Program-made: the position numbers and the translations under genes
From: Eubacterium sp.
GTDB lineage: Bacteria; Bacillota; Clostridia; Peptostreptococcales; Anaerovoracaceae
Direction: 5' to 3'
Assembly (NCBI GenBank): GCA_021769965.1
Contig: JAETRU010000013.1
Span: 1 to 62,889, forward strand
DNA length: 62,889 nt
Notes under the pieces: model-generated
What the model saw: the letters and a program-made list of their open reading frames with translations, nothing else
What the model was told of the DNA's origin: nothing
The model's database searches: none
Part shown: in pieces, positions 1 through 62,889 of the stretch
How the letters are laid out: every line of letters begins with the position of its first letter
Numbering within the stretch: position 1 is the first letter of the stretch

Positions 1-9
1 AGTTTCCAT
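1..9 (-). CDS. Start of a gene running off the left edge
   Basis: An ATG on the minus strand (positions 9-7) begins M-E-T and is preceded by a good AAGGAG ribosome binding site at about 17-24. Only three codons are in the window, so the product cannot be named. It would lie in the same mobile element as the genes to the right. Confidence 0.35.
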
Positions 10-148
10 AGAGATTTCTCCTTTTGTTGATGTTTTTGCAAATTCTATTTTAACACATTGGAGCTAATCTCTATTTTTTTCTTCTAAAAACCCCACAACT
101 ATTTTACACTATCAGAGCCTGAGCAGCACGGAACGCCGCCGGGTTCTT

Positions 149-358
149 TTATATTTCAGTGCCGTCAGGGAACGTAAAGCCAAAATGGTATGTTGCCCCT
201 AGCGCTTCGGCGATTTTTTCCAATTCTTCAACAGTGAAAGTTTCACGCTTCAGTTTTGAGTTCATGCTTTGCGGAAACATTCCGATTCGGCGTGAAAGTT
301 CGGCCAGACTGACATTTTCATGCGCCGCAGCCATTCTGATTTTTTGCTCCATTCGCAT
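149..358 (-). CDS. Small XRE-type helix-turn-helix regulator
   Basis: A protein of about 69 residues made almost entirely of one Cro/CI-like helix-turn-helix domain (SLAELSRRIGMFPQSMNSKLKRE is its core, given here only by position, residues 17-39). I place the start at the ATG at 358 because GGAGGG sits six bases upstream; the longer TTG start would touch the ribosome binding site. The promoter contains an inverted repeat between -35 and -10, so it probably represses itself. Its place next to an integrase gene fits a lysogeny or transfer repressor of the element. The role is inferred from the domain and context; targets other than its own promoter are unknown. Confidence 0.7.
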   Translation of the reverse strand: MRMEQKIRMAAAHENVSLAELSRRIGMFPQSMNSKLKRETFTVEELEKIAEALGATYHFGFTFPDGTEI

Positions 359-383
359 TTTCAACCCTCCTATGGTTATTATA

Positions 384-412
384 AGTATAACAAAAAATCG
401 TTATACTGTCAA
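384..412 (-). promoter_or_regulatory. Sigma-A promoter with internal operator for the XRE gene
   Basis: On the minus strand TTGACA (412-407), 17 bases, TATACT (389-384). A perfect inverted repeat GTATAAC/GTTATAC (385-391 and 400-406, spacer 8) fills the space between the two boxes, as expected for an autoregulated repressor. Confidence 0.75.
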
Positions 413-454
413 CTGCAATTAGAAAAAATATTTTGAACGAAAACAGAAAATATA

Positions 455-483
455 TTGACAATATAAATAAAAAGGTTTATAAT
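455..483 (+). promoter_or_regulatory. Consensus sigma-A promoter
   Basis: TTGACA (455-460), 17 bases, TATAAT (478-483): a perfect consensus promoter, divergent from the XRE promoter and driving the gene at 633 through a leader of about 140 bases. Confidence 0.8.
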
Positions 484-540
484 AACAATAAAGAAAAACA
501 GCCGCCACTACCTGACAAGTACAACGACTGTTTAGCTGTA

Positions 541-606
541 GAAGCTTCCTTGAAAGAAGTCTGCTTCTGCAAATCATTATAAAGCAGCTGCAAGCTTCTT
601 TCAAGG
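541..606 (+). other. Leader hairpin before the 633-1175 gene
   Basis: CCTTGAAAGAAG (548-559) is repeated inverted and without mismatch as CTTCTTTCAAGG (595-606), with further pairing in the loop (GCTTCTGC/GCAGCTGC). The hairpin ends 26 bases before the ATG and has no T-tract, so it is more like an RNA stability or translation-control element than a terminator. Confidence 0.5.
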
Positions 607-632
607 GGATAATTGAAAGGAGAAACAATAAA

Positions 633-1175
633 ATGAACAAGAAAATTGAGATGAAGTACACGCTTGTACCGTTTGACCAGCTGAGCAACTATGAAAGAAT
701 GTGCGTCGGCATCAGCTGCCCTAAAACTCTGAAGTATGAGATCGTGAATATAGGAGGAAAACTCTACATCAATAGCGAAAACCCGCATTGTGCGGAAATC
801 GTAGCACTGATTAAGGAGATGGAGCACGCTGAATTTATGGACGATGAAGCTTTGGAAGAAATCGCAGCTTATACACATCGTGAAGCAATGTCAGAAGTTA
901 TGGGGTTATGGTATAAGCTTCGGAAAGAGCAGAGGCATGACGAGGCGAAAGAGAACGCTGCTTTCTGGTATAACGCAAACCGAGAGCGATTCATGGATGA
1001 TGATGAAGAATTCATGAAACACTTTAGTCATGAGTTTCTGTATGAACTGTTTTACGTGGTAAAAGACGATATGGACAGTAAACCGCGTGGGCGGCGTGAT
1101 AATTTCCCGACAGAGCGAGCCTTAGAAGCTGTGTTCTTATATGGCTTTGAAGCAGGACAGGAAAGCAGAAGCTGA
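633..1175 (+). CDS. Mobile-element accessory protein, unrecognised family
   Basis: A 180-residue acidic soluble protein without signal peptide or membrane segment. I recognise no domain. The middle (residues 60-130) is predicted helical and rich in Glu/Asp, with a DDDEE cluster near residue 117. AAAGGAG lies ten bases before the ATG. It follows a perfect sigma-A promoter and a hairpin leader and precedes two tiny ORFs and the integrase, so it is cargo or control of the integrated element. It is a real gene by promoter, ribosome binding site and codon use; function unknown. Confidence 0.6.
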   Translation: MNKKIEMKYTLVPFDQLSNYERMCVGISCPKTLKYEIVNIGGKLYINSENPHCAEIVALIKEMEHAEFMDDEALEEIAAYTHREAMSEVMGLWYKLRKEQRHDEAKENAAFWYNANRERFMDDDEEFMKHFSHEFLYELFYVVKDDMDSKPRGRRDNFPTERALEAVFLYGFEAGQESRS

Positions 1176-1187
1176 GGGAGGTATAAC

Positions 1188-1277
1188 ATGAAAGATGAAA
1201 TCATCAGACTGGTTAACACGATGGATGAAAGCCAGGTGCGAGTAGTTCTCATATTCCTCCAATCATACTTGTCTTAA
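1188..1277 (+). CDS. Tiny ORF A (29 residues)
   Basis: ATG at 1188, 12 bases after the previous stop and preceded by GGGAGG. The peptide has the pattern M-K-x-E-I-I-x-x-V-x-x-M-D-E-x-Q followed by a hydrophobic run and resembles the next tiny ORF (same length class, conserved K, I-I, D-E-x-Q positions). Each has its own ribosome binding site. The conserved pattern in two adjacent copies argues these are translated; function unknown. Confidence 0.45.
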   Translation: MKDEIIRLVNTMDESQVRVVLIFLQSYLS

Positions 1278-1301
1278 CTAAAGGAGCAGGAGGACAGCGA
1301 A

Positions 1302-1400
1302 ATGAAGAAAAAGATTATTGAATGTCTGGATAATCTCACCGATGAACAGCTTAGGATCTTATTACGTACAGTCAGACGAATGATAGCAAGGAACAAGTAG
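1302..1400 (+). CDS. Tiny ORF B (32 residues)
   Basis: ATG at 1302 preceded by AGCAGGAGG. The peptide shares with tiny ORF A an M-K-x-x-I-I-x-x-x-x-x-x-x-D-E-Q core followed by L/V-rich residues, then ends basic (RRMIARNK). Probably a paralogue of ORF A made by tandem duplication. An excisionase-like or small regulatory role is possible from position upstream of the integrase but is not shown by the sequence. Confidence 0.45.
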   Translation: MKKKIIECLDNLTDEQLRILLRTVRRMIARNK

Positions 1401-1421
1401 CTGACCATTACATAAAAGTCG

Positions 1422-1546
1422 GTGAGAGGGGCAATTTTCGCCCTTGTGGCGTGTGTCCCTCTTCACGATCAGGAGAAAAGAAAGATTCAGCGTGTGGACA
1501 ATGATAAGCTGAAATGGTAGGCGGGCGGCAGTAAGACCGCCCCGCC
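1422..1546 (+). other. Structured spacer before the integrase gene
   Basis: Two imperfect hairpins lie between tiny ORF B and the integrase: GTGAGAGGG paired with CCCTCTTCAC (1422-1466) and a very GC-rich GGCGGGCGG paired with CCGCCCCGCC (1520-1546). A GTGGACAA motif (1494-1501) between them matches the repeats beyond the integrase. The region may limit integrase expression or carry integrase arm sites. Confidence 0.4.
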
Positions 1547-1573
1547 TTAGAAGTGATTTGAAGAGGCGTAAAT

Positions 1574-2812
1574 ATGGCACAGGTAACAACACGAAAAAGG
1601 GGTAAAACATGGGAGTATCGGTTCGAAACTGCCAGCATAGACGGAAAGCGCAAACAGACATCAAAGGGCGGATTCAGGACAAAAAAGGAGGCACAGAAAG
1701 CCGGCGCAAAAGCCCTGATCGAATATGACACGTCAGGTAAAAAGTTTACTCCATCCAGCATGTCATATGCTGACCTTTTGCACGAATGGTTTGAGAAACG
1801 CTGCCCGTTGATATACGAACAGACAACAATAGACAATTACGAAAAAGTTATACGAATCCACCTTGAACCCGCTTTAGGCAAATACCGCATATCTGCACTA
1901 GACACCGTCGACTTCCAGAATGTTATAAACGACAAATTTAAGGCAGGATATGCCCTGAACCGCCTGTCTACGTTTAAGAACGTCATGTCGCTGACAATGA
2001 AATATGCCAAAGAAATGGGATATATAAAACACAATCCGATGTATGAAGTGAAGCTGCCCTCTAAAAAAGTAGCTAAAAGCAACTCCAATACCAGGAAAAA
2101 AGACCGTCTCCCCATACCTCGAGATGCTCTTGCGAGGATTTTTGAGCGATTCCCAGAGGGTAACCCATCGCACGTTCCTATGATGATCAGCTATAAAACG
2201 GGAATGAGGCTCGGTGAAGTCTTTGCTCTTACATGGGATGATATTGATCTGGAGAATTCAACAATTGATGTAAATAAGCAGATCCAAAGCAAGCGGGGAC
2301 AGGGTCAGAACAGTATATACTATTTCAAAAGCTGTAAATACGATTCTGAGCGCACATTGCCAATAGACACAGAACTAGTTCATCTGCTTCGCAGAGAACG
2401 TCTGCGGCAAAAAGAAAATCGTCTTTATTACGGCGAATTCTATCAAAGATATTACGTAGGGAAAGATAATATCATAAATCAGATATCAGGGCAAGAAATA
2501 TGGTTTGTGACCGTGAGAGAAAGTGGACAATACCACCAGCCTCGTGCTATGCAGCACACATCAAAGATCATACAGGGCAAGGCACTGACCAAAGGGGACG
2601 AGAAACCAATATGGGAAGATTTTGATTTCCACTCCCTGCGGCATACTCACGGGACAGAACTTGCCGCAGCTGGGGTGCCGGCGAAAGAAATTCAGATTAG
2701 AATGGGTCATAAGAATATCGAAACGACACTAAATGTATATGTTCATGACACACCGGATATGCAGAACCACACAAGAGAAACCCTCGAAAAGATATATCAA
2801 AAAGCACAATAG
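1574..2812 (+). CDS. int: Tyrosine recombinase, Tn916/phage-type integrase
   Basis: A 412-residue integrase of usual family length. The N-terminus carries an AP2-like arm-binding domain (basic residues 1-50), then a SAM-like core-binding domain (about 65-165) and a catalytic domain. Catalytic residues seen are Arg in TGMRLGEV, the HSLRHTHG box (His-x-x-Arg), the GH of MGHKNIETT and the nucleophile Tyr in NVYVH. It would integrate and, with an excisionase, excise the element lying to its left. The gene ends in a terminator and is followed by arm-type repeats, then by the 3' end of the oppositely oriented GGGtGRT gene, so the attachment site should be at about 2840-2955. All key residues are intact. 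Confidence 0.95.
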   Translation: MAQVTTRKRGKTWEYRFETASIDGKRKQTSKGGFRTKKEAQKAGAKALIEYDTSGKKFTPSSMSYADLLHEWFEKRCPLIYEQTTIDNYEKVIRIHLEPALGKYRISALDTVDFQNVINDKFKAGYALNRLSTFKNVMSLTMKYAKEMGYIKHNPMYEVKLPSKKVAKSNSNTRKKDRLPIPRDALARIFERFPEGNPSHVPMMISYKTGMRLGEVFALTWDDIDLENSTIDVNKQIQSKRGQGQNSIYYFKSCKYDSERTLPIDTELVHLLRRERLRQKENRLYYGEFYQRYYVGKDNIINQISGQEIWFVTVRESGQYHQPRAMQHTSKIIQGKALTKGDEKPIWEDFDFHSLRHTHGTELAAAGVPAKEIQIRMGHKNIETTLNVYVHDTPDMQNHTRETLEKIYQKAQ

Positions 2813-2836
2813 GCAGGATAAAAAATCCCGCCTATT
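2808..2836 (+). terminator. Terminator of the integrase gene
   Basis: AATAGGC pairs with GCCTATT and is followed by TTTTTTATTTT; the stem overlaps the integrase stop codon. Confidence 0.8.
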
Positions 2837-2841
2837 TTTTT

Positions 2842-2887
2842 ATTTTGTCCGCGCAACAGAAAAAGCGTGGACAAATCGTGGACAAAA
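2842..2887. repeat. Probable integrase arm-site repeats near the attachment site
   Basis: Two tandem 11-base copies, CGTGGACAAAT (2866-2876) and CGTGGACAAAA (2877-2887), and an inverted copy ATTTTGTCCGCG (2842-2853) differing at one position. A further GTGGACAA lies at 1494. Such repeats beside an integrase gene are typical of arm sites bound by the integrase N-terminal domain. Confidence 0.6.
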
Positions 2888-2951
2888 TGCCATTTTTTCA
2901 GTTTTAGGGTAAATTGTATACGATTTCTTGTTCTCGATAAATGGCTGAATT

Positions 2952-3953
2952 TCAGTCTTTGCACGCTTCCTGCACAGCAACCGCTACAGCTACGCTTGCG
3001 CCTACCATCGGATTATTGCCCATACCGATGAATCCCATCATTTCAACGTGAGCCGGTACGGAGGAAGATCCTGCAAACTGGGCGTCGGAATGCATCCTTC
3101 CCATGGTATCGGTCATGCCGTAAGAGGACGGACCTGCCGCCATGTTGTCCGGATGCAGCGTTCTTCCGGTACCGCCGCCTGACGCAACGGAGAAATACTT
3201 TCTGCCTTCCAGTACTCTCTCCTTCTTATAGGTTCCGGCGACCGGATGCTGGAATCTGGTCGGATTGGTTGAGTTTCCTGTAATGGAAACATCTACGTTC
3301 TCATGATGCATGATAGCGACGCCTTCTCTGACATCATTGGTGCCGTAACACTTCACCTTTGCGCGGTCTCCCTTGGAATAAGGAGTCTCGCTGACGATCT
3401 TCAGTTCTCCGGTATAGAAATCATAATCCGTCTTCACATAGGTGAACCCGTTGATCCTGGAAATGATCAGCGCCGCATCCTTGCCCAGTCCGTTTAAGAT
3501 GACACGTAGCGGCTTCTGACGCACTTTGTTGGCGGAATTCGCGATACCGATAGCGCCTTCCGCAGCGGCAAAGGACTCGTGGCCTGCCAGAAACGCGAAG
3601 CACTCTGTCTCTTCACTGAGCAGCATGGACGCCAGATTTCCGTGACCGACGCCGACCTTTCTGTCGTCAGCAACAGATCCCGGAATGCAGAATGCCTGCA
3701 GACCTTCACCAATGGCTTTGGCAGCCTCCGGAGCAGAAACAGCACCCTTCTTCATAGCGATGGCAGCGCCCAAAACATAAGCCCAGCACGCATCCTCAAA
3801 ACAGATCGGCTGAATGCCTTTTACGATCTCGTATGGATCAAAGCCCTTGTCCGTGCACATTTTCCGCGCAGCCTCAAGGCTTTCGATGCCGTATTCTTTC
3901 ATGACCGCCGTAACACCGGCAATTCTTCTATCATAGTTTTCAAACAACTCCAT
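2952..3953 (-). CDS. GGGtGRT family protein
   Basis: A 333-residue member of the family named after its GGGTGRT motif, seen here near residue 262 before the LHPDNMAAGPSS stretch. Glycine- and alanine-rich, soluble, without signal peptide. The biochemical role is unknown; family members are regularly encoded next to a NifU/IscU-like scaffold protein, as here (11-base gap), which suggests a role in Fe-S cluster or cofactor handling. AGGAGG precedes the ATG. The gene's 3' end faces the integrase and is the likely chromosomal border of the integrated element. The C-terminus looks complete. Confidence 0.85.
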   Translation of the reverse strand: MELFENYDRRIAGVTAVMKEYGIESLEAARKMCTDKGFDPYEIVKGIQPICFEDACWAYVLGAAIAMKKGAVSAPEAAKAIGEGLQAFCIPGSVADDRKVGVGHGNLASMLLSEETECFAFLAGHESFAAAEGAIGIANSANKVRQKPLRVILNGLGKDAALIISRINGFTYVKTDYDFYTGELKIVSETPYSKGDRAKVKCYGTNDVREGVAIMHHENVDVSITGNSTNPTRFQHPVAGTYKKERVLEGRKYFSVASGGGTGRTLHPDNMAAGPSSYGMTDTMGRMHSDAQFAGSSSVPAHVEMMGFIGMGNNPMVGASVAVAVAVQEACKD

Positions 3954-3964
3954 CCTGACACCTC

Positions 3965-4657
3965 CTACTCTTTTCGCGGGTCGATCTTCTTGACAGCTTC
4001 GCTGAATCTGCCGTATTCCCCGCTTGCCTTCTCAATGGCTTCCATAGGATCCACACCGTCTTTGATGAAATCCATCATTTTTCCAAGATTTACATATTTA
4101 TAGCCGATGACACTGTCATTCTCATCCAGGCCGACTTCCATAATATAGCCTTCTGCCAGTTCCAGATATCTCGGTCCCTTTGCCGCAGTGGAATAAATGG
4201 TTCCCACCTGGCTTCTGGTACCTTTACCCAGATCCTCAAGCCCCGCGCCTACCGCCAGGCCGCCTTCCGAAAATGCAGACTGGCTTCTGCCGTACACGAT
4301 CTGCAGGAACAGTTCCCGCATAGCTGTATTGATCGCATCACAGACCAGGTCCGTGTTCAGTGCTTCCAGAATCGTCTTCCCCACCAGAATTTCTCCGGCC
4401 ATGGCTGCAGAGTGCGTCATACCGGAGCAGCCCAGAGTCTCGACCAGCGCCTCCTGTATGATCCCGTCCTTCACGTTGAGGGTCAGCTTACATGCGCCCT
4501 GCTGCGGCGCACACCAGCCTACGCCGTGCGTCAGACCGGATATGTCCGAAATCTCTTTTGCTTGTACCCATTTTCCTTCTTCAGGAATCGGCGCAGGACC
4601 ATGATTCGCATCTCTGTTGACAATGCACATGTTCTCCACTTCTCTTGTGTATATCAT
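3965..4657 (-). CDS. NifU/IscU-like Fe-S cluster scaffold protein
   Basis: A 230-residue protein, longer than IscU (about 130). Conserved cysteines occur in GWCAPQQGAC and ETLGCSGMTHS, matching the first two cluster ligands of the IscU fold; the C-terminal third is an extension rich in Glu/Lys. The start at 4657 has GGAGG seven bases upstream. It is the first gene of a two-gene operon with the GGGtGRT gene, from the promoter at 4733-4761. Scaffold activity follows from family; the specific client is unknown. Confidence 0.8.
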   Translation of the reverse strand: MIYTREVENMCIVNRDANHGPAPIPEEGKWVQAKEISDISGLTHGVGWCAPQQGACKLTLNVKDGIIQEALVETLGCSGMTHSAAMAGEILVGKTILEALNTDLVCDAINTAMRELFLQIVYGRSQSAFSEGGLAVGAGLEDLGKGTRSQVGTIYSTAAKGPRYLELAEGYIMEVGLDENDSVIGYKYVNLGKMMDFIKDGVDPMEAIEKASGEYGRFSEAVKKIDPRKE

Positions 4658-4732
4658 CTTTTACCTCCATTAAGTATCCTGCCTCTGGCCGGCCGGCTGC
4701 CGCAGACGGCACCGCCAGTCTGAGTTATTTTT

Positions 4733-4761
4733 AGTATAACATTCACGCACCATTTATTCAA
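4733..4761 (-). promoter_or_regulatory. Sigma-A promoter of the NifU-like/GGGtGRT operon
   Basis: TTGAAT (4761-4756), 17 bases, TATACT (4738-4733) on the minus strand, followed by a GC-rich leader of about 70 bases. Confidence 0.65.
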
Positions 4762-4789
4762 CAGGTTTTCGGTGGCAAGCCAGGAAACC

Positions 4790-4833
4790 GCCGCCAAAAA
4801 AGCAAAAAAACTGCGTCCCATGCAGAACGCAGT
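4790..4833 (-). terminator. Terminator of the radical SAM gene
   Basis: ACTGCGT pairs with ACGCAGT (4833-4827 and 4816-4810) and is followed on the minus strand by TTTTTTGCTTTTTT. Confidence 0.85.
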
Positions 4834-4846
4834 CTCCCGTCAAAAG

Positions 4847-6214
4847 CTATCTTTTACCCTTCTCCGACCAAAGGGTGTCCGCCGCAGGCTTCCATGTATC
4901 GGCATAGCTGCGGCATTTGCTGCACAGCGACTCCGCCGATTCAGGCGATACCAGATCCGTAGATCTGGCGCCGGCCTTCTCTACCAGACGCGGCAGAATA
5001 TCCGGATTCTCCAGCATCGGACACGGCCGCAGCATGTTATCATTAAACGGCTGGTTTTCATGGTACGCCATGAAGATCGGCGAATGAAGGATCTCCAGCA
5101 GCGTATTTTCTTTGATGTTGGCGTTGGAGTAATGGATGAAGACACATGGCTCCGCGTCACCGTTTGCATTGATATGGAAATAGTTCCTTCCTCCGGCGAT
5201 GCAGCCGCCTACATATTCACCGTCGTTCTGGAAATCAAAACAGAACAGTCCTGGACCCGTTTCCATGTCACGAATCTGTCGTATCCTGTGATACATGTAT
5301 TCCCGCTGATCTGCAGCCGGCATCAGCTCAGGTGAAGCGTCGCTTCCCACCGGCATATAATGAAAATACATGGAAAATTTTACGCCCTTTTCAATTTCCA
5401 TAGCTATAAAATCATCTGAAGTTACTTCTTCTATGTTGTTTCTGGTATAGCAGATCGAAGTGCCGAAAAGGCATCCGTTCTCTTTCAGCAGATCCATCGC
5501 CTTCATGACCTTCTGGTAGACGCCGCCGCCCCGCCTCTGATCGTTGACGGCCTCGCTGCCTTCCAGGCTGATAGCCAGATACAGATTACCTACCCTCTTC
5601 AGTTCATCGCAGAACGCCTGATCTACAAGACTCCCGTTGGTGAACGCAATGAAAGCGCAGTCGGGATGCGCATCGCAGAGCCGTATCAGATCGTCCCTGC
5701 GTACCAGAGGTTCGCCGCCGGTGTACATATAGAAGAAGATGCCAAGTTCCTTGCCCTGGCAGATCACCTGATCCATCTGCTCATACGTCAGATTCAATTT
5801 GCTGCCGTATTCAGCCGCCCAGCAGCCGGTGCAGTGAAGATTGCAGGCGCTGGTCGGATCCATCAGGATCAGCCACGGCACATTGCAGCCATGGATCTTG
5901 CGGGCGTCCTCCATGATCTTCGTTCCGCAGAACATGGCTTCATATCCAAAATTTAAAACAGCCGTCTTCAGCACATTGGCGTCCAGCTGATCGAAAAAAC
6001 GGCCGATATATTTTGACAGCGCGCTGTTTTCGTCCATAGTCAGACGCCGCAGTCTGTCGAAATCCACTTCGACTTCGGTATCAGCAATATATCCCTCCGC
6101 CATACGGAACATATCGCTGACCGTTTTGTCCCTGTCCTTTCCCATTCTTCCGCGGGCTGCGTCTATCGCTTTAGAAAAAGCCATTCTGCCCATTTTGTGC
6201 TTCAGCGTTTGCAT
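4847..6214 (-). CDS. Radical SAM/SPASM-domain protein
   Basis: A 455-residue radical SAM enzyme. The [4Fe-4S]/SAM motif is CNLHCTGC (about residue 146), followed by YTGGEP, the usual glycine-rich SAM-binding strand. Cysteines in the C-terminal third (GGCIAGG, EPCVFIHY, RPCPML, LCSKC) form a SPASM-type domain holding auxiliary clusters. About 140 residues before the radical core are not typical and may be a separate helical domain. SPASM proteins modify peptides, anaerobic sulfatases or other macromolecules; no precursor peptide is visible next to it. It stands alone between a promoter (6246) and terminator (4790), and a Spo0A-box-like site lies upstream. Confidence 0.9.
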   Translation of the reverse strand: MQTLKHKMGRMAFSKAIDAARGRMGKDRDKTVSDMFRMAEGYIADTEVEVDFDRLRRLTMDENSALSKYIGRFFDQLDANVLKTAVLNFGYEAMFCGTKIMEDARKIHGCNVPWLILMDPTSACNLHCTGCWAAEYGSKLNLTYEQMDQVICQGKELGIFFYMYTGGEPLVRRDDLIRLCDAHPDCAFIAFTNGSLVDQAFCDELKRVGNLYLAISLEGSEAVNDQRRGGGVYQKVMKAMDLLKENGCLFGTSICYTRNNIEEVTSDDFIAMEIEKGVKFSMYFHYMPVGSDASPELMPAADQREYMYHRIRQIRDMETGPGLFCFDFQNDGEYVGGCIAGGRNYFHINANGDAEPCVFIHYSNANIKENTLLEILHSPIFMAYHENQPFNDNMLRPCPMLENPDILPRLVEKAGARSTDLVSPESAESLCSKCRSYADTWKPAADTLWSEKGKR

Positions 6215-6245
6215 CGTAAGACCCCCTTTATATGATCTACACTAG

Positions 6246-6318
6246 ATTATAGCTTCGACCCGGGAATACGGCAAATGTCAAAACAGCCTTTGTGTAAAAA
6301 AAACAAACATTTGTCGAA
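6246..6318 (-). promoter_or_regulatory. Radical SAM gene promoter with upstream Spo0A-box match
   Basis: TTGCCG (6274-6269), 17 bases, TATAAT (6251-6246) on the minus strand. About 40 bases upstream, TTGTCGAA (6311-6318, plus strand) matches the canonical Spo0A box exactly. Confidence 0.55.
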
Positions 6319-6335
6319 ATTTATCGCAAACAGGC

Positions 6336-7679
6336 TTACGGCTGCAGTGATACAACAGCATCTCCTTCCGCGGTGCAGGCAATATTCTTTTTCTCCACCG
6401 TGGTACAGCCGATCCTGTGGCCTTCCACGCTGTGCACTTTGATGATCAGCGCGTCTGTTTCCAGATACGGTTCCGCGCCGTCCTCTGGTATCTCATCCAG
6501 TTTGCCGCAGATGAATCCGCCGAAGGTATCGTACAGGTCTGACGGAAGAAAAACGCCCAGTTCTTCACTGACGTCGTCGATGTCAGCCCAGCCGCAGACC
6601 ATCCACTTATTCCCGGAAAGCCTTCGGATATCCTCAGGTTTTGCCGGTTCCTCCTCTTCACGCAGATCACCCACCAGCGCCTCTAACAGATCGTGAAGCG
6701 TGATGATACCGGAAAGTCCGCCGTACTCGTCGATAACCACGGCGAAGTAAAAACCCTTCTTTTTCATATTCCGAAACAGCACGTTGGCCTTCATCGTTTC
6801 CGGTATGAAGCAGGCCTTTTTCACTGCTTTTTTCATGACAGCCGCCCGGTCATCCTTTGCTTTCATTCGAAAATACTCCTTAGTGTCAAGAACGCCCCGC
6901 ACCTCGTCTATGCTTCCTTCACACACCGGATAGTAAGTATGCCTGCCTCCGCAGATGCTCTCCGTCCACACCTTCATATCGTCCTCAGTATCCAGATAGA
7001 TCACGTCGACCCGATGAGTGCAGATCTGCTCAGCAGTGATGTCGTCAAACTCGAAAACATTCTCGATGATCTGACTTTCGTCCTCATCGATGATTCCCTG
7101 CCGGTTTCCTGCCGTCAGCATCATGCGGATCTCCTCCTCAGACACCTTCTCCTCATCCTCTTCCGGATCGATGCCAAGCAGCCGGAGAATACCGTTAGTG
7201 GATGCAGTCAGCAGAAAAACCAGCGGCGCGAATATCTTTGATACGCCGTACAGCAGCCCGGACAGGGCAAGCCCCAGAGCGTCTGCCTTCTTCATGGCGA
7301 TCCGCTTCGGCACCAGTTCGCCGAAGACCAGATTAAAGTACGCTAAGATCAGCGTGATCAAAACCACTGCTGCAGACTTCAGCATCCCGGGCGAGATCTG
7401 TGGCAGCACGCCGGACAGTCTCGCTACCAGCGGACCGGCAAAGCTTTCCGCGGCAAAAGCGCTGCCCAAAAGGCCTGCCAGCGTAATAGCCACCTGGATC
7501 GTCGCCAGAAATCTGGCAGGCTGACAGGTCAGCGACGTCAGACGCAGCGCTCTCTTATCCCCCTGTTCCGTCATCCGCGCCAGACGGTTATCATTCATGG
7601 ATATGACGGCGATCTCCGCGCTTGCAAACACAGCATTCAAAAATATCAACACAACCTGTAATAACACAGCACTCAACAT
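6336..7679 (-). CDS. CNNM/HlyC-CorC family membrane protein (metal transport)
   Basis: About 447 residues with the order DUF21 membrane domain (four hydrophobic segments within residues 1-190), paired CBS domains (about 205-330) and a C-terminal CorC/HlyC domain (about 345-425). The family is annotated as hemolysin-like but members act in Mg2+/Co2+ efflux. I chose the ATG at 7679 because GGAGGA lies six bases before it; the upstream ATG would encode that ribosome binding site. The gene follows the fur-like gene and is preceded by a structured leader with a terminator, which would fit metal-dependent attenuation. Confidence 0.9.
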   Translation of the reverse strand: MLSAVLLQVVLIFLNAVFASAEIAVISMNDNRLARMTEQGDKRALRLTSLTCQPARFLATIQVAITLAGLLGSAFAAESFAGPLVARLSGVLPQISPGMLKSAAVVLITLILAYFNLVFGELVPKRIAMKKADALGLALSGLLYGVSKIFAPLVFLLTASTNGILRLLGIDPEEDEEKVSEEEIRMMLTAGNRQGIIDEDESQIIENVFEFDDITAEQICTHRVDVIYLDTEDDMKVWTESICGGRHTYYPVCEGSIDEVRGVLDTKEYFRMKAKDDRAAVMKKAVKKACFIPETMKANVLFRNMKKKGFYFAVVIDEYGGLSGIITLHDLLEALVGDLREEEEPAKPEDIRRLSGNKWMVCGWADIDDVSEELGVFLPSDLYDTFGGFICGKLDEIPEDGAEPYLETDALIIKVHSVEGHRIGCTTVEKKNIACTAEGDAVVSLQP

Positions 7680-7699
7680 TTCAATTCCTCCATTCACGT

Positions 7700-7934
7700 A
7701 TCATAAACAGTGCCTGTAAAAACACAAAAAGGCACAGCCTGACAGAACAGCTGAACCAGCTGCCCGCAGACAGTGCCTTATTTTCTTACATAACACTACA
7801 TGGCCCGTCATAGTCGTCCATGCACTGATCCCACCTTTCTCTTCCGCAGTCATATGTATGTACAGACCATATCATGACTGCGCCGCGACAGTCAATGGAA
7901 CTTTAGGCTTATTTAGCAGTATCTCTCTGTTTCT
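7700..7934 (-). promoter_or_regulatory. Structured leader and terminator before the CNNM gene
   Basis: Between the fur-like stop and the CNNM start lies about 235 bases with several hairpins and a terminator: AAGGCAC (7780-7774) pairs with GTGCCTT (7735-7729), then TTTTGTGTTTTT. A second copy of AGGCACTGT (7715-7707) after the T-tract could compete for the same 3' arm. It may be a metal-responsive attenuator or simply the end of the fur transcript; it does not match a riboswitch class I can name. Confidence 0.45.
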
Positions 7935-8381
7935 TTACTTTTTTACCTCTGCCGCCTGACGGTGAGCGCGCTGACCGGGCCTGCAGTTCTGGCACAGGCC
8001 GTAGATCACGGAACCCCGGCACTGCAGGTCAAAACCGTGCTCCCTGTCGATATGCTCAGCGATCTCGTCCATGAAATGACAGTCCAGATGGATCACCGCT
8101 CCGCAGCTGACGCACTGCAGATGGAGATGGTCATCACAGCCCTGATCCGGTTCCACATACTGATAAGAGGCCTTCTCCCCTTTTTCACCTGCATACTTCA
8201 TCAGCTGCCCGTCCTTCTCCAGCTTATCCAGGTAGCGGTAAATGGTAGTCACGTTGACCGGACAGTCCAGATCATGCATATGGATGCCGATCTCCCGGAC
8301 GGTCACAGTCTTGTTCCTGTTTTCCTGGAGGAATTCCATGATCTTTGTTCTGCTGTTGGTCCTGTATCCCTGCTTCGTCAT
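7935..8381 (-). CDS. Fur family metal-dependent repressor
   Basis: A 148-residue protein with the winged-helix half (VNVTTIYRYLDKLEKDGQL, described by residues 38-56) and the C-terminal dimer domain. Zinc-site cysteine pairs CVSCG and CQNC are present, as is the HLHLQC regulatory-site strand. Subfamily (Fur, Zur, Mur) cannot be decided by eye. It is 14 bases downstream of the heavy-metal permease gene and is co-transcribed from the promoter at 9340, whose start region holds a TTGCA-rich palindrome that may be its own operator. Confidence 0.9.
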   Translation of the reverse strand: MTKQGYRTNSRTKIMEFLQENRNKTVTVREIGIHMHDLDCPVNVTTIYRYLDKLEKDGQLMKYAGEKGEKASYQYVEPDQGCDDHLHLQCVSCGAVIHLDCHFMDEIAEHIDREHGFDLQCRGSVIYGLCQNCRPGQRAHRQAAEVKK

Positions 8382-8395
8382 ATCCGCGCCTCCCG

Positions 8396-9247
8396 TCAGA
8401 AAGTAATACCGAGCACTTCGATAACCACGCCCCAGATCACGCTGCAGCCATAGAGCAGCGCCGCGATGGTCAGATTTTCCTTCAGATGGTGGTTTTCCTT
8501 AAACAGCACCAGCAGACCTACCCCTGCGCTGACCAGAAGGCCGCTCATCATAGATCCCGCCGTGATAATACCGTCCAGATACAATTGGGTAATGATCACC
8601 GACGCGGCGCAGTTAGGAATGAGGCCCACCAGTCCGGCAACTGCTTCTCCCAGCACCGGCACATTGGAGAACAAAGCTCTCAGACTGTCCTCACCGACAA
8701 AATAGATGGCAGATCCGATTACCAGGGAAATAACCAGGACGAAGAAAAACACCTTCAGCGTATGGGCTGCAGCCTCCAGCAGCACACTTCCCGCGCAGTG
8801 GCAGCACGCGTCATCCGGATGCTCGAAACTCTTAGGCGCTTTCTTTCTTCTCGCAAGCCATCCGAACAGAAATTCAACGGCAAAACCGCTGATCATGCCG
8901 ATAACGATCTTTGCTACCAGAATCGATACGATGGTCCTCATCCCTACCTTTTCGGAAATCAGGATCGGCAGCATCTCATCTGAAGTGGACATATAGACAG
9001 CGATCAGCGTTCCCAGAGTCACGACTCTGCCCATATAGAAATAGGATGCTGCGGCAGAAAACCCGCACTGCGGAAATGCGCCGATAATACCGCCCCATAA
9101 CGGTCCGAACTTTCCTGCTTTTCTGATCAGCCGCTGCGGTCTGTCGCTGGCCGCATGCTGCAGAATGCCCATGACCAGATAGGTCGCGAACAAAAATGGT
9201 ATCAGCTTTATGCTGTCTTTTAACGCGTCTAAGATAACGTCCGGCAT
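8396..9247 (-). CDS. Putative heavy-metal/manganese permease (ArsP_2-like)
   Basis: A 283-residue integral membrane protein with about eight to ten hydrophobic segments. Two inverted half-repeats each hold a Pro-x-Cys motif: GAFPQCGFSAAA (about residue 57) and LIPNCAASV (about 212), typical of the putative 10-TM heavy-metal exporter family. Between them a loop with DDACCHCAG offers three cysteines for metal. Its operon with a Fur-type regulator supports transport of a transition metal; which metal and direction are not shown. Confidence 0.75.
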   Translation of the reverse strand: MPDVILDALKDSIKLIPFLFATYLVMGILQHAASDRPQRLIRKAGKFGPLWGGIIGAFPQCGFSAAASYFYMGRVVTLGTLIAVYMSTSDEMLPILISEKVGMRTIVSILVAKIVIGMISGFAVEFLFGWLARRKKAPKSFEHPDDACCHCAGSVLLEAAAHTLKVFFFVLVISLVIGSAIYFVGEDSLRALFSNVPVLGEAVAGLVGLIPNCAASVIITQLYLDGIITAGSMMSGLLVSAGVGLLVLFKENHHLKENLTIAALLYGCSVIWGVVIEVLGITF

Positions 9248-9297
9248 AATTTCTCCCTTCCCTGTCTTCTCTGAATATGATCACCTGATTGCAAAAG

Positions 9298-9367
9298 AAA
9301 AATGCAACCAGTTTGAATTTGCAAATCAGTTGCATTTTTATTATACCACGGAAGAGAGATTTGTCAA
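9298..9367 (-). promoter_or_regulatory. Promoter and palindromic operator of the permease-fur operon
   Basis: Minus strand TTGACA (9367-9362), 16 bases, TATAAT (9345-9340). Immediately downstream, an 11-base perfect inverted repeat AAAAATGCAAC/GTTGCATTTTT (9298-9308, 9329-9339) encloses a second palindrome ATTTGCAAAT (9317-9326). A repressor here would block the start site; the Fur-like protein is the obvious candidate. Confidence 0.7.
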
Positions 9368-9373
9368 TCGTCT

Positions 9374-10567
9374 CTATTTCGTCATCTGTAAGATCTTATC
9401 TATAATAGCCGCAGCCACTTCTTCCTTGCCCATCAGCTCCAGCTGACTGACGTCATCCCGCGTGATCAGGGTGACCAGATTGGTATCTGTGCCGAAGCCT
9501 GCTCCCGCGTCCTTCAGATTGTTGGCTACGATCATATCGGCGCTCTTTTTTAACAACTTGGCTCTGGAGTTTTCCAGCATGTTCTCTGTCTCCATGGAAA
9601 ATCCGCACAGGAACAATCCGTCTCGTTTGTGCTCTCCCAGATATTTCAGAATATCCCGGGTCCGCTTCATTGCGATGGAAAGATCACCATCCTTTTTCTT
9701 TACCTTCTGATCGCTGACCTCAGCCGGGGTGTAGTCGCTGACTGCCGCCGCTTTGATGATGATATCCTGACTGTCCGCCCGCCCGGTGACGGCCGCAAAC
9801 ATGTCAGCAGCGCTTTCTACGTTGACGATATCCACGAACATGGGCGGCTCGGCTGTCGTCGCCGCTTTCACCAGCGTCACCTCCGCTCCGCGCAGCATGC
9901 ACTCCTTTGCTATGGCAAAACCCATCTTACCGCTGGAATGATTGGTGATAAACCGGACAGGATCCATGGCTTCCCGCGTCGCTCCGGCGGTCACCAGCAC
10001 CTTCTTTCCGATCATGTCTTTCTCCCGCGCGATCGTTCTCTCTATATAATGGAAGAGAACTTCCGGCTCCGGCATTTTACCGCTTCCTGTATCCCCGCAT
10101 GCCAGATAGCCGCTGGCAGGAGTAATGACTTCAATGCCATAGCTTTCCAGCCTTTTCATATTGTCCTGCGTAACGGGATTCTCATACATGGCTGTGTTCA
10201 TGGCTGGCGCGACCAGCTTAGGACACTTTGACGCCAGAAATGTGGTGGTAAGCATGTCGTCAGCCAGGCCGTGAGCCATCTTTGCCATCACATTAGCCGT
10301 CGCCGGAGCTGTCATGAAAACATCAGCCTTCTTTGCCAGCGCTACATGCTCCACGTTGTGCTGAAAGTTCCGGTCAAAGGTATCTACGATACATTTATTT
10401 CCTGTCAGCGTCTCAAAGGTGATGGGATTGATAAAGTTACAGGCGTGCTCTGTCATGATCACATGGACCTCCGCGCCTTCTTTGACCAGACGGCTGGCAA
10501 GAGACGCTGTCTTATACGCCGCGATACCGCCGCTGACACCTAAGAGAACGGTTTTGTTCTTCAACAT
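9374..10567 (-). CDS. coaBC: Phosphopantothenoylcysteine decarboxylase/synthetase
   Basis: The bifunctional coenzyme A biosynthesis enzyme, about 397 residues. N-terminal CoaC flavoprotein domain: GGIAAYKTASL, the catalytic His in HVALAKKAD and APAMNTAMYENP. C-terminal CoaB: GATREAMDPVRFITNHSSGKMG binds the 4'-phosphopantothenate/CTP, and KVKKKDG is the usual basic loop. The start at 10567 is chosen for AAGGAGAG seven bases upstream. It has a single-gene unit between the metal operon and a repeat-rich spacer. Confidence 0.95.
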   Translation of the reverse strand: MLKNKTVLLGVSGGIAAYKTASLASRLVKEGAEVHVIMTEHACNFINPITFETLTGNKCIVDTFDRNFQHNVEHVALAKKADVFMTAPATANVMAKMAHGLADDMLTTTFLASKCPKLVAPAMNTAMYENPVTQDNMKRLESYGIEVITPASGYLACGDTGSGKMPEPEVLFHYIERTIAREKDMIGKKVLVTAGATREAMDPVRFITNHSSGKMGFAIAKECMLRGAEVTLVKAATTAEPPMFVDIVNVESAADMFAAVTGRADSQDIIIKAAAVSDYTPAEVSDQKVKKKDGDLSIAMKRTRDILKYLGEHKRDGLFLCGFSMETENMLENSRAKLLKKSADMIVANNLKDAGAGFGTDTNLVTLITRDDVSQLELMGKEEVAAAIIDKILQMTK

Positions 10568-10704
10568 AATTCTCTCCTTCAGATGAAAATTTGATTGCAT
10601 TATTATCTATTCAGTATACGCTATCTTGCCTGGAAATACAAGACAAATCTGCCCTGCCGCATCGGGCAGGCTCATCCTCCGCGCACGCGGCTCTGCCGCA
10701 GCAG

Positions 10705-10995
10705 GAATTGGGCTAAAATCGCTTGTTCTGATCAAAAATCCCATCTTTTCGTCTATAACTTTGGGTAAAACTCTTCGAAATCGATCAAAAAACCCAATTT
10801 TGCTTCTTCAAATGGCTCGAAAATAGTTCTGATTCCATATGAATTGGGTTTTTCGCGGTAAATATTCAAAAAAAGCCCAACTCATTAGGGGTAAAATTGG
10901 GCTTTTTCTCCTTAAATCATTTTAAAAGCCCAATCCACGATCGTGGAAGTTGGGTTTTTCTTCTCCAGACGACTACAAAAACCCAATCCTGCTTT
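10705..10995. repeat. Cluster of ATTGGG(C/T)TTTTT repeats in both orientations
   Basis: At least eight copies or half-copies of ATTGGGYTTTTTC or its complement occur in under 300 bases: 10706, 10731, 10758, 10786, 10842, 10871, 10895, 10929, 10951 and 10979. Several pair into hairpins (10868-10912, 10923-10966) with T-rich arms on both strands. No ORF is convincing here. The array lies between the 5' ends region of coaBC and the 3' end of the dipeptidase gene. Confidence 0.75.
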
Positions 10996-11015
10996 TTGAG
11001 CTTCTCGTCATCCTG

Positions 11016-12260
11016 CTATTCACATGCCAGTTTCTCAATGGCGAGCCGATAAATCTCTCTGGCTTTTTCCAGATCTTCAATGAGAATACATTCATTTGGT
11101 TTGTGCTCTGTGCACTCTCTTCCCGGGAATACCGGTCCGAAGGCTACGATATTATCCATGGCTCTGGCGTAAGTGCCGCCGCCCATGACGGAAGCAGGGG
11201 TACTGTCACCTGTGACCTCCCGGTACGCTTCCATCAGCTTTTCGATCACCGGGCCGTGCTCATCCATGTAGACAGGCTTCATCCACATTTCCGACTCTAC
11301 GGAAGCTCCCCATTCTGCTGCTGCAGCCTTCATCGGGCGAAGAACATCCTCCTGCTCAAAGGTGACCGGATACCTGATGTCCACTTTCATCACAACTCTG
11401 TCATTTTCAATGGCGATTTTTCCAACGCTGAATGTGAGTTTACCGCTTGCTTCATCACAGAGACCTGCGCCGAATTTGCTGCCGTCCAGAGTCCATCCGA
11501 TTTTATCCATATAGAATTTAGCAAACGGACAATCCATCTCCGCAGCTTTTTCCATCAGCTTGGTAATGGCGTTCTCACCCTGCTCCGGCATACTTCCGTG
11601 AGCTGATTTTCCCTGTTCTTCGAGAACCGTTCCATCGCTGAGTACTGCTTTCGCATGGTCAGCCACCATATTTGCCGCCGTACCGCCGGAGATTTCTTTG
11701 AATCCTGATGCCGCCGCATCCATGGAAACCGACACCATCATGATGCCTTTCTCTCCATAGGTTGCCGGAAAATCCGCGTCAGGTGTAAAGCCAAAGGAAG
11801 GGATCTCCTCATGCTCCTTATAGTATTCCATATCGTCCCAGTCACCTTCTTCTTCCTGACAGCCGAAGATGAGACGGACTCTTTTATTGAGCGGCTTTCC
11901 CGCGTCCAGAATATCCTTCATGGCGTACATTGCCGCGACAGCAGGGCCTTTGTCATCCACAACGCCTCTTCCATATATGGCATCGCCTGCAACCTCCCCG
12001 CCAAAAGGATCGTGATCCCATCCGTTTCCCGGCGGTACCACATCCAGATGAGCCAGGATACCCATCAGTTCCTCACCCTGCCCGATTTCTGCGTATCCCA
12101 GAAAATCTCCTACTTTCTTCGTGCGGAATCCCAGATCACTGCAAAGCTGCAGAGCTTTTTCCAGCGCGTCATGCACCGCTTTTCCGTAAGGCATCCCCGG
12201 TTCAGCCGGAGCGCCTGTTACACTGGGGATCGCGACCAGTTGTTTTAATGCTTCGATCAT
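11016..12260 (-). CDS. M20 family (Sapep/PepV-like) dipeptidase
   Basis: A 414-residue metallopeptidase. Zinc-site landmarks: LAHLDVVPPG (His, Asp), RGVVDDKGP (bridging Asp), FGCQEEEGDWDD (catalytic Glu pair) and FTPDADFPATYGEKG, with a lid domain between about residues 180 and 290. Family members of this type are usually about 450-470 residues, so this is a short version. Cytosolic; cleaves dipeptides with an unblocked N-terminus. AATGGAGG precedes the start. It lies downstream of marR-yczE on the same strand. Confidence 0.88.
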   Translation of the reverse strand: MIEALKQLVAIPSVTGAPAEPGMPYGKAVHDALEKALQLCSDLGFRTKKVGDFLGYAEIGQGEELMGILAHLDVVPPGNGWDHDPFGGEVAGDAIYGRGVVDDKGPAVAAMYAMKDILDAGKPLNKRVRLIFGCQEEEGDWDDMEYYKEHEEIPSFGFTPDADFPATYGEKGIMMVSVSMDAAASGFKEISGGTAANMVADHAKAVLSDGTVLEEQGKSAHGSMPEQGENAITKLMEKAAEMDCPFAKFYMDKIGWTLDGSKFGAGLCDEASGKLTFSVGKIAIENDRVVMKVDIRYPVTFEQEDVLRPMKAAAAEWGASVESEMWMKPVYMDEHGPVIEKLMEAYREVTGDSTPASVMGGGTYARAMDNIVAFGPVFPGRECTEHKPNECILIEDLEKAREIYRLAIEKLACE

Positions 12261-12448
12261 CTTGCCTTTTCCTCCATTTCGACCTTATTTTTCTCTCGGT
12301 CTTCTGATATAAGTTTACTGTATTTCAAACTTATTTTAACATAAAGTTCCAGCATCCTCAAGGCTGATTGTGCTCCTTCGCACGCTTTGATCACCTCAAT
12401 ATGCTTAAGCTGCAGCGCTGCGGTGCGGGCATGTCTGTCTTCTGTCAA
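12257..12448 (-). CDS. Possible 63-residue linking ORF
   Basis: An ORF from a TTG codon overlaps the yczE stop by four bases (TTGA) and its own stop overlaps the dipeptidase start by four bases (ATGA). Double four-base overlaps suggest translational coupling, but the first half lacks a ribosome binding site and the second half has AT-rich third positions unlike its neighbours. No family recognised. Confidence 0.25.
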   Translation of the reverse strand: MTEDRHARTAALQLKHIEVIKACEGAQSALRMLELYVKISLKYSKLISEDREKNKVEMEEKAR

Positions 12449-13104
12449 TCAGCCGCCAACGCCCTGATCTTCTCGATCAAAGGAAAATGTCGGTTGACAA
12501 GATTGACAAATCTGCCTACAGCAAAAGCCGAGATCACCGTGCCGGCTCCGATGCCGTTGAGCCGTCCAAAAAACAGAAACGATAGAGCCGTCGACAGAAC
12601 CATCAAACTGACATCGAAACAGATCTTTACAGTGCCGAACCTGATTCCGGCAGTCCGTGCTATCGCCCTGACGATACCCTCCCCCGGCACAACGATGACA
12701 GCCGGAGCCACCTCGATGCTGACGCCGGCAGCAAGGATCATGCAGCCTGCCAGCAGACTTACCAGCCTCGCGAAAACAGATGCCGGATGAACACAGTCCA
12801 AAAGGACCATGCTGATGTCGATCAGCGCGCTGAACAGAAAAGTAGCTGCGATCTGCAGAAACTGAACAGGCCTGAAATCCCGCCGCAGTAAAACGATCTG
12901 TCCGAGAACAAACAGCATATTCAGAATGAAGGTAGTCACTCCGAAACTGAAAGCGGGAAACTGCAGACTCAGCACATAGGGTACACTGGAAATAGGAGAA
13001 GTGCCCAGCGCGCTTTTGGTGATGAAAACGATGCCGAAGGAATTGATCACAACTCCTGCAGTAAACCAGAAATAGCGGAGACAAATATTTTTCCGGTTCC
13101 TCAT
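12445..13104 (-). CDS. YczE/YitT-type membrane protein
   Basis: A 219-residue membrane protein with five to six hydrophobic segments; the start FGIVFITKSALGTSPISSVPYVLS (residues 23-46) is the typical YczE-family pattern, with a second glycine-rich strand GVSIEVAPAVIVVPGEG. Function is unknown for most members. It overlaps the marR gene by four bases and so is translated with it, suggesting a small-molecule response or export role. Confidence 0.75.
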   Translation of the reverse strand: MRNRKNICLRYFWFTAGVVINSFGIVFITKSALGTSPISSVPYVLSLQFPAFSFGVTTFILNMLFVLGQIVLLRRDFRPVQFLQIAATFLFSALIDISMVLLDCVHPASVFARLVSLLAGCMILAAGVSIEVAPAVIVVPGEGIVRAIARTAGIRFGTVKICFDVSLMVLSTALSFLFFGRLNGIGAGTVISAFAVGRFVNLVNRHFPLIEKIRALAAD

Positions 13105-13529
13105 ATAACATCTTCCTCCAGATTCCGGATGATCTGTTTCAGAGTCCGCAGAAACACCTCTCTGTCAGCCTGTGGGATCCCAGCCAGCGCCGCCTCGTCG
13201 ATCCTGATACAGGCAGCTTTGATCGTCTCCGCGACTTCCCGTCCCTTTCTTGTCATATAGATGTGCTGCGCCCGCCTGTCGCCGGCGCTTTCCTTTCTCA
13301 TGACCAGCCCCTGCTTCTCCATCCGGGCAAGCAGGCTGGTCATAGTAGATTTATCCAGAACACATCCCTGACAAATATCTCTGGCTATGCAGCCATCATT
13401 TTCGATCAGGTACTCCAGGATCTTAGGCTGTCCGGGATACAGGCCGTTTTCTGCAGCATTCTGCTGTACCCTGCGGTTGCTGTGATGAAAAGCTCTGAGC
13501 AGCATAAAGTGCAGTTCCTGGTCTAACAT
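13101..13529 (-). CDS. MarR family transcriptional regulator
   Basis: About 142 residues with a winged helix (CVLDKSTMTSLLARMEKQGLV, residues about 56-76, followed by the wing at RKESAGDRRAQHIYMT) and helical dimer arms. The start at 13529 is chosen for AAGGA seven bases upstream. Its promoter carries a 10-base perfect inverted repeat at -10, a probable operator, so autoregulation of marR-yczE is likely. Ligand unknown. Confidence 0.88.
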   Translation of the reverse strand: MLDQELHFMLLRAFHHSNRRVQQNAAENGLYPGQPKILEYLIENDGCIARDICQGCVLDKSTMTSLLARMEKQGLVMRKESAGDRRAQHIYMTRKGREVAETIKAACIRIDEAALAGIPQADREVFLRTLKQIIRNLEEDVI

Positions 13530-13560
13530 TTCTGATTCCTTCTTTCTTTCAAGCGTTCGC

Positions 13561-13612
13561 AATATAGTTTTAATTCAAACTATATTATACTTCTGTTAAT
13601 AGAAAAAGTCAA
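13561..13612 (-). promoter_or_regulatory. marR promoter with overlapping operator
   Basis: TTGACT (13612-13607), 17 bases, TATAAT (13589-13584) on the minus strand. AATATAGTTT/AAACTATATT (13561-13570 and 13577-13586, spacer 6) is a perfect inverted repeat overlapping the -10 box. Confidence 0.8.
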
Positions 13613-13664
13613 TCACGCTGTGTGTTCGGCAAGTTAATAAAAATCTCAATTAAGTCAGATCATC

Positions 13665-13707
13665 AAAAAACGCTCCAAAAACCTGATCAAGTCTTTGGAG
13701 CGTTTTT
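13665..13707. terminator. Bidirectional terminator after sigG
   Basis: AAAAAACGCTCCAAA pairs with TTTGGAGCGTTTTT. On the minus strand it ends the sigma factor cluster. The 175 bases between it and the sigG stop (13708-13884) hold no convincing gene; a 36-codon ORF there has no ribosome binding site. Confidence 0.85.
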
Positions 13708-13884
13708 AACAGAAAAAATTGGATCTGCCAGACAAAATCCGCCAATCGAAGGGCTAGGGCTTCATCTCGCCGTAGGTTTCTGCTGATCGAACTTTGCTCC
13801 CGCTCGTTCTCTCAGGAAACCCTGACGTTGGACCTACCTGCGATTCTTCCTTCTGCATGCGCATCGGAACAATCGGGTTAGGTC

Positions 13885-14655
13885 TCAAACATACTTTCTC
13901 ATATACTTCAGTGCGTTTTTCTCCAGTCTGGATACCTGGGCCTGGCTGATGGATATCTCCTCTGCCACTTCCATCTGCGTCTTTCCTTCGAAAAAGCGCA
14001 TCTGCAGAATATGCTTTTCACGGGGCGACAATTTGTTCATAGCTTCTGACAGAGAAATATTCTCGATCCACCGCTCGTCAGTATTCTTCGTATCCTGCAC
14101 CTGATCCATAACATAGACGGCGTCTCCGTCGTCGTGAAACAGAGGTTCAAAGAGGGATATCGGTTCCTGGATAGAATCCAGAGCCAGTACTACGTCTTCC
14201 CGCGGCACCTCTATTTCTTCCGCGATCTCAGTAATAGAAGGATCACGGGACAATGTATTCGCCAGCCGCTCTCTGGCCTGCAGCGCTTTATACGCGATAT
14301 CCCGGAGGGATCTGGACACCCGGATGCTGTTGTTATCCCGCAAATATCTGCGCACCTCTCCGATGATCATAGGTACCGCGTAAGTGGAAAACTTGACTCC
14401 GTGACTCAGATCAAAGTTATCAAGAGCCTTGATCAGCCCTATGCATCCCACCTGAAACAGGTCGTCGGGATTTTCTCCCCGTCCTGTGAATCTCTGGATC
14501 ACACTCAAAACCAGCCTCAGATTCCCCGTAATAAATTTTTCCCTTACATCCATATCTCCGGCTTTAATCGCCAGGAGCATCTCCTGCATCTCATAATCCT
14601 TGTAAACCGGAAGCTTCGCGGTATTTACACCGCAGATCTCTACTTTGTTCGCCAT
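13885..14655 (-). CDS. sigG: Sporulation sigma factor SigG
   Basis: A 256-residue sigma-70 family factor of normal length that directs late forespore transcription. Region 2 (ENPDDLFQVGCIGLIKALDNFD, seen around residues 63-84, and FSTYAVPMIIGEVRRYLRD), region 3 and region 4 (SPREKHILQMRFFEGKTQMEVAEEI, ending ISQAQVSRLEK) are intact. Its place directly after sigE is the usual clostridial and bacillar order. The N-terminal KVEICGVNTAKLPVYKD segment is the SigG signature involved in anti-sigma control. Confidence 0.95.
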   Translation of the reverse strand: MANKVEICGVNTAKLPVYKDYEMQEMLLAIKAGDMDVREKFITGNLRLVLSVIQRFTGRGENPDDLFQVGCIGLIKALDNFDLSHGVKFSTYAVPMIIGEVRRYLRDNNSIRVSRSLRDIAYKALQARERLANTLSRDPSITEIAEEIEVPREDVVLALDSIQEPISLFEPLFHDDGDAVYVMDQVQDTKNTDERWIENISLSEAMNKLSPREKHILQMRFFEGKTQMEVAEEISISQAQVSRLEKNALKYMRKYV

Positions 14656-14729
14656 ACTTCACACCAGCCTGTTCTATATAATTTCATATGTATAGGGTGT
14701 GTCTTCAGGCATAAAACATGTGAAACAAA

Positions 14730-15437
14730 TTATCCCAGCTTCTGGACTTCCCGCTGCAGCCGTTCGATGATCTTCTTCTCCAGGCGGGATATGTAGCTCT
14801 GCGAGATACCCATGGCGTCGGCCACTTCCTTCTGGGTCATCTCTTTTCCGTTTTTCAGGCCGAAACGCATATCCATGATCTGCTTCTCCCGCAGTGACAG
14901 TTTCCCCAGAGCCGTATACAGAAGCTTCCGGTTGACCTCCTCCTCCAGATGGGTGCTGACCACATCGTTTTCCGTCCCCAGTATATCAGACAGCAGCAAT
15001 TCGTTGCCGTCCCAGTCCACGTTCAGCGGTTCATCCAGAGATACTTCGCTCTTTCGCTTCACATCCCGGCGCAGATACATGAGGATCTCGTTTTCAATGC
15101 ATCTGGACGCGTAAGTCGCCAGTTTAATATTTTTCTCTACCTTAAAAGTATTGACAGCTTTGATCAATCCAATTGTGCCGATGGAGATCAGATCTTCCAC
15201 ATTTACCCCGGCGTTCTCAAACTTCTTCGCGATATACACCACCAGGCGGAGATTCCGCTCAATGAGTACCGATCTGGCTTCCTGACAGCCCGCCGCGTAG
15301 GATTCCAGCATTTCCCGTTCTTCCTCCCGGGAAAGAGGCGGCGGCAGTACATCACTGCCTCCGATATAAAATACGCTTTTTCTGCTCAGCCCGAAAGCTT
15401 CTGTCAAAAAATCTCTGAAATCACTGAACCTCAGCAT
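14730..15437 (-). CDS. sigE: Sporulation sigma factor SigE precursor
   Basis: About 235 residues. The start at 15437 (AAAGGGGG before ATG) gives an N-terminal pro-sequence of about 25 residues (up to [13 protein letters not shown]) that SpoIIGA removes to activate the mother-cell factor. Regions 2 ([22 protein letters not shown]) and 4 ([25 protein letters not shown]) are complete. It overlaps spoIIGA by 17 bases, so the protease and its substrate are made from one message. Confidence 0.95.
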
Positions 15438-16263
15438 ATATCCCCCTTTCCAGCATCTCCGCCGGCAGCAGGATCTGTTCCTCAGACTGCCCCGGCAGAA
15501 ACCGGCCGTCCCCCCAGACGGCCAGCACAGGCTGATCCACCTGTCTGCCCTCAAATATTATGTGATCCGCCCGCCATCCATCCAGCAGGCCGTGCTCTGT
15601 GCCGACTGCCCGATACGGTACCGCCGCGTAACGTGTATCCGCATCCGACAGACCATCGAGCATTTCCTCCATCAAAGTCTTTCCCACCAGCGCCACCGGC
15701 CTGCCGGACAAAGGCTCCCGCAGCAGATTGCCCGAATCGATAAAACCGGTCACTTTCCACGTCTTTCCGCCCATGGATACCGCCGCAGCCGTCAGCGTTC
15801 TGGACGCCTGCCGCTTTGTCCGGATCAAACTCACAGCAAGCTGCAGGAACAAAAGAGCGCAGACCGCCGCCGCGCTGACCGTCAGATAGGTAGCCCGCGG
15901 GAGATAGACCCCTGCCCCGCATACCGTGCCCTGCCATCCGAAAAAGAACAGGAGAGCCACCGCCGTACCGCCATAAAACACTGTCACGATGAGAAAGAGC
16001 GCCGCCAGAGCCGCCGTTTGCCGCAGTCCCTTCCAGTCAAAGGCAGAAACTGCCGCAGTCATCGCGAAGAGCAGTTTTGATCCGGCAGATACGATCCCCG
16101 GAAGAGACGCGAACATGGTGAAAGAAAACGCTCCGCAGAGCAGACCGCACAGTGTCAGCCGGAGCCTGCCGGCCGGACAACCTGCGATCTTTCCTGTAAA
16201 ATACGTTATGATCAGGCCCGATATAAAATTTTCCAGAAAAAGGTATTCACCGTAAATAACCAA
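15421..16263 (-). CDS. spoIIGA: Sigma-E processing peptidase SpoIIGA
   Basis: A 280-residue membrane-bound aspartic protease. Five hydrophobic segments occupy residues 1-150; the C-terminal half holds the pepsin-like active-site motif FIDSGNLL. It cleaves pro-SigE encoded immediately downstream. The start appears to be TTG at 16263 with GGAGGGGAG nine bases upstream; I see no better in-frame ATG. Confidence 0.92.
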
Positions 16264-16327
16264 AACAAAAACTCCCCTCCAGCTGGTACTTAACAGTATA
16301 GCTAAAGGGGAGCCTGAAGTTTGTCAA
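16264..16327 (-). promoter_or_regulatory. spoIIG promoter with 21-base spacer, overlapping a terminator
   Basis: Minus strand TTGACA (16327-16322), 21 bases, TATACT (16300-16295). The overlong spacer resembles the Spo0A-activated spoIIG promoter of Bacillus; TGACAAA in the -35 region differs from a Spo0A box at one base. CTCCCCT/AGGGGAG (16312-16306, 16278-16272) followed by TTTTTGTTTT can form a terminator hairpin only in transcripts arriving from the abfD side. Confidence 0.65.
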
Positions 16328-16346
16328 AGCCTGTCGCGGACAAAAA

Positions 16347-17825
16347 TTATTTCTCTATGCCGGCAATTCTCTTGGCGAGTTCTTTCTTGCCCTGAATATT
16401 TCCCTGTCTGCCGATCATGATCCTCTGGGCCTGCGGCGAACCGGCGCCATGGAGGGATTCTGTACGATAGCCTACAGCGGAAGATCCCAGACAGATATTC
16501 TCTAAAAAGCGCAGGATACGCATTCTGTCTTCGGTAGAAACCTCCGGTCTTCCCGCGAAATACTTATTGCAGATCTCTCCGATGGTCTCGCCGTTTCTGC
16601 CCGCTACCGTATCAGAATTAAAATCCTTTTCTGACGGCATCGTAACCATCAGTCCTCCCGCAATGTCCTCCGCCAGTCTGACGATCTCATACGGGAACCG
16701 GGTCACGTTCTGCTTGCAGACGTTAGCCAGCAGCAGGTCGATCTGGTAGTTCCCCGCTTTTGTCTGCTGGCCCTGGCTGGAACAGGCTATGCCGCAGCAA
16801 TACAGGGTCTCATTAAGATGAGTCATCTCAATGAGCTTATCCTTTACAGCAGAGGCCTTTTCAGCGCCGTTGTATTCTGCCGCCAGCGCCGCCGCGCCGA
16901 TGACCACGTCGCCTACGCCGACTTTGCAGCCGCCGTAGCTCTGTCTGTGATATCCTGCGAACCGTTCTACCATCATGCCGGCAAAGTCATATTCTCCTGC
17001 CATAAACACATACTCATTGGGAATGAATACGTGATCAAATACGACCAGTGCCTCCTGGCCTCCAAACTGCTTGTTGCCCAGATCCACATCCGCGCCGTCT
17101 TCCAGCTTTCTGGTGTCACAGGACTGTCTTCCGTAGATCATGAAAAGTCCTTCCGCGTCACTCGGGCAGGCAAAGGAAACCGCGTAATCCGCATCGCCTT
17201 CCTTCATTGCTATCGTCGGCATGATAATATGCCAGTGAGAGTTGATAGAGCCGGTCTGATGCGCTTTGGCGCCGCATACGACGATACCGTCCTCCCGGCG
17301 CTCTACGATATGTACATAAAGATCCGGATCCGCCTGCTCATGAGGCGCTTTTGCGCGGTCTCCTTTCGGATCGGTCATCGCGCCGTCGACCACCAGATCC
17401 TCCTCCTGAACCATTTCCAGGAATTTAAGAAAGCGCTGATTGTAGTCGGTTCCGTATTTTTCATCAATTTCATACGTGGTGGAATACACCGCGTTAAACG
17501 CGTCCATACCTACACAGCGCTGAAAACATGAAGCTGTCTTCTGGCCCAGAAGGCGCTGCATCTTCACCTTCTTGATCAGGTCATCTGTAGACTGATGGAG
17601 ATGGGTAAAACGGTTAACGCGTTTTCCGGTAATACTGGATCTTGCCGTCATCAGATCTTCGTATTCCGGCTGCTGCGCCAGCTCATAGGTCATCGCCACG
17701 CAGTTGATAGACGGCCGGATGATAGGATGATCCACCCAGTTATCGATCTTTTCTCCAAACATATAAACTCTTGTATTCAATTTACGCAGGCTTTCAATAT
17801 ATTCAGCCCCTGTCATCAGTGACAT
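16347..17825 (-). CDS. abfD: 4-hydroxybutyryl-CoA dehydratase/vinylacetyl-CoA isomerase
   Basis: A 492-residue FAD and [4Fe-4S] enzyme that, in characterised members, dehydrates 4-hydroxybutyryl-CoA to crotonyl-CoA by a ketyl-radical mechanism. The cluster ligands are all seen: C100 and C104 in CFQRCVG, and His and Cys in GYHRQSYGGCKVG. Length and motif layout match the clostridial enzyme closely. Start MSLMTGAEY has AAAGGAGG upstream. It is the third gene of the sigma-54 controlled cyclase operon, 59 bases after the dehydrogenase. The neighbours suggest a physiological substrate that may be a substituted 4-hydroxyacyl-CoA rather than 4-hydroxybutyryl-CoA itself, but that is inference. Confidence 0.93.
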   Translation of the reverse strand: MSLMTGAEYIESLRKLNTRVYMFGEKIDNWVDHPIIRPSINCVAMTYELAQQPEYEDLMTARSSITGKRVNRFTHLHQSTDDLIKKVKMQRLLGQKTASCFQRCVGMDAFNAVYSTTYEIDEKYGTDYNQRFLKFLEMVQEEDLVVDGAMTDPKGDRAKAPHEQADPDLYVHIVERREDGIVVCGAKAHQTGSINSHWHIIMPTIAMKEGDADYAVSFACPSDAEGLFMIYGRQSCDTRKLEDGADVDLGNKQFGGQEALVVFDHVFIPNEYVFMAGEYDFAGMMVERFAGYHRQSYGGCKVGVGDVVIGAAALAAEYNGAEKASAVKDKLIEMTHLNETLYCCGIACSSQGQQTKAGNYQIDLLLANVCKQNVTRFPYEIVRLAEDIAGGLMVTMPSEKDFNSDTVAGRNGETIGEICNKYFAGRPEVSTEDRMRILRFLENICLGSSAVGYRTESLHGAGSPQAQRIMIGRQGNIQGKKELAKRIAGIEK

Positions 17826-17884
17826 AGTATTTCCTCCTTTGCCGTCACAAACGCCGCACTCTGGCTTTTACAAACTCTAACTTT

Positions 17885-18829
17885 TTACAGTCTGTCCAGC
17901 GCTCTTGCGACCTTGATCAGACCTTCTATCAGGTCTTTCTGTGATTTTTCAATGTCCTGCCGGCTCCACTTCATAAAACCTTCGCCGCTCTTGAAACCCA
18001 GCTTGCCTTCATCCAGCTTTTCTTTCAGCAGCTTTGACGGCTCAGTACTGTTTTCAATGTGCGGGAACAGATACTCGTGAATATTATAGGTCAGGTCTGT
18101 GCCGCCTGCGTCGATGACTTCCATCGGCGCGCGCACGCCAAGACGCATGCCGAACCCGTATTTGATCGCTTTGTCCACGTCTTCCGCCGACGCGATGCCT
18201 CTTTCCACGATGGAGATCGCCTCTCTGAACAAAGCGTGCTGCATACGGTTTGCAAGAAATCCCGGTACATCTTTCTGCACGATGACCGGACACTTATTCG
18301 CCTTTTCAAGGAGATCATAAGTTTCTTTCACAACCGTCTCCGACACATATTTTGTCTTGATCACTTCGACAAGAGGCACCAGATATGCGGGATTCCAGAA
18401 ATGGGTACCGATGATTCTCTCTTTATGCACGGATTTCTCCGCGATCTCTGTCACGCTGATCACCGATGTATTGGTAGCCAGTATGGTTTCCGGCGGGCAG
18501 ATGGCGTCCAGTTTCGCAAAATAGTCCTGCTTGACAGCCAGATCCTCCACCACGCATTCAAAGATGATATCCGCGTCGCGCGCGCCTTCCTCCATGCTCT
18601 CAGTCAGACTGACCTGCGCCAGGATCTCCGGAATACGCGCGGGATCCAGCGCATCGTTTTCTGCCAGCACTTTCAGATTGGATTCCATGGTTTCCATAGG
18701 CTTTGACCTGGTTAAGTCATCATACATGCAGATCAGGGTCACGTCACAGCCAGCCATGGCAAAGGTCTGTCCGATCCCGGTTCCCATCGTTCCGGCACCC
18801 AGAACTGCTACCTTTTTCTTATCTTTCAT
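17885..18829 (-). CDS. 3-hydroxyacyl dehydrogenase, probably of a free hydroxy acid
   Basis: A 314-residue 3-hydroxyacyl-CoA dehydrogenase-fold protein: NAD site GAGTMGTGIG near residue 11, Glu/Asp after strand 2, catalytic His in THFWNPAYLVPLVEV and a following Asn. CoA-type enzymes normally read HFFNP followed by M-x-LVEV; the HFWNPAYLVPLVEV form is closer to L-carnitine and other free 3-hydroxyacid dehydrogenases. By position between a cyclase-family hydrolase and abfD, and with a BKACE in the regulon, I propose it oxidises a 3-hydroxy-5-oxo acid (compare HOHexDH of the phloroglucinol pathway). The CoA-linked alternative is still possible. Confidence 0.85.
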   Translation of the reverse strand: MKDKKKVAVLGAGTMGTGIGQTFAMAGCDVTLICMYDDLTRSKPMETMESNLKVLAENDALDPARIPEILAQVSLTESMEEGARDADIIFECVVEDLAVKQDYFAKLDAICPPETILATNTSVISVTEIAEKSVHKERIIGTHFWNPAYLVPLVEVIKTKYVSETVVKETYDLLEKANKCPVIVQKDVPGFLANRMQHALFREAISIVERGIASAEDVDKAIKYGFGMRLGVRAPMEVIDAGGTDLTYNIHEYLFPHIENSTEPSKLLKEKLDEGKLGFKSGEGFMKWSRQDIEKSQKDLIEGLIKVARALDRL

Positions 18830-18891
18830 TATTTGTCTCCTTTTTAGAAAGATAGGAAATCCTGCGAGCAGAATTTCCTATCCGTTTGTTT

Positions 18892-19809
18892 TTAATATAC
18901 GCCGTACGGATACTCTTTGTCCGGAACGTTTCTGTCAATTCTGTCAGACGGTACGAACGCAACGGCGCGGACGATGGTGCCGTCACCCATATACCAGCGA
19001 AGCGGGAACGCGCAGAACAGGAATCTCTGGTTCGTTACCTTGTCCAGATCTCCGCCAAGGTTTTCAATACCCATTACGTTGTTGGCCATCAGGATATCAT
19101 GGCATGGCTCCCATTCAGGGAAATCTTCCAGCGCCGGATGTCCGAACTGTTCCTCGTATTCTTCTACGATACGTGGAACATAAGGTCCCGGGCCGTGATC
19201 TGCAGCATAGGTGTACAGGATATGGTCAATAGCCTGCATGTCGAAACCCACGCCTCTTACATGATGCTCTACAAACCACTTCGCGCCGTCAATGGAAAGT
19301 CCCGGACTGTACGCGAAGTAATCGTCGTTTTCGCCCCAGCGTCTGTGTGTGCCTGTGTTGAGAAGGACCCAGTCGCCCTCTTTGATGCCGCCCGGAACCT
19401 TTTTCGCAGCCTCTTCAATATCCTCAACTGTGATCAGTTCCCATTTTCCCTTCGGGATATCCAGGCAGACTGCCTCGCCGAAGTAGTTCTGAATCGGAAG
19501 CTCATGGGTGAACGGGCTTTCCGGAATTACATGCGCCGGAGAATCGGCATGGGTGGAATTGTGCATATGAAAGTCATTGAAAGTCTGCAGAAGCCGGTAA
19601 TGCATCGGCATATGCTGCACTCTGTCGATATGGAAATCCCCATTGGACGGCCAGAGCGGATTACCTCTGCCGAACGGGTTTGAAAGGTCAAGCAGTTCGA
19701 AAGATCCGTCTCTGAACATATCAAAGATACTTCCGTCATAAGGTTTTTTCCAGTCATTTGTATGTGCGAAGCACTCTTCGCGGGTGTGTCTTACAGCGAT
19801 TTCTGACAT
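18892..19809 (-). CDS. Cyclase-family metal hydrolase (kynurenine formamidase-like)
   Basis: A 305-residue member of the cyclase superfamily (PF04199). The metal motif is HNSTHADSPAH near residue 82, matching H-x-G-T-H-x-D-x-P-x-H with Ser for Gly; a later HH (EHHVRGVGFD) and the GD in NTGTHRRWGEN region complete the fold. Longer than kynurenine formamidase (about 210), in the size range of dihydrophloroglucinol cyclohydrolase. It is first in the operon behind a perfect sigma-54 promoter. I infer ring or lactone hydrolysis as the operon's first step. Cytosolic, no signal peptide. Confidence 0.8.
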   Translation of the reverse strand: MSEIAVRHTREECFAHTNDWKKPYDGSIFDMFRDGSFELLDLSNPFGRGNPLWPSNGDFHIDRVQHMPMHYRLLQTFNDFHMHNSTHADSPAHVIPESPFTHELPIQNYFGEAVCLDIPKGKWELITVEDIEEAAKKVPGGIKEGDWVLLNTGTHRRWGENDDYFAYSPGLSIDGAKWFVEHHVRGVGFDMQAIDHILYTYAADHGPGPYVPRIVEEYEEQFGHPALEDFPEWEPCHDILMANNVMGIENLGGDLDKVTNQRFLFCAFPLRWYMGDGTIVRAVAFVPSDRIDRNVPDKEYPYGVY

Positions 19810-19861
19810 GATAAGGTCTCCTTTTCATCTTATATTTCTGATTCTCGATGCTATATTACAT

Positions 19862-19877
19862 AGCAAGGCTCGTGCCA
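19862..19877 (-). promoter_or_regulatory. Sigma-54 promoter of the cyclase-dehydrogenase-abfD operon
   Basis: TGGCAC-GAGCC-TTGCT on the minus strand (19877-19862), a full match to the -24/-12 consensus, 53 bases upstream of the cyclase start. Confidence 0.88.
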
Positions 19878-19960
19878 AAGTTTTAACAGCTGGCCAAAAA
19901 CTTTCACATCCCCTGGAATCACTCAATCTCTGTCAAAAGGCGTCAGCCCGGCGTTTCTTC

Positions 19961-20012
19961 GTTGCAAGACTTTTTCTGTTGCAGCGCGGCACTGGCGTTG
20001 CAGAGGAACAAC
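19961..20012. promoter_or_regulatory. Enhancer-like GTTGCA repeats for the cyclase operon
   Basis: Three GTTGCA copies at 19961, 19978 and 19997 (spacing 17 and 19), the last two followed after six bases by GGCAC and ACAAC, like the palindromes at 24944 and 30989. They lie 85-135 bases upstream of the sigma-54 box, the normal range for activator sites. The rest of 19810-20128 holds a weak -10 for the CFA synthase gene. Confidence 0.65.
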
Positions 20013-20128
20013 AAGTCAATCGCTAAATTTAAATTCTGCTTCATTCACAAAAACGACAAGTTCCAATGTTATAATTCATGGAATTAAGTGGAATAATCCA
20101 AAGTGTGAAATGTATCAGGAGGTAAAAA

Positions 20129-21292
20129 ATGCTAGAAGAAAATGTCATGATACAATTTTTGAGAAAATTTGATGCTGTTCCCTTCAATGTAAAACTGGAA
20201 GGAAAATCGTATCAGATCGGGGATGGTAATCCTGCGTTCACCGTGAAATTCCATAAGATGATACCTTTAAACGAACTTCTCACCCGTACATCCCTTGCGC
20301 TGGGAGAGGCCTATATGGACGGCAATCTGGAAGTGGAAGGCGATCTCTACGAAGCTCTGGACCTTTTCATGGGACAGATGGGCAAATTCTCCACCGACCA
20401 GAACGCGCTGAAAAAGCTGATCTTTACATCCATGTCCAGGAAGAATCAGGAAAAAGAGGTTCAAAGCCACTACGACATCGGCAATGACTTCTATAAGCTG
20501 TGGCTGGACGAGACCATGAGCTATTCCTGCGGTTACTTCAAAAGTGAGGATGACAGCCTGTATCAGGCCCAGGTCAACAAGGTAGACTATATTCTGAAAA
20601 AGCTCTGTCTGAAGGAAGGCATGAACCTGCTGGACATCGGCTGCGGCTGGGGTTTCCTTTTGATTGAAGCCGCGAAAAAGTACGGCATCCACGGCCTCGG
20701 CATCACATTGAGCCGGGAGCAGCACGACGAGTTCAAGCGCCGCATCGAGGCGGAAGGCCTGACAGATCAGCTGGAAGTCAGGCTGATGGACTACCGTGAT
20801 CTGGAAAAGACCGACCTGCAGTTTGACCGCATCGTCAGCGTAGGTATGGTCGAACACGTAGGCCGCGGCAATTATCAGCAGTTCATCGACTGCGCCGCCC
20901 ATGTGCTGAAGCCGGGCGGCCTGTTCCTGCTCCACTTCATCAGCGCCCTGAAGGAGCATCCAGGCGATCCGTGGATCAAAAAATACATCTTTCCCGGCGG
21001 TGTCGTGCCGAGCCTGCGGGAAATGCTGACCTGTATGGCGGAAGCCGACTTCCACACCCTGGATATCGAAAACCTGCGCAACCACTACAACCGCACCCTG
21101 CTGTGCTGGGAGCGCAGCTTCCGCGAGCACGCGGGCGAAGTGCGCCAGATGTTCGATGAACGGTTCGTCCGCATGTGGGACATGTACCTGTCCTCCTGCG
21201 CAGCCACCTTCCACAACGGCATCATCGACATCCATCAGATCCTGATGTCAAAGGGCGTCAACAACGACCTGCCAATGGTGCGGTGGTATTAA
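20129..21292 (+). CDS. cfa: Cyclopropane-fatty-acid-phospholipid synthase
   Basis: A 387-residue SAM-dependent lipid methyltransferase that adds a methylene across unsaturated acyl chains in membrane phospholipids. SAM motif LLDIGCGWGFLLIEAAKKYG near residue 167; QSHYDIGNDFYKLWLD and the bicarbonate-site residues in MSYSCGYF and the C-terminal region are present. The N-terminal lipid-binding domain (1-110) is intact. AGGAGG is six bases before the ATG. It is the only plus-strand gene in this part apart from the regulator and lies between two sigma-54 units without clear functional link. Confidence 0.93.
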   Translation: MLEENVMIQFLRKFDAVPFNVKLEGKSYQIGDGNPAFTVKFHKMIPLNELLTRTSLALGEAYMDGNLEVEGDLYEALDLFMGQMGKFSTDQNALKKLIFTSMSRKNQEKEVQSHYDIGNDFYKLWLDETMSYSCGYFKSEDDSLYQAQVNKVDYILKKLCLKEGMNLLDIGCGWGFLLIEAAKKYGIHGLGITLSREQHDEFKRRIEAEGLTDQLEVRLMDYRDLEKTDLQFDRIVSVGMVEHVGRGNYQQFIDCAAHVLKPGGLFLLHFISALKEHPGDPWIKKYIFPGGVVPSLREMLTCMAEADFHTLDIENLRNHYNRTLLCWERSFREHAGEVRQMFDERFVRMWDMYLSSCAATFHNGIIDIHQILMSKGVNNDLPMVRWY

Positions 21293-21307
21293 CGCTTTCA
21301 TAAAAGA

Positions 21308-21345
21308 ATGCCCTGAGTCTAATTGCTCAGGGCATGTATTTTTTG
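21308..21345 (+). terminator. Terminator of the CFA synthase gene
   Basis: ATGCCCTGAG pairs with CTCAGGGCAT, then GTATTTTTT. Confidence 0.88.
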
Positions 21346-21386
21346 GGCTGTCCAAAAACTTTGAGGGTTTGTGCTCTATTGACGCG

Positions 21387-23048
21387 CTATTCATTCACAG
21401 TACCGGTTTCATCTCCAAGGTAGGTAATCACATTTTCCTCTGTCAGGAGCATATAGGGGTCGTCACCTATGCCTATTCCGTTGAACGGTATATAGTGCGT
21501 TTCAGCAGCGATCTGCGCATAAGTATTTCCTTCGAAAACATGAGAATATTTTTCGCTGTACTCGCCGATATGTACGAGAGCGCCTGTCGCGACAGCAAAG
21601 ATATTATTTCGGACGATCAGGTTTTCCTGTGCGCAGGGGCCTCCCTGCAGAACCATTGCATTACAATATTCATTTTCCCAGTCTGTGCTGAAAAAATTAT
21701 TGACACCGCTGTCTAGTACAATATTATCTTCAATTAAAATATCTTTGAAAATATGATTTTTGTTTACTTCCATATCCCAGTTACAGAGCAGGATCCCCTG
21801 CGTCGTTCTCTCGATCAGATTTCCGGAAACGATATTATTGCTCATGCTTTCGCAGCCATCAAAGGTCTCTAACGCGATCCCTTCCTGAAAGGCATCATGC
21901 ACATAGTTATCCCGGATCGTATAATTACTTCCGGCAAAACTCATAGCGCCGCCATTTCTGCCAAAGAGACCTCCATTTAACTGAATGCGTGTATCTCCTT
22001 CTTCTGCTCCTGTTGCATAAGAGATTACATTACCGCCCATCCAGCCAACCTCGCAGTTTTGTACTACGCCATTGCAGGCTTCCTTGATTCCGTTAAATCC
22101 ACTGCAGAATGTCATGCTGGAGTATTTGATACAAAGGTTATCGTATGTTTGGTAATCAGACATCCCATCACAGAAAGCAAATGGTTCAATGAATTCAATA
22201 TCAGAATAGAGCTCTCCCGGATTTCCTGCATCACAGCGGAAATACAGCGGTCCTTTAGTAAATACTTCTTCCCCTTTTTCCTCATCCCAACTGCGGAAAA
22301 GACGCTCTCCCAGGTTTTCTGTATTCTTATCAGGATATTGGAGCGCAGGAAAACACCATCCATCGGACAAAAATTTTGTTACATCATAATCTTCTCCCGT
22401 CAACTGCTGATGGGCATCATCCATTTGAAGATATTTTTTGCCGTTCCAATAAGCAACATCTCGATAGACGACTTCTTCTTCATTCAATACGATCGTAGCA
22501 ACCTCGGTGATATCACGATAAAATTTCCAGATCTTTTTGCCGCTTTCATCAGAGTAGTATAATTTCCATTTTTCTGCACCTGCCCCATTTTCTTCACTGC
22601 CATAAAATGCCGGCTTCGCGCCTTCACCATAAGCAGACAGTGTGATCCCCTGCGTCCCAAGGATATTCCAGGGCAATTCTACCGCGCGCCAGATACTGCC
22701 GCGTTCAAAGAAAATGGCGTCGCCATAGGAAAGTTCAATGTTCCAAAAAGGCTCTAAGGTTGCAAAAGCCGTTTCCGGGCTGAGACCATCGTTACTGTCA
22801 TCTCCCTTGTTGGAAACATAATACGCCCTGCCACAGTAGCTTTCCCCCATGACGTATTCGTCTGCTTTTACAATTGCAGCAGGGCTGTTCAAGATCGACT
22901 GTTTTCGTTCTTCGGCTGTATTGCGAATCGTTTCCATTTTTTCATCTTTTTCATCTGAAATGCCGTCAGAGGCTTTCGCACAGCCTGATAATAAACACAA
23001 CACCATAACAGAACATAGGAGAACACTGATCAATCGTTTCAAATTCAT
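21387..23048 (-). CDS. Secreted lipoprotein with right-handed beta-helix
   Basis: A 553-residue protein with a signal peptide and lipobox LLSGC (Cys 22 or 23), so it is anchored on the outside of the membrane. After a linker, YYVSNKGDDSNDGLSPETAFATL marks the start of a pectate-lyase-like parallel beta-helix; repeats such as NYTIRDNYVHDAFQEGIALE and NNIVSGNLIERTTQGILL follow (residues about 340-520). The family binds or cleaves polysaccharides. No catalytic triad of a named lyase is evident. It could feed the uronate operon 10 kb away, but this is speculative. Confidence 0.8.
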   Translation of the reverse strand: MNLKRLISVLLCSVMVLCLLSGCAKASDGISDEKDEKMETIRNTAEERKQSILNSPAAIVKADEYVMGESYCGRAYYVSNKGDDSNDGLSPETAFATLEPFWNIELSYGDAIFFERGSIWRAVELPWNILGTQGITLSAYGEGAKPAFYGSEENGAGAEKWKLYYSDESGKKIWKFYRDITEVATIVLNEEEVVYRDVAYWNGKKYLQMDDAHQQLTGEDYDVTKFLSDGWCFPALQYPDKNTENLGERLFRSWDEEKGEEVFTKGPLYFRCDAGNPGELYSDIEFIEPFAFCDGMSDYQTYDNLCIKYSSMTFCSGFNGIKEACNGVVQNCEVGWMGGNVISYATGAEEGDTRIQLNGGLFGRNGGAMSFAGSNYTIRDNYVHDAFQEGIALETFDGCESMSNNIVSGNLIERTTQGILLCNWDMEVNKNHIFKDILIEDNIVLDSGVNNFFSTDWENEYCNAMVLQGGPCAQENLIVRNNIFAVATGALVHIGEYSEKYSHVFEGNTYAQIAAETHYIPFNGIGIGDDPYMLLTEENVITYLGDETGTVNE

Positions 23049-23148
23049 TCGATTTCCTTCTTTCTCTGTATCACATCAATGAAATATCGATTTTTTTATT
23101 TTATCACAATTGATTGTCAAAAGCCATGTATACATATAGTGCAGGGCA

Positions 23149-23205
23149 TAATGAAAAAGCAGTTCTGCCCGAACTGCTTTTTCGAAATATATTTGAGAGT
23201 AACTA
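23149..23205. terminator. Terminator after the BKACE gene, repeated at 51614
   Basis: GAAAAAGCAGTTC pairs with GAACTGCTTTTTC. The 57-base segment is about 84% identical to 51614-51671, which ends a larC fragment. Confidence 0.75.
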
Positions 23206-23221
23206 TGTGAATATTTCTCCA

Positions 23222-24073
23222 TTATTTTCCCAGACCCAGGATCTCTCTGGCTTCTTCCGGCGTGGCGACAGTCTTGCCCATCTCCTCTACAAGGCGCTTG
23301 ACACGGGCTACGAACTGTTCATTAGATTCCGCCTTCTGACCTGCGTTGTAGTAGACGTTGTCCTCAAGGCCTACGCGGATGTTTCCGCCCATGGCCAGGG
23401 CAGAAAGCAGGATCTCGTTGGCGCCTTTTCCGATGCCGAAAGCGCTCCAGGTACAGTTCTCCGGCAGATGATTCACAAGGTAGAGCAGGTTTTCCGTCGT
23501 CGCCTCCATGCCGCCCGGCGCGCCGAGACACAGCTGGAAGTGAGCAGGTTCCTGGAGGATGCCCTTTTTGATGTAGTATTTCGCCGTGTTCAGCATGCCC
23601 ATATCAAAGATCTCGATCTCCGGCTTCACCTTTGCCGCGATCATCTCTTTGCCGCAAAGCTCCAGGAATCCCGGCTCGTTCATAAACACTACAGAGTTGA
23701 GCCAGTTCATGGTTCCCGCATCAAAGGAAGCCATGTCCGGCTTTAATTCCTTGAACGGGCGGATTCTTTCTTCCCAGGAAAATCCCTGTCCACCTGAGGA
23801 TGTCAGATTGATGAGCACCGGACAGCCGGATGCTCTAAGCAGCCTGACGGTCTCTTCAAATTTATCAAAACGCATGCTTGCCTTGTCCTCGTCGTCGCGG
23901 ACGTGGATGTGCGCCACAGCAGCGCCTGCTTCATAGCAGGCAATAGCGGATTTTACGATCTCCTCCGGCTGAGTCGGCAGGTTGGCATTGTCAGCCTTTG
24001 TTGTAACCGCGCCCGTCAGAGCAGCGGATACGATGACTTTCTTCTTATCGTTCATTCTTCTGGTTTCTAACAT
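23222..24073 (-). CDS. Beta-keto acid cleavage enzyme (BKACE, DUF849)
   Basis: A 283-residue TIM-barrel enzyme. Zn ligands HIHVRD (His-x-His, about residue 54) and the GLEDNVYY segment near the C-terminus match BKACE enzymes, which react a beta-keto acid with acetyl-CoA to give acetoacetate and a new acyl-CoA. Known members act on 3-keto-5-aminohexanoate, dehydrocarnitine and triacetate (3,5-dioxohexanoate). With the cyclase and hydroxyacid dehydrogenase of the same regulon, a triacetate-type substrate is the best guess. Start MLETRR at 24073 has AAGGAG upstream and is four bases from the larC stop, so the two genes are coupled. Confidence 0.88.
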   Translation of the reverse strand: MLETRRMNDKKKVIVSAALTGAVTTKADNANLPTQPEEIVKSAIACYEAGAAVAHIHVRDDEDKASMRFDKFEETVRLLRASGCPVLINLTSSGGQGFSWEERIRPFKELKPDMASFDAGTMNWLNSVVFMNEPGFLELCGKEMIAAKVKPEIEIFDMGMLNTAKYYIKKGILQEPAHFQLCLGAPGGMEATTENLLYLVNHLPENCTWSAFGIGKGANEILLSALAMGGNIRVGLEDNVYYNAGQKAESNEQFVARVKRLVEEMGKTVATPEEAREILGLGK

Positions 24074-24076
24074 ATC

Positions 24077-24838
24077 TTAACTCTCCTTTGCTTCTACTAA
24101 TATCAGTTCAAGAGGCGGCAGACCGGTCTCGCGCTTTCCGACGCCGTAGCCTCTGGACAATAACGTTTCTTTTTCTTTGATCTCTTCCCATCCAAAGGCA
24201 TCCGCAACGCCCGCCAGTATAGATGCCCCCGTCGGCGTCAGCACCTCCTGAGGGATCTCTGACCGATAGTGCGGGATCTCCTCATCAGCCAGAATCTGCC
24301 GCACCGCCGGAGACGGAACGTTCAATTCCCCGCAGGCGCATCTGATCTTGCCGTAGCCGGTGGGAACTTCCTTTGCGATCACTTCATCTGCCCCCAGATA
24401 GTCACAGCAGATCGCCGTACCTACGATATCCACGATGGAATCCACAGCTCCCGCCTCGTGAAACTTTACCAGCTCCACCGGCACCTGATGGACTTTGGCT
24501 TCTGCCCTTGCTTTGATATCAAAGATCCTTCTGCTCAGGACCTTGGCGTTACTGCTCAAACTGCTGCCGTTGATCATGTCGAGGATCTGGCCGTAGTTCC
24601 TGTAATTGCCGCTGTACGGATCAGTGTCAAGGTTTCCGGGCTCTTTCAGGATCACGTCAACATCCGCAGCACTGTGGCCTCCGGCTTCCCTCTCCCTGAC
24701 AGACAGTTCAAATTCATCCAGCTTCAGCCGCGACAGTCTGTCCCGCAGATATTCCTCGGGAACGCCCAGACTGATCATGGCGCCCAGCATCATATCGCCG
24801 CTGAGGCCCGACTGACAGTTGATGTATAGCTTTTTCAT
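24077..24838 (-). CDS. LarC-like nickel-insertion protein, N-terminal half only
   Basis: About 253 residues. The start LYINCQSGLSGDMMLGA and the metal-rich VDVILKEP and KFHEAGAVDSIVDIVG segments identify LarC (Ni-pincer cofactor cyclometallase family, DUF111). Full LarC is about 400 residues and its C-terminal domain binds CTP; this copy ends at about the LarC1 boundary. No larA, larB or larE is in the window. The ATG at 24838 is preferred to the GTG three codons earlier because AAGGAG is eight bases before it. First gene of a sigma-54 operon with the BKACE gene. Confidence 0.8.
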   Translation of the reverse strand: MKKLYINCQSGLSGDMMLGAMISLGVPEEYLRDRLSRLKLDEFELSVREREAGGHSAADVDVILKEPGNLDTDPYSGNYRNYGQILDMINGSSLSSNAKVLSRRIFDIKARAEAKVHQVPVELVKFHEAGAVDSIVDIVGTAICCDYLGADEVIAKEVPTGYGKIRCACGELNVPSPAVRQILADEEIPHYRSEIPQEVLTPTGASILAGVADAFGWEEIKEKETLLSRGYGVGKRETGLPPLELILVEAKES

Positions 24839-24865
24839 CGATGTCACTCCTTTGCCGTTATATAA

Positions 24866-24881
24866 AGCAAAGATTGTGCCA
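24866..24881 (-). promoter_or_regulatory. Sigma-54 promoter of larC-BKACE
   Basis: TGGCAC-AATCT-TTGCT on the minus strand (24881-24866), a full -24/-12 match 28 bases before the larC start codon. Confidence 0.88.
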
Positions 24882-24923
24882 ATGTCAAAACGTTGAAAAT
24901 CCGGCGTTTATTCGCCTCCCATC

Positions 24924-24959
24924 GTTGCATGACGCAAAATAGCGTTGCAGACAGGCAAC
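24924..24959. promoter_or_regulatory. Activator sites shared by larC and the regulator gene
   Basis: GTTGC-AGACAG-GCAAC (24944-24959) is a perfect inverted repeat; GTTGCATGACGCAA (24924-24937) is a near copy with a five-base spacer. They lie about 45-80 bases above the larC sigma-54 box and just above the regulator's own promoter. Confidence 0.7.
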
Positions 24960-24965
24960 AAAAGC

Positions 24966-24994
24966 TTTTCATCCTCATGTTTTTTTGCTATACT
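24966..24994 (+). promoter_or_regulatory. Sigma-A promoter of the sigma-54 activator gene
   Basis: TTTTCA (24966-24971), 17 bases, TATACT (24989-24994). The nearby activator palindromes could repress or tune it. Confidence 0.5.
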
Positions 24995-25019
24995 AGTGAC
25001 TATACGGGAGGTACACACC

Positions 25020-26546
25020 ATGGATCAGGTTTTGGCAATACAGAAGGTAAAGGAAAAAATCAGAAAAGTACTGGATGACGGCAGCTATGACAGCGGCGAA
25101 AAGATGGCATCCTTTCTCAGAGAGATCGACAACGATCTGGAGGTCTTTCTGGCTCAGGGCATCGATTTCAAGATCGTGGTCGACGCGCTGGACGACAGCA
25201 TCTTTATTACCGACAAAGACGGCGTCTGTCTCTACGTCAACCCGGCCCACCAGCGCAACACCACCATTCTGCCCGAAGAAGTCATCGGCCGCAGAGTATC
25301 CGATATCGTGGAAGACGGCACGCTGTTTACCGGCGGCGCCACCCTGGATGTGCTTAAAACGCAGAAAAAAGTATTTCGTCTTTCTACCGTGCAGAAAACC
25401 AGTCCGCCCAGTGTCGGCTATGCTGTAGGCGTGCCGATCTTTGATCAGAACGGAAGTCTTCACCAGGTGGTCGTCAGCAGCCGGCCGATTCTGACCCTGC
25501 AATCCCTGCAGGAAGATTTCGGAAAATTTCTCGCTGAAGCAAACGCGCTGGATAAAAGCCGGGAGAATGTCCGGATCCTGGAGAGTACCGAAAACTCCAA
25601 AAGACTGGTCGGCTCTTCTTATTCGCTGCAGAAAGTCTGGAATACAATAAAGATGGCAGCACCTACTGACGCGACTGTGCTGATCACCGGTGAGTCCGGC
25701 GTGGGAAAAGAGGTAGTAGCCGATGAGATCTACCGTCTTTCCAGCCGCAGTGACAAGACCTTCGTCAAGGTCAATTGCGCTTCCATCCCCGCAAATCTTC
25801 TGGAAAGCGAACTGTTCGGTTATGAGAAGGGAGCTTTTTCCGGCGCCAGTTCCTCCGGAAAGCAGGGACTCTTTGAGATGGCAAACGGCGGCACGCTGCT
25901 TCTTGATGAAATCGGAGATATGTCCATGGATCTGCAGGTCAAGCTGCTGCGGGCCATTCAGAATAAAGAGATCACCCGGGTCGGCGGCACGAAGCCGATC
26001 AAGCTGGACATCCGTATCATCGCGGCTACCAACAGCGATCTGAAACGAAAAATCGCAGAAGGTGCCTTCCGACAGGATCTGTATTACCGGCTCAATGTCA
26101 TTCCGATCCACATCCCGCCGCTTCGTGAGCGGCTCAATGACCTGGATGACCTGTGCCGCCACTTTGTGAAGTACTTTACAGAAAAACACGGACGGCCGTT
26201 TACGCTGACCGATGATCAGCTTGCGATCATGAAGCAGTATACCTGGCCGGGCAATATCCGCGAACTGGAAAACGTCATCGAATACCTGACCATCTGCGCT
26301 TCCGGCACGAAGGAAGTCGCCGATGAGATGCTGCGGGGTCTTCTGGATATCTCTCAGGGAGACGAAACCGTTACCAGCACGGGAACACTGTCCCAGTCCA
26401 TGGAAAACTACGAAAAAAGCCTGATCGAGTCCGTGCTGAGAGATTCAAGCAGTCTCAGAGACGCAGGGGCAAAGCTGGGCGTCAACGCTTCTACCATATC
26501 CCGAAAGATCAAGCAGTACGGTATTGATTATCCGGGAGCGAAATAA
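25020..26546 (+). CDS. Sigma-54-dependent transcriptional activator with PAS domain
   Basis: A 508-residue enhancer-binding protein. Order: helical N-terminus (1-50), PAS sensor (about 52-170, ALDDSIFITDKDGVCLYVNPA), AAA+ domain with Walker A GESGVGKE, the sigma-54 contact loop GAFSGA (Ser in place of the usual Thr), Walker B GTLLLDEIGD and the R-finger segment, then a Fis/TyrR-type helix-turn-helix (ASTISRKIKQYG). There is no receiver domain, so it should sense a ligand directly. Start at 25020 has GGGAGG eight bases upstream. Four sigma-54 promoters surround it, so it is the likely master switch of the 16-32 kb regulon. Confidence 0.93.
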   Translation: MDQVLAIQKVKEKIRKVLDDGSYDSGEKMASFLREIDNDLEVFLAQGIDFKIVVDALDDSIFITDKDGVCLYVNPAHQRNTTILPEEVIGRRVSDIVEDGTLFTGGATLDVLKTQKKVFRLSTVQKTSPPSVGYAVGVPIFDQNGSLHQVVVSSRPILTLQSLQEDFGKFLAEANALDKSRENVRILESTENSKRLVGSSYSLQKVWNTIKMAAPTDATVLITGESGVGKEVVADEIYRLSSRSDKTFVKVNCASIPANLLESELFGYEKGAFSGASSSGKQGLFEMANGGTLLLDEIGDMSMDLQVKLLRAIQNKEITRVGGTKPIKLDIRIIAATNSDLKRKIAEGAFRQDLYYRLNVIPIHIPPLRERLNDLDDLCRHFVKYFTEKHGRPFTLTDDQLAIMKQYTWPGNIRELENVIEYLTICASGTKEVADEMLRGLLDISQGDETVTSTGTLSQSMENYEKSLIESVLRDSSSLRDAGAKLGVNASTISRKIKQYGIDYPGAK

Positions 26547-26557
26547 CTGCATATAAA

Positions 26558-26594
26558 AAGCTGCCTGCAGTTCATCTCTTGCTGCAGACAGCTT
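26558..26594. terminator. Bidirectional terminator
   Basis: AAGCTGCCTGCAG pairs with CTGCAGACAGCTT (one mismatch); serves the activator gene on plus and the thiolase operon on minus. Confidence 0.7.
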
Positions 26595-26633
26595 CTCACT
26601 TTTTAAACCTCTATAAAACGATTGTTTTTTCCA

Positions 26634-27812
26634 CTATACCATCTCAATGATGACAGCCGTGCCCATGCCGCCGCCGGCGCAAAGTGTCGCAAGGCCGTAC
26701 TTTTGCTTTCTCTTCATCAGTTCATACATACAGGTGATCACCAGACGGGAACCGGTAGCGCCTACAGGATGCCCCAGAGAAATCCCGCTGCCGTTGACGT
26801 TAAGTTTTTCATCAGGAATTCCCAGCGTTTTCTGACAGGCCAGGCACTGCGCCGCGAAAGCCTCGTTGATCTCGAAGAGGTCGATATCGTCTATGGTAAG
26901 TCCCGCTTTCGCCAGTGCCTTCTTTGATGCGCTGATCGGTCCGATTCCCATCAGCTCAGGCGCAACCCCTGTAGTTGCTACCGCTTTAATTCTTGCCAAA
27001 ATCGGAGCACCAAGCTCCTTCGCCTTATCTTCCTCCATGAGGATTACACCGGAAGCCGCATCATTCATGCCAGAAGCATTGCCGGCTGTTACTCTGCCGT
27101 CTTCCTTGAAAGTCGGCTTCAGCTTTGCCAGCTTTTCCAAACTGGCATCGCGCCGCGGATATTCGTCTGTGTCGATGATGGTATCACCCTTTTTGCCTTT
27201 TACGATGATCGGAATGATTTCATCTTTAAATTTGCCCGCATCGATAGCGGCCACGGCTCTCTGCTGAGAGCGGAGAGAATAGGCGTCCATCTGCTCTCTG
27301 GTTACATCGTATTCATCGGCTACATTCTCTGCCGTAATGCCCATAGCCGGACCTACACCGAGATTGGTCAGAGAATCCCACATGGAATCCCGCAGCTCCA
27401 TATGACCGTATTTCTGTCCATAACGAGCATTAAATACCATATGAGGCGCTGTACTCATACTGTCAGCTCCGCCAGCCATAATGCAGTCTGCTTCTCCTGC
27501 TTTAATCTGGTAGTAGCCGAACTGAATCGATGACATGGAAGATGTACAGTTTCTGTGAATGGTAATGCCGGGAACTGAATCAGGAAGTCCCGCTTTTACT
27601 GCTGCCACTCTGGCAAGATTGTTCTCTTTATAGGTTCTCTGATAATTGCATCCCCAGATAACGTCTTCAATCATAGCCGGATTGATACCTGCTCTTTCGA
27701 CAAGATTCTGCATGACCGGAATGGAAAGATCCAGGGAAGTTAAAGTTTTAAACTGGCCGCCGATAGTACCGATTGGCGTTCTGCAGGCCGCTGTAATCAC
27801 TACGTTTCTCAT
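26634..27812 (-). CDS. Acetyl-CoA acetyltransferase (thiolase)
   Basis: About 392 residues, the normal thiolase length from the ATG at 27812. Active-site Cys in HRNCTSSMSS (usual form N-x-x-C-x-S-G), the NEAFA loop, GHPVGATGSR (His) and the second Cys in CAGGGMG are all present. It interconverts two acetyl-CoA and acetoacetyl-CoA or cleaves longer 3-ketoacyl-CoA. The NCTSSMSS variant around the nucleophile is not the commonest, so chain length is uncertain. It is the last gene of the DUF362-small-MFS-thiolase operon and could consume acetoacetyl-CoA formed by the BKACE step. Confidence 0.93.
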   Translation of the reverse strand: MRNVVITAACRTPIGTIGGQFKTLTSLDLSIPVMQNLVERAGINPAMIEDVIWGCNYQRTYKENNLARVAAVKAGLPDSVPGITIHRNCTSSMSSIQFGYYQIKAGEADCIMAGGADSMSTAPHMVFNARYGQKYGHMELRDSMWDSLTNLGVGPAMGITAENVADEYDVTREQMDAYSLRSQQRAVAAIDAGKFKDEIIPIIVKGKKGDTIIDTDEYPRRDASLEKLAKLKPTFKEDGRVTAGNASGMNDAASGVILMEEDKAKELGAPILARIKAVATTGVAPELMGIGPISASKKALAKAGLTIDDIDLFEINEAFAAQCLACQKTLGIPDEKLNVNGSGISLGHPVGATGSRLVITCMYELMKRKQKYGLATLCAGGGMGTAVIIEMV

Positions 27813-27934
27813 GTGAAAATCTACCTTTCTGTTCATATATGAGGGCAGGCCGCTTCACAGCGGAAGCAGCCTGTCCAGATTTCAAATATTGATATCAATA
27901 TATCCAATAAAGCGCTGAGCTTTTCTAAAGCCTC

Positions 27935-29254
27935 TTATGCGTTCAATTCTTCTTCCTTCTTATAGTCCAGGTTGTACTTCTTCGTGTCGAAACAATTAAT
28001 CAATACAATATTGACAACCAGCAGGCCAATGAATACCAGGTAAGCGCCTCTCAGGGATCCTGTCAGTTCCAGCGCCTTTGCGTTGATGTAGTAGTTCATC
28101 ATCAATACAATCTGCATAACCGGGAAGTAGATGGAGTATACAACGTCAAAACTCTGTCTTCCGAATACGGATGCAGGAAGTGAAGTCATGAAGTTGGCAG
28201 CGGCACCGATGGCTACGCCTACCATTGCTACGCAGATATATCCGCCCAACATACTGTTCAGGACGTAATTCACAGCCAGCGCTGCACAGTACCATACCAG
28301 GAACATGAGTACCGCCTTCTTAACACCCAGCTTCTGATCCAGCCAGCCGAATCCATAAGATCCGCAGACACCGACAACGGCACAGACTGTCATTAACCAT
28401 ACAGCCTTTTCAGGCGCAAAACCGAGTTCGATGTTTCTTGGAACCATCTGGCTCATTACACCGGTGGTGACCAGCTGGTTGATGCCGATGATGATGGCAA
28501 CGAACCACATCTCTTTGGTCTTTAAGAGCTTAGCGACTGTCCATCTTGGTTCGCCGTTTTCTGCCTCCTGTGCATATTCAGCTTCATATACTTCCTTTGA
28601 CACATTGTCAGGATACATGCCTCTTTCCTGCGGCGTGTTTCTTACAATGAAGTAAGCGATTACAGCGATAATAATCGCAGCGATGCCAGGCATCGTCATA
28701 CCTTTCGCGATGCCGAACGCGCCAATCAATCCGCTGATCAGAGGTACATAAAATGCAGAACCCAGATTGTGACCCATGGTGGTATATCCGTTTGCCAGAC
28801 CCTTTTTCTTCGGGAACCACTGTGTTACCAGATTGCCGCCGCCGATGTAAGCAGCGCCGTTGATAAATACTGTAACCAGGGTTAAACCGATGAAATATCC
28901 CGTGGTAGTCGTTGAATGTCCATAATAGATGTAGGAAGCGCCTGCTAAAGCAAGGCATACTGCAGAAAGCGCTCTTCCGCCAACCATGACCAGAATTCTT
29001 CCGATTACAAAGTACGCAACTACACCGATAAATCCGGCATACATCGCTAATTTGAGCAGCTGCGGTTTTAATTCTGCCGGATCTGCGCTGCCGCCGTTTG
29101 CATTAATCCACTGATCAATTACGATATTCTGCCCGTCGATAGAGAAACCGATCAGGAAGAAAAACATAATCATTGAGTAAAAGATGATCAGCCAGCCTTT
29201 ACCAAAGTTGGATTTGGTATTTTCAGACTGGAGTTTTGGTTTATTGTCAGCCAT
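27935..29254 (-). CDS. MFS transporter, OFA (oxalate/formate antiporter) family
   Basis: A 439-residue 12-segment transporter. The ISS: long first periplasmic loop after helix 1 (DGQNIVIDQWINANGG), the GGGNLVTQWFPKKKGLANG motif between helices 4 and 5 typical of the OFA group, and a cytosolic loop near residue 225. It should move a small organic anion, plausibly the substrate or an end product of the sigma-54 regulon. A perfect palindrome ATATTGATATCAATAT and a hairpin lie in the 120-base gap before the thiolase. Confidence 0.88.
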   Translation of the reverse strand: MADNKPKLQSENTKSNFGKGWLIIFYSMIMFFFLIGFSIDGQNIVIDQWINANGGSADPAELKPQLLKLAMYAGFIGVVAYFVIGRILVMVGGRALSAVCLALAGASYIYYGHSTTTTGYFIGLTLVTVFINGAAYIGGGNLVTQWFPKKKGLANGYTTMGHNLGSAFYVPLISGLIGAFGIAKGMTMPGIAAIIIAVIAYFIVRNTPQERGMYPDNVSKEVYEAEYAQEAENGEPRWTVAKLLKTKEMWFVAIIIGINQLVTTGVMSQMVPRNIELGFAPEKAVWLMTVCAVVGVCGSYGFGWLDQKLGVKKAVLMFLVWYCAALAVNYVLNSMLGGYICVAMVGVAIGAAANFMTSLPASVFGRQSFDVVYSIYFPVMQIVLMMNYYINAKALELTGSLRGAYLVFIGLLVVNIVLINCFDTKKYNLDYKKEEELNA

Positions 29255-29284
29255 TTGTAATTACCTCGTCTCTTATTATTTGGG

Positions 29285-29557
29285 TTATTGTTTTTCTTTC
29301 GCAAATCTTTCGTCCGCCGCTTTCATCACCATTTCGTCCCAGGTCTGAAATTCGGTGCTTTCAATGACGAAATTGTTGAAAACAGTTTCCGGATAAATCA
29401 TATATTCCCCGCCCCAGTTGCACATTACCGCGCTGGAGTAGCGAAAGTATTCAAAGCTCTCAAAGTTGGTATGCTTCTGCATGAATTCATCGGTAAAAAT
29501 GATATCTAGAATATCCCAGAATTCTTTACCAGCTTTTACTCTGATATAACCGTCCAT
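29285..29557 (-). CDS. Small protein coupled to the DUF362 gene
   Basis: A 90-residue soluble protein rich in aromatic residues (FESFEYFRYSS, GGEYMIYPETVFNNF) without a family I recognise. Its ATG overlaps the DUF362 stop (TAATG), so both are made together, probably as partners: a subunit or chaperone of the DUF362 protein. Three cysteine-poor stretches and one Cys (VMCNWGG) give no metal motif. Real by coupling and operon position. Confidence 0.65.
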   Translation of the reverse strand: MDGYIRVKAGKEFWDILDIIFTDEFMQKHTNFESFEYFRYSSAVMCNWGGEYMIYPETVFNNFVIESTEFQTWDEMVMKAADERFAKEKQ

Positions 29558-30849
29558 TATTTTGCCTCCGGATTTTCCTTTTTGTATTCTTCGAACTTAG
29601 CGAAAACGTAGTCGTGCCATACCTGCGCGTCTCTTGCCATGCATGGACGAATAATTTCATCCTCCTGATCCCCTGTTCCGTCGATGGTTTCATGTCTCTG
29701 AATGGTCAGGTACAGAGCCGGTTCATTGGGAGGGCATCCCAGAATGTGATATGCACCCGGATGCTGTTTCAGATATTTCTTAGTGCAGTTTCCGTGCAGT
29801 ACAATTTTCTCATCTGGAATATCATCCGGAATTTCATTGAGTCCGCCGATCACAACAGTCATACCTGCGTTTTCATCGTAAGCGTTTACTGCCTTCAGTT
29901 CTTCCATGTTGATGGCAAGAAGTGCCTGACAGCTGGAGCAGCCGCCCTTGCATCTTACATCGTATTCCGGCCATCTGGTGCTCATATCGCCGATGTACGG
30001 GATCCACATCTTCATAAAGGATTCCTCGATGGTGTTTCCGACGACTTCGATCTGATCCATATCATAATTGCCAAGACCGGTTTCCTCTGCAACCTTAAAA
30101 TAGTCTACGGCAGTAGTATCAATGCCGGTAACCTCGCAGGCAACACGGTCAATGGCTACAGGGTCTTTAGAACCCAAAATCATATGGGATTCGATTGGAA
30201 CCGGCATATGCGGGCTGTATCCTGATGCGGCGCGGTGCGCGTCCATAATATTTATATCCGCGCGGCATACAGACCAAACATCCATCATGGCCATGGTCAG
30301 ATTCTGTTTATGCATATCCATATGTACTTTGTCCTGTACAACGCCCTTGATATTCTTCAGAGCGCCGGAGAATACCATGGAAGCATGGGCTTTCAGAATC
30401 GGCAGATTGATCAGATGATCCGCCTCCAGCAAAAATCTAGGCAGCTTTACGGAATCGATATTGGAACGGAAACCGCGGACGGCTACCTTTACCAGATCTT
30501 TATCCCGCTTGATATCCATCAGCTCAACGCCTTCTTCTTCAGCAACAGCCTGGATTCCGCTTACTTTGAAGCATTCCATGGTATCACAGCCGATGGCAGC
30601 TGCCTCTGCTACGATAATTCTCTTCGGCTCGGCTTTCTTGACCTCACGAATGACAGCTCTTACTACCTCAGGGTTGGTGCATACAGAAGTTTCCGGCGGT
30701 TCAGCATGGCCGGCATTAGGTTTCAGAACGACAGTAGTACCTTTGCGGATCACGCTGGTAACGCCGCCCATCAGGTCAAAGACTTTTGTCACATTTGCCT
30801 GAATATCATCGCCCTTTGCGAGAGCAACTAATGATTTCCCTTTACTCAT
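29557..30849 (-). CDS. DUF362 protein with C-terminal cysteine motifs
   Basis: A 430-residue protein. Residues 1-300 are a DUF362 domain (VVLKPNAGHAEPPE, LPILKAHASMVFSGALKNIKG, KDPVAIDRVAC). The C-terminal third has RCKGGCSSCQ, HGNC, LGCPPNEPAL and RPCMAR: enough cysteines, in C-x3-C-x2-C and GCPP settings, for one or more Fe-S clusters. DUF362 proteins are mostly uncharacterised; some relate to cofactor or redox enzymes. First gene behind a perfect sigma-54 promoter, so central to the regulon. A ring reductase or cofactor-dependent isomerase role is possible but unproved. Confidence 0.8.
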   Translation of the reverse strand: MSKGKSLVALAKGDDIQANVTKVFDLMGGVTSVIRKGTTVVLKPNAGHAEPPETSVCTNPEVVRAVIREVKKAEPKRIIVAEAAAIGCDTMECFKVSGIQAVAEEEGVELMDIKRDKDLVKVAVRGFRSNIDSVKLPRFLLEADHLINLPILKAHASMVFSGALKNIKGVVQDKVHMDMHKQNLTMAMMDVWSVCRADINIMDAHRAASGYSPHMPVPIESHMILGSKDPVAIDRVACEVTGIDTTAVDYFKVAEETGLGNYDMDQIEVVGNTIEESFMKMWIPYIGDMSTRWPEYDVRCKGGCSSCQALLAINMEELKAVNAYDENAGMTVVIGGLNEIPDDIPDEKIVLHGNCTKKYLKQHPGAYHILGCPPNEPALYLTIQRHETIDGTGDQEDEIIRPCMARDAQVWHDYVFAKFEEYKKENPEAK

Positions 30850-30900
30850 TTCTTTCCTCCTTGAAAATTATAACGTATTTATAATGACACTCTTATCTAA

Positions 30901-30916
30901 AGCAAAAAGTGTGCCA
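30901..30916 (-). promoter_or_regulatory. Sigma-54 promoter of the DUF362 operon
   Basis: TGGCAC-ACTTT-TTGCT on the minus strand (30916-30901), a full match 52 bases before the DUF362 start. Confidence 0.88.
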
Positions 30917-30944
30917 AAGGAAAAAGGAGGTTTTTACGGGGAAT

Positions 30945-31004
30945 TTGTTATGGAAATAACAATTCTGTTGCGTCCGGGCGGCCAGTCCGTTGCAGCTACG
31001 CAAC
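30945..31004. promoter_or_regulatory. Activator sites of the DUF362 operon
   Basis: GTTGC-AGCTAC-GCAAC (30989-31004) is a perfect copy of the palindrome and includes the stop codon of the alcohol dehydrogenase gene. GTTGCGTCCGGGCGGC (30967) is a half-match and TTGTTAT-GGAA-ATAACAA (30945-30962) is another perfect inverted repeat. Confidence 0.65.
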
Positions 31005-32195
31005 GAATCGGATAAATTTTCTGTATATCTGCTCTATATCAAAGGCTGTCAGACCGGTAAGACCCCATCCGATAAACGGTCTGCCGTCTAACGTCTGCTC
31101 CGCAAGGGCCGCAAGGTCCAGTTTCTCTGTTTCCAGTTCCTGCGCAAGCCCCAGATCTTCAATAAATTTCCGCAGGGCGCGGATTCCTTTTTCTATGACA
31201 TCCTGCGTCTGCTCTTCTTTCACATCAAATACTTCCTGAAAGAACGCCGCAAACCGTTCCGACGCCTGATGACTGACATATTCGCACCACGCCGGCAGCA
31301 GCATGGCAAGGGCAGCTCCGTGAATAACGCCAAAAGACTCTGTGATCTGATGGCTCATCTCGTGGCAGCCAAAATCCCCGCCCGGCCCCAGCATATCATT
31401 GTGCGCGACCGAAGCCGCCAGCATCAGCTCACCGCGAAGCGCTTCATTTTCTGGATCCTCCAGCGTCTTCGGCAGCGTCTGGACGATCTCTTTCATAAGT
31501 GCCAGGGTCATGCGGTCCAGCAGGCTGCTCTGCCGGTTCAGATCAAAGTACCGCTCAAAGGCATGGGCAAAGATATCAAAGCCTCCGCTGGCCGTCTGAA
31601 ATCTGCTGACGGACAGCGTCAGCGCAGGATCCAGCAGGGCAAACTTCGGCTTGGACTGCTCAAAAGCTCTCGCGATTTTCTTTCCCGTCACGCTATCGCT
31701 GATCACTGACATAGCGTTGGATTCGCTGGCTGTCGCCGGCAGGGTCACGACCGCTCCCACCGGAAGAAACCGTTCCGGACAGTGTTCGGGATTCTGATAA
31801 AGTTCCATGATGTCGCCGTCAAAAAAAGCGCCTGCGGAAGCCGCCTTCGCCGAATCTATGACACTGCCTCCGCCTACAGCCAGTATGCCGTTTATACCCT
31901 CTTTGCGGATAACATCGACAGCCTGTCTGATATACGCGGCATCCGCATTGGGCCTCACGCCACCCAGTTTAAATACCGTGCAGCCTGCTGTCTGCAGATC
32001 CTCCTCAATCGTTTCGCCCAGGCTCTTCTGTCCATCCTGTCCACCTGCCTCAGCGCGGAAGATCCGCTCGCTGCCGTAAACCAGAAGCACCCTGCCTCCT
32101 TTTCCGACCTGTCGCGCCATCAGCGCGCCGGCTTTCCGCTCACATGCCTTGCCAAAATAGATCTCTGTAGGAATGCTGAAATGAAAATCGTACAT
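30996..32195 (-). CDS. Iron-containing alcohol dehydrogenase (BdhA/YqhD-like)
   Basis: About 399 residues from the ATG at 32195 (ACGGAGG upstream). N-terminal nucleotide domain with GGGSVIDSAKA, and metal ligands in DIFAHAFE (Asp-x-x-x-His), HEMSHQITESFG and IHGAALAMLLPAW (His). Such enzymes reduce aldehydes or oxidise primary alcohols with NAD(P)H. It has its own sigma-54 promoter (32253), so it belongs to the regulon; it could reduce an aldehyde intermediate or serve as a hydroxybutyrate-type dehydrogenase. Confidence 0.93.
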   Translation of the reverse strand: MYDFHFSIPTEIYFGKACERKAGALMARQVGKGGRVLLVYGSERIFRAEAGGQDGQKSLGETIEEDLQTAGCTVFKLGGVRPNADAAYIRQAVDVIRKEGINGILAVGGGSVIDSAKAASAGAFFDGDIMELYQNPEHCPERFLPVGAVVTLPATASESNAMSVISDSVTGKKIARAFEQSKPKFALLDPALTLSVSRFQTASGGFDIFAHAFERYFDLNRQSSLLDRMTLALMKEIVQTLPKTLEDPENEALRGELMLAASVAHNDMLGPGGDFGCHEMSHQITESFGVIHGAALAMLLPAWCEYVSHQASERFAAFFQEVFDVKEEQTQDVIEKGIRALRKFIEDLGLAQELETEKLDLAALAEQTLDGRPFIGWGLTGLTAFDIEQIYRKFIRFVA

Positions 32196-32252
32196 ATTCT
32201 TACCTCCGTATTGTATGATCGCTTGTAAATACTGTGATATGAAATAGTTAAA

Positions 32253-32268
32253 AGCAAGAAGTATGCCA
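32253..32268 (-). promoter_or_regulatory. Sigma-54 promoter of the alcohol dehydrogenase gene
   Basis: TGGCAT-ACTTC-TTGCT on the minus strand (32268-32253); one departure (T for C) from the -24 consensus. No GTTGC palindrome is seen upstream. Confidence 0.75.
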
Positions 32269-32340
32269 GCTTCGAGACAGGCTGTCAGGACAGTAAAAAA
32301 CGGCAGTTTAAGTAAATCTCCGAAAATCATCGTCAAAAAC

Positions 32341-32365
32341 TAAAAAAAGCAGGACAGATCCTGCT
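32341..32365 (-). terminator. Terminator of the hexuronate operon
   Basis: AGCAGGA pairs with TCCTGCT (32365-32359, 32354-32348) and is followed on the minus strand by TTTTTTTAG. Confidence 0.88.
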
Positions 32366-32454
32366 ATATTAAAGTTTTGACTGGTTTCACAGCGCCAAAA
32401 ACTTAATCCACCTCCATTGGCTGGGCGGCTTATAGTTCCTGATCTCTTATCTTT

Positions 32455-33960
32455 CTACAGCGTCACGCCGTCCTTCCAGATAGCGATGGACCGATAGTCG
32501 TTTTTCTCGCTGCAGGTCTTCTTCCCGCTGGCGATATCCAAGACCAGATCGTACAGCCGCTTTCCCGCCGCTGACAGGTCCTCGTCGCCGGCGACGGTTC
32601 CGGCGTCAAAATCGATCCATCCAGGCTTTTTCTCTGCCAGAGCTGAGTTGGTGGAGATCTTTACCGTCGGTGACGGCGCGCCAAAGGGCGTGCCTCTTCC
32701 TGTAGTAAACAGAATCAAATGGGCTCCAGCTGCAGTCAACACCGTAACGGATACCAGGTCGTTTCCGGGACCGCAAAGAAGATTCAGACCTTTTCGCCTT
32801 ACTCGGTCGCCGTAATCCAGCACATCTGTGACAGGCATCGTGCCGCCTTTTTGCACACAGCCGCAGCTTTTATCCTCCAAAGTTGTAATGCCTCCGGCTT
32901 TGTTGCCCGGGCTTGGATTCTCATAGACAGTTTCTCCGTGGCTGACGAAGTAGTCCCTGAATCCTGTCAGCATAGCTGCAGACCTGTCAAACACCGACTT
33001 ATTTATACAGCGGTCAAGCAGCACGGACTCAGCGCCGAACATTTCCGGTACCTCGGTCAAAATCGCTGTGCCTCCGCTTCCTGTCAAAAGATCGCTGAAA
33101 CATCCCACTGCCGGATTTGCAGTAATGCCGGAAAGGCCGTCGCTGCCGCCGCATTTCAGGCCTACCACCAGTTTGCTGACAGGCATAGGCGACCGCCGAA
33201 ACTTTTCCGCGTGTTCCGTACACCGCTGCAGCAGCCTGCGTCCTTCAGCAAGCTCATCCGCAGTTTCCTGACAGATGAGAAAATGGATCCGCTCTCTGTC
33301 ATAATCGCCCAGTGCCTCTTCAAACTGACTGCGAGTCAGATTTTCACATCCCAATCCGACGATCAGTACTGCTCCGGCGTTGGGGTGATCTGCCAGAGAG
33401 GCCAACAGTTTTTTAGTTCGCTCGTGGTCGGCACCTGTCTGGCTGCAGCCAAAAGCGTGGGAAAACGCATAGATACCGTCCACGCTGCCCCGGATCAGAT
33501 CCTGATTTTGGGCCGCAAGCCGTTCTGCCACATCGTTGACGCAGCCTACAGCGGGAATGATCCAGATATCGTTTCTGATGCCGACCCGGCCGTCTTTGCG
33601 GCGAAAACCCTGAAAAACATCTCCGTTTCCTGCAGGCTGTACATATCCCGCTGCAGTCTCCTCAGGCTGCCTGACCGGATGATAGACATACTGCCCCTCT
33701 ACTGTCAGCCCCGTCCGCAGGTTGTGGGTATGAACATGGCCGCCCGGAGAAATGCTGCAGCTGGCATAACCTATGGGAACACCGTATTTCATGACCGGCT
33801 CACCCTCAGCGATATGCCGGAGTGCAACTTTATGGCCTCTTTCAATATCCTCGCAGAGCCGGATCCGTGCGCCACCGCATTCTATGGTCTCACCGCTCCG
33901 CAGATCAGTCAAAGCCACGGCCACATCGTCGTTTTCCGCGATTCGTATGTATCTTCTCAT
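32455..33960 (-). CDS. uxaA: Altronate dehydratase
   Basis: A 501-residue Fe-dependent dehydratase turning D-altronate into 2-keto-3-deoxygluconate. An N-terminal SAF-like domain (1-95) is fused to the catalytic domain, with conserved FGCSQTGADHERT, GLGCENL, GLKCGGSDGLSGITANPA and KSCGCVQKGG cysteine motifs that hold the metal site. Last gene of the operon, 13 bases after uxaB; a terminator follows. Confidence 0.95.
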   Translation of the reverse strand: MRRYIRIAENDDVAVALTDLRSGETIECGGARIRLCEDIERGHKVALRHIAEGEPVMKYGVPIGYASCSISPGGHVHTHNLRTGLTVEGQYVYHPVRQPEETAAGYVQPAGNGDVFQGFRRKDGRVGIRNDIWIIPAVGCVNDVAERLAAQNQDLIRGSVDGIYAFSHAFGCSQTGADHERTKKLLASLADHPNAGAVLIVGLGCENLTRSQFEEALGDYDRERIHFLICQETADELAEGRRLLQRCTEHAEKFRRSPMPVSKLVVGLKCGGSDGLSGITANPAVGCFSDLLTGSGGTAILTEVPEMFGAESVLLDRCINKSVFDRSAAMLTGFRDYFVSHGETVYENPSPGNKAGGITTLEDKSCGCVQKGGTMPVTDVLDYGDRVRRKGLNLLCGPGNDLVSVTVLTAAGAHLILFTTGRGTPFGAPSPTVKISTNSALAEKKPGWIDFDAGTVAGDEDLSAAGKRLYDLVLDIASGKKTCSEKNDYRSIAIWKDGVTL

Positions 33961-33972
33961 CTTATGCCTCCC

Positions 33973-35463
33973 TCATCGCAGACAGGAACCAAACGCTGCC
34001 AGCGGGCCTTCTGACCGGATCAGCGCAAGATCTGCCGTAACCGCCGTGAAAAGACCTTTGATCTCTGTCAGATCTCTGCCCCACATCCGAGTCTCAGACA
34101 GCACTGCCTCTGTCAGCGCCGCAGCATCCGCATCCTTTCTCTTCCAGAAGAGATCCAATATCCAACTATCGTCCTTCACTTCATACAGATCGCCTTTCGG
34201 CCGCCTGCAGATCAAAGCGTCATCGGTTCTGCCCTCCACATTACAACTGTAAAATGCGATATATGCCGCCAGGCTCATGACCAGACACGCCGGCAGCTGA
34301 TCCTTCTTCTCCACATACGCCAGCAGCGACGGCAGATTTCTGGTCCGCCATTTTGAGGTAGAATTGAGGGAAATACTCAGCAAGGCGTGGTCGATAAACG
34401 GGTTATCAAACCGGTCGACCACTGCCTCAGCAAAACAAAGCAGATCCACCGGATCCAGCGGCAGGGTGGGAATGATCTCCTCCCGCAGCATCCGTTCCAT
34501 GAAGCCTTTGACGGCCGGAACTCCCATGCAGTCCCTGACAATGTCCATGCCAGCCAGATAAGCTCCCAGAGCAAACCCCGTGTGGGCGCCGTTGAGAATG
34601 CGGACTTTTCGCTGCTTATACGGCCTTACGTCCGGTACAATTCGGATATTCCCGCCGATTCCATCAAAGGGCAGTCTGCCGGACAGTGCCTCCGGACCCT
34701 CAATGATCCATGTGCCGTAGACTTCTCCCACGTCCATGAGTTGATCCTGATAGCCGTTCTCCTTTTCCAGTCTGACCAGTTCGTCAGGATCCTGGATCCG
34801 TCCCGGCACGATCCGGTCAACAAGGGTGGAACAAAACAGATTTTCTTCGTTGACCCAGCTGCGAAAGCCTTCGTCCAGTCCCCAGTCGTCTATATACCGG
34901 TTTACGATCGTCTGCAGCGCCTTTCCGTTGTCGTCGATCAGCTCACAGCTGAGGATCACCAGACCGGGACCGCCTGACCGATACCGTTCCAGCAGGACTC
35001 TGGCAAGTTTGGCCGGAAAGCTAGCCGGCGGCCGGTCTTCCTGCCTGCAGGAAGGGTCATAGACGATCCCCGCCTCCGTAGTATTGGACACGATGATCTC
35101 AAGCTCCGGACTTTTTGCAAGGGAAAGCACAGCGTCAAAATCCCGCCGGGGATCGATGCACCGGCTGACGGCAGAGATTATTCTGCGTCTGTCGATGCGT
35201 TTGCCCTTTTCCATCCCGCGAAGATACAAGGTGTACAGGCCTTCCTGAAGGTTGAACTTATCGGCCAGTTCCGATCCTTTAGGCTGAACCATGACCACCT
35301 TGCCGTTCCAGCCGGTCACCTCGTTAGCCCGGTCAAAATAATAATCCGCAAAGGCGCGCAGAAAATTCCCCTCGCCGAACTGCATGACCTTTTCCGGTCC
35401 GTGTTCCAGCAGAAAACCGTCATATCCAATCCTTTTCAAAACATCGTAGCTGAGCCTTTCCAA
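33973..35463 (-). CDS. uxaB: Tagaturonate reductase (altronate oxidoreductase)
   Basis: A 496-residue polyol/mannitol dehydrogenase-family enzyme reducing D-tagaturonate to D-altronate with NADH. Signature parts: GEGNFLRAFADYYFD (nucleotide domain), VSNTTEAGI, FCSTLVDRIVPG, KVRILNGAHTG (catalytic Lys, Asn, His). Start is TTG with GGAGG nine bases upstream. It serves the galacturonate branch, next to uxaA. Confidence 0.92.
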   Translation of the reverse strand: MERLSYDVLKRIGYDGFLLEHGPEKVMQFGEGNFLRAFADYYFDRANEVTGWNGKVVMVQPKGSELADKFNLQEGLYTLYLRGMEKGKRIDRRRIISAVSRCIDPRRDFDAVLSLAKSPELEIIVSNTTEAGIVYDPSCRQEDRPPASFPAKLARVLLERYRSGGPGLVILSCELIDDNGKALQTIVNRYIDDWGLDEGFRSWVNEENLFCSTLVDRIVPGRIQDPDELVRLEKENGYQDQLMDVGEVYGTWIIEGPEALSGRLPFDGIGGNIRIVPDVRPYKQRKVRILNGAHTGFALGAYLAGMDIVRDCMGVPAVKGFMERMLREEIIPTLPLDPVDLLCFAEAVVDRFDNPFIDHALLSISLNSTSKWRTRNLPSLLAYVEKKDQLPACLVMSLAAYIAFYSCNVEGRTDDALICRRPKGDLYEVKDDSWILDLFWKRKDADAAALTEAVLSETRMWGRDLTEIKGLFTAVTADLALIRSEGPLAAFGSCLR

Positions 35464-35490
35464 ACCGTCGTGCCTCCTCGTTCTGTCAGT

Positions 35491-36510
35491 CTATCGCTGG
35501 ACCCTGCCGGAGCCGTCCCCGCCAGCCAGCTTCTTCACTTCGTCCACACTGACCATATTGAAATCACCTTCTACCGTGTGCTTCAGGCAGGATGCCGCAA
35601 CGGCAAATTCGATGGTCTCCTGCGGTTCATATCCCTGCAGGCAGGCGTAGATCAGGCCGCCGCCAAAGCTGTCGCCGCCGCCCACTCTGTCTACAATGTG
35701 GATCGGATACCTTTTACTGAAATAGTATTCTCCGTCCGCATACAGCATGGCGGACCATCCGTTATCATTTGCGGAGATGGATTCCCGCAGAGTGATGGCG
35801 ACTTTGCTGAAGCCAAACCGCTCCGCCAGCTGCCGCGCCACGCTTTTATAGCCCTCATGATTCACCTTGCCGCTGGTCACATCGGTATTCTCCGCTTTGA
35901 TGTCGAACACATCGCTGGCATCCTCTTCATTGGCAATGCACACGTCTACGTACTGACAGAGCTGCTCCATAATCTGCCCTGCCTCTTCTCTGGTCCACAG
36001 CTTTTTCCGGTAATTCAGGTCACAGGATACGGTAAGCCCCAGCTTCTTCGCCGCTTTGACTGCCTCCAGGCATATCGCAGGCAGTTGGCCTCCCAGTGCA
36101 GGCGTAATGCCTGTAAAGTGGAACCAGTCCGCTCCGTCAAAGATCTTTTCCCAGTCGAAATCAGACGCCGCAGCGGTGGCGATAGATGAGCCCGCTCTGT
36201 CATAGATGACCTTAGAAGGTCTCTGAGACGCACCTTTTTCCAGGAAATAGATGCCTACACGGCTGCCGCCTCTCGCAATATCCGATGTGTCCACACCAAA
36301 GCGGCGCAGAGCGTTGACACCGGCCTGGCCGATCTCGTGCTCCGGCAGCCTGGTCACAAACTTGGCGTCGACGCCGTAGTTGGCCAAAGATACGGCAACG
36401 TTTGCCTCCCCGCCGCCATAGGTGGCGCCATAGCGGTCTGCCTGCACAAAACGGTAATAACCTTCCGGCGCCAGCCGCAGCATGATCTCTCCAAAGGTAA
36501 CAACTTTCAT
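35491..36510 (-). CDS. kdgK: 2-keto-3-deoxygluconate kinase
   Basis: About 339 residues of the PfkB/ribokinase family, phosphorylating KDG to KDPG. GGGEANVAVSLANYG near residue 33, and the C-terminal anion-hole and catalytic Asp motif DRVGGGDSFGGGL. The start at 36510 is chosen for GGAGG eight bases upstream. Both uronate branches meet at its substrate. Confidence 0.93.
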   Translation of the reverse strand: MKVVTFGEIMLRLAPEGYYRFVQADRYGATYGGGEANVAVSLANYGVDAKFVTRLPEHEIGQAGVNALRRFGVDTSDIARGGSRVGIYFLEKGASQRPSKVIYDRAGSSIATAAASDFDWEKIFDGADWFHFTGITPALGGQLPAICLEAVKAAKKLGLTVSCDLNYRKKLWTREEAGQIMEQLCQYVDVCIANEEDASDVFDIKAENTDVTSGKVNHEGYKSVARQLAERFGFSKVAITLRESISANDNGWSAMLYADGEYYFSKRYPIHIVDRVGGGDSFGGGLIYACLQGYEPQETIEFAVAASCLKHTVEGDFNMVSVDEVKKLAGGDGSGRVQR

Positions 36511-36523
36511 TTTACTAACCTCC

Positions 36524-37168
36524 CTATTTTCTTTCTGCCATGCCGTCGACCAGGGCGACGGCTTCTTCTGTAAGCCTGGTGATCTCATCATAGTTTCCTG
36601 CCTTGACCAGCGCCGGTTTTACCATCCAGCTGCCGCCGCAGGCTATGACCTTTTTAAACGACAGATATTCTGTCAGATTTCCAGCGTTGATGCCGCCGGT
36701 AGGCATAAACTTCAGATTTACATATGGCCCTGCCAGCGCTTTGATCATAGACAGGCCGCCGGCAGCCTCCGCCGGAAAAAATTTGATGGTGTCCAGCCCC
36801 GCCTCAAGGGCCATTTCTATGGCATGGGTGTCCATACAGCCCGGCACGATGGGGATGTTCTTTTCGATGCAGTGATCCACCACCCTTGGGTTGTAACCCG
36901 GCGTCACGATAAACCTGGCTCCGGCCGCGATGGCCCGGTCCGCCTGTTCTGTGGTCAGGACTGTTCCGGCTCCTACCAGCATCTCCGGCATTTCTCTCGT
37001 GATATTCCTGATGGCTTCTTCCGCAGCAGCCGTGCGGAAGGTCACCTCCGCACAGTTGATGCCGCCTGCCTGCAGCGCCTTTGCCACAGGTACGGCCTTC
37101 TCTGCCGTCTCCAGCACCACCACAGGTACGATGCCGATCTTCTCTATTTCTTCTAAAATCTGATTCAT
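36524..37168 (-). CDS. eda: KDPG/KHG aldolase
   Basis: A 214-residue class I aldolase that splits KDPG to pyruvate and glyceraldehyde-3-phosphate. Schiff-base Lys in DTIKFFPAE, catalytic Glu in CAEVTFRT, phosphate site MPTGGI. Normal length, in the order eda-kdgK. Confidence 0.96.
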   Translation of the reverse strand: MNQILEEIEKIGIVPVVVLETAEKAVPVAKALQAGGINCAEVTFRTAAAEEAIRNITREMPEMLVGAGTVLTTEQADRAIAAGARFIVTPGYNPRVVDHCIEKNIPIVPGCMDTHAIEMALEAGLDTIKFFPAEAAGGLSMIKALAGPYVNLKFMPTGGINAGNLTEYLSFKKVIACGGSWMVKPALVKAGNYDEITRLTEEAVALVDGMAERK

Positions 37169-37182
37169 CTGATAGCCTCCAT

Positions 37183-38796
37183 TTATTCTGTTACATATTT
37201 TCTGAGGACAGTCCGCACAGCGCCCGGTCCTGCAGTCATTTCATCAAAATATGCCATGACCTTCTCAGCCAGTCCTGCGTCAAAGAGATCCACGCCGAAG
37301 ATCTTCTCGTTTCTCAGGATCGGCGCCGCTTTTGACGCCCTATCCGTCCCTTCTCCCAAAGCGATACCGGAAAGCTGCCCTTTCAGTTCCTCGTAAAGAG
37401 GATCCGGGCTGACGGTAAACGGCTTTCCCCCATCATCCACGCCCAGCAGGTATCTGAGCCAGCCCGCCAGCACCAGCGGTATCAGGGTCAGCGTCCCGGC
37501 ATCGCGGTCAGGGTCTGCCAGATACGCTTTGATCGTCTCGCCAAAGCGAATGGATATCTTCTGTGACGTATCAGTGGCGATGCGCTGCGGTGTGTCCGGC
37601 ATAAATGGATTCGGTATGCGCACCGTAAGCACCTGATTCAGGAAATCCTCCGGGTCCAGAATGCCCGGATCCGTGACCACCGGCAGCCCCTCCTTATAGC
37701 CCAGGTCAAAGACCAGCCTGCGAAGCTGCGGATCCTGCATCTCGTCTGAGATCTTCTCGTAGGACAGCAGGCACCCGAAGACAGCCAGTGCCGTATGCAG
37801 CGGATTCAGGCAGGTGCACACCTTCATCCTCTCCACCTTGTCTACCGTAGCCCGATCCGTAAAGATCATGCCGCCCCCATCCAGGGCCGGCCTTCCGGCA
37901 GGGAACCAGTCCTCAATGACCAGATACTGACATTCCTCCGCGTTGACAAAGGGCGCGATGTAGGTGTGTCTTTCTGTGATCACAGGCTCCATGTCCGTAA
38001 GGCCGTCAGCCTCCAGCATGGCCTGGATCTCGGCATCAGGCCGCGGCGTGATCTTGTCGATCATGGTCCACGGGAAGGAGACCTTTTCAGGATCCTGCAG
38101 CCAGGTCAGGAAGCCTTTGTCCGCCAGATCTCTCTCCGCCCAGCGTTCAGCAAAGGTGATGACAGCGTCCTTCAGGCGGTCTCCGTTATGTGAGAAGTTA
38201 TCCATGCTGACCAGCGCCAGAGGCCTGCCGCCAGCCTGGTAACGGGCGTAGCAAAGGGCCGCCACCTTTCCCATATAGCTTTCCGCCGCCTGCGGCCCTG
38301 CCGCCAGATCCGTCTCCACCTGGCCAAAATACCGGCCGGAGGCGTCCTGAAGCTGATAGCCCTTCTCCGTAATGGTAAAACTGGCCATCTGCAGGGACGG
38401 ACTCTGAAAGACCTCCGTAAGGCGCTGCCAGTCCGCAGTCCTGCTCCTCTCCATGGTCAGCGATTCTGCGATGCTGGCGATGACTCTCTTATCCACTGTG
38501 CCGTCGCCTCGCAGAGTGACCAGCAGACTCAGATCATCCCATGGCTTATATACTCGGTCAATGATCTCCGTATCAAAGCCTTCCGCCACGATGAGGCCTG
38601 TGTCCTCCTCGCCTGCATCCAGCAGGGTCTGCAGCACTGCCGCAGGGAAAGCTCTGAAAATGTTGCCTGCCCCGAAGTGTATCCATCTGGGCGAGGTCTT
38701 CGTACGCTGTATCATAGCCGCGCGGTCAAAGGAAGGAATGCCGATGCCTGCAGCCTTCCACGCCGCGGAATTTAACTCAGAGAGTTTCAGTTTCAA
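37183..38796 (-). CDS. uxuB: Fructuronate reductase (mannitol dehydrogenase family)
   Basis: A 537-residue enzyme reducing D-fructuronate to D-mannonate with NADH. HFGAGNIFRAFPAAVLQ in the nucleotide domain, MDNFSHNGDRL, and MKVCTCLNPLHTALAVFGC with catalytic Asn and His. TTG start with AGGAGG eight bases upstream. It serves the glucuronate branch. A general polyol 2-dehydrogenase is the alternative, but the operon context decides. Confidence 0.9.
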   Translation of the reverse strand: MKLKLSELNSAAWKAAGIGIPSFDRAAMIQRTKTSPRWIHFGAGNIFRAFPAAVLQTLLDAGEEDTGLIVAEGFDTEIIDRVYKPWDDLSLLVTLRGDGTVDKRVIASIAESLTMERSRTADWQRLTEVFQSPSLQMASFTITEKGYQLQDASGRYFGQVETDLAAGPQAAESYMGKVAALCYARYQAGGRPLALVSMDNFSHNGDRLKDAVITFAERWAERDLADKGFLTWLQDPEKVSFPWTMIDKITPRPDAEIQAMLEADGLTDMEPVITERHTYIAPFVNAEECQYLVIEDWFPAGRPALDGGGMIFTDRATVDKVERMKVCTCLNPLHTALAVFGCLLSYEKISDEMQDPQLRRLVFDLGYKEGLPVVTDPGILDPEDFLNQVLTVRIPNPFMPDTPQRIATDTSQKISIRFGETIKAYLADPDRDAGTLTLIPLVLAGWLRYLLGVDDGGKPFTVSPDPLYEELKGQLSGIALGEGTDRASKAAPILRNEKIFGVDLFDAGLAEKVMAYFDEMTAGPGAVRTVLRKYVTE

Positions 38797-38808
38797 TCTT
38801 TTTACCTC

Positions 38809-40152
38809 CTAGCAATTGATATCCCGGACTTTGTTGTTCATCCACTTTCCTGACCTGAATCTGCGGGTCAGGATCACCGACTTGACCAGATCCTCGCTCT
38901 GGGCAAACAGCACGACAATATATATTGGCAATCCCAGCACCAGGGCGCTGAGAAACACCAGCGGCACACTGACCAGCCATATGGCAGAGACCTCTGTGAC
39001 CATGGCAAAGCTGACGTCGCCTCCAGCCCTGAGGACCCCTGTGATCAGGGAAACGTTGTACACCTTCAGCGGCAGGAACAGTCCGTAGATGCACAGCAAG
39101 GCGGTCAGACAGCCCTGACTCTCATCGCCAAAGTGAAACAGTCCGGCCGCCGGACGAGCAATAGCAATGAGGATAACGCCTGCTGCAACGCCTAAAAGAA
39201 CGTTGAGCCGAAGCAGTTTCTTCGCCATTTCATAGGCTGGCCTGGTTTCGTCTTTTCCGAGCTGTTCTCCCACCAGAATCAGCGATGCGTCGCCTACACT
39301 GTAGATCGCCTTTGTGAAAATATGCGTCACGATGTCCGCCGACTGCGCCGCGGCTGAAGCCAGGATGCTGATCCTTCCATAAGCCGCATTATATGCGGAC
39401 ATGCCGCCGCTCCACATCATTTCATTGACCGTGGTCGGTATGGCGTTGCGGACTACCTTTCGAATCAGTTCTCTGTTCAATGACAGATAATCCTTCCATC
39501 CTGCCGTCAGCGGGCTTTTGCTGATCACCATTCCGATCAGAAGAATCACAAGCTCAATACTCTGAGACAGGGTCGTCGCCAGAGCTGCTCCTGCCGCGCC
39601 CATGACAGGCATGCCAAAGGCACCAAAGATCAATACGTAGTTGGCAGCTACGTTGACCACCACTGCTGTAATACTGGCACCTACAGCCAGCTTCACCTGC
39701 TGCATGGATTTCAGCGCCATGATCACAGGCAGAATGATGCTGTACAGAAGCAGTGTCGGACTGCGAAACAGCATATATCTGGCGCCTTCCTCCTGCACAG
39801 CGCTGATATCCGTAAAAATGCCCATGACCTGCTTTGGCGCAGCTGTCAATACCAGAAACAGCACCAGGCTGACCAGGAAAGCCCCGCTGACCGCCGTACC
39901 AAGGGTCTTCCATATGCCATGAAGATTACGGCTGCCCCAGAACTGGGCCATATAGGTGGACGCTCCGCCGCAGAACCCGTAAATTGTCATAGACTGGATA
40001 AAGAACACCTGGGTTCCCAGACCCACGGCTGATACAGCGGTCTCTCCCATGCTGCTGATCATCAAAGTGTCTACAAAATCCGCACTGGCAGTCAGAAGGC
40101 CCTCCAACGACATGGGAAGGGCCAGCTGCAATAGTTTTTTCTTCAGATTCAT
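38809..40152 (-). CDS. MATE family efflux transporter
   Basis: A 447-residue, 12-segment MATE protein (MSLEGLLTASADFVDTLMISSMGETAVSAVGL at residues 14-45 is the typical first helix region). It overlaps uxuA by four bases (ATGA), so it is a true member of the uronate operon. Drug export makes little sense here; export or uptake of a sugar acid or an inhibitory intermediate is a reasonable but untested idea. Confidence 0.9.
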   Translation of the reverse strand: MNLKKKLLQLALPMSLEGLLTASADFVDTLMISSMGETAVSAVGLGTQVFFIQSMTIYGFCGGASTYMAQFWGSRNLHGIWKTLGTAVSGAFLVSLVLFLVLTAAPKQVMGIFTDISAVQEEGARYMLFRSPTLLLYSIILPVIMALKSMQQVKLAVGASITAVVVNVAANYVLIFGAFGMPVMGAAGAALATTLSQSIELVILLIGMVISKSPLTAGWKDYLSLNRELIRKVVRNAIPTTVNEMMWSGGMSAYNAAYGRISILASAAAQSADIVTHIFTKAIYSVGDASLILVGEQLGKDETRPAYEMAKKLLRLNVLLGVAAGVILIAIARPAAGLFHFGDESQGCLTALLCIYGLFLPLKVYNVSLITGVLRAGGDVSFAMVTEVSAIWLVSVPLVFLSALVLGLPIYIVVLFAQSEDLVKSVILTRRFRSGKWMNNKVRDINC

Positions 40153-41225
40153 CTTTTGCCTTTGCGGATAGCCTCTAGAAGCCCATTGAGATAAGCAATG
40201 CCCAGCGCACGATCGTAGAGGCCGTATCCCGCCCGTCCGTTCTCATCCCAGATCATCCTGCCGTGATCCGGTCTTACATATCCGTCAAAGCCCACTTCGT
40301 CGAGAGCTTTCATGATCTCATACATATCAAAGCTGCCTTCTTCTGAATAATGAGAGGATTCATAGAATCTGCCCGGCTCCAGGATCTTCAGGTTCCTCAC
40401 ATGAGCAAAAGCGATCCTGTCCATGCTGCCGAAATGACGGATCAAAGCAGGCAGATCATTATCCGGATTAGATCCCAGAGAGCCCGTGCACAGTGTAATG
40501 CAGTTATATGGACTGTCATACAGCTTCAGGATCTGGTCAAAAGTCTCCATAGAGTTAGCGATCCGGGGCAGACCAAAGATATCCCATGGCGGATCATCCG
40601 GATGCATTGCCATTTTAATATCGCAGGCTTCGCAGACCGGAATCACCGCGTCAAAGAAGTATTTCAGATTCTGACGCAGATCATTGCGAGTCACACCGCT
40701 ATAAGCAGCAAACAGCTTCTTCAGTTCTGCCATCCGCTCCGGTTCCCATCCAGCCATTTCAAACTCACCAGTATTCTTCTGGATCTCATCGGCAAAGGCT
40801 TGCGGATCGGTGATTTTGTCTATGATCCTCTGGTCATAGCTCATGGTATTGGAACCATCAGGCAGAGGATCAGCCAGACAGGTCCTTGTCCAGTCAAAGA
40901 CCGGCATAAAGTTATAGCAGATCACCTTGACGCCGATCTCCTGCAGATTCTTTATAGTCTCGATATAGTTCTCTATGTATCGGTCTCTGGTCGCAAGGCC
41001 AAGTTTGATGTCCTCATGTACGTTGACACTCTCTATGACCTCCAGCTCCAGACCGGCAGACGTCACTTCCTCCTTCAGGGCTCTCAGACGCTCTTTCGTC
41101 CAGAGCTCTCCCGCCGGCAGATCCATCAGAGACGTGACTACACCGGAGATATTGGGAATTTGTCTGATATATTTCAGCGGTATTGGATCCATCGAAGATC
41201 CGTACCAGCGGAATGTCATTTTCAT
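40149..41225 (-). CDS. uxuA: Mannonate dehydratase
   Basis: About 358 residues of the xylose isomerase-like TIM-barrel family, making KDG from D-mannonate. MTFRWYGSSMDPIPLKYIRQIP at the start, metal ligands in CYNFMPVFDWTRT, KMAMHPDDPPW, TLCTGSLGSNPDN and AHVRNL, and RPDHGRMIWDE at the end. Start at 41225 chosen for GGAGG upstream and the conserved N-terminus. Confidence 0.95.
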   Translation of the reverse strand: MKMTFRWYGSSMDPIPLKYIRQIPNISGVVTSLMDLPAGELWTKERLRALKEEVTSAGLELEVIESVNVHEDIKLGLATRDRYIENYIETIKNLQEIGVKVICYNFMPVFDWTRTCLADPLPDGSNTMSYDQRIIDKITDPQAFADEIQKNTGEFEMAGWEPERMAELKKLFAAYSGVTRNDLRQNLKYFFDAVIPVCEACDIKMAMHPDDPPWDIFGLPRIANSMETFDQILKLYDSPYNCITLCTGSLGSNPDNDLPALIRHFGSMDRIAFAHVRNLKILEPGRFYESSHYSEEGSFDMYEIMKALDEVGFDGYVRPDHGRMIWDENGRAGYGLYDRALGIAYLNGLLEAIRKGKR

Positions 41226-41226
41226 A

Positions 41227-41634
41227 TTAGTTCTTTCCTCCGTTTCTTTTCGGGTTATGGTCAAACAGCGATATGAGCAGCACGCCCAGATAAGCGCCGA
41301 AGAGTGCAAAGAACACCTCAAAGCGCATAAAGTTGTAGTAGAACACTTCAAAGGAGTAAAGTCCCAGAAAGTAGGTAATGTAAATGGCTGCAATAAGACC
41401 GCACCACAAAGCTGATATCAGAATCCGCAGTCGTCTCTCCACCTTGGCCGACAGATACAGTGCGACGCCGATGACCAGCCCCGCGATGGCAAAGCAGATG
41501 AAATACTGCCAGTATATCGGAAGCTGCTCTTTCAGCGCTTCTGTCCTGATGGTATAGAACTTCATCAGCAAAAAGACCGCTGCCGGCGCCGCACCAAAGA
41601 CCATGGCTGCTGTTTTTTGTAAAGTAGCTTTCAT
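41227..41634 (-). CDS. Small four-helix membrane protein
   Basis: A 135-residue protein with four hydrophobic segments (about 7-27, 42-64, 68-90, 100-122) and a basic tail. I recognise no family. It lies two bases before uxuA and 44 after uxaC, inside the operon. It could assist transport or be a small integral regulator; no evidence for either. Confidence 0.65.
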   Translation of the reverse strand: MKATLQKTAAMVFGAAPAAVFLLMKFYTIRTEALKEQLPIYWQYFICFAIAGLVIGVALYLSAKVERRLRILISALWCGLIAAIYITYFLGLYSFEVFYYNFMRFEVFFALFGAYLGVLLISLFDHNPKRNGGKN

Positions 41635-41677
41635 TGCCGCCTCCTTTTTAGTATTCTAATAAGAAGAATTTGTATCA

Positions 41678-43075
41678 TTATAAATTAAATAATTCTTTCG
41701 CGTTGTAATAGCAGACGTTCTCCACGATAGCTCCCGCTGTCTCCATATCTGGCGGATACAGGCCCTGATCGATCCACTCTCCCATGAGGCCGCAGAGGAT
41801 CCGCCGAAAGTACTCGTGTCTGGTATAGGACAGCAGGCTCCGGGAATCGGTCAGCATACCGACGAAGTTGTCCAGAACGCCGCTTTCCGCAAGGCCTGAC
41901 AACTGATGACGCATACCGGCCAGGTGATCGTTGAACCACCAGGCAGAGCCGTGCTGGACCTTGCCTCTGATCCCTGCCTCATGGAAACAGCCGCAGACCG
42001 TGTCAATCATGGCGTTGTCCGTAGGATCCAGGGAGTAGATGATGGTCTTCGGCAAACATGATTTTATTTCCAAGGCATTCAGCAGGGCAGGCAGTTTTTC
42101 CCCGCACTTGACGCCTGCAATGCAGTCGTAACCGGTATCCGGCCCCAGCTGCTCATACATCAAAGTGTTGTTGTTCCGCTTTGCGCCGTAATGCAGCTGC
42201 ATGACCCAGCCCAGATCTGCGTAGAGCTCTCCCAAATCTAAAAGCAGTCTGGTCTGATAGGCTTCGACTTCATCTGCTGTCAGACCCTCGCCGCGGAGCG
42301 CTTTGACCAGAATTCGATCAGCCTCTTCAGCGTTCACAGGTCTGTACGGGATCCGGTCCAGTCCGTGGTCGCTGGTCCTGCAGCCCATTTCCTGAAAATA
42401 TCTGATGGATTCCTTCAGAACCTGCAGCAGATCCACGTAGGAGGCAATGGGGCAGCCGAATCTTTCTTCCAGTAGGCCTATGTATTTCCCAAAGCCTTCC
42501 GCTGTGATCTTCACGGCTTTGTCCGGCCGGAACGCTGGAAGTACTTTGGTCTTAAAGGAGCTATCTCCCGCCAGCATCTTGTGCCACTTGAGATCGTCCT
42601 CCGGATTGTCGGTGGTACAGATCACCGAAACGCCGGACATAGCGATGATCTCCCTGGCGGACATCTTTTGATCAGCAATAACGCGGTTGCAGTGTTCCCA
42701 GACTTCTTCCGCATTTTTTGACGACAGGACACCGTCATAGTCGAAGTACCGTTTCAGTTCCAGCATAGTCCAATGGTAGAGTGGGTTCCCCGGACATTTC
42801 TCAATGGTCTGAGCCCAGGCCAGAAACTTCTCTTTGTCGCTGCCATCGCCGGTAATATACCTTTCATCTATGCCGCAGCTGCGCATGAGCCGCCACTTGT
42901 AATGGTCGCCAGAGAGCCAGAGCTGGCTGATATTATCAAAGACTTTGTCCTCTGCAATCTCCTGTGGCGACAGATGGCAATGATAGTCGATAATCGGCAT
43001 CGGTTCTGCAAATCCGTGGTACAATCTCTTTGCAGTTTCTGTGGACAGCAGAAAATCATCATGGATAAACTTCAT
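41678..43075 (-). CDS. uxaC: Glucuronate/galacturonate isomerase
   Basis: A 465-residue amidohydrolase-fold isomerase, first step of both uronate branches. DYHCHLSPQEIAED gives the His-x-His metal site; RCDHGLD-type segments (CRTSDHGLDRIPYR), the QLHYGAKRNNN strand and LGPDTGYDCI follow. Start at 43075 (ATG after AAGGAG, six bases). Directly downstream of the ABC transporter genes. Confidence 0.95.
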   Translation of the reverse strand: MKFIHDDFLLSTETAKRLYHGFAEPMPIIDYHCHLSPQEIAEDKVFDNISQLWLSGDHYKWRLMRSCGIDERYITGDGSDKEKFLAWAQTIEKCPGNPLYHWTMLELKRYFDYDGVLSSKNAEEVWEHCNRVIADQKMSAREIIAMSGVSVICTTDNPEDDLKWHKMLAGDSSFKTKVLPAFRPDKAVKITAEGFGKYIGLLEERFGCPIASYVDLLQVLKESIRYFQEMGCRTSDHGLDRIPYRPVNAEEADRILVKALRGEGLTADEVEAYQTRLLLDLGELYADLGWVMQLHYGAKRNNNTLMYEQLGPDTGYDCIAGVKCGEKLPALLNALEIKSCLPKTIIYSLDPTDNAMIDTVCGCFHEAGIRGKVQHGSAWWFNDHLAGMRHQLSGLAESGVLDNFVGMLTDSRSLLSYTRHEYFRRILCGLMGEWIDQGLYPPDMETAGAIVENVCYYNAKELFNL

Positions 43076-43086
43076 CACGCTCTCCT

Positions 43087-43809
43087 TTACAGTACCTTTG
43101 CCAGGAAATCCTGCGTACGCTTATTCTGCGGATGCGCAAACAGTTCTTCCGGCGTATTTTCTTCTATGATCCTGCCTTCATCGATGAACAGCACACGGTC
43201 GCCAACTTCCCTGGCAAAGCCCATCTCGTGGGTCACGACCACCATGGTCATACCAGATGATGCCAGCTCTTTCATAACTGCCAGAACTTCGCCAACCATT
43301 TCAGGGTCCAGCGCCGAAGTTGGTTCATCAAAGAGCATGATATCAGGATCCATAGCCAGCGCCCTTGCAATGGCAACTCTCTGCTTCTGACCGCCGGAAA
43401 GCTGTTGTGGGTAACTGTCCGCTTTTTCCTCCAGACCAACTCGTCTCAGAAGTTCTATGGCTCGCTTCTCTGCCTGCTCCTTTGGCGTCTTTTTTACTGT
43501 CATAGGTGCAACGCACATGTTCCTCATGATATTCATATTGGAGAACAGGTTGAACTGTTGAAAAACCATGCCCATCTTCTGGCGGATTTTATTAACGTTA
43601 GCCTTCTTCCCGGTGATCTCCTCTCCTTCAATGAAAATGGTTCCATCGTTAGGTGTTTCCAGCAGGTTCAGACAGCGAAGGAAAGTACTCTTTCCGGATC
43701 CGCTGGGCCCGATGACTACGACCACTTCACCTTTTTGTATGTCCGTATCAATGCCACGGAGAACCTGATTGCTGCCAAAGCTTTTTTTCAGATTTCTAAC
43801 TTCTATCAT
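43087..43809 (-). CDS. Polar amino acid-type ABC transporter ATPase
   Basis: 240 residues with Walker [11 protein letters not shown]-loop [10 protein letters not shown], signature [15 protein letters not shown], Walker [16 protein letters not shown] and the switch His in [10 protein letters not shown]. Sequence type is the GlnQ/ArtP group. It overlaps the permease gene by 14 bases. In this operon the likely cargo is an acidic or amino sugar derivative rather than a plain amino acid. Confidence 0.95.
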
Positions 43810-44455
43810 CACTTGCCTTCAGCCTCCTTTCCAATATGCCGATCAGCTTCATCAAAACATATGAAATTGTAAAATAGATAATTGCTGCTATGATCAACGG
43901 TTCAAATGCCAGCAGGGTATTTCCTCTGATGGTGTCCGTATTGTACATCAGATCATGGATACCGATGATGGACAACATGGATGTATTCTTGGTAACGACG
44001 ATGAACTCATTGCAAAGCGCCGGCAGAATATTTTTGATAGCCTGGGGAATAACCAGAAGCCGCGTCGTATGGAAGTGGCTCAGTCCCAGGGAACGTGCCG
44101 CTTCAATCTGGCCTTTGTCTACAGCCTCAATACCCGCTCTGACGATCTCCGCCACATAGGCGCCGCTGTTGATAGCTAAAGCTGCAATACCCGCGGTAGA
44201 ATCAGCTAAATTGATACCAAAACTGTAAAGGCCAAAGTATACGATATAAATCTGTACCAGGAGCGGCGTTCCTCTGACAAAATTGATATAGGAGACCGCA
44301 ACGCCCCGCAGCACTCTTAACCGGGACAGCTTCATCAGGGCCAGCGCTACGCCCAGGATAATACCAAAGATAACCGCAAAGATTGAAAAAATAATGGTGA
44401 TCTTCAGCCCTTCCACGTAGAATGGCCAATATGTGCTTAAAAACTCGAACTTCAT
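43796..44455 (-). CDS. Polar amino acid-type ABC transporter permease
   Basis: A 219-residue HisMQ-type permease with about five helices and the EAA loop [46 protein letters not shown] is typical. As no second permease is present it should work as a homodimer with the ATPase and binding protein next to it. Confidence 0.95.
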
Positions 44456-44532
44456 AATATCCTCTTTTCCGTAAAGATCGGGGGAGCGGCAGATGCCGAC
44501 TCCCCCGCTGCAGTATCGGTTTCAGATTTCGC

Positions 44533-45378
44533 TTAAGCGATATCGTCTATATCCATCAATTCGATGGCATCGTCTTCCCACTTCTGTAAATCGCCGTTTT
44601 CAATAACTCTGGTCAATACTTTGTTAATTACTTCGATTAGATCTTCGTTATTCTCTTTTCTGACCAGTACACAGGAACCAGCGCTCTCTTCATCAGTCAG
44701 CTCATACTGAATTGCAGACAGCTGCAGATCATCGTTGTACTTCTCGTACAGAGAACCTACTACATAATCCATGCAGACACCGTCAATTCTTCCGCTCTGC
44801 AGAGCTGCGATCAGATCAGGAATTTTGCCAAGCACATAAGTGTCAGCATCAGGATAATGAGCAGGGAACGTCTTTTCCTGCTCCGCACCCTTCAGAATAC
44901 CGATGGTCTTACCGGACAGATCGCTGTCAGCTGCTACAGAATCAGCATTGTCTTTTCTCATCAGGATGACCTGTATGGACTTGTGATATGGATTGGTGAA
45001 TGCTGCATTTTCAGCTCTTTCTTCTGTATAAGCCAGTCCTGGCAGGAAATCTACTTTACCAGTGGACAGTGCAGGCAGGAGTCCGTCAAAGGACATGTCT
45101 ACAACTTCAAATTCTACGCCCAGCTCATCTGCAATGGCTTTCCCAAGCTCGATATCGAAACCGACGATCTGATCCTTACCATCAATGGTCTTATGGAATT
45201 CAAATGGCGCATAAGTAGCGTTGACACCCATAACGATCTTGCCTTCTTCCTTGATCTTGGCCATGGTTTCGCCCATTTCACTTTCTTCCGCATCTCCACT
45301 TCCGCCACAGGCAGCCAGTGAGAATATCATAGCGATAACTAATAAGAGCGTGGTTAATTTTGCTAAATTCTTTTTCAT
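44533..45378 (-). CDS. ABC transporter substrate-binding lipoprotein
   Basis: About 281 residues. Signal peptide with lipobox LAAC near residue 24, then a two-lobe family 3 binding fold: GKIVMGVNATYAPFEF, VGFDIELGKAIADELG, MSFDGLLPALSTGKVDF. The amino-acid carboxylate-binding Arg/Asp positions cannot be judged by eye. Start at 45378 with GAGGAGG upstream. Ligand specificity is the key unknown of the operon. Confidence 0.93.
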   Translation of the reverse strand: MKKNLAKLTTLLLVIAMIFSLAACGGSGDAEESEMGETMAKIKEEGKIVMGVNATYAPFEFHKTIDGKDQIVGFDIELGKAIADELGVEFEVVDMSFDGLLPALSTGKVDFLPGLAYTEERAENAAFTNPYHKSIQVILMRKDNADSVAADSDLSGKTIGILKGAEQEKTFPAHYPDADTYVLGKIPDLIAALQSGRIDGVCMDYVVGSLYEKYNDDLQLSAIQYELTDEESAGSCVLVRKENNEDLIEVINKVLTRVIENGDLQKWEDDAIELMDIDDIA

Positions 45379-45397
45379 TTTCTGTTCCTCCTCTAAA

Positions 45398-46141
45398 CTA
45401 TTCTTCTGAACCAGGGTAACCATCCCTGCCTACCGGGAATCCCTCTGAAGCGAATTTGATCCAGAGATAATGGATGCCGCCATCGCCAACAGGTTTCGCA
45501 CTGCTGCTGGCGCCTTTAGGAATGAAGTAAACATCTCCGGCCTTCGCATCGCCTTCTTTTCCATCAACGGTGTATTTAAAGTGTGATCCTGGTAGTACGT
45601 AGTTCCACTGCTGCAGGTGTTCGTTGACATGTTCTCCTACAAAAGCGCCTTCGCCCTGTCCGTCATCCATGCCCACAAACCATCTGCCAAAGGCAGTATC
45701 CAGCACCAGTCTGCGGCTCTCAATGGTGGAGCCCAATTTGCCGGTATAATACTCAGTAAATCTGAAACACTGAGATTTGCCTCTCATATTTGGCAGAATA
45801 ATGTGGTAATCAATGAATTCTTTCTCGTCATAGGCGTTCATAACACCTATGATGTGCACGAAAGTGAGATCCTCTTCCCCTGCCTCGATCCAGAAGTTCT
45901 CTTTTTTATAGTTAGGTATAAAGATTCCCTGTTCTTCGATGTTCCATGCCCTATTCTTCGTCGCCACATAACCTGTCGCGTTTACAAAGAAAAACATCTG
46001 CATTCTGTCGTCAAGTCCCAGAAGTTCAGGCTCGTATCTGCACCCCGCCTTCAGGGTGCATTCATACAGGGTCAGATCAGGATGGGTACCTGCTGCCAGC
46101 TCACGTCTTTCTAATCCCTCAACTTTTTTCATCTCTGCCAT
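45398..46141 (-). CDS. Bicupin 1, with a degraded metal site
   Basis: A 247-residue two-cupin protein related to the next gene and to 48477-49229. In the C-terminal cupin the motif GEHVNEHLQQW replaces the GQHTHPxLEQW of its paralogues and PKGASSS replaces PHGTSHG, so only one of the usual metal ligands remains. Its ATG follows the bicupin 2 stop directly. It may be a non-catalytic partner or have a different activity. Bicupins of this kind include uronate isomerases such as KduI-like proteins, but I do not assign that activity. Confidence 0.75.
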   Translation of the reverse strand: MAEMKKVEGLERRELAAGTHPDLTLYECTLKAGCRYEPELLGLDDRMQMFFFVNATGYVATKNRAWNIEEQGIFIPNYKKENFWIEAGEEDLTFVHIIGVMNAYDEKEFIDYHIILPNMRGKSQCFRFTEYYTGKLGSTIESRRLVLDTAFGRWFVGMDDGQGEGAFVGEHVNEHLQQWNYVLPGSHFKYTVDGKEGDAKAGDVYFIPKGASSSAKPVGDGGIHYLWIKFASEGFPVGRDGYPGSEE

Positions 46142-46882
46142 TTATATTTCCTCCCATGCTCTGTTTAATTCAAACCATACATAATTGATATATCCGTCCT
46201 CCGTGCACTCTGAACCGTGAGATGTACCGTGAGGGGTAAAAGATACGTCGCCCTCACACACCGGGATCTTATTTCCGCCTGCCACATAGGTGAAATCCGA
46301 TCCGTCGATCATGAAGTACCACTGCTCCAGGGTCGGGTGGGTATGCTGTCCAATGAAATCCGGACCTGCACCGATGTTCCAGCCCATGGTATACCTTCCT
46401 AGATGGCGGCCGGCTACAATGCTGTGAGACACCACCTTGGAGCCTGACTCCTGAGTAAACCGCTCTGTATATTCAATGGATTCCCGCAGTCTGACAAAAC
46501 GTGGCAGCACGTACTGGCAGTTTGCCATCTGCCTGTGGTCGATCTCCGTCATCGGTCCTGTGATGCGGATAAAGTACAGATCCTCTTCACCTGCGATGAT
46601 CGTCACCTTTTCTCTGTCGAAGTCGGGAACGAAAACCGCCTGATCGTCGATGGCGTAGATCCTGGTTCCGCTTTTAACCACGCCTGATCTGCTGGTGAAG
46701 AACAAAAGCTGCATCTTCTCGTCTTCTGCGTAGACCTCCATGTCCCGTGCCTGACCTGCTTTCAGGCAGCACTTGCAGATCCGGATACCCGGACAGGTCC
46801 CCGCAAGAATCTCGGTTTCAGCGTAACCGCCGGCAAAATCGTACCGTATCTCGTCCGCTTTGATAATCTTGATTTTCTGCAT
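46142..46882 (-). CDS. Bicupin 2, complete metal site
   Basis: A 246-residue two-cupin protein. The second cupin holds GQHTHPTLEQWYF (His-x-His, Glu) and TPHGTSHGS (His), the standard four-ligand metal set. About 60% identical by eye to bicupin 3. Likely a sugar-acid isomerase or epimerase preparing the transported substrate for uxaC or a later step; the reaction is unknown. Confidence 0.78.
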   Translation of the reverse strand: MQKIKIIKADEIRYDFAGGYAETEILAGTCPGIRICKCCLKAGQARDMEVYAEDEKMQLLFFTSRSGVVKSGTRIYAIDDQAVFVPDFDREKVTIIAGEEDLYFIRITGPMTEIDHRQMANCQYVLPRFVRLRESIEYTERFTQESGSKVVSHSIVAGRHLGRYTMGWNIGAGPDFIGQHTHPTLEQWYFMIDGSDFTYVAGGNKIPVCEGDVSFTPHGTSHGSECTEDGYINYVWFELNRAWEEI

Positions 46883-46900
46883 CTCTCTTTCCTTTCTGTA

Positions 46901-47731
46901 TTATATATATTTTGATAGAATCTCCATGCTCTGCCTGTCCGCAGCTGCCGGATCGTCATAATACTGTCTTGCAGTGATTTCCAGTCCCAATAGGCCGCTG
47001 TAACCGTAGTCCTTTAAGATCTGCAGCCACTCTTCCAGAGGCTGCGTTCCGTCGCCCCATACCAGATGGCCATAAGGAGTTCCATCGATAAAGTGAGTGT
47101 TGACGATATTGCTGCCAAAGGTTTCAAACCACTGCTTCGGCGTCTCTTCAGCCACACCCATGGCCGTAGTGTCGATCATGATCTTCAGCGCCGGATGATG
47201 AATCTCATCATAGAGTCTCTTCGTATTTTCCAGATTCCATGCCAGCTGAGATTCCGCCCGCCGCAGGGACTCCATGGTGAGCACCACGCCTTCTCGCTGT
47301 GCCGCGTCGCACAGTCTGGCGATCATCTCTTTGGAACGCTCCCAGGCTGTCTCAAAGGGTTCATCCCAATATCCCCAGCCTGAATTCATGGAGACCATGT
47401 CGGCCCCCAGCTCTGCCGCGGCCTTGATGCCGCCCAGATAATACTGGTACACCCGTTCCCGGTGCGAAGTCGGCTGCATGCCCATCTGGTAACCGTAGGT
47501 ACCGCTGGACGGCGTGAAACATTTAATCTTCAGGCCCCGCTTCTCCGCCTTTCTGCGGATCTGGGCGCAGTCGCTGTATGACAGATAGTCCAGGTAAAAA
47601 TGCGGCGCGCCGCCCCAGAGTGCTACGGTCTCATAGCCGTTTCGCTCCATGGTGTCCAGAAAAAAGTCTAAAGAATAGTTATAGTAATGGCAGTTCATGC
47701 CTGCGATCTGTTCATGTCTGATCAACCCCAT
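46901..47731 (-). CDS. Sugar isomerase/epimerase-type TIM-barrel protein, intact site
   Basis: A 276-residue AP-endonuclease-2/xylose isomerase-like barrel. Metal ligands expected in this family are seen: Glu in LTMESLRR, Asp in IMIDTTAM, His in NTHFIDG and Glu in LGLEITAR. It overlaps the preceding gene by ten bases. Probably epimerises or isomerises a keto sugar or sugar acid. Paralogue of the next gene, which has lost these ligands. Confidence 0.85.
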   Translation of the reverse strand: MGLIRHEQIAGMNCHYYNYSLDFFLDTMERNGYETVALWGGAPHFYLDYLSYSDCAQIRRKAEKRGLKIKCFTPSSGTYGYQMGMQPTSHRERVYQYYLGGIKAAAELGADMVSMNSGWGYWDEPFETAWERSKEMIARLCDAAQREGVVLTMESLRRAESQLAWNLENTKRLYDEIHHPALKIMIDTTAMGVAEETPKQWFETFGSNIVNTHFIDGTPYGHLVWGDGTQPLEEWLQILKDYGYSGLLGLEITARQYYDDPAAADRQSMEILSKYI

Positions 47732-48480
47732 CGGTTCACCTCTCTTTTCGCCAGGCGATCCAGTGCATACGGTCTCTCCAGGTATGTTTCGCCTGGATCA
47801 AACAGGATCACATCGCCATCAAAGGACACTTCGCTCAGTTCCCGCGGTTCCGCCGTTCTGACGTAAGCAATGCGCTCCTCAAATACGGTCTCCCATTGGT
47901 TCAGGTATTCTCCTGCAGCTTTCAGCGCCTCACAGCTTACGCCGATCAAAAGCCGCTTATCGCTGATCATCGCGTCCAGTTGCCGCATCTGGCTTAAGTC
48001 CGTGATAAAGCCCTGATATGCAGCCTCTTCTGCTTCCAAGGCGATAGTGACCGCCCTTTCCGCGCCATACTCGATCAGTTCACCTAGATTCTCCGCGCAC
48101 CGTTTCAGGATAAGCTTCTGATCATGGTCGCGAAATCCACACGTCAGACTTGTGTCCAGTCTTTCCGCGCCGATCTTTGCCGCGTAGTCGATACACCTTT
48201 TATAGGCTTCAAGGCTTTTGGAATTCCACCCGTCATCCAGATAACAGAGACCGTATCGGAAGGACAAGGTCTCCGGATGAACGGCTTTGATCCTCAGGCC
48301 ATACTTTTGGGCAAGGTTCGGAATACTGCTGAAGTCGTCGATAGTCTGACCATCGATGAAGATGTGCGGCGTACCCAGATACAGTTCTGCTAGTTGAAAG
48401 CCTGCCTCTTTACTGTTTCGGAAAAAGGTCTCTGTATCGTAGTAAAAGTAATGCACATTAGAGCAGAGAAAATTTCTCAT
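47722..48480 (-). CDS. TIM-barrel isomerase-like protein, ligands lost
   Basis: A 252-residue homologue of the 46901 gene. It keeps Glu in IALEAEE but the Asp, His and final Glu positions read GVSCEAL, YVRTAEP and ILFDPGE, so the metal site is not the usual one. Translation is coupled to bicupin 3 by an ATGA overlap. A partner subunit or regulatory role, or a changed chemistry, is possible. Confidence 0.75.
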   Translation of the reverse strand: MRNFLCSNVHYFYYDTETFFRNSKEAGFQLAELYLGTPHIFIDGQTIDDFSSIPNLAQKYGLRIKAVHPETLSFRYGLCYLDDGWNSKSLEAYKRCIDYAAKIGAERLDTSLTCGFRDHDQKLILKRCAENLGELIEYGAERAVTIALEAEEAAYQGFITDLSQMRQLDAMISDKRLLIGVSCEALKAAGEYLNQWETVFEERIAYVRTAEPRELSEVSFDGDVILFDPGETYLERPYALDRLAKREVNRWG

Positions 48481-49229
48481 ATCTCATCCCATGCCCGGTT
48501 CAGCTCAAACCACAGGTAGTTGATGAATCCATCCTCTCTGCAGGTAGACCCATGAGATGTACCGTGAGGCGTAAAGGAAACGTCTCCTTCCTTGACATCA
48601 ATTTGGGTATTTCCCGCGTCATAGGTGAAATCAGCTCCCTGCAGCATAAAGTACCACTGCTCCAGAGACGGATGGGTGTGCTGCCCGACAAAGTCCGGTC
48701 CCTGGCCGATGACCCATCCCATAGTGTATCTTCCAAGATGGCGTCCGGCGATGATGCTGTGCTGCTTTACTTTTGCTCCGGATTCCTGGGTAAATCTTTC
48801 CGTATATTGGATCGCTTCACTGAAGCGGACAAATCTCGGCAGGACATATTGACAGTGATCCATCTGCCGGCGGTCTGTATCGTTCATCGGACCAACGATG
48901 TGGATCATCTCCAGATCTGCATCACCTGCCGTGATGACCAGTTCCTCCCGATCAAAGTCCGGAATAAAGACGCTTTGTTCATCGATAGCAAAGAGCTGAC
49001 TGCCGGACTGCACCATGCCGCAGCCTGCGGTAAAAACAAAGATCTGCATCTTGTCCATTCTGCTGTAGACCGGAAAACTCCGCTGATGTCCTGCCTGCAG
49101 GGTACACAGATTCAGGTCTACGTCCGGGCAGGTCTCTGCCAGGATCCTGGATACACTGAAACCTTCCTGAAAGGAATGTTTCAGCTCTTCATGATTGAAA
49201 ATCGAAATTTTACTCATTTCCTCCTCCAT
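48477..49229 (-). CDS. Bicupin 3, complete metal site, first gene of the operon
   Basis: A 250-residue two-cupin protein, close paralogue of bicupin 2: GQHTHPSLEQWYF and TPHGTSHGS are kept. AAAGGAG precedes the start. It opens the long uronate operon divergently from the GntR gene; the 140-base gap holds TGATATATCA (49283-49292), a palindrome that may be the regulator site. Confidence 0.78.
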   Translation of the reverse strand: MEEEMSKISIFNHEELKHSFQEGFSVSRILAETCPDVDLNLCTLQAGHQRSFPVYSRMDKMQIFVFTAGCGMVQSGSQLFAIDEQSVFIPDFDREELVITAGDADLEMIHIVGPMNDTDRRQMDHCQYVLPRFVRFSEAIQYTERFTQESGAKVKQHSIIAGRHLGRYTMGWVIGQGPDFVGQHTHPSLEQWYFMLQGADFTYDAGNTQIDVKEGDVSFTPHGTSHGSTCREDGFINYLWFELNRAWDEI

Positions 49230-49282
49230 TCTATCTCCTTTATTATTTTTGATTAGTTTTAATGCAACATTTAATATATCTC

Positions 49283-49292
49283 TGATATATCA
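49283..49292. promoter_or_regulatory. Palindrome in the divergent GntR/operon spacer
   Basis: TGATATATCA is a perfect ten-base palindrome between the bicupin 3 start and the GntR gene start, in the right place for a FadR-type operator acting on both. Short, so low certainty. Confidence 0.4.
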
Positions 49293-49368
49293 ATCGAATT
49301 GCGATTTATCCTCCCAAAATATGTTAAAATATATTACAAATATTTCATCTACACAAGGAGGCTCTCTC

Positions 49369-50025
49369 ATGCATCAAAATGGACTTTCTGATTTGGCTTA
49401 CTGCCAAATCAAAACCATGATTCTTCACAATCAACTGAAGCCCGGCCAACTAGTAAGAGAATCCGAGCTTCAGGAAATGGTCGGTATCGGCCGAACTCCT
49501 GTCAGGGAAGCTCTGCTGCGTCTGGCTGACAACGAGCTGGTCAGCATCCATCCCAGAAAAGGAATCGAGATCGCCAAAATCTCTCCCAAGTCAATCCATG
49601 ATATCTTTTCGGCACGCGTTCTCATAGAGCCTTCGATCCTGAAGGATTATCATCAGAACATCCCACAGAGCGATCTGATTCATCTTCGGGATCGTTTCGC
49701 TAAACTGAATGCACTGGATGCGCTCAGCCATGAATCTGCTTTAGCCCTTGCTGAACTGGATGATCAGTTCCACCTGATGATCGTATCCGCTATGCACAAT
49801 CAGTATGCCACCCGAATGATGAATCTCTTTGTCGATAAGCTGACAATCATTCGCGCCGCCGTCAGTGTTTATGATAAATGCAGGTGGGTTGCCAGCAATC
49901 AGGAACACTTGCAGATCATCGACGCGATCCTGCAGCAGGATATCCCTGCTGCCTGCAGACACCTTCGTCAGCATCTCGACACCTCGTACAATGAGGCGGT
50001 CAAAACGCTGATGCTGATGGAATAG
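49369..50025 (+). CDS. GntR family (FadR-type, FCD domain) regulator
   Basis: About 218 residues: winged helix (LKPGQLVRESELQEMVGIGRTPVREALLRL, residues 24-53) and a helical FCD ligand domain with metal-type residues (Asp and His in ELDDQFHLMI, HLQIIDAI, HLRQHL). Start at 49369 has AAGGAGG seven bases upstream. ExuR/UxuR-type regulators of uronate genes belong to this family, so a uronate or KDG effector is likely. Confidence 0.9.
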   Translation: MHQNGLSDLAYCQIKTMILHNQLKPGQLVRESELQEMVGIGRTPVREALLRLADNELVSIHPRKGIEIAKISPKSIHDIFSARVLIEPSILKDYHQNIPQSDLIHLRDRFAKLNALDALSHESALALAELDDQFHLMIVSAMHNQYATRMMNLFVDKLTIIRAAVSVYDKCRWVASNQEHLQIIDAILQQDIPAACRHLRQHLDTSYNEAVKTLMLME

Positions 50026-50033
50026 CGTCCAGA

Positions 50034-51068
50034 CTACATATTCTCTTTGGTCGTGCCCCTTTGGATATACTCTGTGGCAAGAATCGTCTTATGTGAAGCT
50101 TTCTGACCATCCAGTACCCGCATAAGGGTTGCTACTGTATTGACGCAGATGATCTCGCACTTGTTGTCTATGGAAGACAGCTCCGGCTCACAGCAGATGG
50201 AAAGCACAGAGTTGTTACAGCCGATGATGGACAGCTCCTCTGGAACCGTTAGTGAGGCTGCTTTGGCAAACTTCAAGGCTCCGATGGCGAGCTCGTCATC
50301 GCTGGCGAGAATCCCGTCAAAACGGTTTCCTTCGCCATAATATTGAATCAGGTCTTCTTTGATCTGTTCCATCTTGCCGTTGCTCTGCAGCACCAGCTCC
50401 GGCCGAAATACTTTGCCTCTGTCAGACAGGGCGTCTGTATAACCCTTCTGCTTCTGACTTTGGCTATAGGTCGCTTCTCTATAGAGAAACAGGATGTCCT
50501 GACATCCTGAATCCAGTAAATTGCCTACAGCCTCATAGTACGCGCTGTAGTCATCTGAGAGATTGCAGTAAATATGATCCCCTTTCAGATAGCCGTTGAC
50601 CATCATCAAGGGGATGTTAACGGAGGCATCTACCATATACTGATTTTTTTCCGGGGTATTCTCTATATAGTGGGATCCGACCAGAATGACCGCGTCTACT
50701 CTGCGGGCTTCCATGGCCTTCATGCATGCCGCTTTTCTCTCGTGATCATAGCCGGTGCAGTTGAGGATCGTATCAAATCCATTCTGCCGCAGCTCCCGTT
50801 CCAGATAGGAAACCGCGTTTGCCAGATAGAGGTCGGCTACGTCGGCACAGAGAATACCGATGGTCCGCATGGATCCGGTGCCTAAGCCTCTTGCAAAGGC
50901 GTTGGGCTCGTACCCGCATTCCTCAATGATCTGCAGCACCCGTTCCTTGGTCTTTATGCTGACCTTGGGGCTGTCATTGAGGACCCGGGACACGGTGGCG
51001 ATGGATACGCCAGCTCTTCTGGATATATCATAAATCGTTTTTTGTTTGGTTCTTTCTTTTTCCTGCAT
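50034..51068 (-). CDS. LacI family transcriptional regulator
   Basis: A 344-residue repressor: N-terminal helix-turn-helix and hinge (TIYDISRRAGVSIATVSRVLNDSPKVS, about residues 11-37) and a periplasmic-binding-like effector domain (residues 65-330). Convergent with the GntR gene. Two LacI-type operators, one right before its start codon, suggest autoregulation. It probably responds to a uronate or a transported sugar derivative. Confidence 0.93.
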   Translation of the reverse strand: MQEKERTKQKTIYDISRRAGVSIATVSRVLNDSPKVSIKTKERVLQIIEECGYEPNAFARGLGTGSMRTIGILCADVADLYLANAVSYLERELRQNGFDTILNCTGYDHERKAACMKAMEARRVDAVILVGSHYIENTPEKNQYMVDASVNIPLMMVNGYLKGDHIYCNLSDDYSAYYEAVGNLLDSGCQDILFLYREATYSQSQKQKGYTDALSDRGKVFRPELVLQSNGKMEQIKEDLIQYYGEGNRFDGILASDDELAIGALKFAKAASLTVPEELSIIGCNNSVLSICCEPELSSIDNKCEIICVNTVATLMRVLDGQKASHKTILATEYIQRGTTKENM

Positions 51069-51069
51069 A

Positions 51070-51279
51070 TGTAAGCGCTTTCACTCCTTTTCATGTGCCT
51101 ATTATAATCCTCTGATAATCTTTTGTCAATAGATGCCTGCGAAATTTTCCGAACTTTTTTGAAAGTCAAAATTTATTGTTGATTTTTAGCCATTTTTAAA
51201 TATACAGTTTATCCTTAACTTTAATTTAAATCAAGTTTTCTATTACGTATCAACTCTATTTTTCGTGTAATCGCTTTCA
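51070..51279. promoter_or_regulatory. Two LacI/CcpA-type operators
   Basis: TGTAAGCGCTTTCA (51070-51083) and TGTAATCGCTTTCA (51266-51279) both fit the cre/LacI operator pattern. The first lies between the ribosome binding site and start of the LacI gene, which also makes its start context unusual (GGAG about 15 bases away). Confidence 0.65.
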
Positions 51280-51289
51280 TTTCTTCCGA

Positions 51290-51600
51290 ACCGCTTTATC
51301 CATTCTGTTCATTCGCCTCTATTCGTGCTTCTTATGATCACAAACTCTTCACCCGCGTCCAAGTCACGGCTTCGATCAGAGTTTTTCCATCTTTTTTGAT
51401 TTCATCGATGACCGGATTTGCGTCTACCATACCACTAAAACATCATACTGCGCCAGCCCTGTTTGAGCGCTTCAAAAAACTGTCTGCGTAGACGTGACCG
51501 ATTTTCCTCCTTCAGCCAGACGGCGTAGCAAAGGCAATGCCACGCCCAGCTTCCGTCGTTATCGCAGGCATAGTACTCAACTATCTGTAAACTGATATGT
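51290..51600 (-). other. Non-coding stretch with degraded gene pieces
   Basis: No intact gene. On the minus strand about 50 codons ending at 51441 (pattern EYYACDNDGSWAWHC) read openly but have no start, and a following piece (MVDANPVIDEIKKDG, about 51350-51440) sits in another frame with a stop 30 codons on. These look like 3' ends of lost genes; I do not recognise the families. Confidence 0.45.
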
Positions 51601-51613
51601 AAAAATAAACACC

Positions 51614-51790
51614 TAATGAAAAAAGCAGTTCGTCCTGAGCTGCTTTTTCAAAATATATTTTTTAGTAACTAGTGTCGCTGTAAGGATCTGTTTTCAGATT
51701 TTCAGGCTCTTTCAGAATCACATCTATATCGCCGCGTAAAAGGGCGCTGCATTCCGACAACAAATCGTCGGCAAACTGCTGCCAATTGAG
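51614..51790 (-). pseudogene. larC fragment fused to a BKACE-type terminator
   Basis: Minus-strand codons for DIDVILKEPENLKTDPYS match the LarC protein at 24077-24838 at 15 of 18 residues; the DNA then runs directly into a 58-base segment about 84% identical to the terminator after the BKACE gene (23149-23205). The gene between is missing, so this looks like a deletion remnant of a second larC-BKACE locus. Confidence 0.65.
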
Positions 51791-51801
51791 AAAGTCTTAT
51801 G

Positions 51802-53436
51802 TTATCCGATCAGGTTTTTGCAGTACAAATAAAAGTCATCGTTAATGGCAATAGTCTTTATGAAATAGCTTACGGGATCGCTATTAATTATTACGCGCAC
51901 CATAGGATAATATCGGGCAAATTCCTCTTTATTTTTTCGAATATCTGTAAAGATTTTTTTCCAGTCCTTATCGCGAATCAAAATGCTTCTGTTTTGTTCC
52001 ACGATCCAATTGCAGCGATTTTGTGCTGTTTCCTGCATGAGCGATTCATAACGTTCTTCTTCCGTAACACTTCTATAGAATTGATAGTACTCCTTTATCG
52101 ACTCCATAATCTTCGGGCTGACTGTGTTGCCTTTCTCAAAATAGGGTAATACCTCGAAGGTGAAAATGTCGTACTTTTTCATTTCCTCTTCTATAGACTG
52201 GCGTTTTATCTCCATCACCTGACTGAACACCTCTGAAGCGTCCTTTTCGCAGGAAGTTTCCATTGCATCCTCACTGACCGGCTCATCACAGATCTGAGCC
52301 GATTGTTCTGACTTTTCCTTTTCAAGATACGCATCCATTATTGCATCTACATCACATTTTTTGCCCAGACCGTTTTTTAGCGCTTTACGCACTTCTTCGA
52401 CAGGAATATATCTGTCAACTTTCTTATTTCTTGCTGCGGAAAATGTAAACTGCGCAAATAGCGTATAGATGCTGTATGGTTGTGATTCTTCCTGATCTAT
52501 CTCTAAAATATCTACACAGTTCTTTTCCGGTAAGTGAACTTTCGTATCCATAATCATGCGGACATATTCCTCATAATGAGGAACTCCGTCCTTATCGTGA
52601 TAATTTACAAGTGCGCATAGTTCTTCCAAATCGAATCCCCACAGAAGATATGTTTTTAACTTCTCGCTGAACCCAACCGTTCCGGCATAACACTTTTTAA
52701 ACTTTTTTTCCCAGTACTTGTCACAGGCATTCTTGGAAAATACATTCCTGCAGAATGAACCGAATTCCGCGTCCTTCGTTCCCAGATATAAGGATATGAA
52801 TACCGCCATTTTCTCTTCTTCTGCCAGCGGCAAATCGGAAACACGTGCAAAGAAACGTTCCATACTGCAGCGATCAGGGACTTGAATTGGTTTGTCAAGA
52901 AACTCATTTGCCATTTCCACAGCTCTTATACACTGTCCCCGCGTGATATCACCGTACACAAATGCCTTTTTACCAAGCCTTGATTCGATCAGACAGGCAA
53001 TGGCCAGCAGGTACAGGTGATATGGCTCTACCTGTGTTTTATTTCCCCATTTACTGTACGTATGGGAGCACAGATCATCCTGCCAGTCATAATCAAGATA
53101 CGCAGGGAGCACTCCAAGCAGCGCATCTCCCGCGTCAGGCTCCGGTTCTATGTCTTCAACAAGATCTTTTGGCAGATAATAAGTCTCTGCTGTATGCATG
53201 GTCTCGTAATCTCCGTCTGCCCACCATCCTATTTTTGGTTTCTCATCAAACCAGCTTCGCGACATCTCGCGTTCCACTGTTGGCGTCAGGCAAACGGTAT
53301 CGATTCCTTTACAACGGACTGTGCGCTGCTCTGCTAACGGAAACGCCTTGACCAAATGCAGCGTTTCCGCATACACCTTACTCCATTCCGCTTTCTTCAC
53401 AGATTTTGATATATCCATATGAAGAAAAATGCCCAT
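51802..53436 (-). CDS. Unrecognised 544-residue protein
   Basis: A soluble, charged protein with no family I recognise. Start at 53436 has AAGGAGG seven bases upstream. The middle (about 150-300) is Cys- and Trp-rich and may be alpha-helical; residues 380-430 are a Glu/Ser/Asp-rich linker; the last 120 residues are helical with many Lys and Arg. AT-richer than the flanking operons and in a decayed island with an XRE regulator and a broken rhuM, so probably acquired. Too large and well formed to be a chance ORF. Confidence 0.65.
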   Translation of the reverse strand: MGIFLHMDISKSVKKAEWSKVYAETLHLVKAFPLAEQRTVRCKGIDTVCLTPTVEREMSRSWFDEKPKIGWWADGDYETMHTAETYYLPKDLVEDIEPEPDAGDALLGVLPAYLDYDWQDDLCSHTYSKWGNKTQVEPYHLYLLAIACLIESRLGKKAFVYGDITRGQCIRAVEMANEFLDKPIQVPDRCSMERFFARVSDLPLAEEEKMAVFISLYLGTKDAEFGSFCRNVFSKNACDKYWEKKFKKCYAGTVGFSEKLKTYLLWGFDLEELCALVNYHDKDGVPHYEEYVRMIMDTKVHLPEKNCVDILEIDQEESQPYSIYTLFAQFTFSAARNKKVDRYIPVEEVRKALKNGLGKKCDVDAIMDAYLEKEKSEQSAQICDEPVSEDAMETSCEKDASEVFSQVMEIKRQSIEEEMKKYDIFTFEVLPYFEKGNTVSPKIMESIKEYYQFYRSVTEEERYESLMQETAQNRCNWIVEQNRSILIRDKDWKKIFTDIRKNKEEFARYYPMVRVIINSDPVSYFIKTIAINDDFYLYCKNLIG

Positions 53437-53577
53437 ACTGTTCCTCCTTATCATGATTTCTTCTGGTACTTCCAATATCCGAATCTGTAACTGATGCAGA
53501 TCCAAAGGGTATGATCTACTATTCTGAAACCATTTTAAAGAAATTTAAGCTCACTGTCATTGTAGCTGTAGTATAAC

Positions 53578-53910
53578 TTACCCTGCCTGCCACACAAATA
53601 GTTGTTCATAATACAGCCGCAGCTGAATATTTGAGCGCTCAAAACCTGCCTGATAATCACCCCGGTAATCACCTTTCCATTTCCGGTTTCCGCACAGCAT
53701 CACATCCACTGAAACCTGAAACAGTTCGCTCAATGCATAGAAATTGTCCAGTGAGGGCATGCATCTACCGTTAAACCAATGATAGACAGCCTGTGGCGTG
53801 GCAAAGCCTAAATATTTCTGGACATCGCGTACAGTCAGCCCCTTAATCTGCATAATACGCCTGATATTTTGTCCCGTTCTATATACGTCGATCACTGGGT
53901 ACTTTATCAT
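53578..53910 (-). CDS. XRE-type helix-turn-helix protein
   Basis: A 110-residue protein: helix-turn-helix in residues 15-72 (TVRDVQKYLGFATPQAVYHWFNG) and a C-terminal tail rich in Tyr and Arg. It lies between the 544-residue gene and the rhuM remnant on the same strand and may regulate one of them. Function is inferred from the domain only. Confidence 0.75.
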   Translation of the reverse strand: MIKYPVIDVYRTGQNIRRIMQIKGLTVRDVQKYLGFATPQAVYHWFNGRCMPSLDNFYALSELFQVSVDVMLCGNRKWKGDYRGDYQAGFERSNIQLRLYYEQLFVWQAG

Positions 53911-53933
53911 CTTCCATTCTTCTCCTTGTTTGA

Positions 53934-54807
53934 TTATTTAGCGTCTGCCACTTTCCTCTTAGCAGCTTTTTCAGTATCTTTGATCGTCTGCAAATATGCC
54001 TCTTCCACCGGTGACAGATTCTGCACCTGATACTTCTGATATTCCTGCTTTGCTTTTTCCATGGCCTGTGCATGGCTCACAGTTCCCGGGCCTTCTAAAA
54101 GTTTCTCACCTGTTGACTTGAGCAGATTATCCAAATGCTCTGCGTAATCGCTCATGTACATAGGATTGCGGCGCATGGCCTGCGCCTCTGCAAAATCAAA
54201 ATATCTTGAAACGATATTATTGAGTATTTTCAATTCTTTTTCATCCAGGTAATTCTTTGCAGTACCAATATCTTTTGCCGTAGGAAAATCTCCGGAAAAT
54301 GAAGTAAGTCCCATAAACGGCTTATCTGCGTCAGCACGTTCATAAATCACTTCCGCAGCTGTATGTCCATGTGCAGCATAGTGCAGCTTGTTCTGCACCA
54401 TCTTGAAAAAAGCAATTGATCATATACTCTTTCAGCCGCTCCGTTGCCCAGCGGCGAAACTGCGTGGCGATCCGCGATTTTATGCGATAACCCAGTGAAA
54501 TGATCATGTCGAGGTTGTAATACGGCAATTCTCTCGTAACCATTCTGTTTCCTTCTGCGCGAACCTGTCGGAATTTCCGACAGGTTGATGCTTCATCCAA
54601 TTCTCCCTCTTCATAAATGTTCCGTATATGTTCTACAACATTACTTCTTGATGACCGAAACAATTCTGCCATTTGTTGCTGCGTCAGCCACACTGTTTCA
54701 TCGACAAATCTTACGTCGATCTTTGTATTCCCGTCTTCCGTCTGATATATGACGATCTCGCCCTGTTGGATATCCTCTGATGAATCTCTTGTGCCTGTCA
54801 CTGCCAT
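53934..54807 (-). pseudogene. RhuM family gene with internal deletion and frameshift
   Basis: The N-terminal half (from ATG 54807; WLTQQQMAELFRSSRSNVVEHI, LGYRIKSRIATQFRRWATERLKEYM) and C-terminal half (VQNKLHYAAHGHTAAEVIYERAD) of a RhuM/virulence protein are present, in different frames that meet near 54400. Intact proteins are about 330-350 residues and have about 60 more between these halves, so one deletion removed them and shifted the frame. Common in mobile islands. Confidence 0.8.
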
Positions 54808-54883
54808 CCCTCCTTTGCATCTGCAAACATTCGTTCTCTTCGCTATCAGTATATACGAATTTTTCTTAAAACACAAGCAAAAA

Positions 54884-54912
54884 AACGGCTCCGGTTTTTC
54901 CGCCGGAACCGC
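54884..54912 (-). terminator. Terminator of the TetR gene
   Basis: CGGTTCCGG pairs with CCGGAGCCG (one mismatch) around a GCGGAAAAA loop, followed on minus by TTTTTTTG. Confidence 0.75.
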
Positions 54913-54944
54913 TTTGGTGATTCTTCTCTATACTCGTTACTCGT

Positions 54945-55547
54945 TTACACGCTCAGGCCTTTCACCATGGTCTCCACCATTCTCACGCCCTGCGCTCTGA
55001 TGTCAAAGTCACCCTCACAGATACGCCATTGAATCAGAATTCCTCTGTGCAGGATAACCAGATCTCTCACTAACTGCTCTACGCTGCAGTCCGGCGGCAC
55101 GCTGCCTTCGGCCTGACACCCTTTGACCAGACGGCCAAGAACCTGGAAGTAGGCCCGTTCCGGCTTCAGCTTCAGCACGCCCAGTTCCGGGCTCTTCAGG
55201 CTGTAGACAAAGCTCTGCCAGACCAGCGCGTCGCCTGAACTTATTATCAAAGCCTCACCGGCAAAGTCTAAAAGCTTTTCCAGAGCTGTCATCTGATCAT
55301 CACTGGCGTATCGAGCCTCCAGCTCTTCATAGTAAGCGTCCACATAAGCCGGTACGCTGGCGGCCAGAGCCTCTTTGTTCTTAAAATAATGATAGATATT
55401 GCCGACAGAGCAGCCTGCCTCCTGGGCAATTTCTTCTATGGACACGTGTTCGAAACTTTTTTGATTAAATAAATCCAGCGCGGCTGCCTGAATACGTTTC
55501 TGCATTTCCATGGCCTGCCGCTTTCTATTGGTCATATGTTCTGCCAT
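54945..55547 (-). CDS. TetR family transcriptional regulator
   Basis: About 200 residues with the TetR helix-turn-helix near the N-terminus (VSIEEIAQEAGCSVGNIYHYFKNKEALA) and a helical ligand domain. I prefer the ATG at 55547 because GGAGG is 11 bases before it; the upstream ATG at 55565 would overlap that site. It follows brnQ by about 70 bases on the same strand; its ligand is unknown. Confidence 0.88.
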   Translation of the reverse strand: MAEHMTNRKRQAMEMQKRIQAAALDLFNQKSFEHVSIEEIAQEAGCSVGNIYHYFKNKEALAASVPAYVDAYYEELEARYASDDQMTALEKLLDFAGEALIISSGDALVWQSFVYSLKSPELGVLKLKPERAYFQVLGRLVKGCQAEGSVPPDCSVEQLVRDLVILHRGILIQWRICEGDFDIRAQGVRMVETMVKGLSV

Positions 55548-55636
55548 TCGCTTTCTTTCCTCCATGGATACATTCTAAGCACTCCAGTACAAAAAGTCAA
55601 GGAATGACAGAATCTTCTGCCGAAATTTTCGTTTAT

Positions 55637-56941
55637 TTAATCCAGGGCCAGCTTTGGCTCTGCTTCTTTTCCTTTGATCCGGCCAAAGACCGCGCCCAGC
55701 AGACCGCCTATGACGGCAGGCGTGATCCAGCTGAGACCGTATTTCGCAAAAGGAAGCAAATCTAAGAAGGCTAAAGCCGGAACTGACGGGGCAAGCAGAT
55801 TCAGCACACCAAATCCCAAAGCCGCATAGGCGGCTAAGCAGGCAATGTAACGATTGCCAAACACTCCGTCAAAGAAAGTAAGAATGACCAGCACCAGTAC
55901 CGGCGGATACAGCAGGCTCAGAATCGGCGCGGAGATACTGATAATCGCCGACAGTCCCAGATTTGAGAACACATAGCTGAAGGCCAGCATGCCGATAACC
56001 AGATAGGTATACTTTACCTTTCCCCTGGTCAGGTCGCTGAAGAAATCTGCCGCAATGGCAGTGAGGCCGATTGCGGTAGTCAGACATGCCAGGAATACAA
56101 TAAGCGCCAGCAATACAGTACCGGTCTTACCCAGGATCGCGTTGGTAATATACATCAAAAGTTCAGCCTGAGACAGCTGTTCAAGACCGCTGCCTGAAGT
56201 GGTCGCGCCCAGATAAGCAAGACCTCCATATACCAGCATCAAAAGTCCGCAGGACACCATGCCAGCTACCGCAATCATTTTGCTGATCTCTTTTTTATCT
56301 GTATAGCCATGGCCATGGGCAGCTGTGATCAGCATCATGGTCATCAGCATGCCGCCGATACCATCCATAGTCTGATAACCAGACAGCAGCCCCTCCTTCA
56401 GCGGAACCACATCGTCCACCGGTGTGATCTCACCTACCGGATTGATGATACCGAGAATGATGAGCGTCACCATGACGATCAGAAGCAGCGGAGTCAGATA
56501 ATTTCCGACGATATCCACGACCTTGGTTGGACGGATAGTCAGAACCAATACGATGCCGAAAAATACAGCGCCGAAAATCCATGGGCTGACTCCTGATGTC
56601 AGAACATTCACGCCCATTTCATAAGTGGTCGCCGCAGTTCGGGGAATGCACAGTCCCGGCCCGATGCAAAGAATGATCATAGTCAGCATGATCTTTCCCG
56701 GTACCTTTCCGATCTTATCCACAACACCGCCGATATCGCCGCGGCGATTGGTAACTACAGCCAGGATCGCCAAAGTAGCCAGGCCGATATCCATCAAAAA
56801 GAATCCGGTGAAGCCTACAAACCAGCCGTCTCCAGTATGGCTTCCCAGGTACGGCGGAAAGATCAGATTTCCAGCTCCAAAGAATGTCGCAAACAGGGCG
56901 AAGCCCATTACAATGATGATCTTCGTTTTTTTCTTTTCCAT
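55637..56941 (-). CDS. brnQ: Branched-chain amino acid transporter BrnQ
   Basis: A 434-residue LIVCS-family Na+ symporter with 12 hydrophobic segments. FFGAGNLIFPPYLG near the N-terminus is the signature. Imports leucine, isoleucine and valine. Its promoter is at 57014-57042; the TetR gene downstream may be in the same transcript. Confidence 0.93.
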   Translation of the reverse strand: MEKKKTKIIIVMGFALFATFFGAGNLIFPPYLGSHTGDGWFVGFTGFFLMDIGLATLAILAVVTNRRGDIGGVVDKIGKVPGKIMLTMIILCIGPGLCIPRTAATTYEMGVNVLTSGVSPWIFGAVFFGIVLVLTIRPTKVVDIVGNYLTPLLLIVMVTLIILGIINPVGEITPVDDVVPLKEGLLSGYQTMDGIGGMLMTMMLITAAHGHGYTDKKEISKMIAVAGMVSCGLLMLVYGGLAYLGATTSGSGLEQLSQAELLMYITNAILGKTGTVLLALIVFLACLTTAIGLTAIAADFFSDLTRGKVKYTYLVIGMLAFSYVFSNLGLSAIISISAPILSLLYPPVLVLVILTFFDGVFGNRYIACLAAYAALGFGVLNLLAPSVPALAFLDLLPFAKYGLSWITPAVIGGLLGAVFGRIKGKEAEPKLALD

Positions 56942-57013
56942 GTTCCCTCTCCATTTTCAGTGATTTTCTTCTTTTTTGAATCAATTCATTAAAATAATTC
57001 GTTGAATAAATTC

Positions 57014-57042
57014 AGTATAATTGAAATCTTTGCATTTGTCAA
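57014..57042 (-). promoter_or_regulatory. Sigma-A promoter of brnQ
   Basis: TTGACA (57042-57037), 17 bases, TATACT (57019-57014) on the minus strand. Confidence 0.75.
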
Positions 57043-57059
57043 TAACAATGTCCGCACTT

Positions 57060-57350
57060 TGAGGTCAGAGAACTTAGGCTTTGTTCTTATTCACAGTCAA
57101 TCTGCGCCGCCACTTTTTTTGATTTTTTGCGCTCATACGGCATTCCCTGCCTGCTGCGCGCCGCTTTTTCGCAGTTTTTTGCGGCTATACGGCGCGTAAA
57201 GTACTTTTTCTGTAAAAAATGGCGCGCGGTCGATAAAATACAAGAATTTGCTATAGAAAGGACATTTTCTTTGATTCCCTCCGCTGTTCACATACCGCCG
57301 CTTTAGCCCGACCACAGCGTCTAAGTCAAAAGACACGACCGAGACTGATC
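57060..57350. other. Gene-free spacer with a repeated 21-base segment
   Basis: No gene is convincing between brnQ's promoter and the DUF3842 promoter. TTTTTTGCGCTCATACGGC (about 57122-57141) recurs as TTTTTTGCGGCTATACGGC (about 57174-57193), with GC-rich inverted stretches around both. Nothing else is seen. Confidence 0.5.
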
Positions 57351-57356
57351 TTTCTC

Positions 57357-57385
57357 TTGCGTCTCTGCCCTGATACAAGTATAAT
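57357..57385 (+). promoter_or_regulatory. Sigma-A promoter of the DUF3842 gene
   Basis: TTGCGT (57357-57362), 17 bases, TATAAT (57380-57385). Confidence 0.65.
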
Positions 57386-57421
57386 GATAGAAAACAACGC
57401 TAACGATAAGGAGTGAACTAT

Positions 57422-57826
57422 ATGCACGTTCTGGTCATAGATGGACAAGGAGGCCGCCTTGGGAAACAGGTCATTGAATCAGTCCGGAAAGCCTTTCCGG
57501 AAAGTCATATCACAGCCGTAGGAACTAATGCCATGGCTACTGCGGCCATGCTGAAAGGCGGCGCTGACGAAGGCGCGACCGGAGAAAATCCTGTCGTCAT
57601 AGCCTGCCGCAGAGCAGACTACATCATCGGACCCATCGGCATCGTCATCGCCGACGCTCTGCTGGGCGAGGTAACGCCAAAGATGGCCGCTGCCGTAGGT
57701 CAGAGCAGCGCGATCAGGATTCTGATCCCAATGAACCGCTGTGATAACCTGGTAGCTGGTGTCAATAGCCAGCCTCTCAGCGATTTGATCGAAGACGCTG
57801 TAAAAAAAATCGCAGGAGCCTGTTAG
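57422..57826 (+). CDS. DUF3842 family protein
   Basis: About 134 residues of a small Rossmann-like fold: LVIDGQGGRLGKQVIESV at the N-terminus looks like a nucleotide-binding turn (Gly-x-Gly-Gly), and PIGIVIADALLGEVTP is the family's second motif. Unknown function. ATG at 57422 has AAGGAG eight bases upstream; the GTG three codons before is less likely. Confidence 0.85.
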   Translation: MHVLVIDGQGGRLGKQVIESVRKAFPESHITAVGTNAMATAAMLKGGADEGATGENPVVIACRRADYIIGPIGIVIADALLGEVTPKMAAAVGQSSAIRILIPMNRCDNLVAGVNSQPLSDLIEDAVKKIAGAC

Positions 57827-57838
57827 CTCCTGCGATTT
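57808..57838. terminator. Bidirectional terminator
   Basis: AAATCGCAGGAGC pairs with GCTCCTGCGATTT around a short loop; it overlaps the DUF3842 stop region. Confidence 0.8.
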
Positions 57839-57850
57839 GCCATTTTAAAT

Positions 57851-58762
57851 CTAGTTCTGCCACATAGTTTCCTCTATCAAAAACTCCCAGTGCCCATTAT
57901 GACTGCTTCCTACCCTTTTAATGATCCCTTTTTTCTTCATCTTATTCAGATAATATTTTATCCTGTCTACCGTCCACCCTAATTCCATAGCAAGTTCTTT
58001 CTGCGTCAATGTCGGCTGTTCATGCAAAAGAAATAAAATCTGTTTGTCTGCTTCCGAAAAAACCATTTCATGAGTTTGGGTAGTTTGGGTAGTGCTTTGG
58101 GTAGTTTGGATGGCAAAGCCATTATCTCTCAATGTATCCCCATTTCTTCTATACATGTTTACTCTAAAATCTCCGTCAAAATCAATTAATTCCGGATCCG
58201 GCAAAGCATATTCCCTGCATTCCCGCATCATCCGGGGAATGCCACTACCCCACTTTTCCATAATTTTCATGTACGCAAACGCGTTTGCTATTGCCCTATT
58301 ACGAATTTTCGACTGACCCCTTATCATCTTCTCCAATGTTACACCATTGAGCAGCATACCCGGTGAAGTGACTTCTAACCGATCATCAAACAGTGCTACC
58401 TGAATATTTCCCGGCTCTAAATAAGAACGATGTGCAACAGAATTAGCAATCATCTCTCGCACACTATCTACCGGCAGTTCGTACAAATCCTGTCGGTACA
58501 GCCCTTGAATCCTCATTCCTCGATTTATTTTTTCCAGCACATATTGAAAGGCCGCATCCATCTGTTCCTGAATCGGTCCTCCAAACTCCCGCCGATCCAC
58601 AAAATATGCCCGGTCTGTTCCTTTGAAAACTGCGCATTGAATTACCGGCTGAAATTTCAGCTGTCCTGTAAGCAAAGCATACGCATTTGTAGGAAAAACA
58701 GTACCGTCTTTTTCGGCTAAAACACCCCCGGTAAGCAGCTGGCTCTGTGTCACATCTTTCAC
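57851..58762 (-). pseudogene. AlbA/HATPase-type ATP-binding protein, 5' truncated
   Basis: 303 residues matching the part after the AlbA domain of proteins usually 450-500 long: a linker (FGGPIQEQMDAAFQYVL), an ATP-binding domain (REMIANSVAHRSY, RLEVTSPGML, WGSGIPRMM) and a C-terminal winged helix. The missing N-terminal about 150 residues and a weak GTG start suggest a fragment; it may still be expressed. A TTQSTTQTTQT linker repeats a TTQ unit before the winged helix. Confidence 0.6.
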
Positions 58763-58790
58763 ATTTTCCTTATCAGCCTTAGTTTACTGC

Positions 58791-59525
58791 TTACAGCTCC
58801 AACTCATACATAACCATAGCCAGTGCCGCCATGCCTGCGGTCTCTGTCCGCAGGATGGTCTTTCCCAGGCTGACCCGTACCGCGCCAGCCGCATCCAGCT
58901 TTTCCGCTTCGCTGTCGGCAAAGCCTCCTTCGGGTCCGATGATGATAGCGACGGTCTGCGGTTTAGCCGTCAGGCCTCGCAGACAGTCTTTGATGGTCCT
59001 GCCTGTTTCGTTTTCATAGGGAAAAAGCACCAGATCATAAGACGACAGCTCTCCGATCATCTGATCAAATTTCTGCTGCGCTCTCACCTCCGGCACGATA
59101 CCCCGCCTGCACTGTTTCACTGCTTCGTCAGATACCTTTTGCCACCGCTGCAGCTTCTTAGAGAAGTTACCCTTTTCTACCACTACAGACCGTTCCATAA
59201 ATACAGGAGTGACTGCGTAAACGCCCAGTTCCACGCATTTCTGAATGATGGTCTCCATCTTTCCCGCTTTTGGTACGCCCTGATACAGCGTGACGGCAAG
59301 CTCCGGCTCTCTGGCGAATTTCTGCTTGTCACAGATAGCAAGCAGGACCTCATCCTCATCTATAGAGACGATCTCAGCCGCATATTCCCACTGGACAGAG
59401 TCGCTGACATCCACCATGTCCCCTTCACGCAGGCGCAGCACCTTTGACAGATGTCTGATATCGCCGCGGTCTGTGATCCTGATATATTTATCGCCTACAT
59501 TGGCAGGCTCTGTGAACAGCCTCAT
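58791..59525 (-). CDS. rsmE: 16S rRNA (uracil1498-N3)-methyltransferase
   Basis: About 244 residues: PUA-like start and a SPOUT knot with the GPEGGFADSEAEKL motif and SLGKTILRTETAGMAAL near the C-terminus. The start at 59525 gives an ATGA overlap with the gene upstream. Usual partner of prmA. Confidence 0.95.
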   Translation of the reverse strand: MRLFTEPANVGDKYIRITDRGDIRHLSKVLRLREGDMVDVSDSVQWEYAAEIVSIDEDEVLLAICDKQKFAREPELAVTLYQGVPKAGKMETIIQKCVELGVYAVTPVFMERSVVVEKGNFSKKLQRWQKVSDEAVKQCRRGIVPEVRAQQKFDQMIGELSSYDLVLFPYENETGRTIKDCLRGLTAKPQTVAIIIGPEGGFADSEAEKLDAAGAVRVSLGKTILRTETAGMAALAMVMYELEL

Positions 59526-60112
59526 ATCCATCCTCCGAAGATCTTTGAAAATACGCCGAAGTATACCAGCGCAAAAGTGAAAATGATGATAAAAGGAAGC
59601 GCCATCAGCTTCTGATACTTGCCCGGCGCCAGAAGGATATACAGTATCACGGCACAGACCACATCAAACGCCAGAGGGATCGTAAATTCCTTATAGATCG
59701 GCCAGGCTTCTGCCACAAGCAAAGAAACAGGCACCGCCGCGCAGATGCCGCCCAGCCATTCTCTGGCCCGGCTGTTCCACACGATAAAGCCCGCTGCCGC
59801 GCCGATGCACGCGAAGATCAGCCAGTAGAGCAGCGTTTTAAAAGACACGCTGCCGCCGGTCAGTACAATATTTCCATAGTAACCGGCGATGACGCCGATA
59901 AAATACAGGAAGACGTGGAGCGCGGCCTGAAACGCTTCCGGCGTATAAGCGGCGAGCAGCGAGCTTACGAATACCCAGATTCCGATGTTTCCGATAACAG
60001 CGCCGATAACGCTGCCGCCCATCAGGTCTCTTGCCGCCCATCCCATAAACAGCCCCAGAAACAGGGCAAACAGGATGAACACCACATCAAATTTTTTCTT
60101 ACCTCTGCTCAA
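59522..60112 (-). CDS. Six-helix membrane protein, unrecognised
   Basis: A 196-residue protein with about six hydrophobic segments (residues 8-27, 33-55, 62-82, 92-108, 118-135, 150-190). No family named with confidence. TTG start with GGAG ten bases upstream. It is inserted between prmA and rsmE, a pair usually adjacent, and coupled to rsmE. Confidence 0.7.
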   Translation of the reverse strand: MSRGKKKFDVVFILFALFLGLFMGWAARDLMGGSVIGAVIGNIGIWVFVSSLLAAYTPEAFQAALHVFLYFIGVIAGYYGNIVLTGGSVSFKTLLYWLIFACIGAAAGFIVWNSRAREWLGGICAAVPVSLLVAEAWPIYKEFTIPLAFDVVCAVILYILLAPGKYQKLMALPFIIIFTFALVYFGVFSKIFGGWI

Positions 60113-60133
60113 ATCAGTTTTTCTCCTTTTTCT

Positions 60134-61099
60134 CTACTTTTTAGCCACGATACAGCACCAGCCGCCGTCTTCACGAACCTCCATGATGGCTAAACCTCTG
60201 CCTCTCAGATAATCAGCCACCTGTATCTCCTTTTCGACTAAAATGCCGGAAGATATGAAATATCCGTCATCGGTCATATGCTTTGCCGCGTCATCAGCCA
60301 GCATCATGACCAGATCAGCCATCAGATTGGCGACTACGATATCCGCCTTGTAGTCGATGCCTTTGGTCAGATCTCCATAATCCGCCCGGCAGACTGATTC
60401 CACATGATTCAGCCGGATATTCTCCTGAGCCACCTCCACAGCCACCGGGTCGATATCCACACCCAGCACGTCTTCTGCTCCAAGCAAAGCTGCCGCAATG
60501 GACAGAATGCCGCTGCCGCAGCCAACGTCCAGAACCTTGTCGCCTTTTTTCTGGTACTCCTCCAGCATACGAACACATAACGATGTAGTTTCATGAGTTC
60601 CCGTGCCAAAAGCCATTCCCGGATCGATCTCGATGACCAGATCGCCTTCCTGTTTTTCATATTCCTCCCAGGTCGGCTTTACTACCAGGCTCTTCGATAT
60701 CCTCGCCGGCTTGAAATATTCTTTCCACTTGTCCTTCCACTGGGTGTCGTCATCAAAGCTGCTGGTAACGTGCAGACTGCCGAAGTCTGCGGCATCGCCG
60801 AAATCACCCCGGCAGACACCCTTTGATAATGCTTCCATGGCTGCTTCGACAGCGCTTATCTGCCCGCGGTTCTCTTCGGTATCCTCCAGGTAAACGGTCA
60901 CCTTAGGCGCATCCTGCAGCTTGGCGATGACTTCGTCGTCCAGGTAATCCCAGTCGTAGGTCTGCTTTTTCTCCATCAGATCCTCGATATCCCGGGGATC
61001 CTCCACTACGGTATCGGTGATGCCGATAGCCAGCAAAGCGCTGACGACAGCCTCAATGCCTGCGGATGTGGTTTCTATGTCGATCTCTATGTATTTCAA
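60134..61099 (-). CDS. prmA: Ribosomal protein L11 methyltransferase
   Basis: About 321 residues. Substrate domain 1-130, then SAM motif VLDVGCGSGILSIAAALLGA, GTGTHETT before it and the NLMAD motif (VVANLMADLV). The true start is TTG at 61099: GGAGG lies eight bases upstream, and the resulting start KYIEIDIETT matches the family, while the upstream ATG lacks a site. Methylates Lys residues of L11. Confidence 0.93.
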   Translation of the reverse strand: MKYIEIDIETTSAGIEAVVSALLAIGITDTVVEDPRDIEDLMEKKQTYDWDYLDDEVIAKLQDAPKVTVYLEDTEENRGQISAVEAAMEALSKGVCRGDFGDAADFGSLHVTSSFDDDTQWKDKWKEYFKPARISKSLVVKPTWEEYEKQEGDLVIEIDPGMAFGTGTHETTSLCVRMLEEYQKKGDKVLDVGCGSGILSIAAALLGAEDVLGVDIDPVAVEVAQENIRLNHVESVCRADYGDLTKGIDYKADIVVANLMADLVMMLADDAAKHMTDDGYFISSGILVEKEIQVADYLRGRGLAIMEVREDGGWCCIVAKK

Positions 61100-61160
61100 C
61101 TTTATTTCCTCCAATTTCATTGCTTTCTTTATTCTATCACAAAACCGGTGCGCAGGCAAA

Positions 61161-61205
61161 AGAAAATCTGCCAGGCGCTGTATCGGCATGCCTGACAGAT
61201 TTTCT
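61161..61205. terminator. Bidirectional terminator
   Basis: AGAAAATCTG pairs with CAGATTTTCT with CCAGGC/GCCTG inside; between prmA and the GPH transporter gene. Confidence 0.75.
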
Positions 61206-61241
61206 TTCACTTTCATATATTTGGACTTATTAAGATATTTT

Positions 61242-62660
61242 CTAGAATATGTCGCTATACTCGCTGAGATCCACTTCCTCACCCCTGCGGCGCTTCTCCA
61301 CGCCTGCGATGATCCTCGGATAGGTCTTCCGGTTGATCGGATAACGGCTCAGGATCAGGGCCACTGCTATCATGCACAGACCGGGGATCAGGCAGTAGCT
61401 GTTGCCAATCCAAAACAGAGCTGACGCCGGCTGAACTGCCGCCGTATCCGCAAAACCCGCCTGCTGCAGGATGATTCCCAGCAGCTGGACACCGATGGCT
61501 GCGGACAGAGACTCCGACAGAGCCTGCAGAGAGATGACTTCACCGGAACGCTGCTTGCCCGACGCCAGTTCCTCAGCCTCGCAGACGTCGTAGATCATAG
61601 ACGGCATCAGCTGCCAGTAGCAGGTATTTCCTACAGAAAACACCGCGCTGACCACACACGCGCCGAAAACAGTCGTGACGCCCATCAGCCTTGCCGCGAT
61701 CAAAGCGATACCGCTGACGGTCAGTCCGCCTACAAACGCAGCTTTCTTATCTGTCCTGCCGGAAATTTTCGCTACAAAAGGCGTCATGGCAATGCCAAAG
61801 ACGGTCATAAACAGAGTAATGCCGGATATCTCCATGGCAGAAAGCCCCATATTGTATGTATAGTAATAAACCATATCAGAAAGAAAAACGGTATTGGCTA
61901 CCAGATAGATCAGGCTGCCTCCGATAAGGTATCTGATCGGCCGCAGTTTGATAATCGTCCCGTAGGAACCGAACATCTTCCTGATGTTGGCAAAGGTCAG
62001 AACCTTCGGCTTGTTCGGATCCTTTACAAAGTCAGGCACGTCGGATTCTTTGATGGTCAGGGAACAGATCAGAAGGGCAGCGCCGCTGACCAGACCCACT
62101 GTGATGCCTACTGCTGACCAGCTGGCAGACAGGCTGAAACCGATGCCCATGAGGGCTGCCACCAGAATCGTCGGCATGACCGTACCGAGACCTTTGCCGA
62201 TCTGATTGAAAACATAGGCATAGGAACGCAGCACAGTACGCTCATGATAATCCTCGGTCAGTTCTGAGCCCCATGTCATATATGGCACAAAGAAGATGGC
62301 GAAACACCACCAGAACAAAATCGTCATCAGGCCGTAATAAAGGATCTTCATGGTATATGGCATCTCGATCGCGGTAAACAGAAGCGACGTTACGATCGCC
62401 GCCGGCACGGCCGCCGCCATGAGAAACGGCTTTCTCTTGCCGAACCGGGTCTCTATATTATCCGAAAGGAATCCGCTGATCGGCCCGCAGATTGCTTCCC
62501 AGATACAGCCGAGGGCCAGGATCAGTCCTGCCGCAGCGGGTCTGATGCCGACGACTGTAGTCAGGAAGAAAAGCAGAAACGTCTCGATCAGGGTAAACAG
62601 CGCATTATCTGCCAGGCCGCCGATACCGTAGGACAGCTTGGTCTTAAATCTCAATTTCAT
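61242..62660 (-). CDS. GPH-family sugar:cation symporter
   Basis: A 472-residue glycoside-pentoside-hexuronide transporter (MelB/UidB type) with 12 hydrophobic segments. LSYGIGGLADNALFTL and GFLSDNIETRFGKRKPF are the usual N-terminal motifs. It could import a glucuronide or other glycoside. The promoter at 62719-62749 is of the MerR type. Confidence 0.9.
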   Translation of the reverse strand: MKLRFKTKLSYGIGGLADNALFTLIETFLLFFLTTVVGIRPAAAGLILALGCIWEAICGPISGFLSDNIETRFGKRKPFLMAAAVPAAIVTSLLFTAIEMPYTMKILYYGLMTILFWWCFAIFFVPYMTWGSELTEDYHERTVLRSYAYVFNQIGKGLGTVMPTILVAALMGIGFSLSASWSAVGITVGLVSGAALLICSLTIKESDVPDFVKDPNKPKVLTFANIRKMFGSYGTIIKLRPIRYLIGGSLIYLVANTVFLSDMVYYYTYNMGLSAMEISGITLFMTVFGIAMTPFVAKISGRTDKKAAFVGGLTVSGIALIAARLMGVTTVFGACVVSAVFSVGNTCYWQLMPSMIYDVCEAEELASGKQRSGEVISLQALSESLSAAIGVQLLGIILQQAGFADTAAVQPASALFWIGNSYCLIPGLCMIAVALILSRYPINRKTYPRIIAGVEKRRRGEEVDLSEYSDIF

Positions 62661-62718
62661 CTATATCACCTCAAATTTCAGCCGGCGTCCTGCCGTTTGC
62701 AGCTCCGCCTTTTTTTCC

Positions 62719-62749
62719 ATGATAAACCCTGGTATCATACCAAGGTCAA
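62719..62749 (-). promoter_or_regulatory. MerR-type promoter of the GPH transporter gene
   Basis: TTGACC (62749-62744), a 19-base spacer, TATCAT (62724-62719). The spacer is filled by an inverted repeat TGGTAT-G-ATACCA (62742-62730), the layout MerR-family activators use. The regulator gene is not in the window. A 19-codon ORF just before the transporter start may be translated but is weak. Confidence 0.65.
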
Positions 62750-62783
62750 GGGATTTTTGGAAAAAAGTACAAAAAAGAAAAAA

Positions 62784-62858
62784 CCATCCACGCGTCAAAC
62801 GCGTGGTTTTCATTTGTCGGGCAAAGCCCTCTACTCCTCGCGAACACGTCAAACGTGT
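62784..62858. repeat. Two hairpins with the same loop
   Basis: CCACGCG-TCAAA-CGCGTGG with a TTTT tail (62788-62810) and ACACG-TCAAA-CGTGT (62844-62858). The first is a terminator for a gene entering from either side; the shared TCAAA loop suggests a small repeat family. Confidence 0.55.
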
Positions 62859-62889
62859 AAAGCTAAATCTGCCAGCTGCGAGTGCTATA

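Follow-up and report, generated by a model that had tools for sequence, protein, structure and literature searches.

A predicted sigma-54 regulon in gut bacteria related to Emergencia looks like an undescribed ring fermentation gene set with a candidate nickel-pincer enzyme

Clostridial phloroglucinol degradation, outlined in PMC10470551 as PGR-DPGC-TfD-TAL, provides the closest described comparison for a gene set in a 62,889-nt stretch of Eubacterium sp. DNA (the whole stretch analysed, hereafter the window; Table 1). As far as that source sets them out, the shared features are a clustered cyclase-family hydrolase, BKACE, thiolase, transporter and regulator, together with a free-acid 3-hydroxyacid dehydrogenase devoid of CoA-binding residues; the original prediction had likened the first three enzymes and this dehydrogenase to the clostridial route, and the parallel agrees with the published outline for Clostridium scatologenes. 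However, the window set has DUF362, sm90, lar genes, AbfD and Fe-ADH in place of the SDR reductase, its cyclase falls outside the DPGC clade, and its BKACE carries Val rather than the Trp of TAL. The gallate/pyrogallol route shares its pyrogallol hydroxytransferase with termite-gut DUF362 clusters, but neither the window nor 74 of the 80 DUF362 loci compared contain this enzyme. The 4-hydroxybutyrate/GABA fermentation has a very similar AbfD (1U8V) with conserved cluster ligands, whereas here AbfD sits under a predicted ring-cleavage regulon, and no adjoining succinate-semialdehyde genes were seen by eye. LarA (DUF2088) nickel-pincer enzymes resemble DUF362 in fold, in a His-x9-Lys register and in having lar synthesis genes nearby (a third of loci), and differ from it in that DUF362 has an extra C-terminal Cys set, the sm90 partner and a degradative gene context. 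According to the portion of PMC11796402 concerned, ~15% of genomes encode larB/C/E without larA, the protein that uses the cofactor there being unknown. We propose, at roughly even odds (about 0.5), that the window's sigma-54 regulon allows a six-carbon ring, probably derived from polyphenols, to be fermented anaerobically by a route parallel to, but distinct from, phloroglucinol degradation, with a nickel-pincer step at DUF362-sm90.

Table 1. Genes and candidate regulatory sites of the locus (window coordinates; assignments are predictions from family models and motifs)
Feature	Position	Strand	Basis or remark
abfD, 4-hydroxybutyryl-CoA dehydratase, 492 aa	16347..17825	-	PF11794/PF03241
3-hydroxy(free)acid dehydrogenase, 3HCDH family	17885..18829	-	family models
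Cyclase-family metallohydrolase, candidate ring opener	18892..19809	-	PF04199; HNSTHADSPAH motif
Sigma-54 -24/-12 box of cyclase-HADH-abfD	19862..19877	-	motif, perfect TGGCAC-N5-TTGCT
GTTGC-N6-GCAAC, 1-mismatch copy	19997..20012	.	135 bp upstream of cyclase box
BKACE (beta-keto acid cleavage enzyme)	23222..24073	-	PF05853
LarC1-only nickel insertion protein, 256 aa	24077..24847	-	TIGR00299 159 bits, cut-off 90
Sigma-54 box of larC1-BKACE	24866..24881	-	motif, perfect TGGCAC-N5-TTGCT
GTTGC-N6-GCAAC without mismatch, candidate activator site	24944..24959	.	78 bp upstream of larC1 box
PAS-AAA+ sigma-54 activator, Fis-type HTH	25017..26546	+	PF00158, PF25601, PF18024, PAS; GAFSGA
Thiolase	26634..27836	-	TIGR01930 466 bits, above cut-off
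OFA-type MFS transporter	27935..29254	-	PF07690; SfMCT and OFA models under cut-offs
sm90, 90-aa partner protein of DUF362	29285..29557	-	between DUF362 and transporter; AF2 pLDDT 93
DUF362 protein, candidate nickel-pincer plus Fe-S enzyme	29557..30849	-	PF04015; AF2 pLDDT 85
Sigma-54 box of DUF362-sm90-OFA-thiolase	30901..30916	-	motif, perfect TGGCAC-N5-TTGCT
GTTGC-N6-GCAAC without mismatch, candidate activator site	30989..31004	.	88 bp upstream of DUF362 box
Iron-type alcohol dehydrogenase (Fe-ADH)	30996..32195	-	best model PRK15138, 199 bits of 645 cut-off
Variant sigma-54 box of Fe-ADH	32253..32268	-	motif, TGGCATACTTCTTGCT

The boxes ahead of several units, together with an AAA+ activator, point to a sigma-54 regulon. 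Five mismatch-free copies of TGGCAY-N5-TTGCW occur in the window against 0.24 expected, a count reached in 0 of 100 shuffles, and three sites, all on the minus strand, have the perfect form TGGCAC-N5-TTGCT; enrichment disappears when up to two mismatches are allowed (14 matches versus 19.2 expected in the window). Genes and strands match the one PAS-AAA+ activator and four minus-strand units described in the original prediction, and its three perfect boxes and one variant could all be located. The activator scores 376.6 bits against a PrdR-like model, below that model's cut-off of 795. In relatives, a box precedes 25 of 78 scorable DUF362 starts compared with 2 of 461 unlabelled control ORFs, and is found at 19 of 33 starts with an activator in the same locus versus 6 of 45 without. 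GTTGC-N6-GCAAC, a candidate activator site, has just two mismatch-free copies in the window. No copy with up to two mismatches lies within 300 bp upstream of the Fe-ADH box, and at this tolerance the repeat is not enriched in the window (23 found versus 28.2 expected). The fifth TGGCAY-N5-TTGCW copy, at 51527-51542 (minus strand), lies beyond the studied gene set, ~460 bp from the next start.

Among the enzymes, AbfD matches 4-hydroxybutyryl-CoA dehydratase 1U8V at 940 bits (phmmer) and keeps C100, C104, H293 and C300 at the presumed [4Fe-4S] ligand positions Cys, Cys, His and Cys, which correspond, offset by one, to the 1U8V ligands; AbfD was found in all 11 genomes searched. Alignment of the dehydrogenase to 4kug by eye shows the CoA-binding Lys56 replaced by Ala and Asn221 by Gly (Gly in 72 of 74 homologues), with catalytic Ser117, His138 and Asn188 retained. 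The cyclase has weak isatin hydrolase and kynurenine formamidase relatives (best E 1.9e-7), BKACE aligns with Kce 2y7d at 242 bits, and Fe-ADH reaches 88.5 bits of the 500 cut-off of a 4-hydroxybutyrate dehydrogenase model. The genes predicted as additions to the phloroglucinol set, abfD, DUF362, Fe-ADH and the OFA transporter, are present, but larC is a LarC1 half only, with no LarC2 match in a profile search. The sm90 gene did not figure in the earlier gene list.

The DUF362 protein possesses candidate residues H155, K165 and H180 and C-terminal C304, C307, C355 and C372; it matches solely PF04015 at E<=0.001, with no match to the PF09861/DUF2088 domain. When its AF2 model was searched with Foldseek, LarA-family nickel-pincer enzymes made up 18 of 18 PDB matches at E<=1e-3, with query TM-scores of only 0.32-0.40. 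Profile-profile comparison of 91 DUF362 proteins (51 after filtering) with 14 LarA proteins gave E 8.7e-5 and a probability of 60, whereas none of 10 control comparisons exceeded 1.9; a narrower alignment gave E 0.0093 and a probability of 4.4. The profile alignment pairs H155 and K165 (H155-x9-K165) with LarA His174 and Lys184, in the register of the cofactor lysine, and the downstream His is placed by spacing alone (K+15, versus K+16 in LarA). LarA's first catalytic His is Asp or Cys in DUF362, leaving one of the two catalytic histidines; LarAs with a single His are on record, as noted in part of PMC12611868, and DUF362 and LarA are placed in one Pfam clan in passages of PMC11770544 and PMC11796402. 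On its modelled fold, DUF362 is a structural cousin of lactate racemase and may therefore be a missing user of the nickel cofactor. However, the H-K-H motif is no proof of the cofactor, because all 13 distant DUF362 proteins compared retain it as well, including five whose genomes have no LarB over the cut-off (G031, G036, G107, G143 and G158). The original prediction had contained neither this kinship, nor the role of larC in nickel-pincer cofactor synthesis, nor the association with larB, larE and sm90.

One or more of larB, larC and larE adjoin DUF362 in 26 of 80 loci (LarC only in 14, two or more in 8), including L081, where LarB, LarC and LarE all exceed their cut-offs; larA occurs in none of the 80, and the other 54 loci, some of them short, showed no lar gene. 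Within the family, LarB over the cut-off is found in 16 of 17 DUF362 genomes versus 101 of 180 others (p=0.0012) and is common regardless (117 of 197); across phyla it occurs in 42 of 45 DUF362 genomes, 30 of which have a LarA that the lar genes there could serve. The window's own genome encodes larE-larB-larC, and LarA was not found in it. Since the same-genus genome G072 has larEBC without this DUF362, another nickel-pincer cofactor user exists. sm90 occurs in 17 of 197 genomes, the identical 17 that hold the DUF362 orthologue, and has no Pfam or NCBIfam match at E<=0.001 and no PDB match at E<=1e-3. We suggest, at somewhat less than even chances, that DUF362 with a C-terminal Cys domain forms a second nickel-pincer superfamily, in which DUF362-sm90 would use the cofactor for a net transfer of hydride onto an aromatic ring or a cyclic polyol rather than for racemisation, and which would explain part of the LarA-less cofactor makers.

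In the order of steps that we infer, the OFA transporter would import the substrate, and DUF362, partnered by sm90, would hold the nickel-pincer nucleotide on K165 in addition to a C-terminal Fe-S site, the cofactor being made by LarE/LarB/LarC with the aid of the regulon's LarC1. Hydride transfer by DUF362-sm90 would convert the ring to a cyclic beta-diketone bearing a hydroxyl group, for hydrolytic opening by the cyclase; the dehydrogenase would then oxidise the free 3-hydroxy acid, and BKACE would convert the 3-keto acid and acetyl-CoA to acetoacetate and a C4 acyl-CoA. Thiolase, plus CtfAB (encoded beside thiolase in some relatives), would yield acetyl-CoA, and the C4 part could pass via Fe-ADH and 4-hydroxybutyryl-CoA dehydratase to crotonyl-CoA and butyrate. 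The locus supplies a testable candidate user of the nickel-pincer cofactor, along with its small partner protein, the regulon around it and a chemical setting. If the proposal is true, a nickel cofactor previously described from racemases and epimerases reaches into catabolism, and gut flavonoid degraders have a second ring-cleavage route to butyrate.

Alternatively, this could be a second phloroglucinol pathway, with DUF362-sm90 replacing the SDR reductase (using another electron donor) and the cyclase, dehydrogenase and BKACE catalysing the three steps that follow, with unchanged intermediates, which we consider unlikely. Other anaerobes have the gene set as well, with its order shuffled. 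Eubacterium ramulus, Catenibacillus scindens and a termite Family XIII MAG (G206) carry it beside a separate SDR-cyclase-HADH-BKACE cluster of phloroglucinol type, the G206 SDR being only 35% identical to that of E. ramulus. The latter aligns at 525 bits with 5g4k, which we take to be the solved phloroglucinol reductase (the entry title does not say so). The window's cyclase, dehydrogenase and BKACE are related to enzymes of this cluster, but the cyclase is 34-35% identical to three phloroglucinol-cluster cyclases that are themselves 69-78% alike, and belongs to another clade. Because of this coexistence and the separate cyclase clade, the set looks like a parallel pathway, and the second-pathway explanation would also leave AbfD without a role. 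As predicted, the SDR reductase is absent: none of the 80 DUF362 loci, the only regions covered, encodes one at >=45% identity to E. ramulus PGR. At the Kce-Glu14 position, the window's BKACE has Val and the three phloroglucinol-cluster BKACEs have Trp; this residue is not decisive, because Trp also occurs in six DUF362-cluster BKACEs and Val in that of L176, the nearest to the 3,5-dioxohexanoate model. In the actinobacterial locus L117, which lacks a PGR, DUF362 is accompanied by a transhydroxylase and by a cyclase of the DPGC clade (67-75% to those of the phloroglucinol clusters). Pyrogallol hydroxytransferase, present in 6 of 80 loci, adjoins DUF362 in termite MAGs (1220 bits to 4v4c in L114). 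Given these additions and the Trp BKACEs in some relatives, phloroglucinol chemistry itself may still apply. Overall, the separate cluster, the divergent cyclase and Val in place of Trp make a different substrate or route probable, as originally predicted.

It is about equally doubtful that DUF362 acts as an ordinary Fe-S protein for electron transfer or as a scaffold, with LarC1 and the lar genes serving another enzyme and nickel-pincer chemistry irrelevant to the pathway. The H-K-H motif in genomes without LarB over the cut-off, larEBC in a same-genus genome without the cluster, and the status of PF04015 as a family of unknown function would fit such a role. However, LarC1 lies under its own sigma-54 box within the set, several genomes have LarB/C/E in the cluster with no LarA in the locus, the window's own genome has no detected LarA, and the solved folds matching at E<=1e-3 are LarA alone. 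A slightly weaker contender is a non-aromatic hydroxy-acid or lactone fermentation, in which the cyclase would open a lactone, DUF362 would racemise or isomerise a hydroxy acid like LarA, and BKACE would convert 6-hydroxy-3-oxohexanoate directly to 4-hydroxybutyryl-CoA for dehydration by AbfD. This offers a simple use for every enzyme, including AbfD, the carboxylate-type transporter and the LarA-like fold, but some relatives add pyrogallol hydroxytransferase, OYE-type reductases (5 of 80 loci) and a UbiX-type gene (L115), and hosts include flavonoid degraders, going by what PMC10470551 and PMC11170127 relate of them; these ring-type genes and hosts therefore point to phenolic rings. Far less probable, and already disfavoured, is an amino-acid type fermentation (lysine/GABA related) via Kce and AbfD. 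Although the best model for BKACE is lysine Kce (301 of 382 bits) and AbfD is close to 1U8V, an entry named for a gamma-aminobutyrate metabolism dehydratase/isomerase, the Kce Glu that binds the 5-amino group is Val in the window's BKACE, inspection of the set by eye revealed no aminomutase, ammonia-lyase or transaminase, and the ring-opening-type hydrolase is conserved.

The DNA under study is one entire contig of a 3.0-Mb genome (97% complete), whose nearest named relatives, judged by this locus in a genome scan, belong to Emergencia. As had been claimed, the gene set comprises four minus-strand units, namely Fe-ADH, DUF362-sm90-OFA-thiolase, larC1-BKACE and cyclase-HADH-abfD (sm90 being a 90-residue protein and HADH a 3-hydroxyacid dehydrogenase), with a single PAS-AAA+ activator on the plus strand situated among them. 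The sigma-54 boxes of this regulon also proved real: TGGCAY-N5-TTGCW occurs five times without mismatch in the window versus 0.24 expected, and with up to two mismatches the motif is not enriched there. The window has just two perfect copies of GTTGC-N6-GCAAC, situated upstream of two boxes at distances of 78 and 88 bp, and a copy with one mismatch is found 135 bp upstream of a third box; judged from sequence, these repeats are candidate sites for the activator. Among relatives, 25 of 78 scorable DUF362 starts have a box ahead of them versus 2 of 461 control ORFs, comprising 19 of the 33 starts with the activator in the locus and 6 of the 45 without. The hexuronate-catabolism-like genes adjoining the set gave no indication of regulon membership. 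Among leading matches in the open-licence literature, preprints excluded, the gene set is undescribed and no DUF362 nickel enzyme was found; the available sections of a Catenibacillus genome paper (PMC11170127) mention neither DUF362, nickel nor resorcinol.

Coordinates of the gene set and of associated features in the window, its genome and related loci
Feature	Position	Strand	Remark
Gene set	window 16347-32268	-	four units
305-aa cyclase	window 18892-19809		
cfa-like gene	window 20129-21292		within set; named by eye
Unrelated ORF	window 21387-23048		within set; named by eye
sm90	window 29285-29557	-	beside DUF362
DUF362	window 29557-30849	-	
Hexuronate-catabolism-like genes	window 32455-43078		by eye: altronate dehydratase, mannitol-type reductases, KDG kinase, KDPG aldolase, uronate isomerase
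Fifth sigma-54-type box, TGGCATTGCCTTTGCT	window 51527-51542	-	~460 bp upstream of LacI-like regulator gene
larE-larB-larC operon, same genome	L128:9068-11786		on another contig
Second DUF362, same genome	G000:C5:12438-13253	-	380 aa frame; 175 bits to PF04015
CsoR/RcnR-family repressor, related locus	L060:11138-11539		His-rich

The gene set is conserved and mobile. Within the same family, DUF362 orthologues of 50–99% identity occur in 17 of 197 genomes, the remaining matches being at most 34% identical, and the orthologue neighbourhoods (up to 20 kb) hold the same partner genes in shuffled order. In a phylum sample of 299 genomes, only the window's own genome reached subfamily level, and matches in three others scored 207–222 bits. 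A genome scan was evaluated for the best 80 of 90 loci in named records, some of them short and several of them pairs from one genome; the hosts include Emergencia timonensis, Catenibacillus scindens, Eubacterium ramulus, Flavonifractor plautii (two), Hornefia, Coprococcus catus, Clostridium thailandense, Fusibacter, termite Family XIII MAGs, Deltaproteobacteria, Actinobacteria and Lokiarchaeia. By blastp labels, with DUF362 as the query, these 80 loci contain sm90 (61), HADH (60), thiolase (59), OFA (46), cyclase (39), BKACE (36), activator (33), Fe-ADH (30), LarC (22), AbfD (21), crotonase (16), CtfA (14), M24 (12), LarB (11), NifU-like (10), CsoR/RcnR-like (7), LarE (6), transhydroxylase (6), OYE (5) and DPGC-type cyclase (1) genes. 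LarA was labelled in none of the 80, and neither was the SDR phloroglucinol reductase (PGR), which the original prediction had already described as missing from the set. The counts thus indicate a constant DUF362 step, as befits the query, and a ring opener that appears exchangeable, being a cyclase, a crotonase or an M24 metalloprotein if gene context reflects their roles. They are not independent, because several loci in two neighbourhood sets are the same contigs, at least 5 of the 45 cross-phylum genomes are by coordinates also in the 197-genome sample, the 80 loci include several pairs from a single genome each, and the sequences of the sm90 profile come from DUF362 loci; absences are affected by MAG incompleteness. 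Crotonase genes are present in 16 Flavonifractor/Intestinimonas-type clusters (L088-L091, L093-L102, L104, L112), of which none has AbfD and only L100 has anything cyclase-like, a 50-aa fragment; the fuller ones hold OFA, DUF362, sm90, HADH, CtfAB, thiolase, crotonases and BKACE. In Deltaproteobacteria, Lokiarchaeia and Actinobacteria (L105, L109, L110, L120, L121, L124, L125), DUF362 is directly preceded by the M24 gene, and the one M24 protein scanned is weakly DddP/PepQ/DoeA-like, under all cut-offs.

We infer that DUF362 and sm90 would constitute a nickel-pincer enzyme which, ahead of the ring opener, prepares the ring by hydride transfer. The AlphaFold2 model of DUF362 is good (pLDDT 85, pTM 0.86), and a Foldseek search of the PDB returned 18 chains at E ≤ 1e-3, every one from the family of LarA, the nickel-pincer lactate racemase (best 1.1e-7), with TM-scores by query of 0.32–0.40 that indicate likeness at domain level, not across the whole protein. 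Comparison of 16 DUF362 with 8 LarA sequences as profiles gave E 0.0093 and probability 4.4; with 91 DUF362 (51 after filtering) and 14 LarA sequences the values were 8.7e-5 and 60, ten control pairings reaching a probability of at most 1.9. Both comparisons aligned DUF362 H155-x9-K165 to LarA His174-x9-Lys184, and H180 was matched to His200 by spacing alone; some of the LarA residue numbers used are presumed. Both place Asp or Cys at the position of LarA His108. In LarA, according to PMC12611868, the cofactor is linked to the lysine, and His108 and His174 are the histidines named there. All 13 distant DUF362 proteins compared keep K43, N45, K153, H155, K165, N166, G169 and H180, and nine of them keep C304, C307, C355 and C372, which could hold a cluster feeding electrons for net reduction. 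The H-K-H motif is not diagnostic of the cofactor, since 5 of these 13 carriers come from genomes without LarB over the cut-off. DUF362 already serves as an outgroup for LarA, both being in clan CL0471, according to the accessible text of PMC11770544. The second DUF362 protein of the window's genome might be what uses the cofactor in genomes of the same genus with larEBC but lacking the cluster.

Cofactor synthesis genes provide the contextual side of this argument. One locus, L081, encodes LarB, full LarC and LarE, each above its curated cut-off, in a single run that also contains cyclase, HADH, DUF362, sm90, thiolase, BKACE and AbfD, and the cluster of genome G195 likewise holds larB, larC and larE homologues; at least one lar synthesis gene occurs in 26 of the best 80 of 90 loci (14 with LarC only, 8 with two or more). 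The window has a LarC1-only gene (half LarC) with a sigma-54 box, and in its genome, where LarA was not found, the larE-larB-larC operon is followed by an ABC transporter resembling, by eye, a peptide/nickel importer. LarB is over the cut-off in 16/17 DUF362-orthologue genomes versus 101/180 others, and in 42/45 DUF362 genomes across phyla, including 15/15 of those without LarA at E ≤ 1e-10. The link is strong by context but not exclusive, because LarA is present in 30 of the 45, LarB is widespread in the family regardless (117/197), genome G072 has larEBC without this cluster, and two of the 17 DUF362 genomes (G054, G164) have weak LarA-domain matches over the cut-off. Among 14 control genomes, five have DUF362, six have LarB over the cut-off and four have both. 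Cofactor use by all DUF362 proteins was not upheld as a rule, LarB falling short of the cut-off in 15 of 61 DUF362 genomes (46/61 with LarB versus 71/136 without DUF362, p=0.0016). For DUF362 with the C-terminal Cys set the figures are 24/26 versus 93/171 (p=1e-4), in groups formed post hoc, with residue-by-residue inspection of DUF362 matches reaching down to L018-L030 in strength. The CsoR/RcnR-family repressor, also encoded in L058, L064, L069, L074, L076 and L077, is below cut-off for the RicR, RcnR and FrmR models and could be a putative nickel sensor; LarB was also seen in 5/7 of these loci.

With a profile of 41 sequences, sm90 was found in 17/197 genomes, the same 17 that have a DUF362 orthologue, and in 0/180 others; since the 41 sequences were drawn from DUF362 loci, the absence is the informative part. 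Genome G164 has two additional weak copies. Where sm90 was seen in same-family loci, it lies apart from DUF362 in 7 of 16 (five adjoin HADH, two thiolase), a placement that speaks for sm90 partnering the pathway enzymes and against chance inclusion in a single operon. The window protein has one cysteine, unconserved in the alignment, and its confident model (pLDDT 93) found no PDB match at E ≤ 1e-3. Among the 80 loci, blastp found no sm90 in those from Deltaproteobacteria, Lokiarchaeia and Actinobacteria, so their DUF362 may act alone or differently.

Ring preparation is favoured for DUF362-sm90 because it is constant when the ring opener varies, appears in the window to share an operon with the transporter, and in termite MAGs adjoins OYE-type reductases and pyrogallol hydroxytransferase (1220 bits to 4v4c in locus L114). 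The main rival, that DUF362-sm90 replaces phloroglucinol reductase, seems unlikely. In E. ramulus, in C. scindens and in the termite MAG G206, an SDR-cyclase-HADH-BKACE cluster exists separately from the one with DUF362. Against 5g4k, which we take to be the solved phloroglucinol reductase, the SDR of E. ramulus reaches 525 bits, and the G206 SDR is only 35% identical to that of E. ramulus. In these three clusters the cyclases are 69–78% alike, and the window cyclase is 34–35% identical to them; the BKACEs of the three clusters have Trp at the Glu14 position of lysine Kce, where the window BKACE has Val. Against a simple split stand six DUF362-cluster BKACEs that also have Trp, the C. thailandense BKACE (L176), which is nearest the NCBIfam 3,5-dioxohexanoate model (415.6 of 430 bits) and has Val, and the co-occurrence of DUF362 with a DPGC-clade cyclase in L117 and with an SDR 38% identical to that of E. 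ramulus in L111. AbfD (940 bits to 1U8V, all four ligands kept) suggests a 4-hydroxybutyryl-CoA intermediate, which is not expected from phloroglucinol; it occurs in 11/11 genomes searched, with three copies in the window's genome and one, inside the cluster, in C. scindens. Next comes the isomerisation of a hydroxy acid by DUF362 in the manner of LarA, which is more doubtful again.

Alignment of the window dehydrogenase shows Ala and Gly in place of the CoA contacts Lys56 and Asn221, which makes a free acid its probable substrate, as the original prediction held. These contacts are likewise reported to be absent from TfD of the phloroglucinol route, described with PGR, DPGC and TAL by Zhou et al. 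2023 (PMC10470551, accessible sections). Fe-ADH reached no curated model cut-off, and NF053538 was of no use as a TAL test, the E. ramulus phloroglucinol-cluster BKACE itself being far under its cut-off. The 305-aa cyclase is 96–99% identical in protein and 84–88% in DNA to those of L049, L052, L054, L069 and L077, whose thiolases are 79–93% identical in protein, which points to unusually strong constraint on the cyclase. A second cyclase subtype of 267–272 aa occurs without the N-terminal extension of the 305-aa form.
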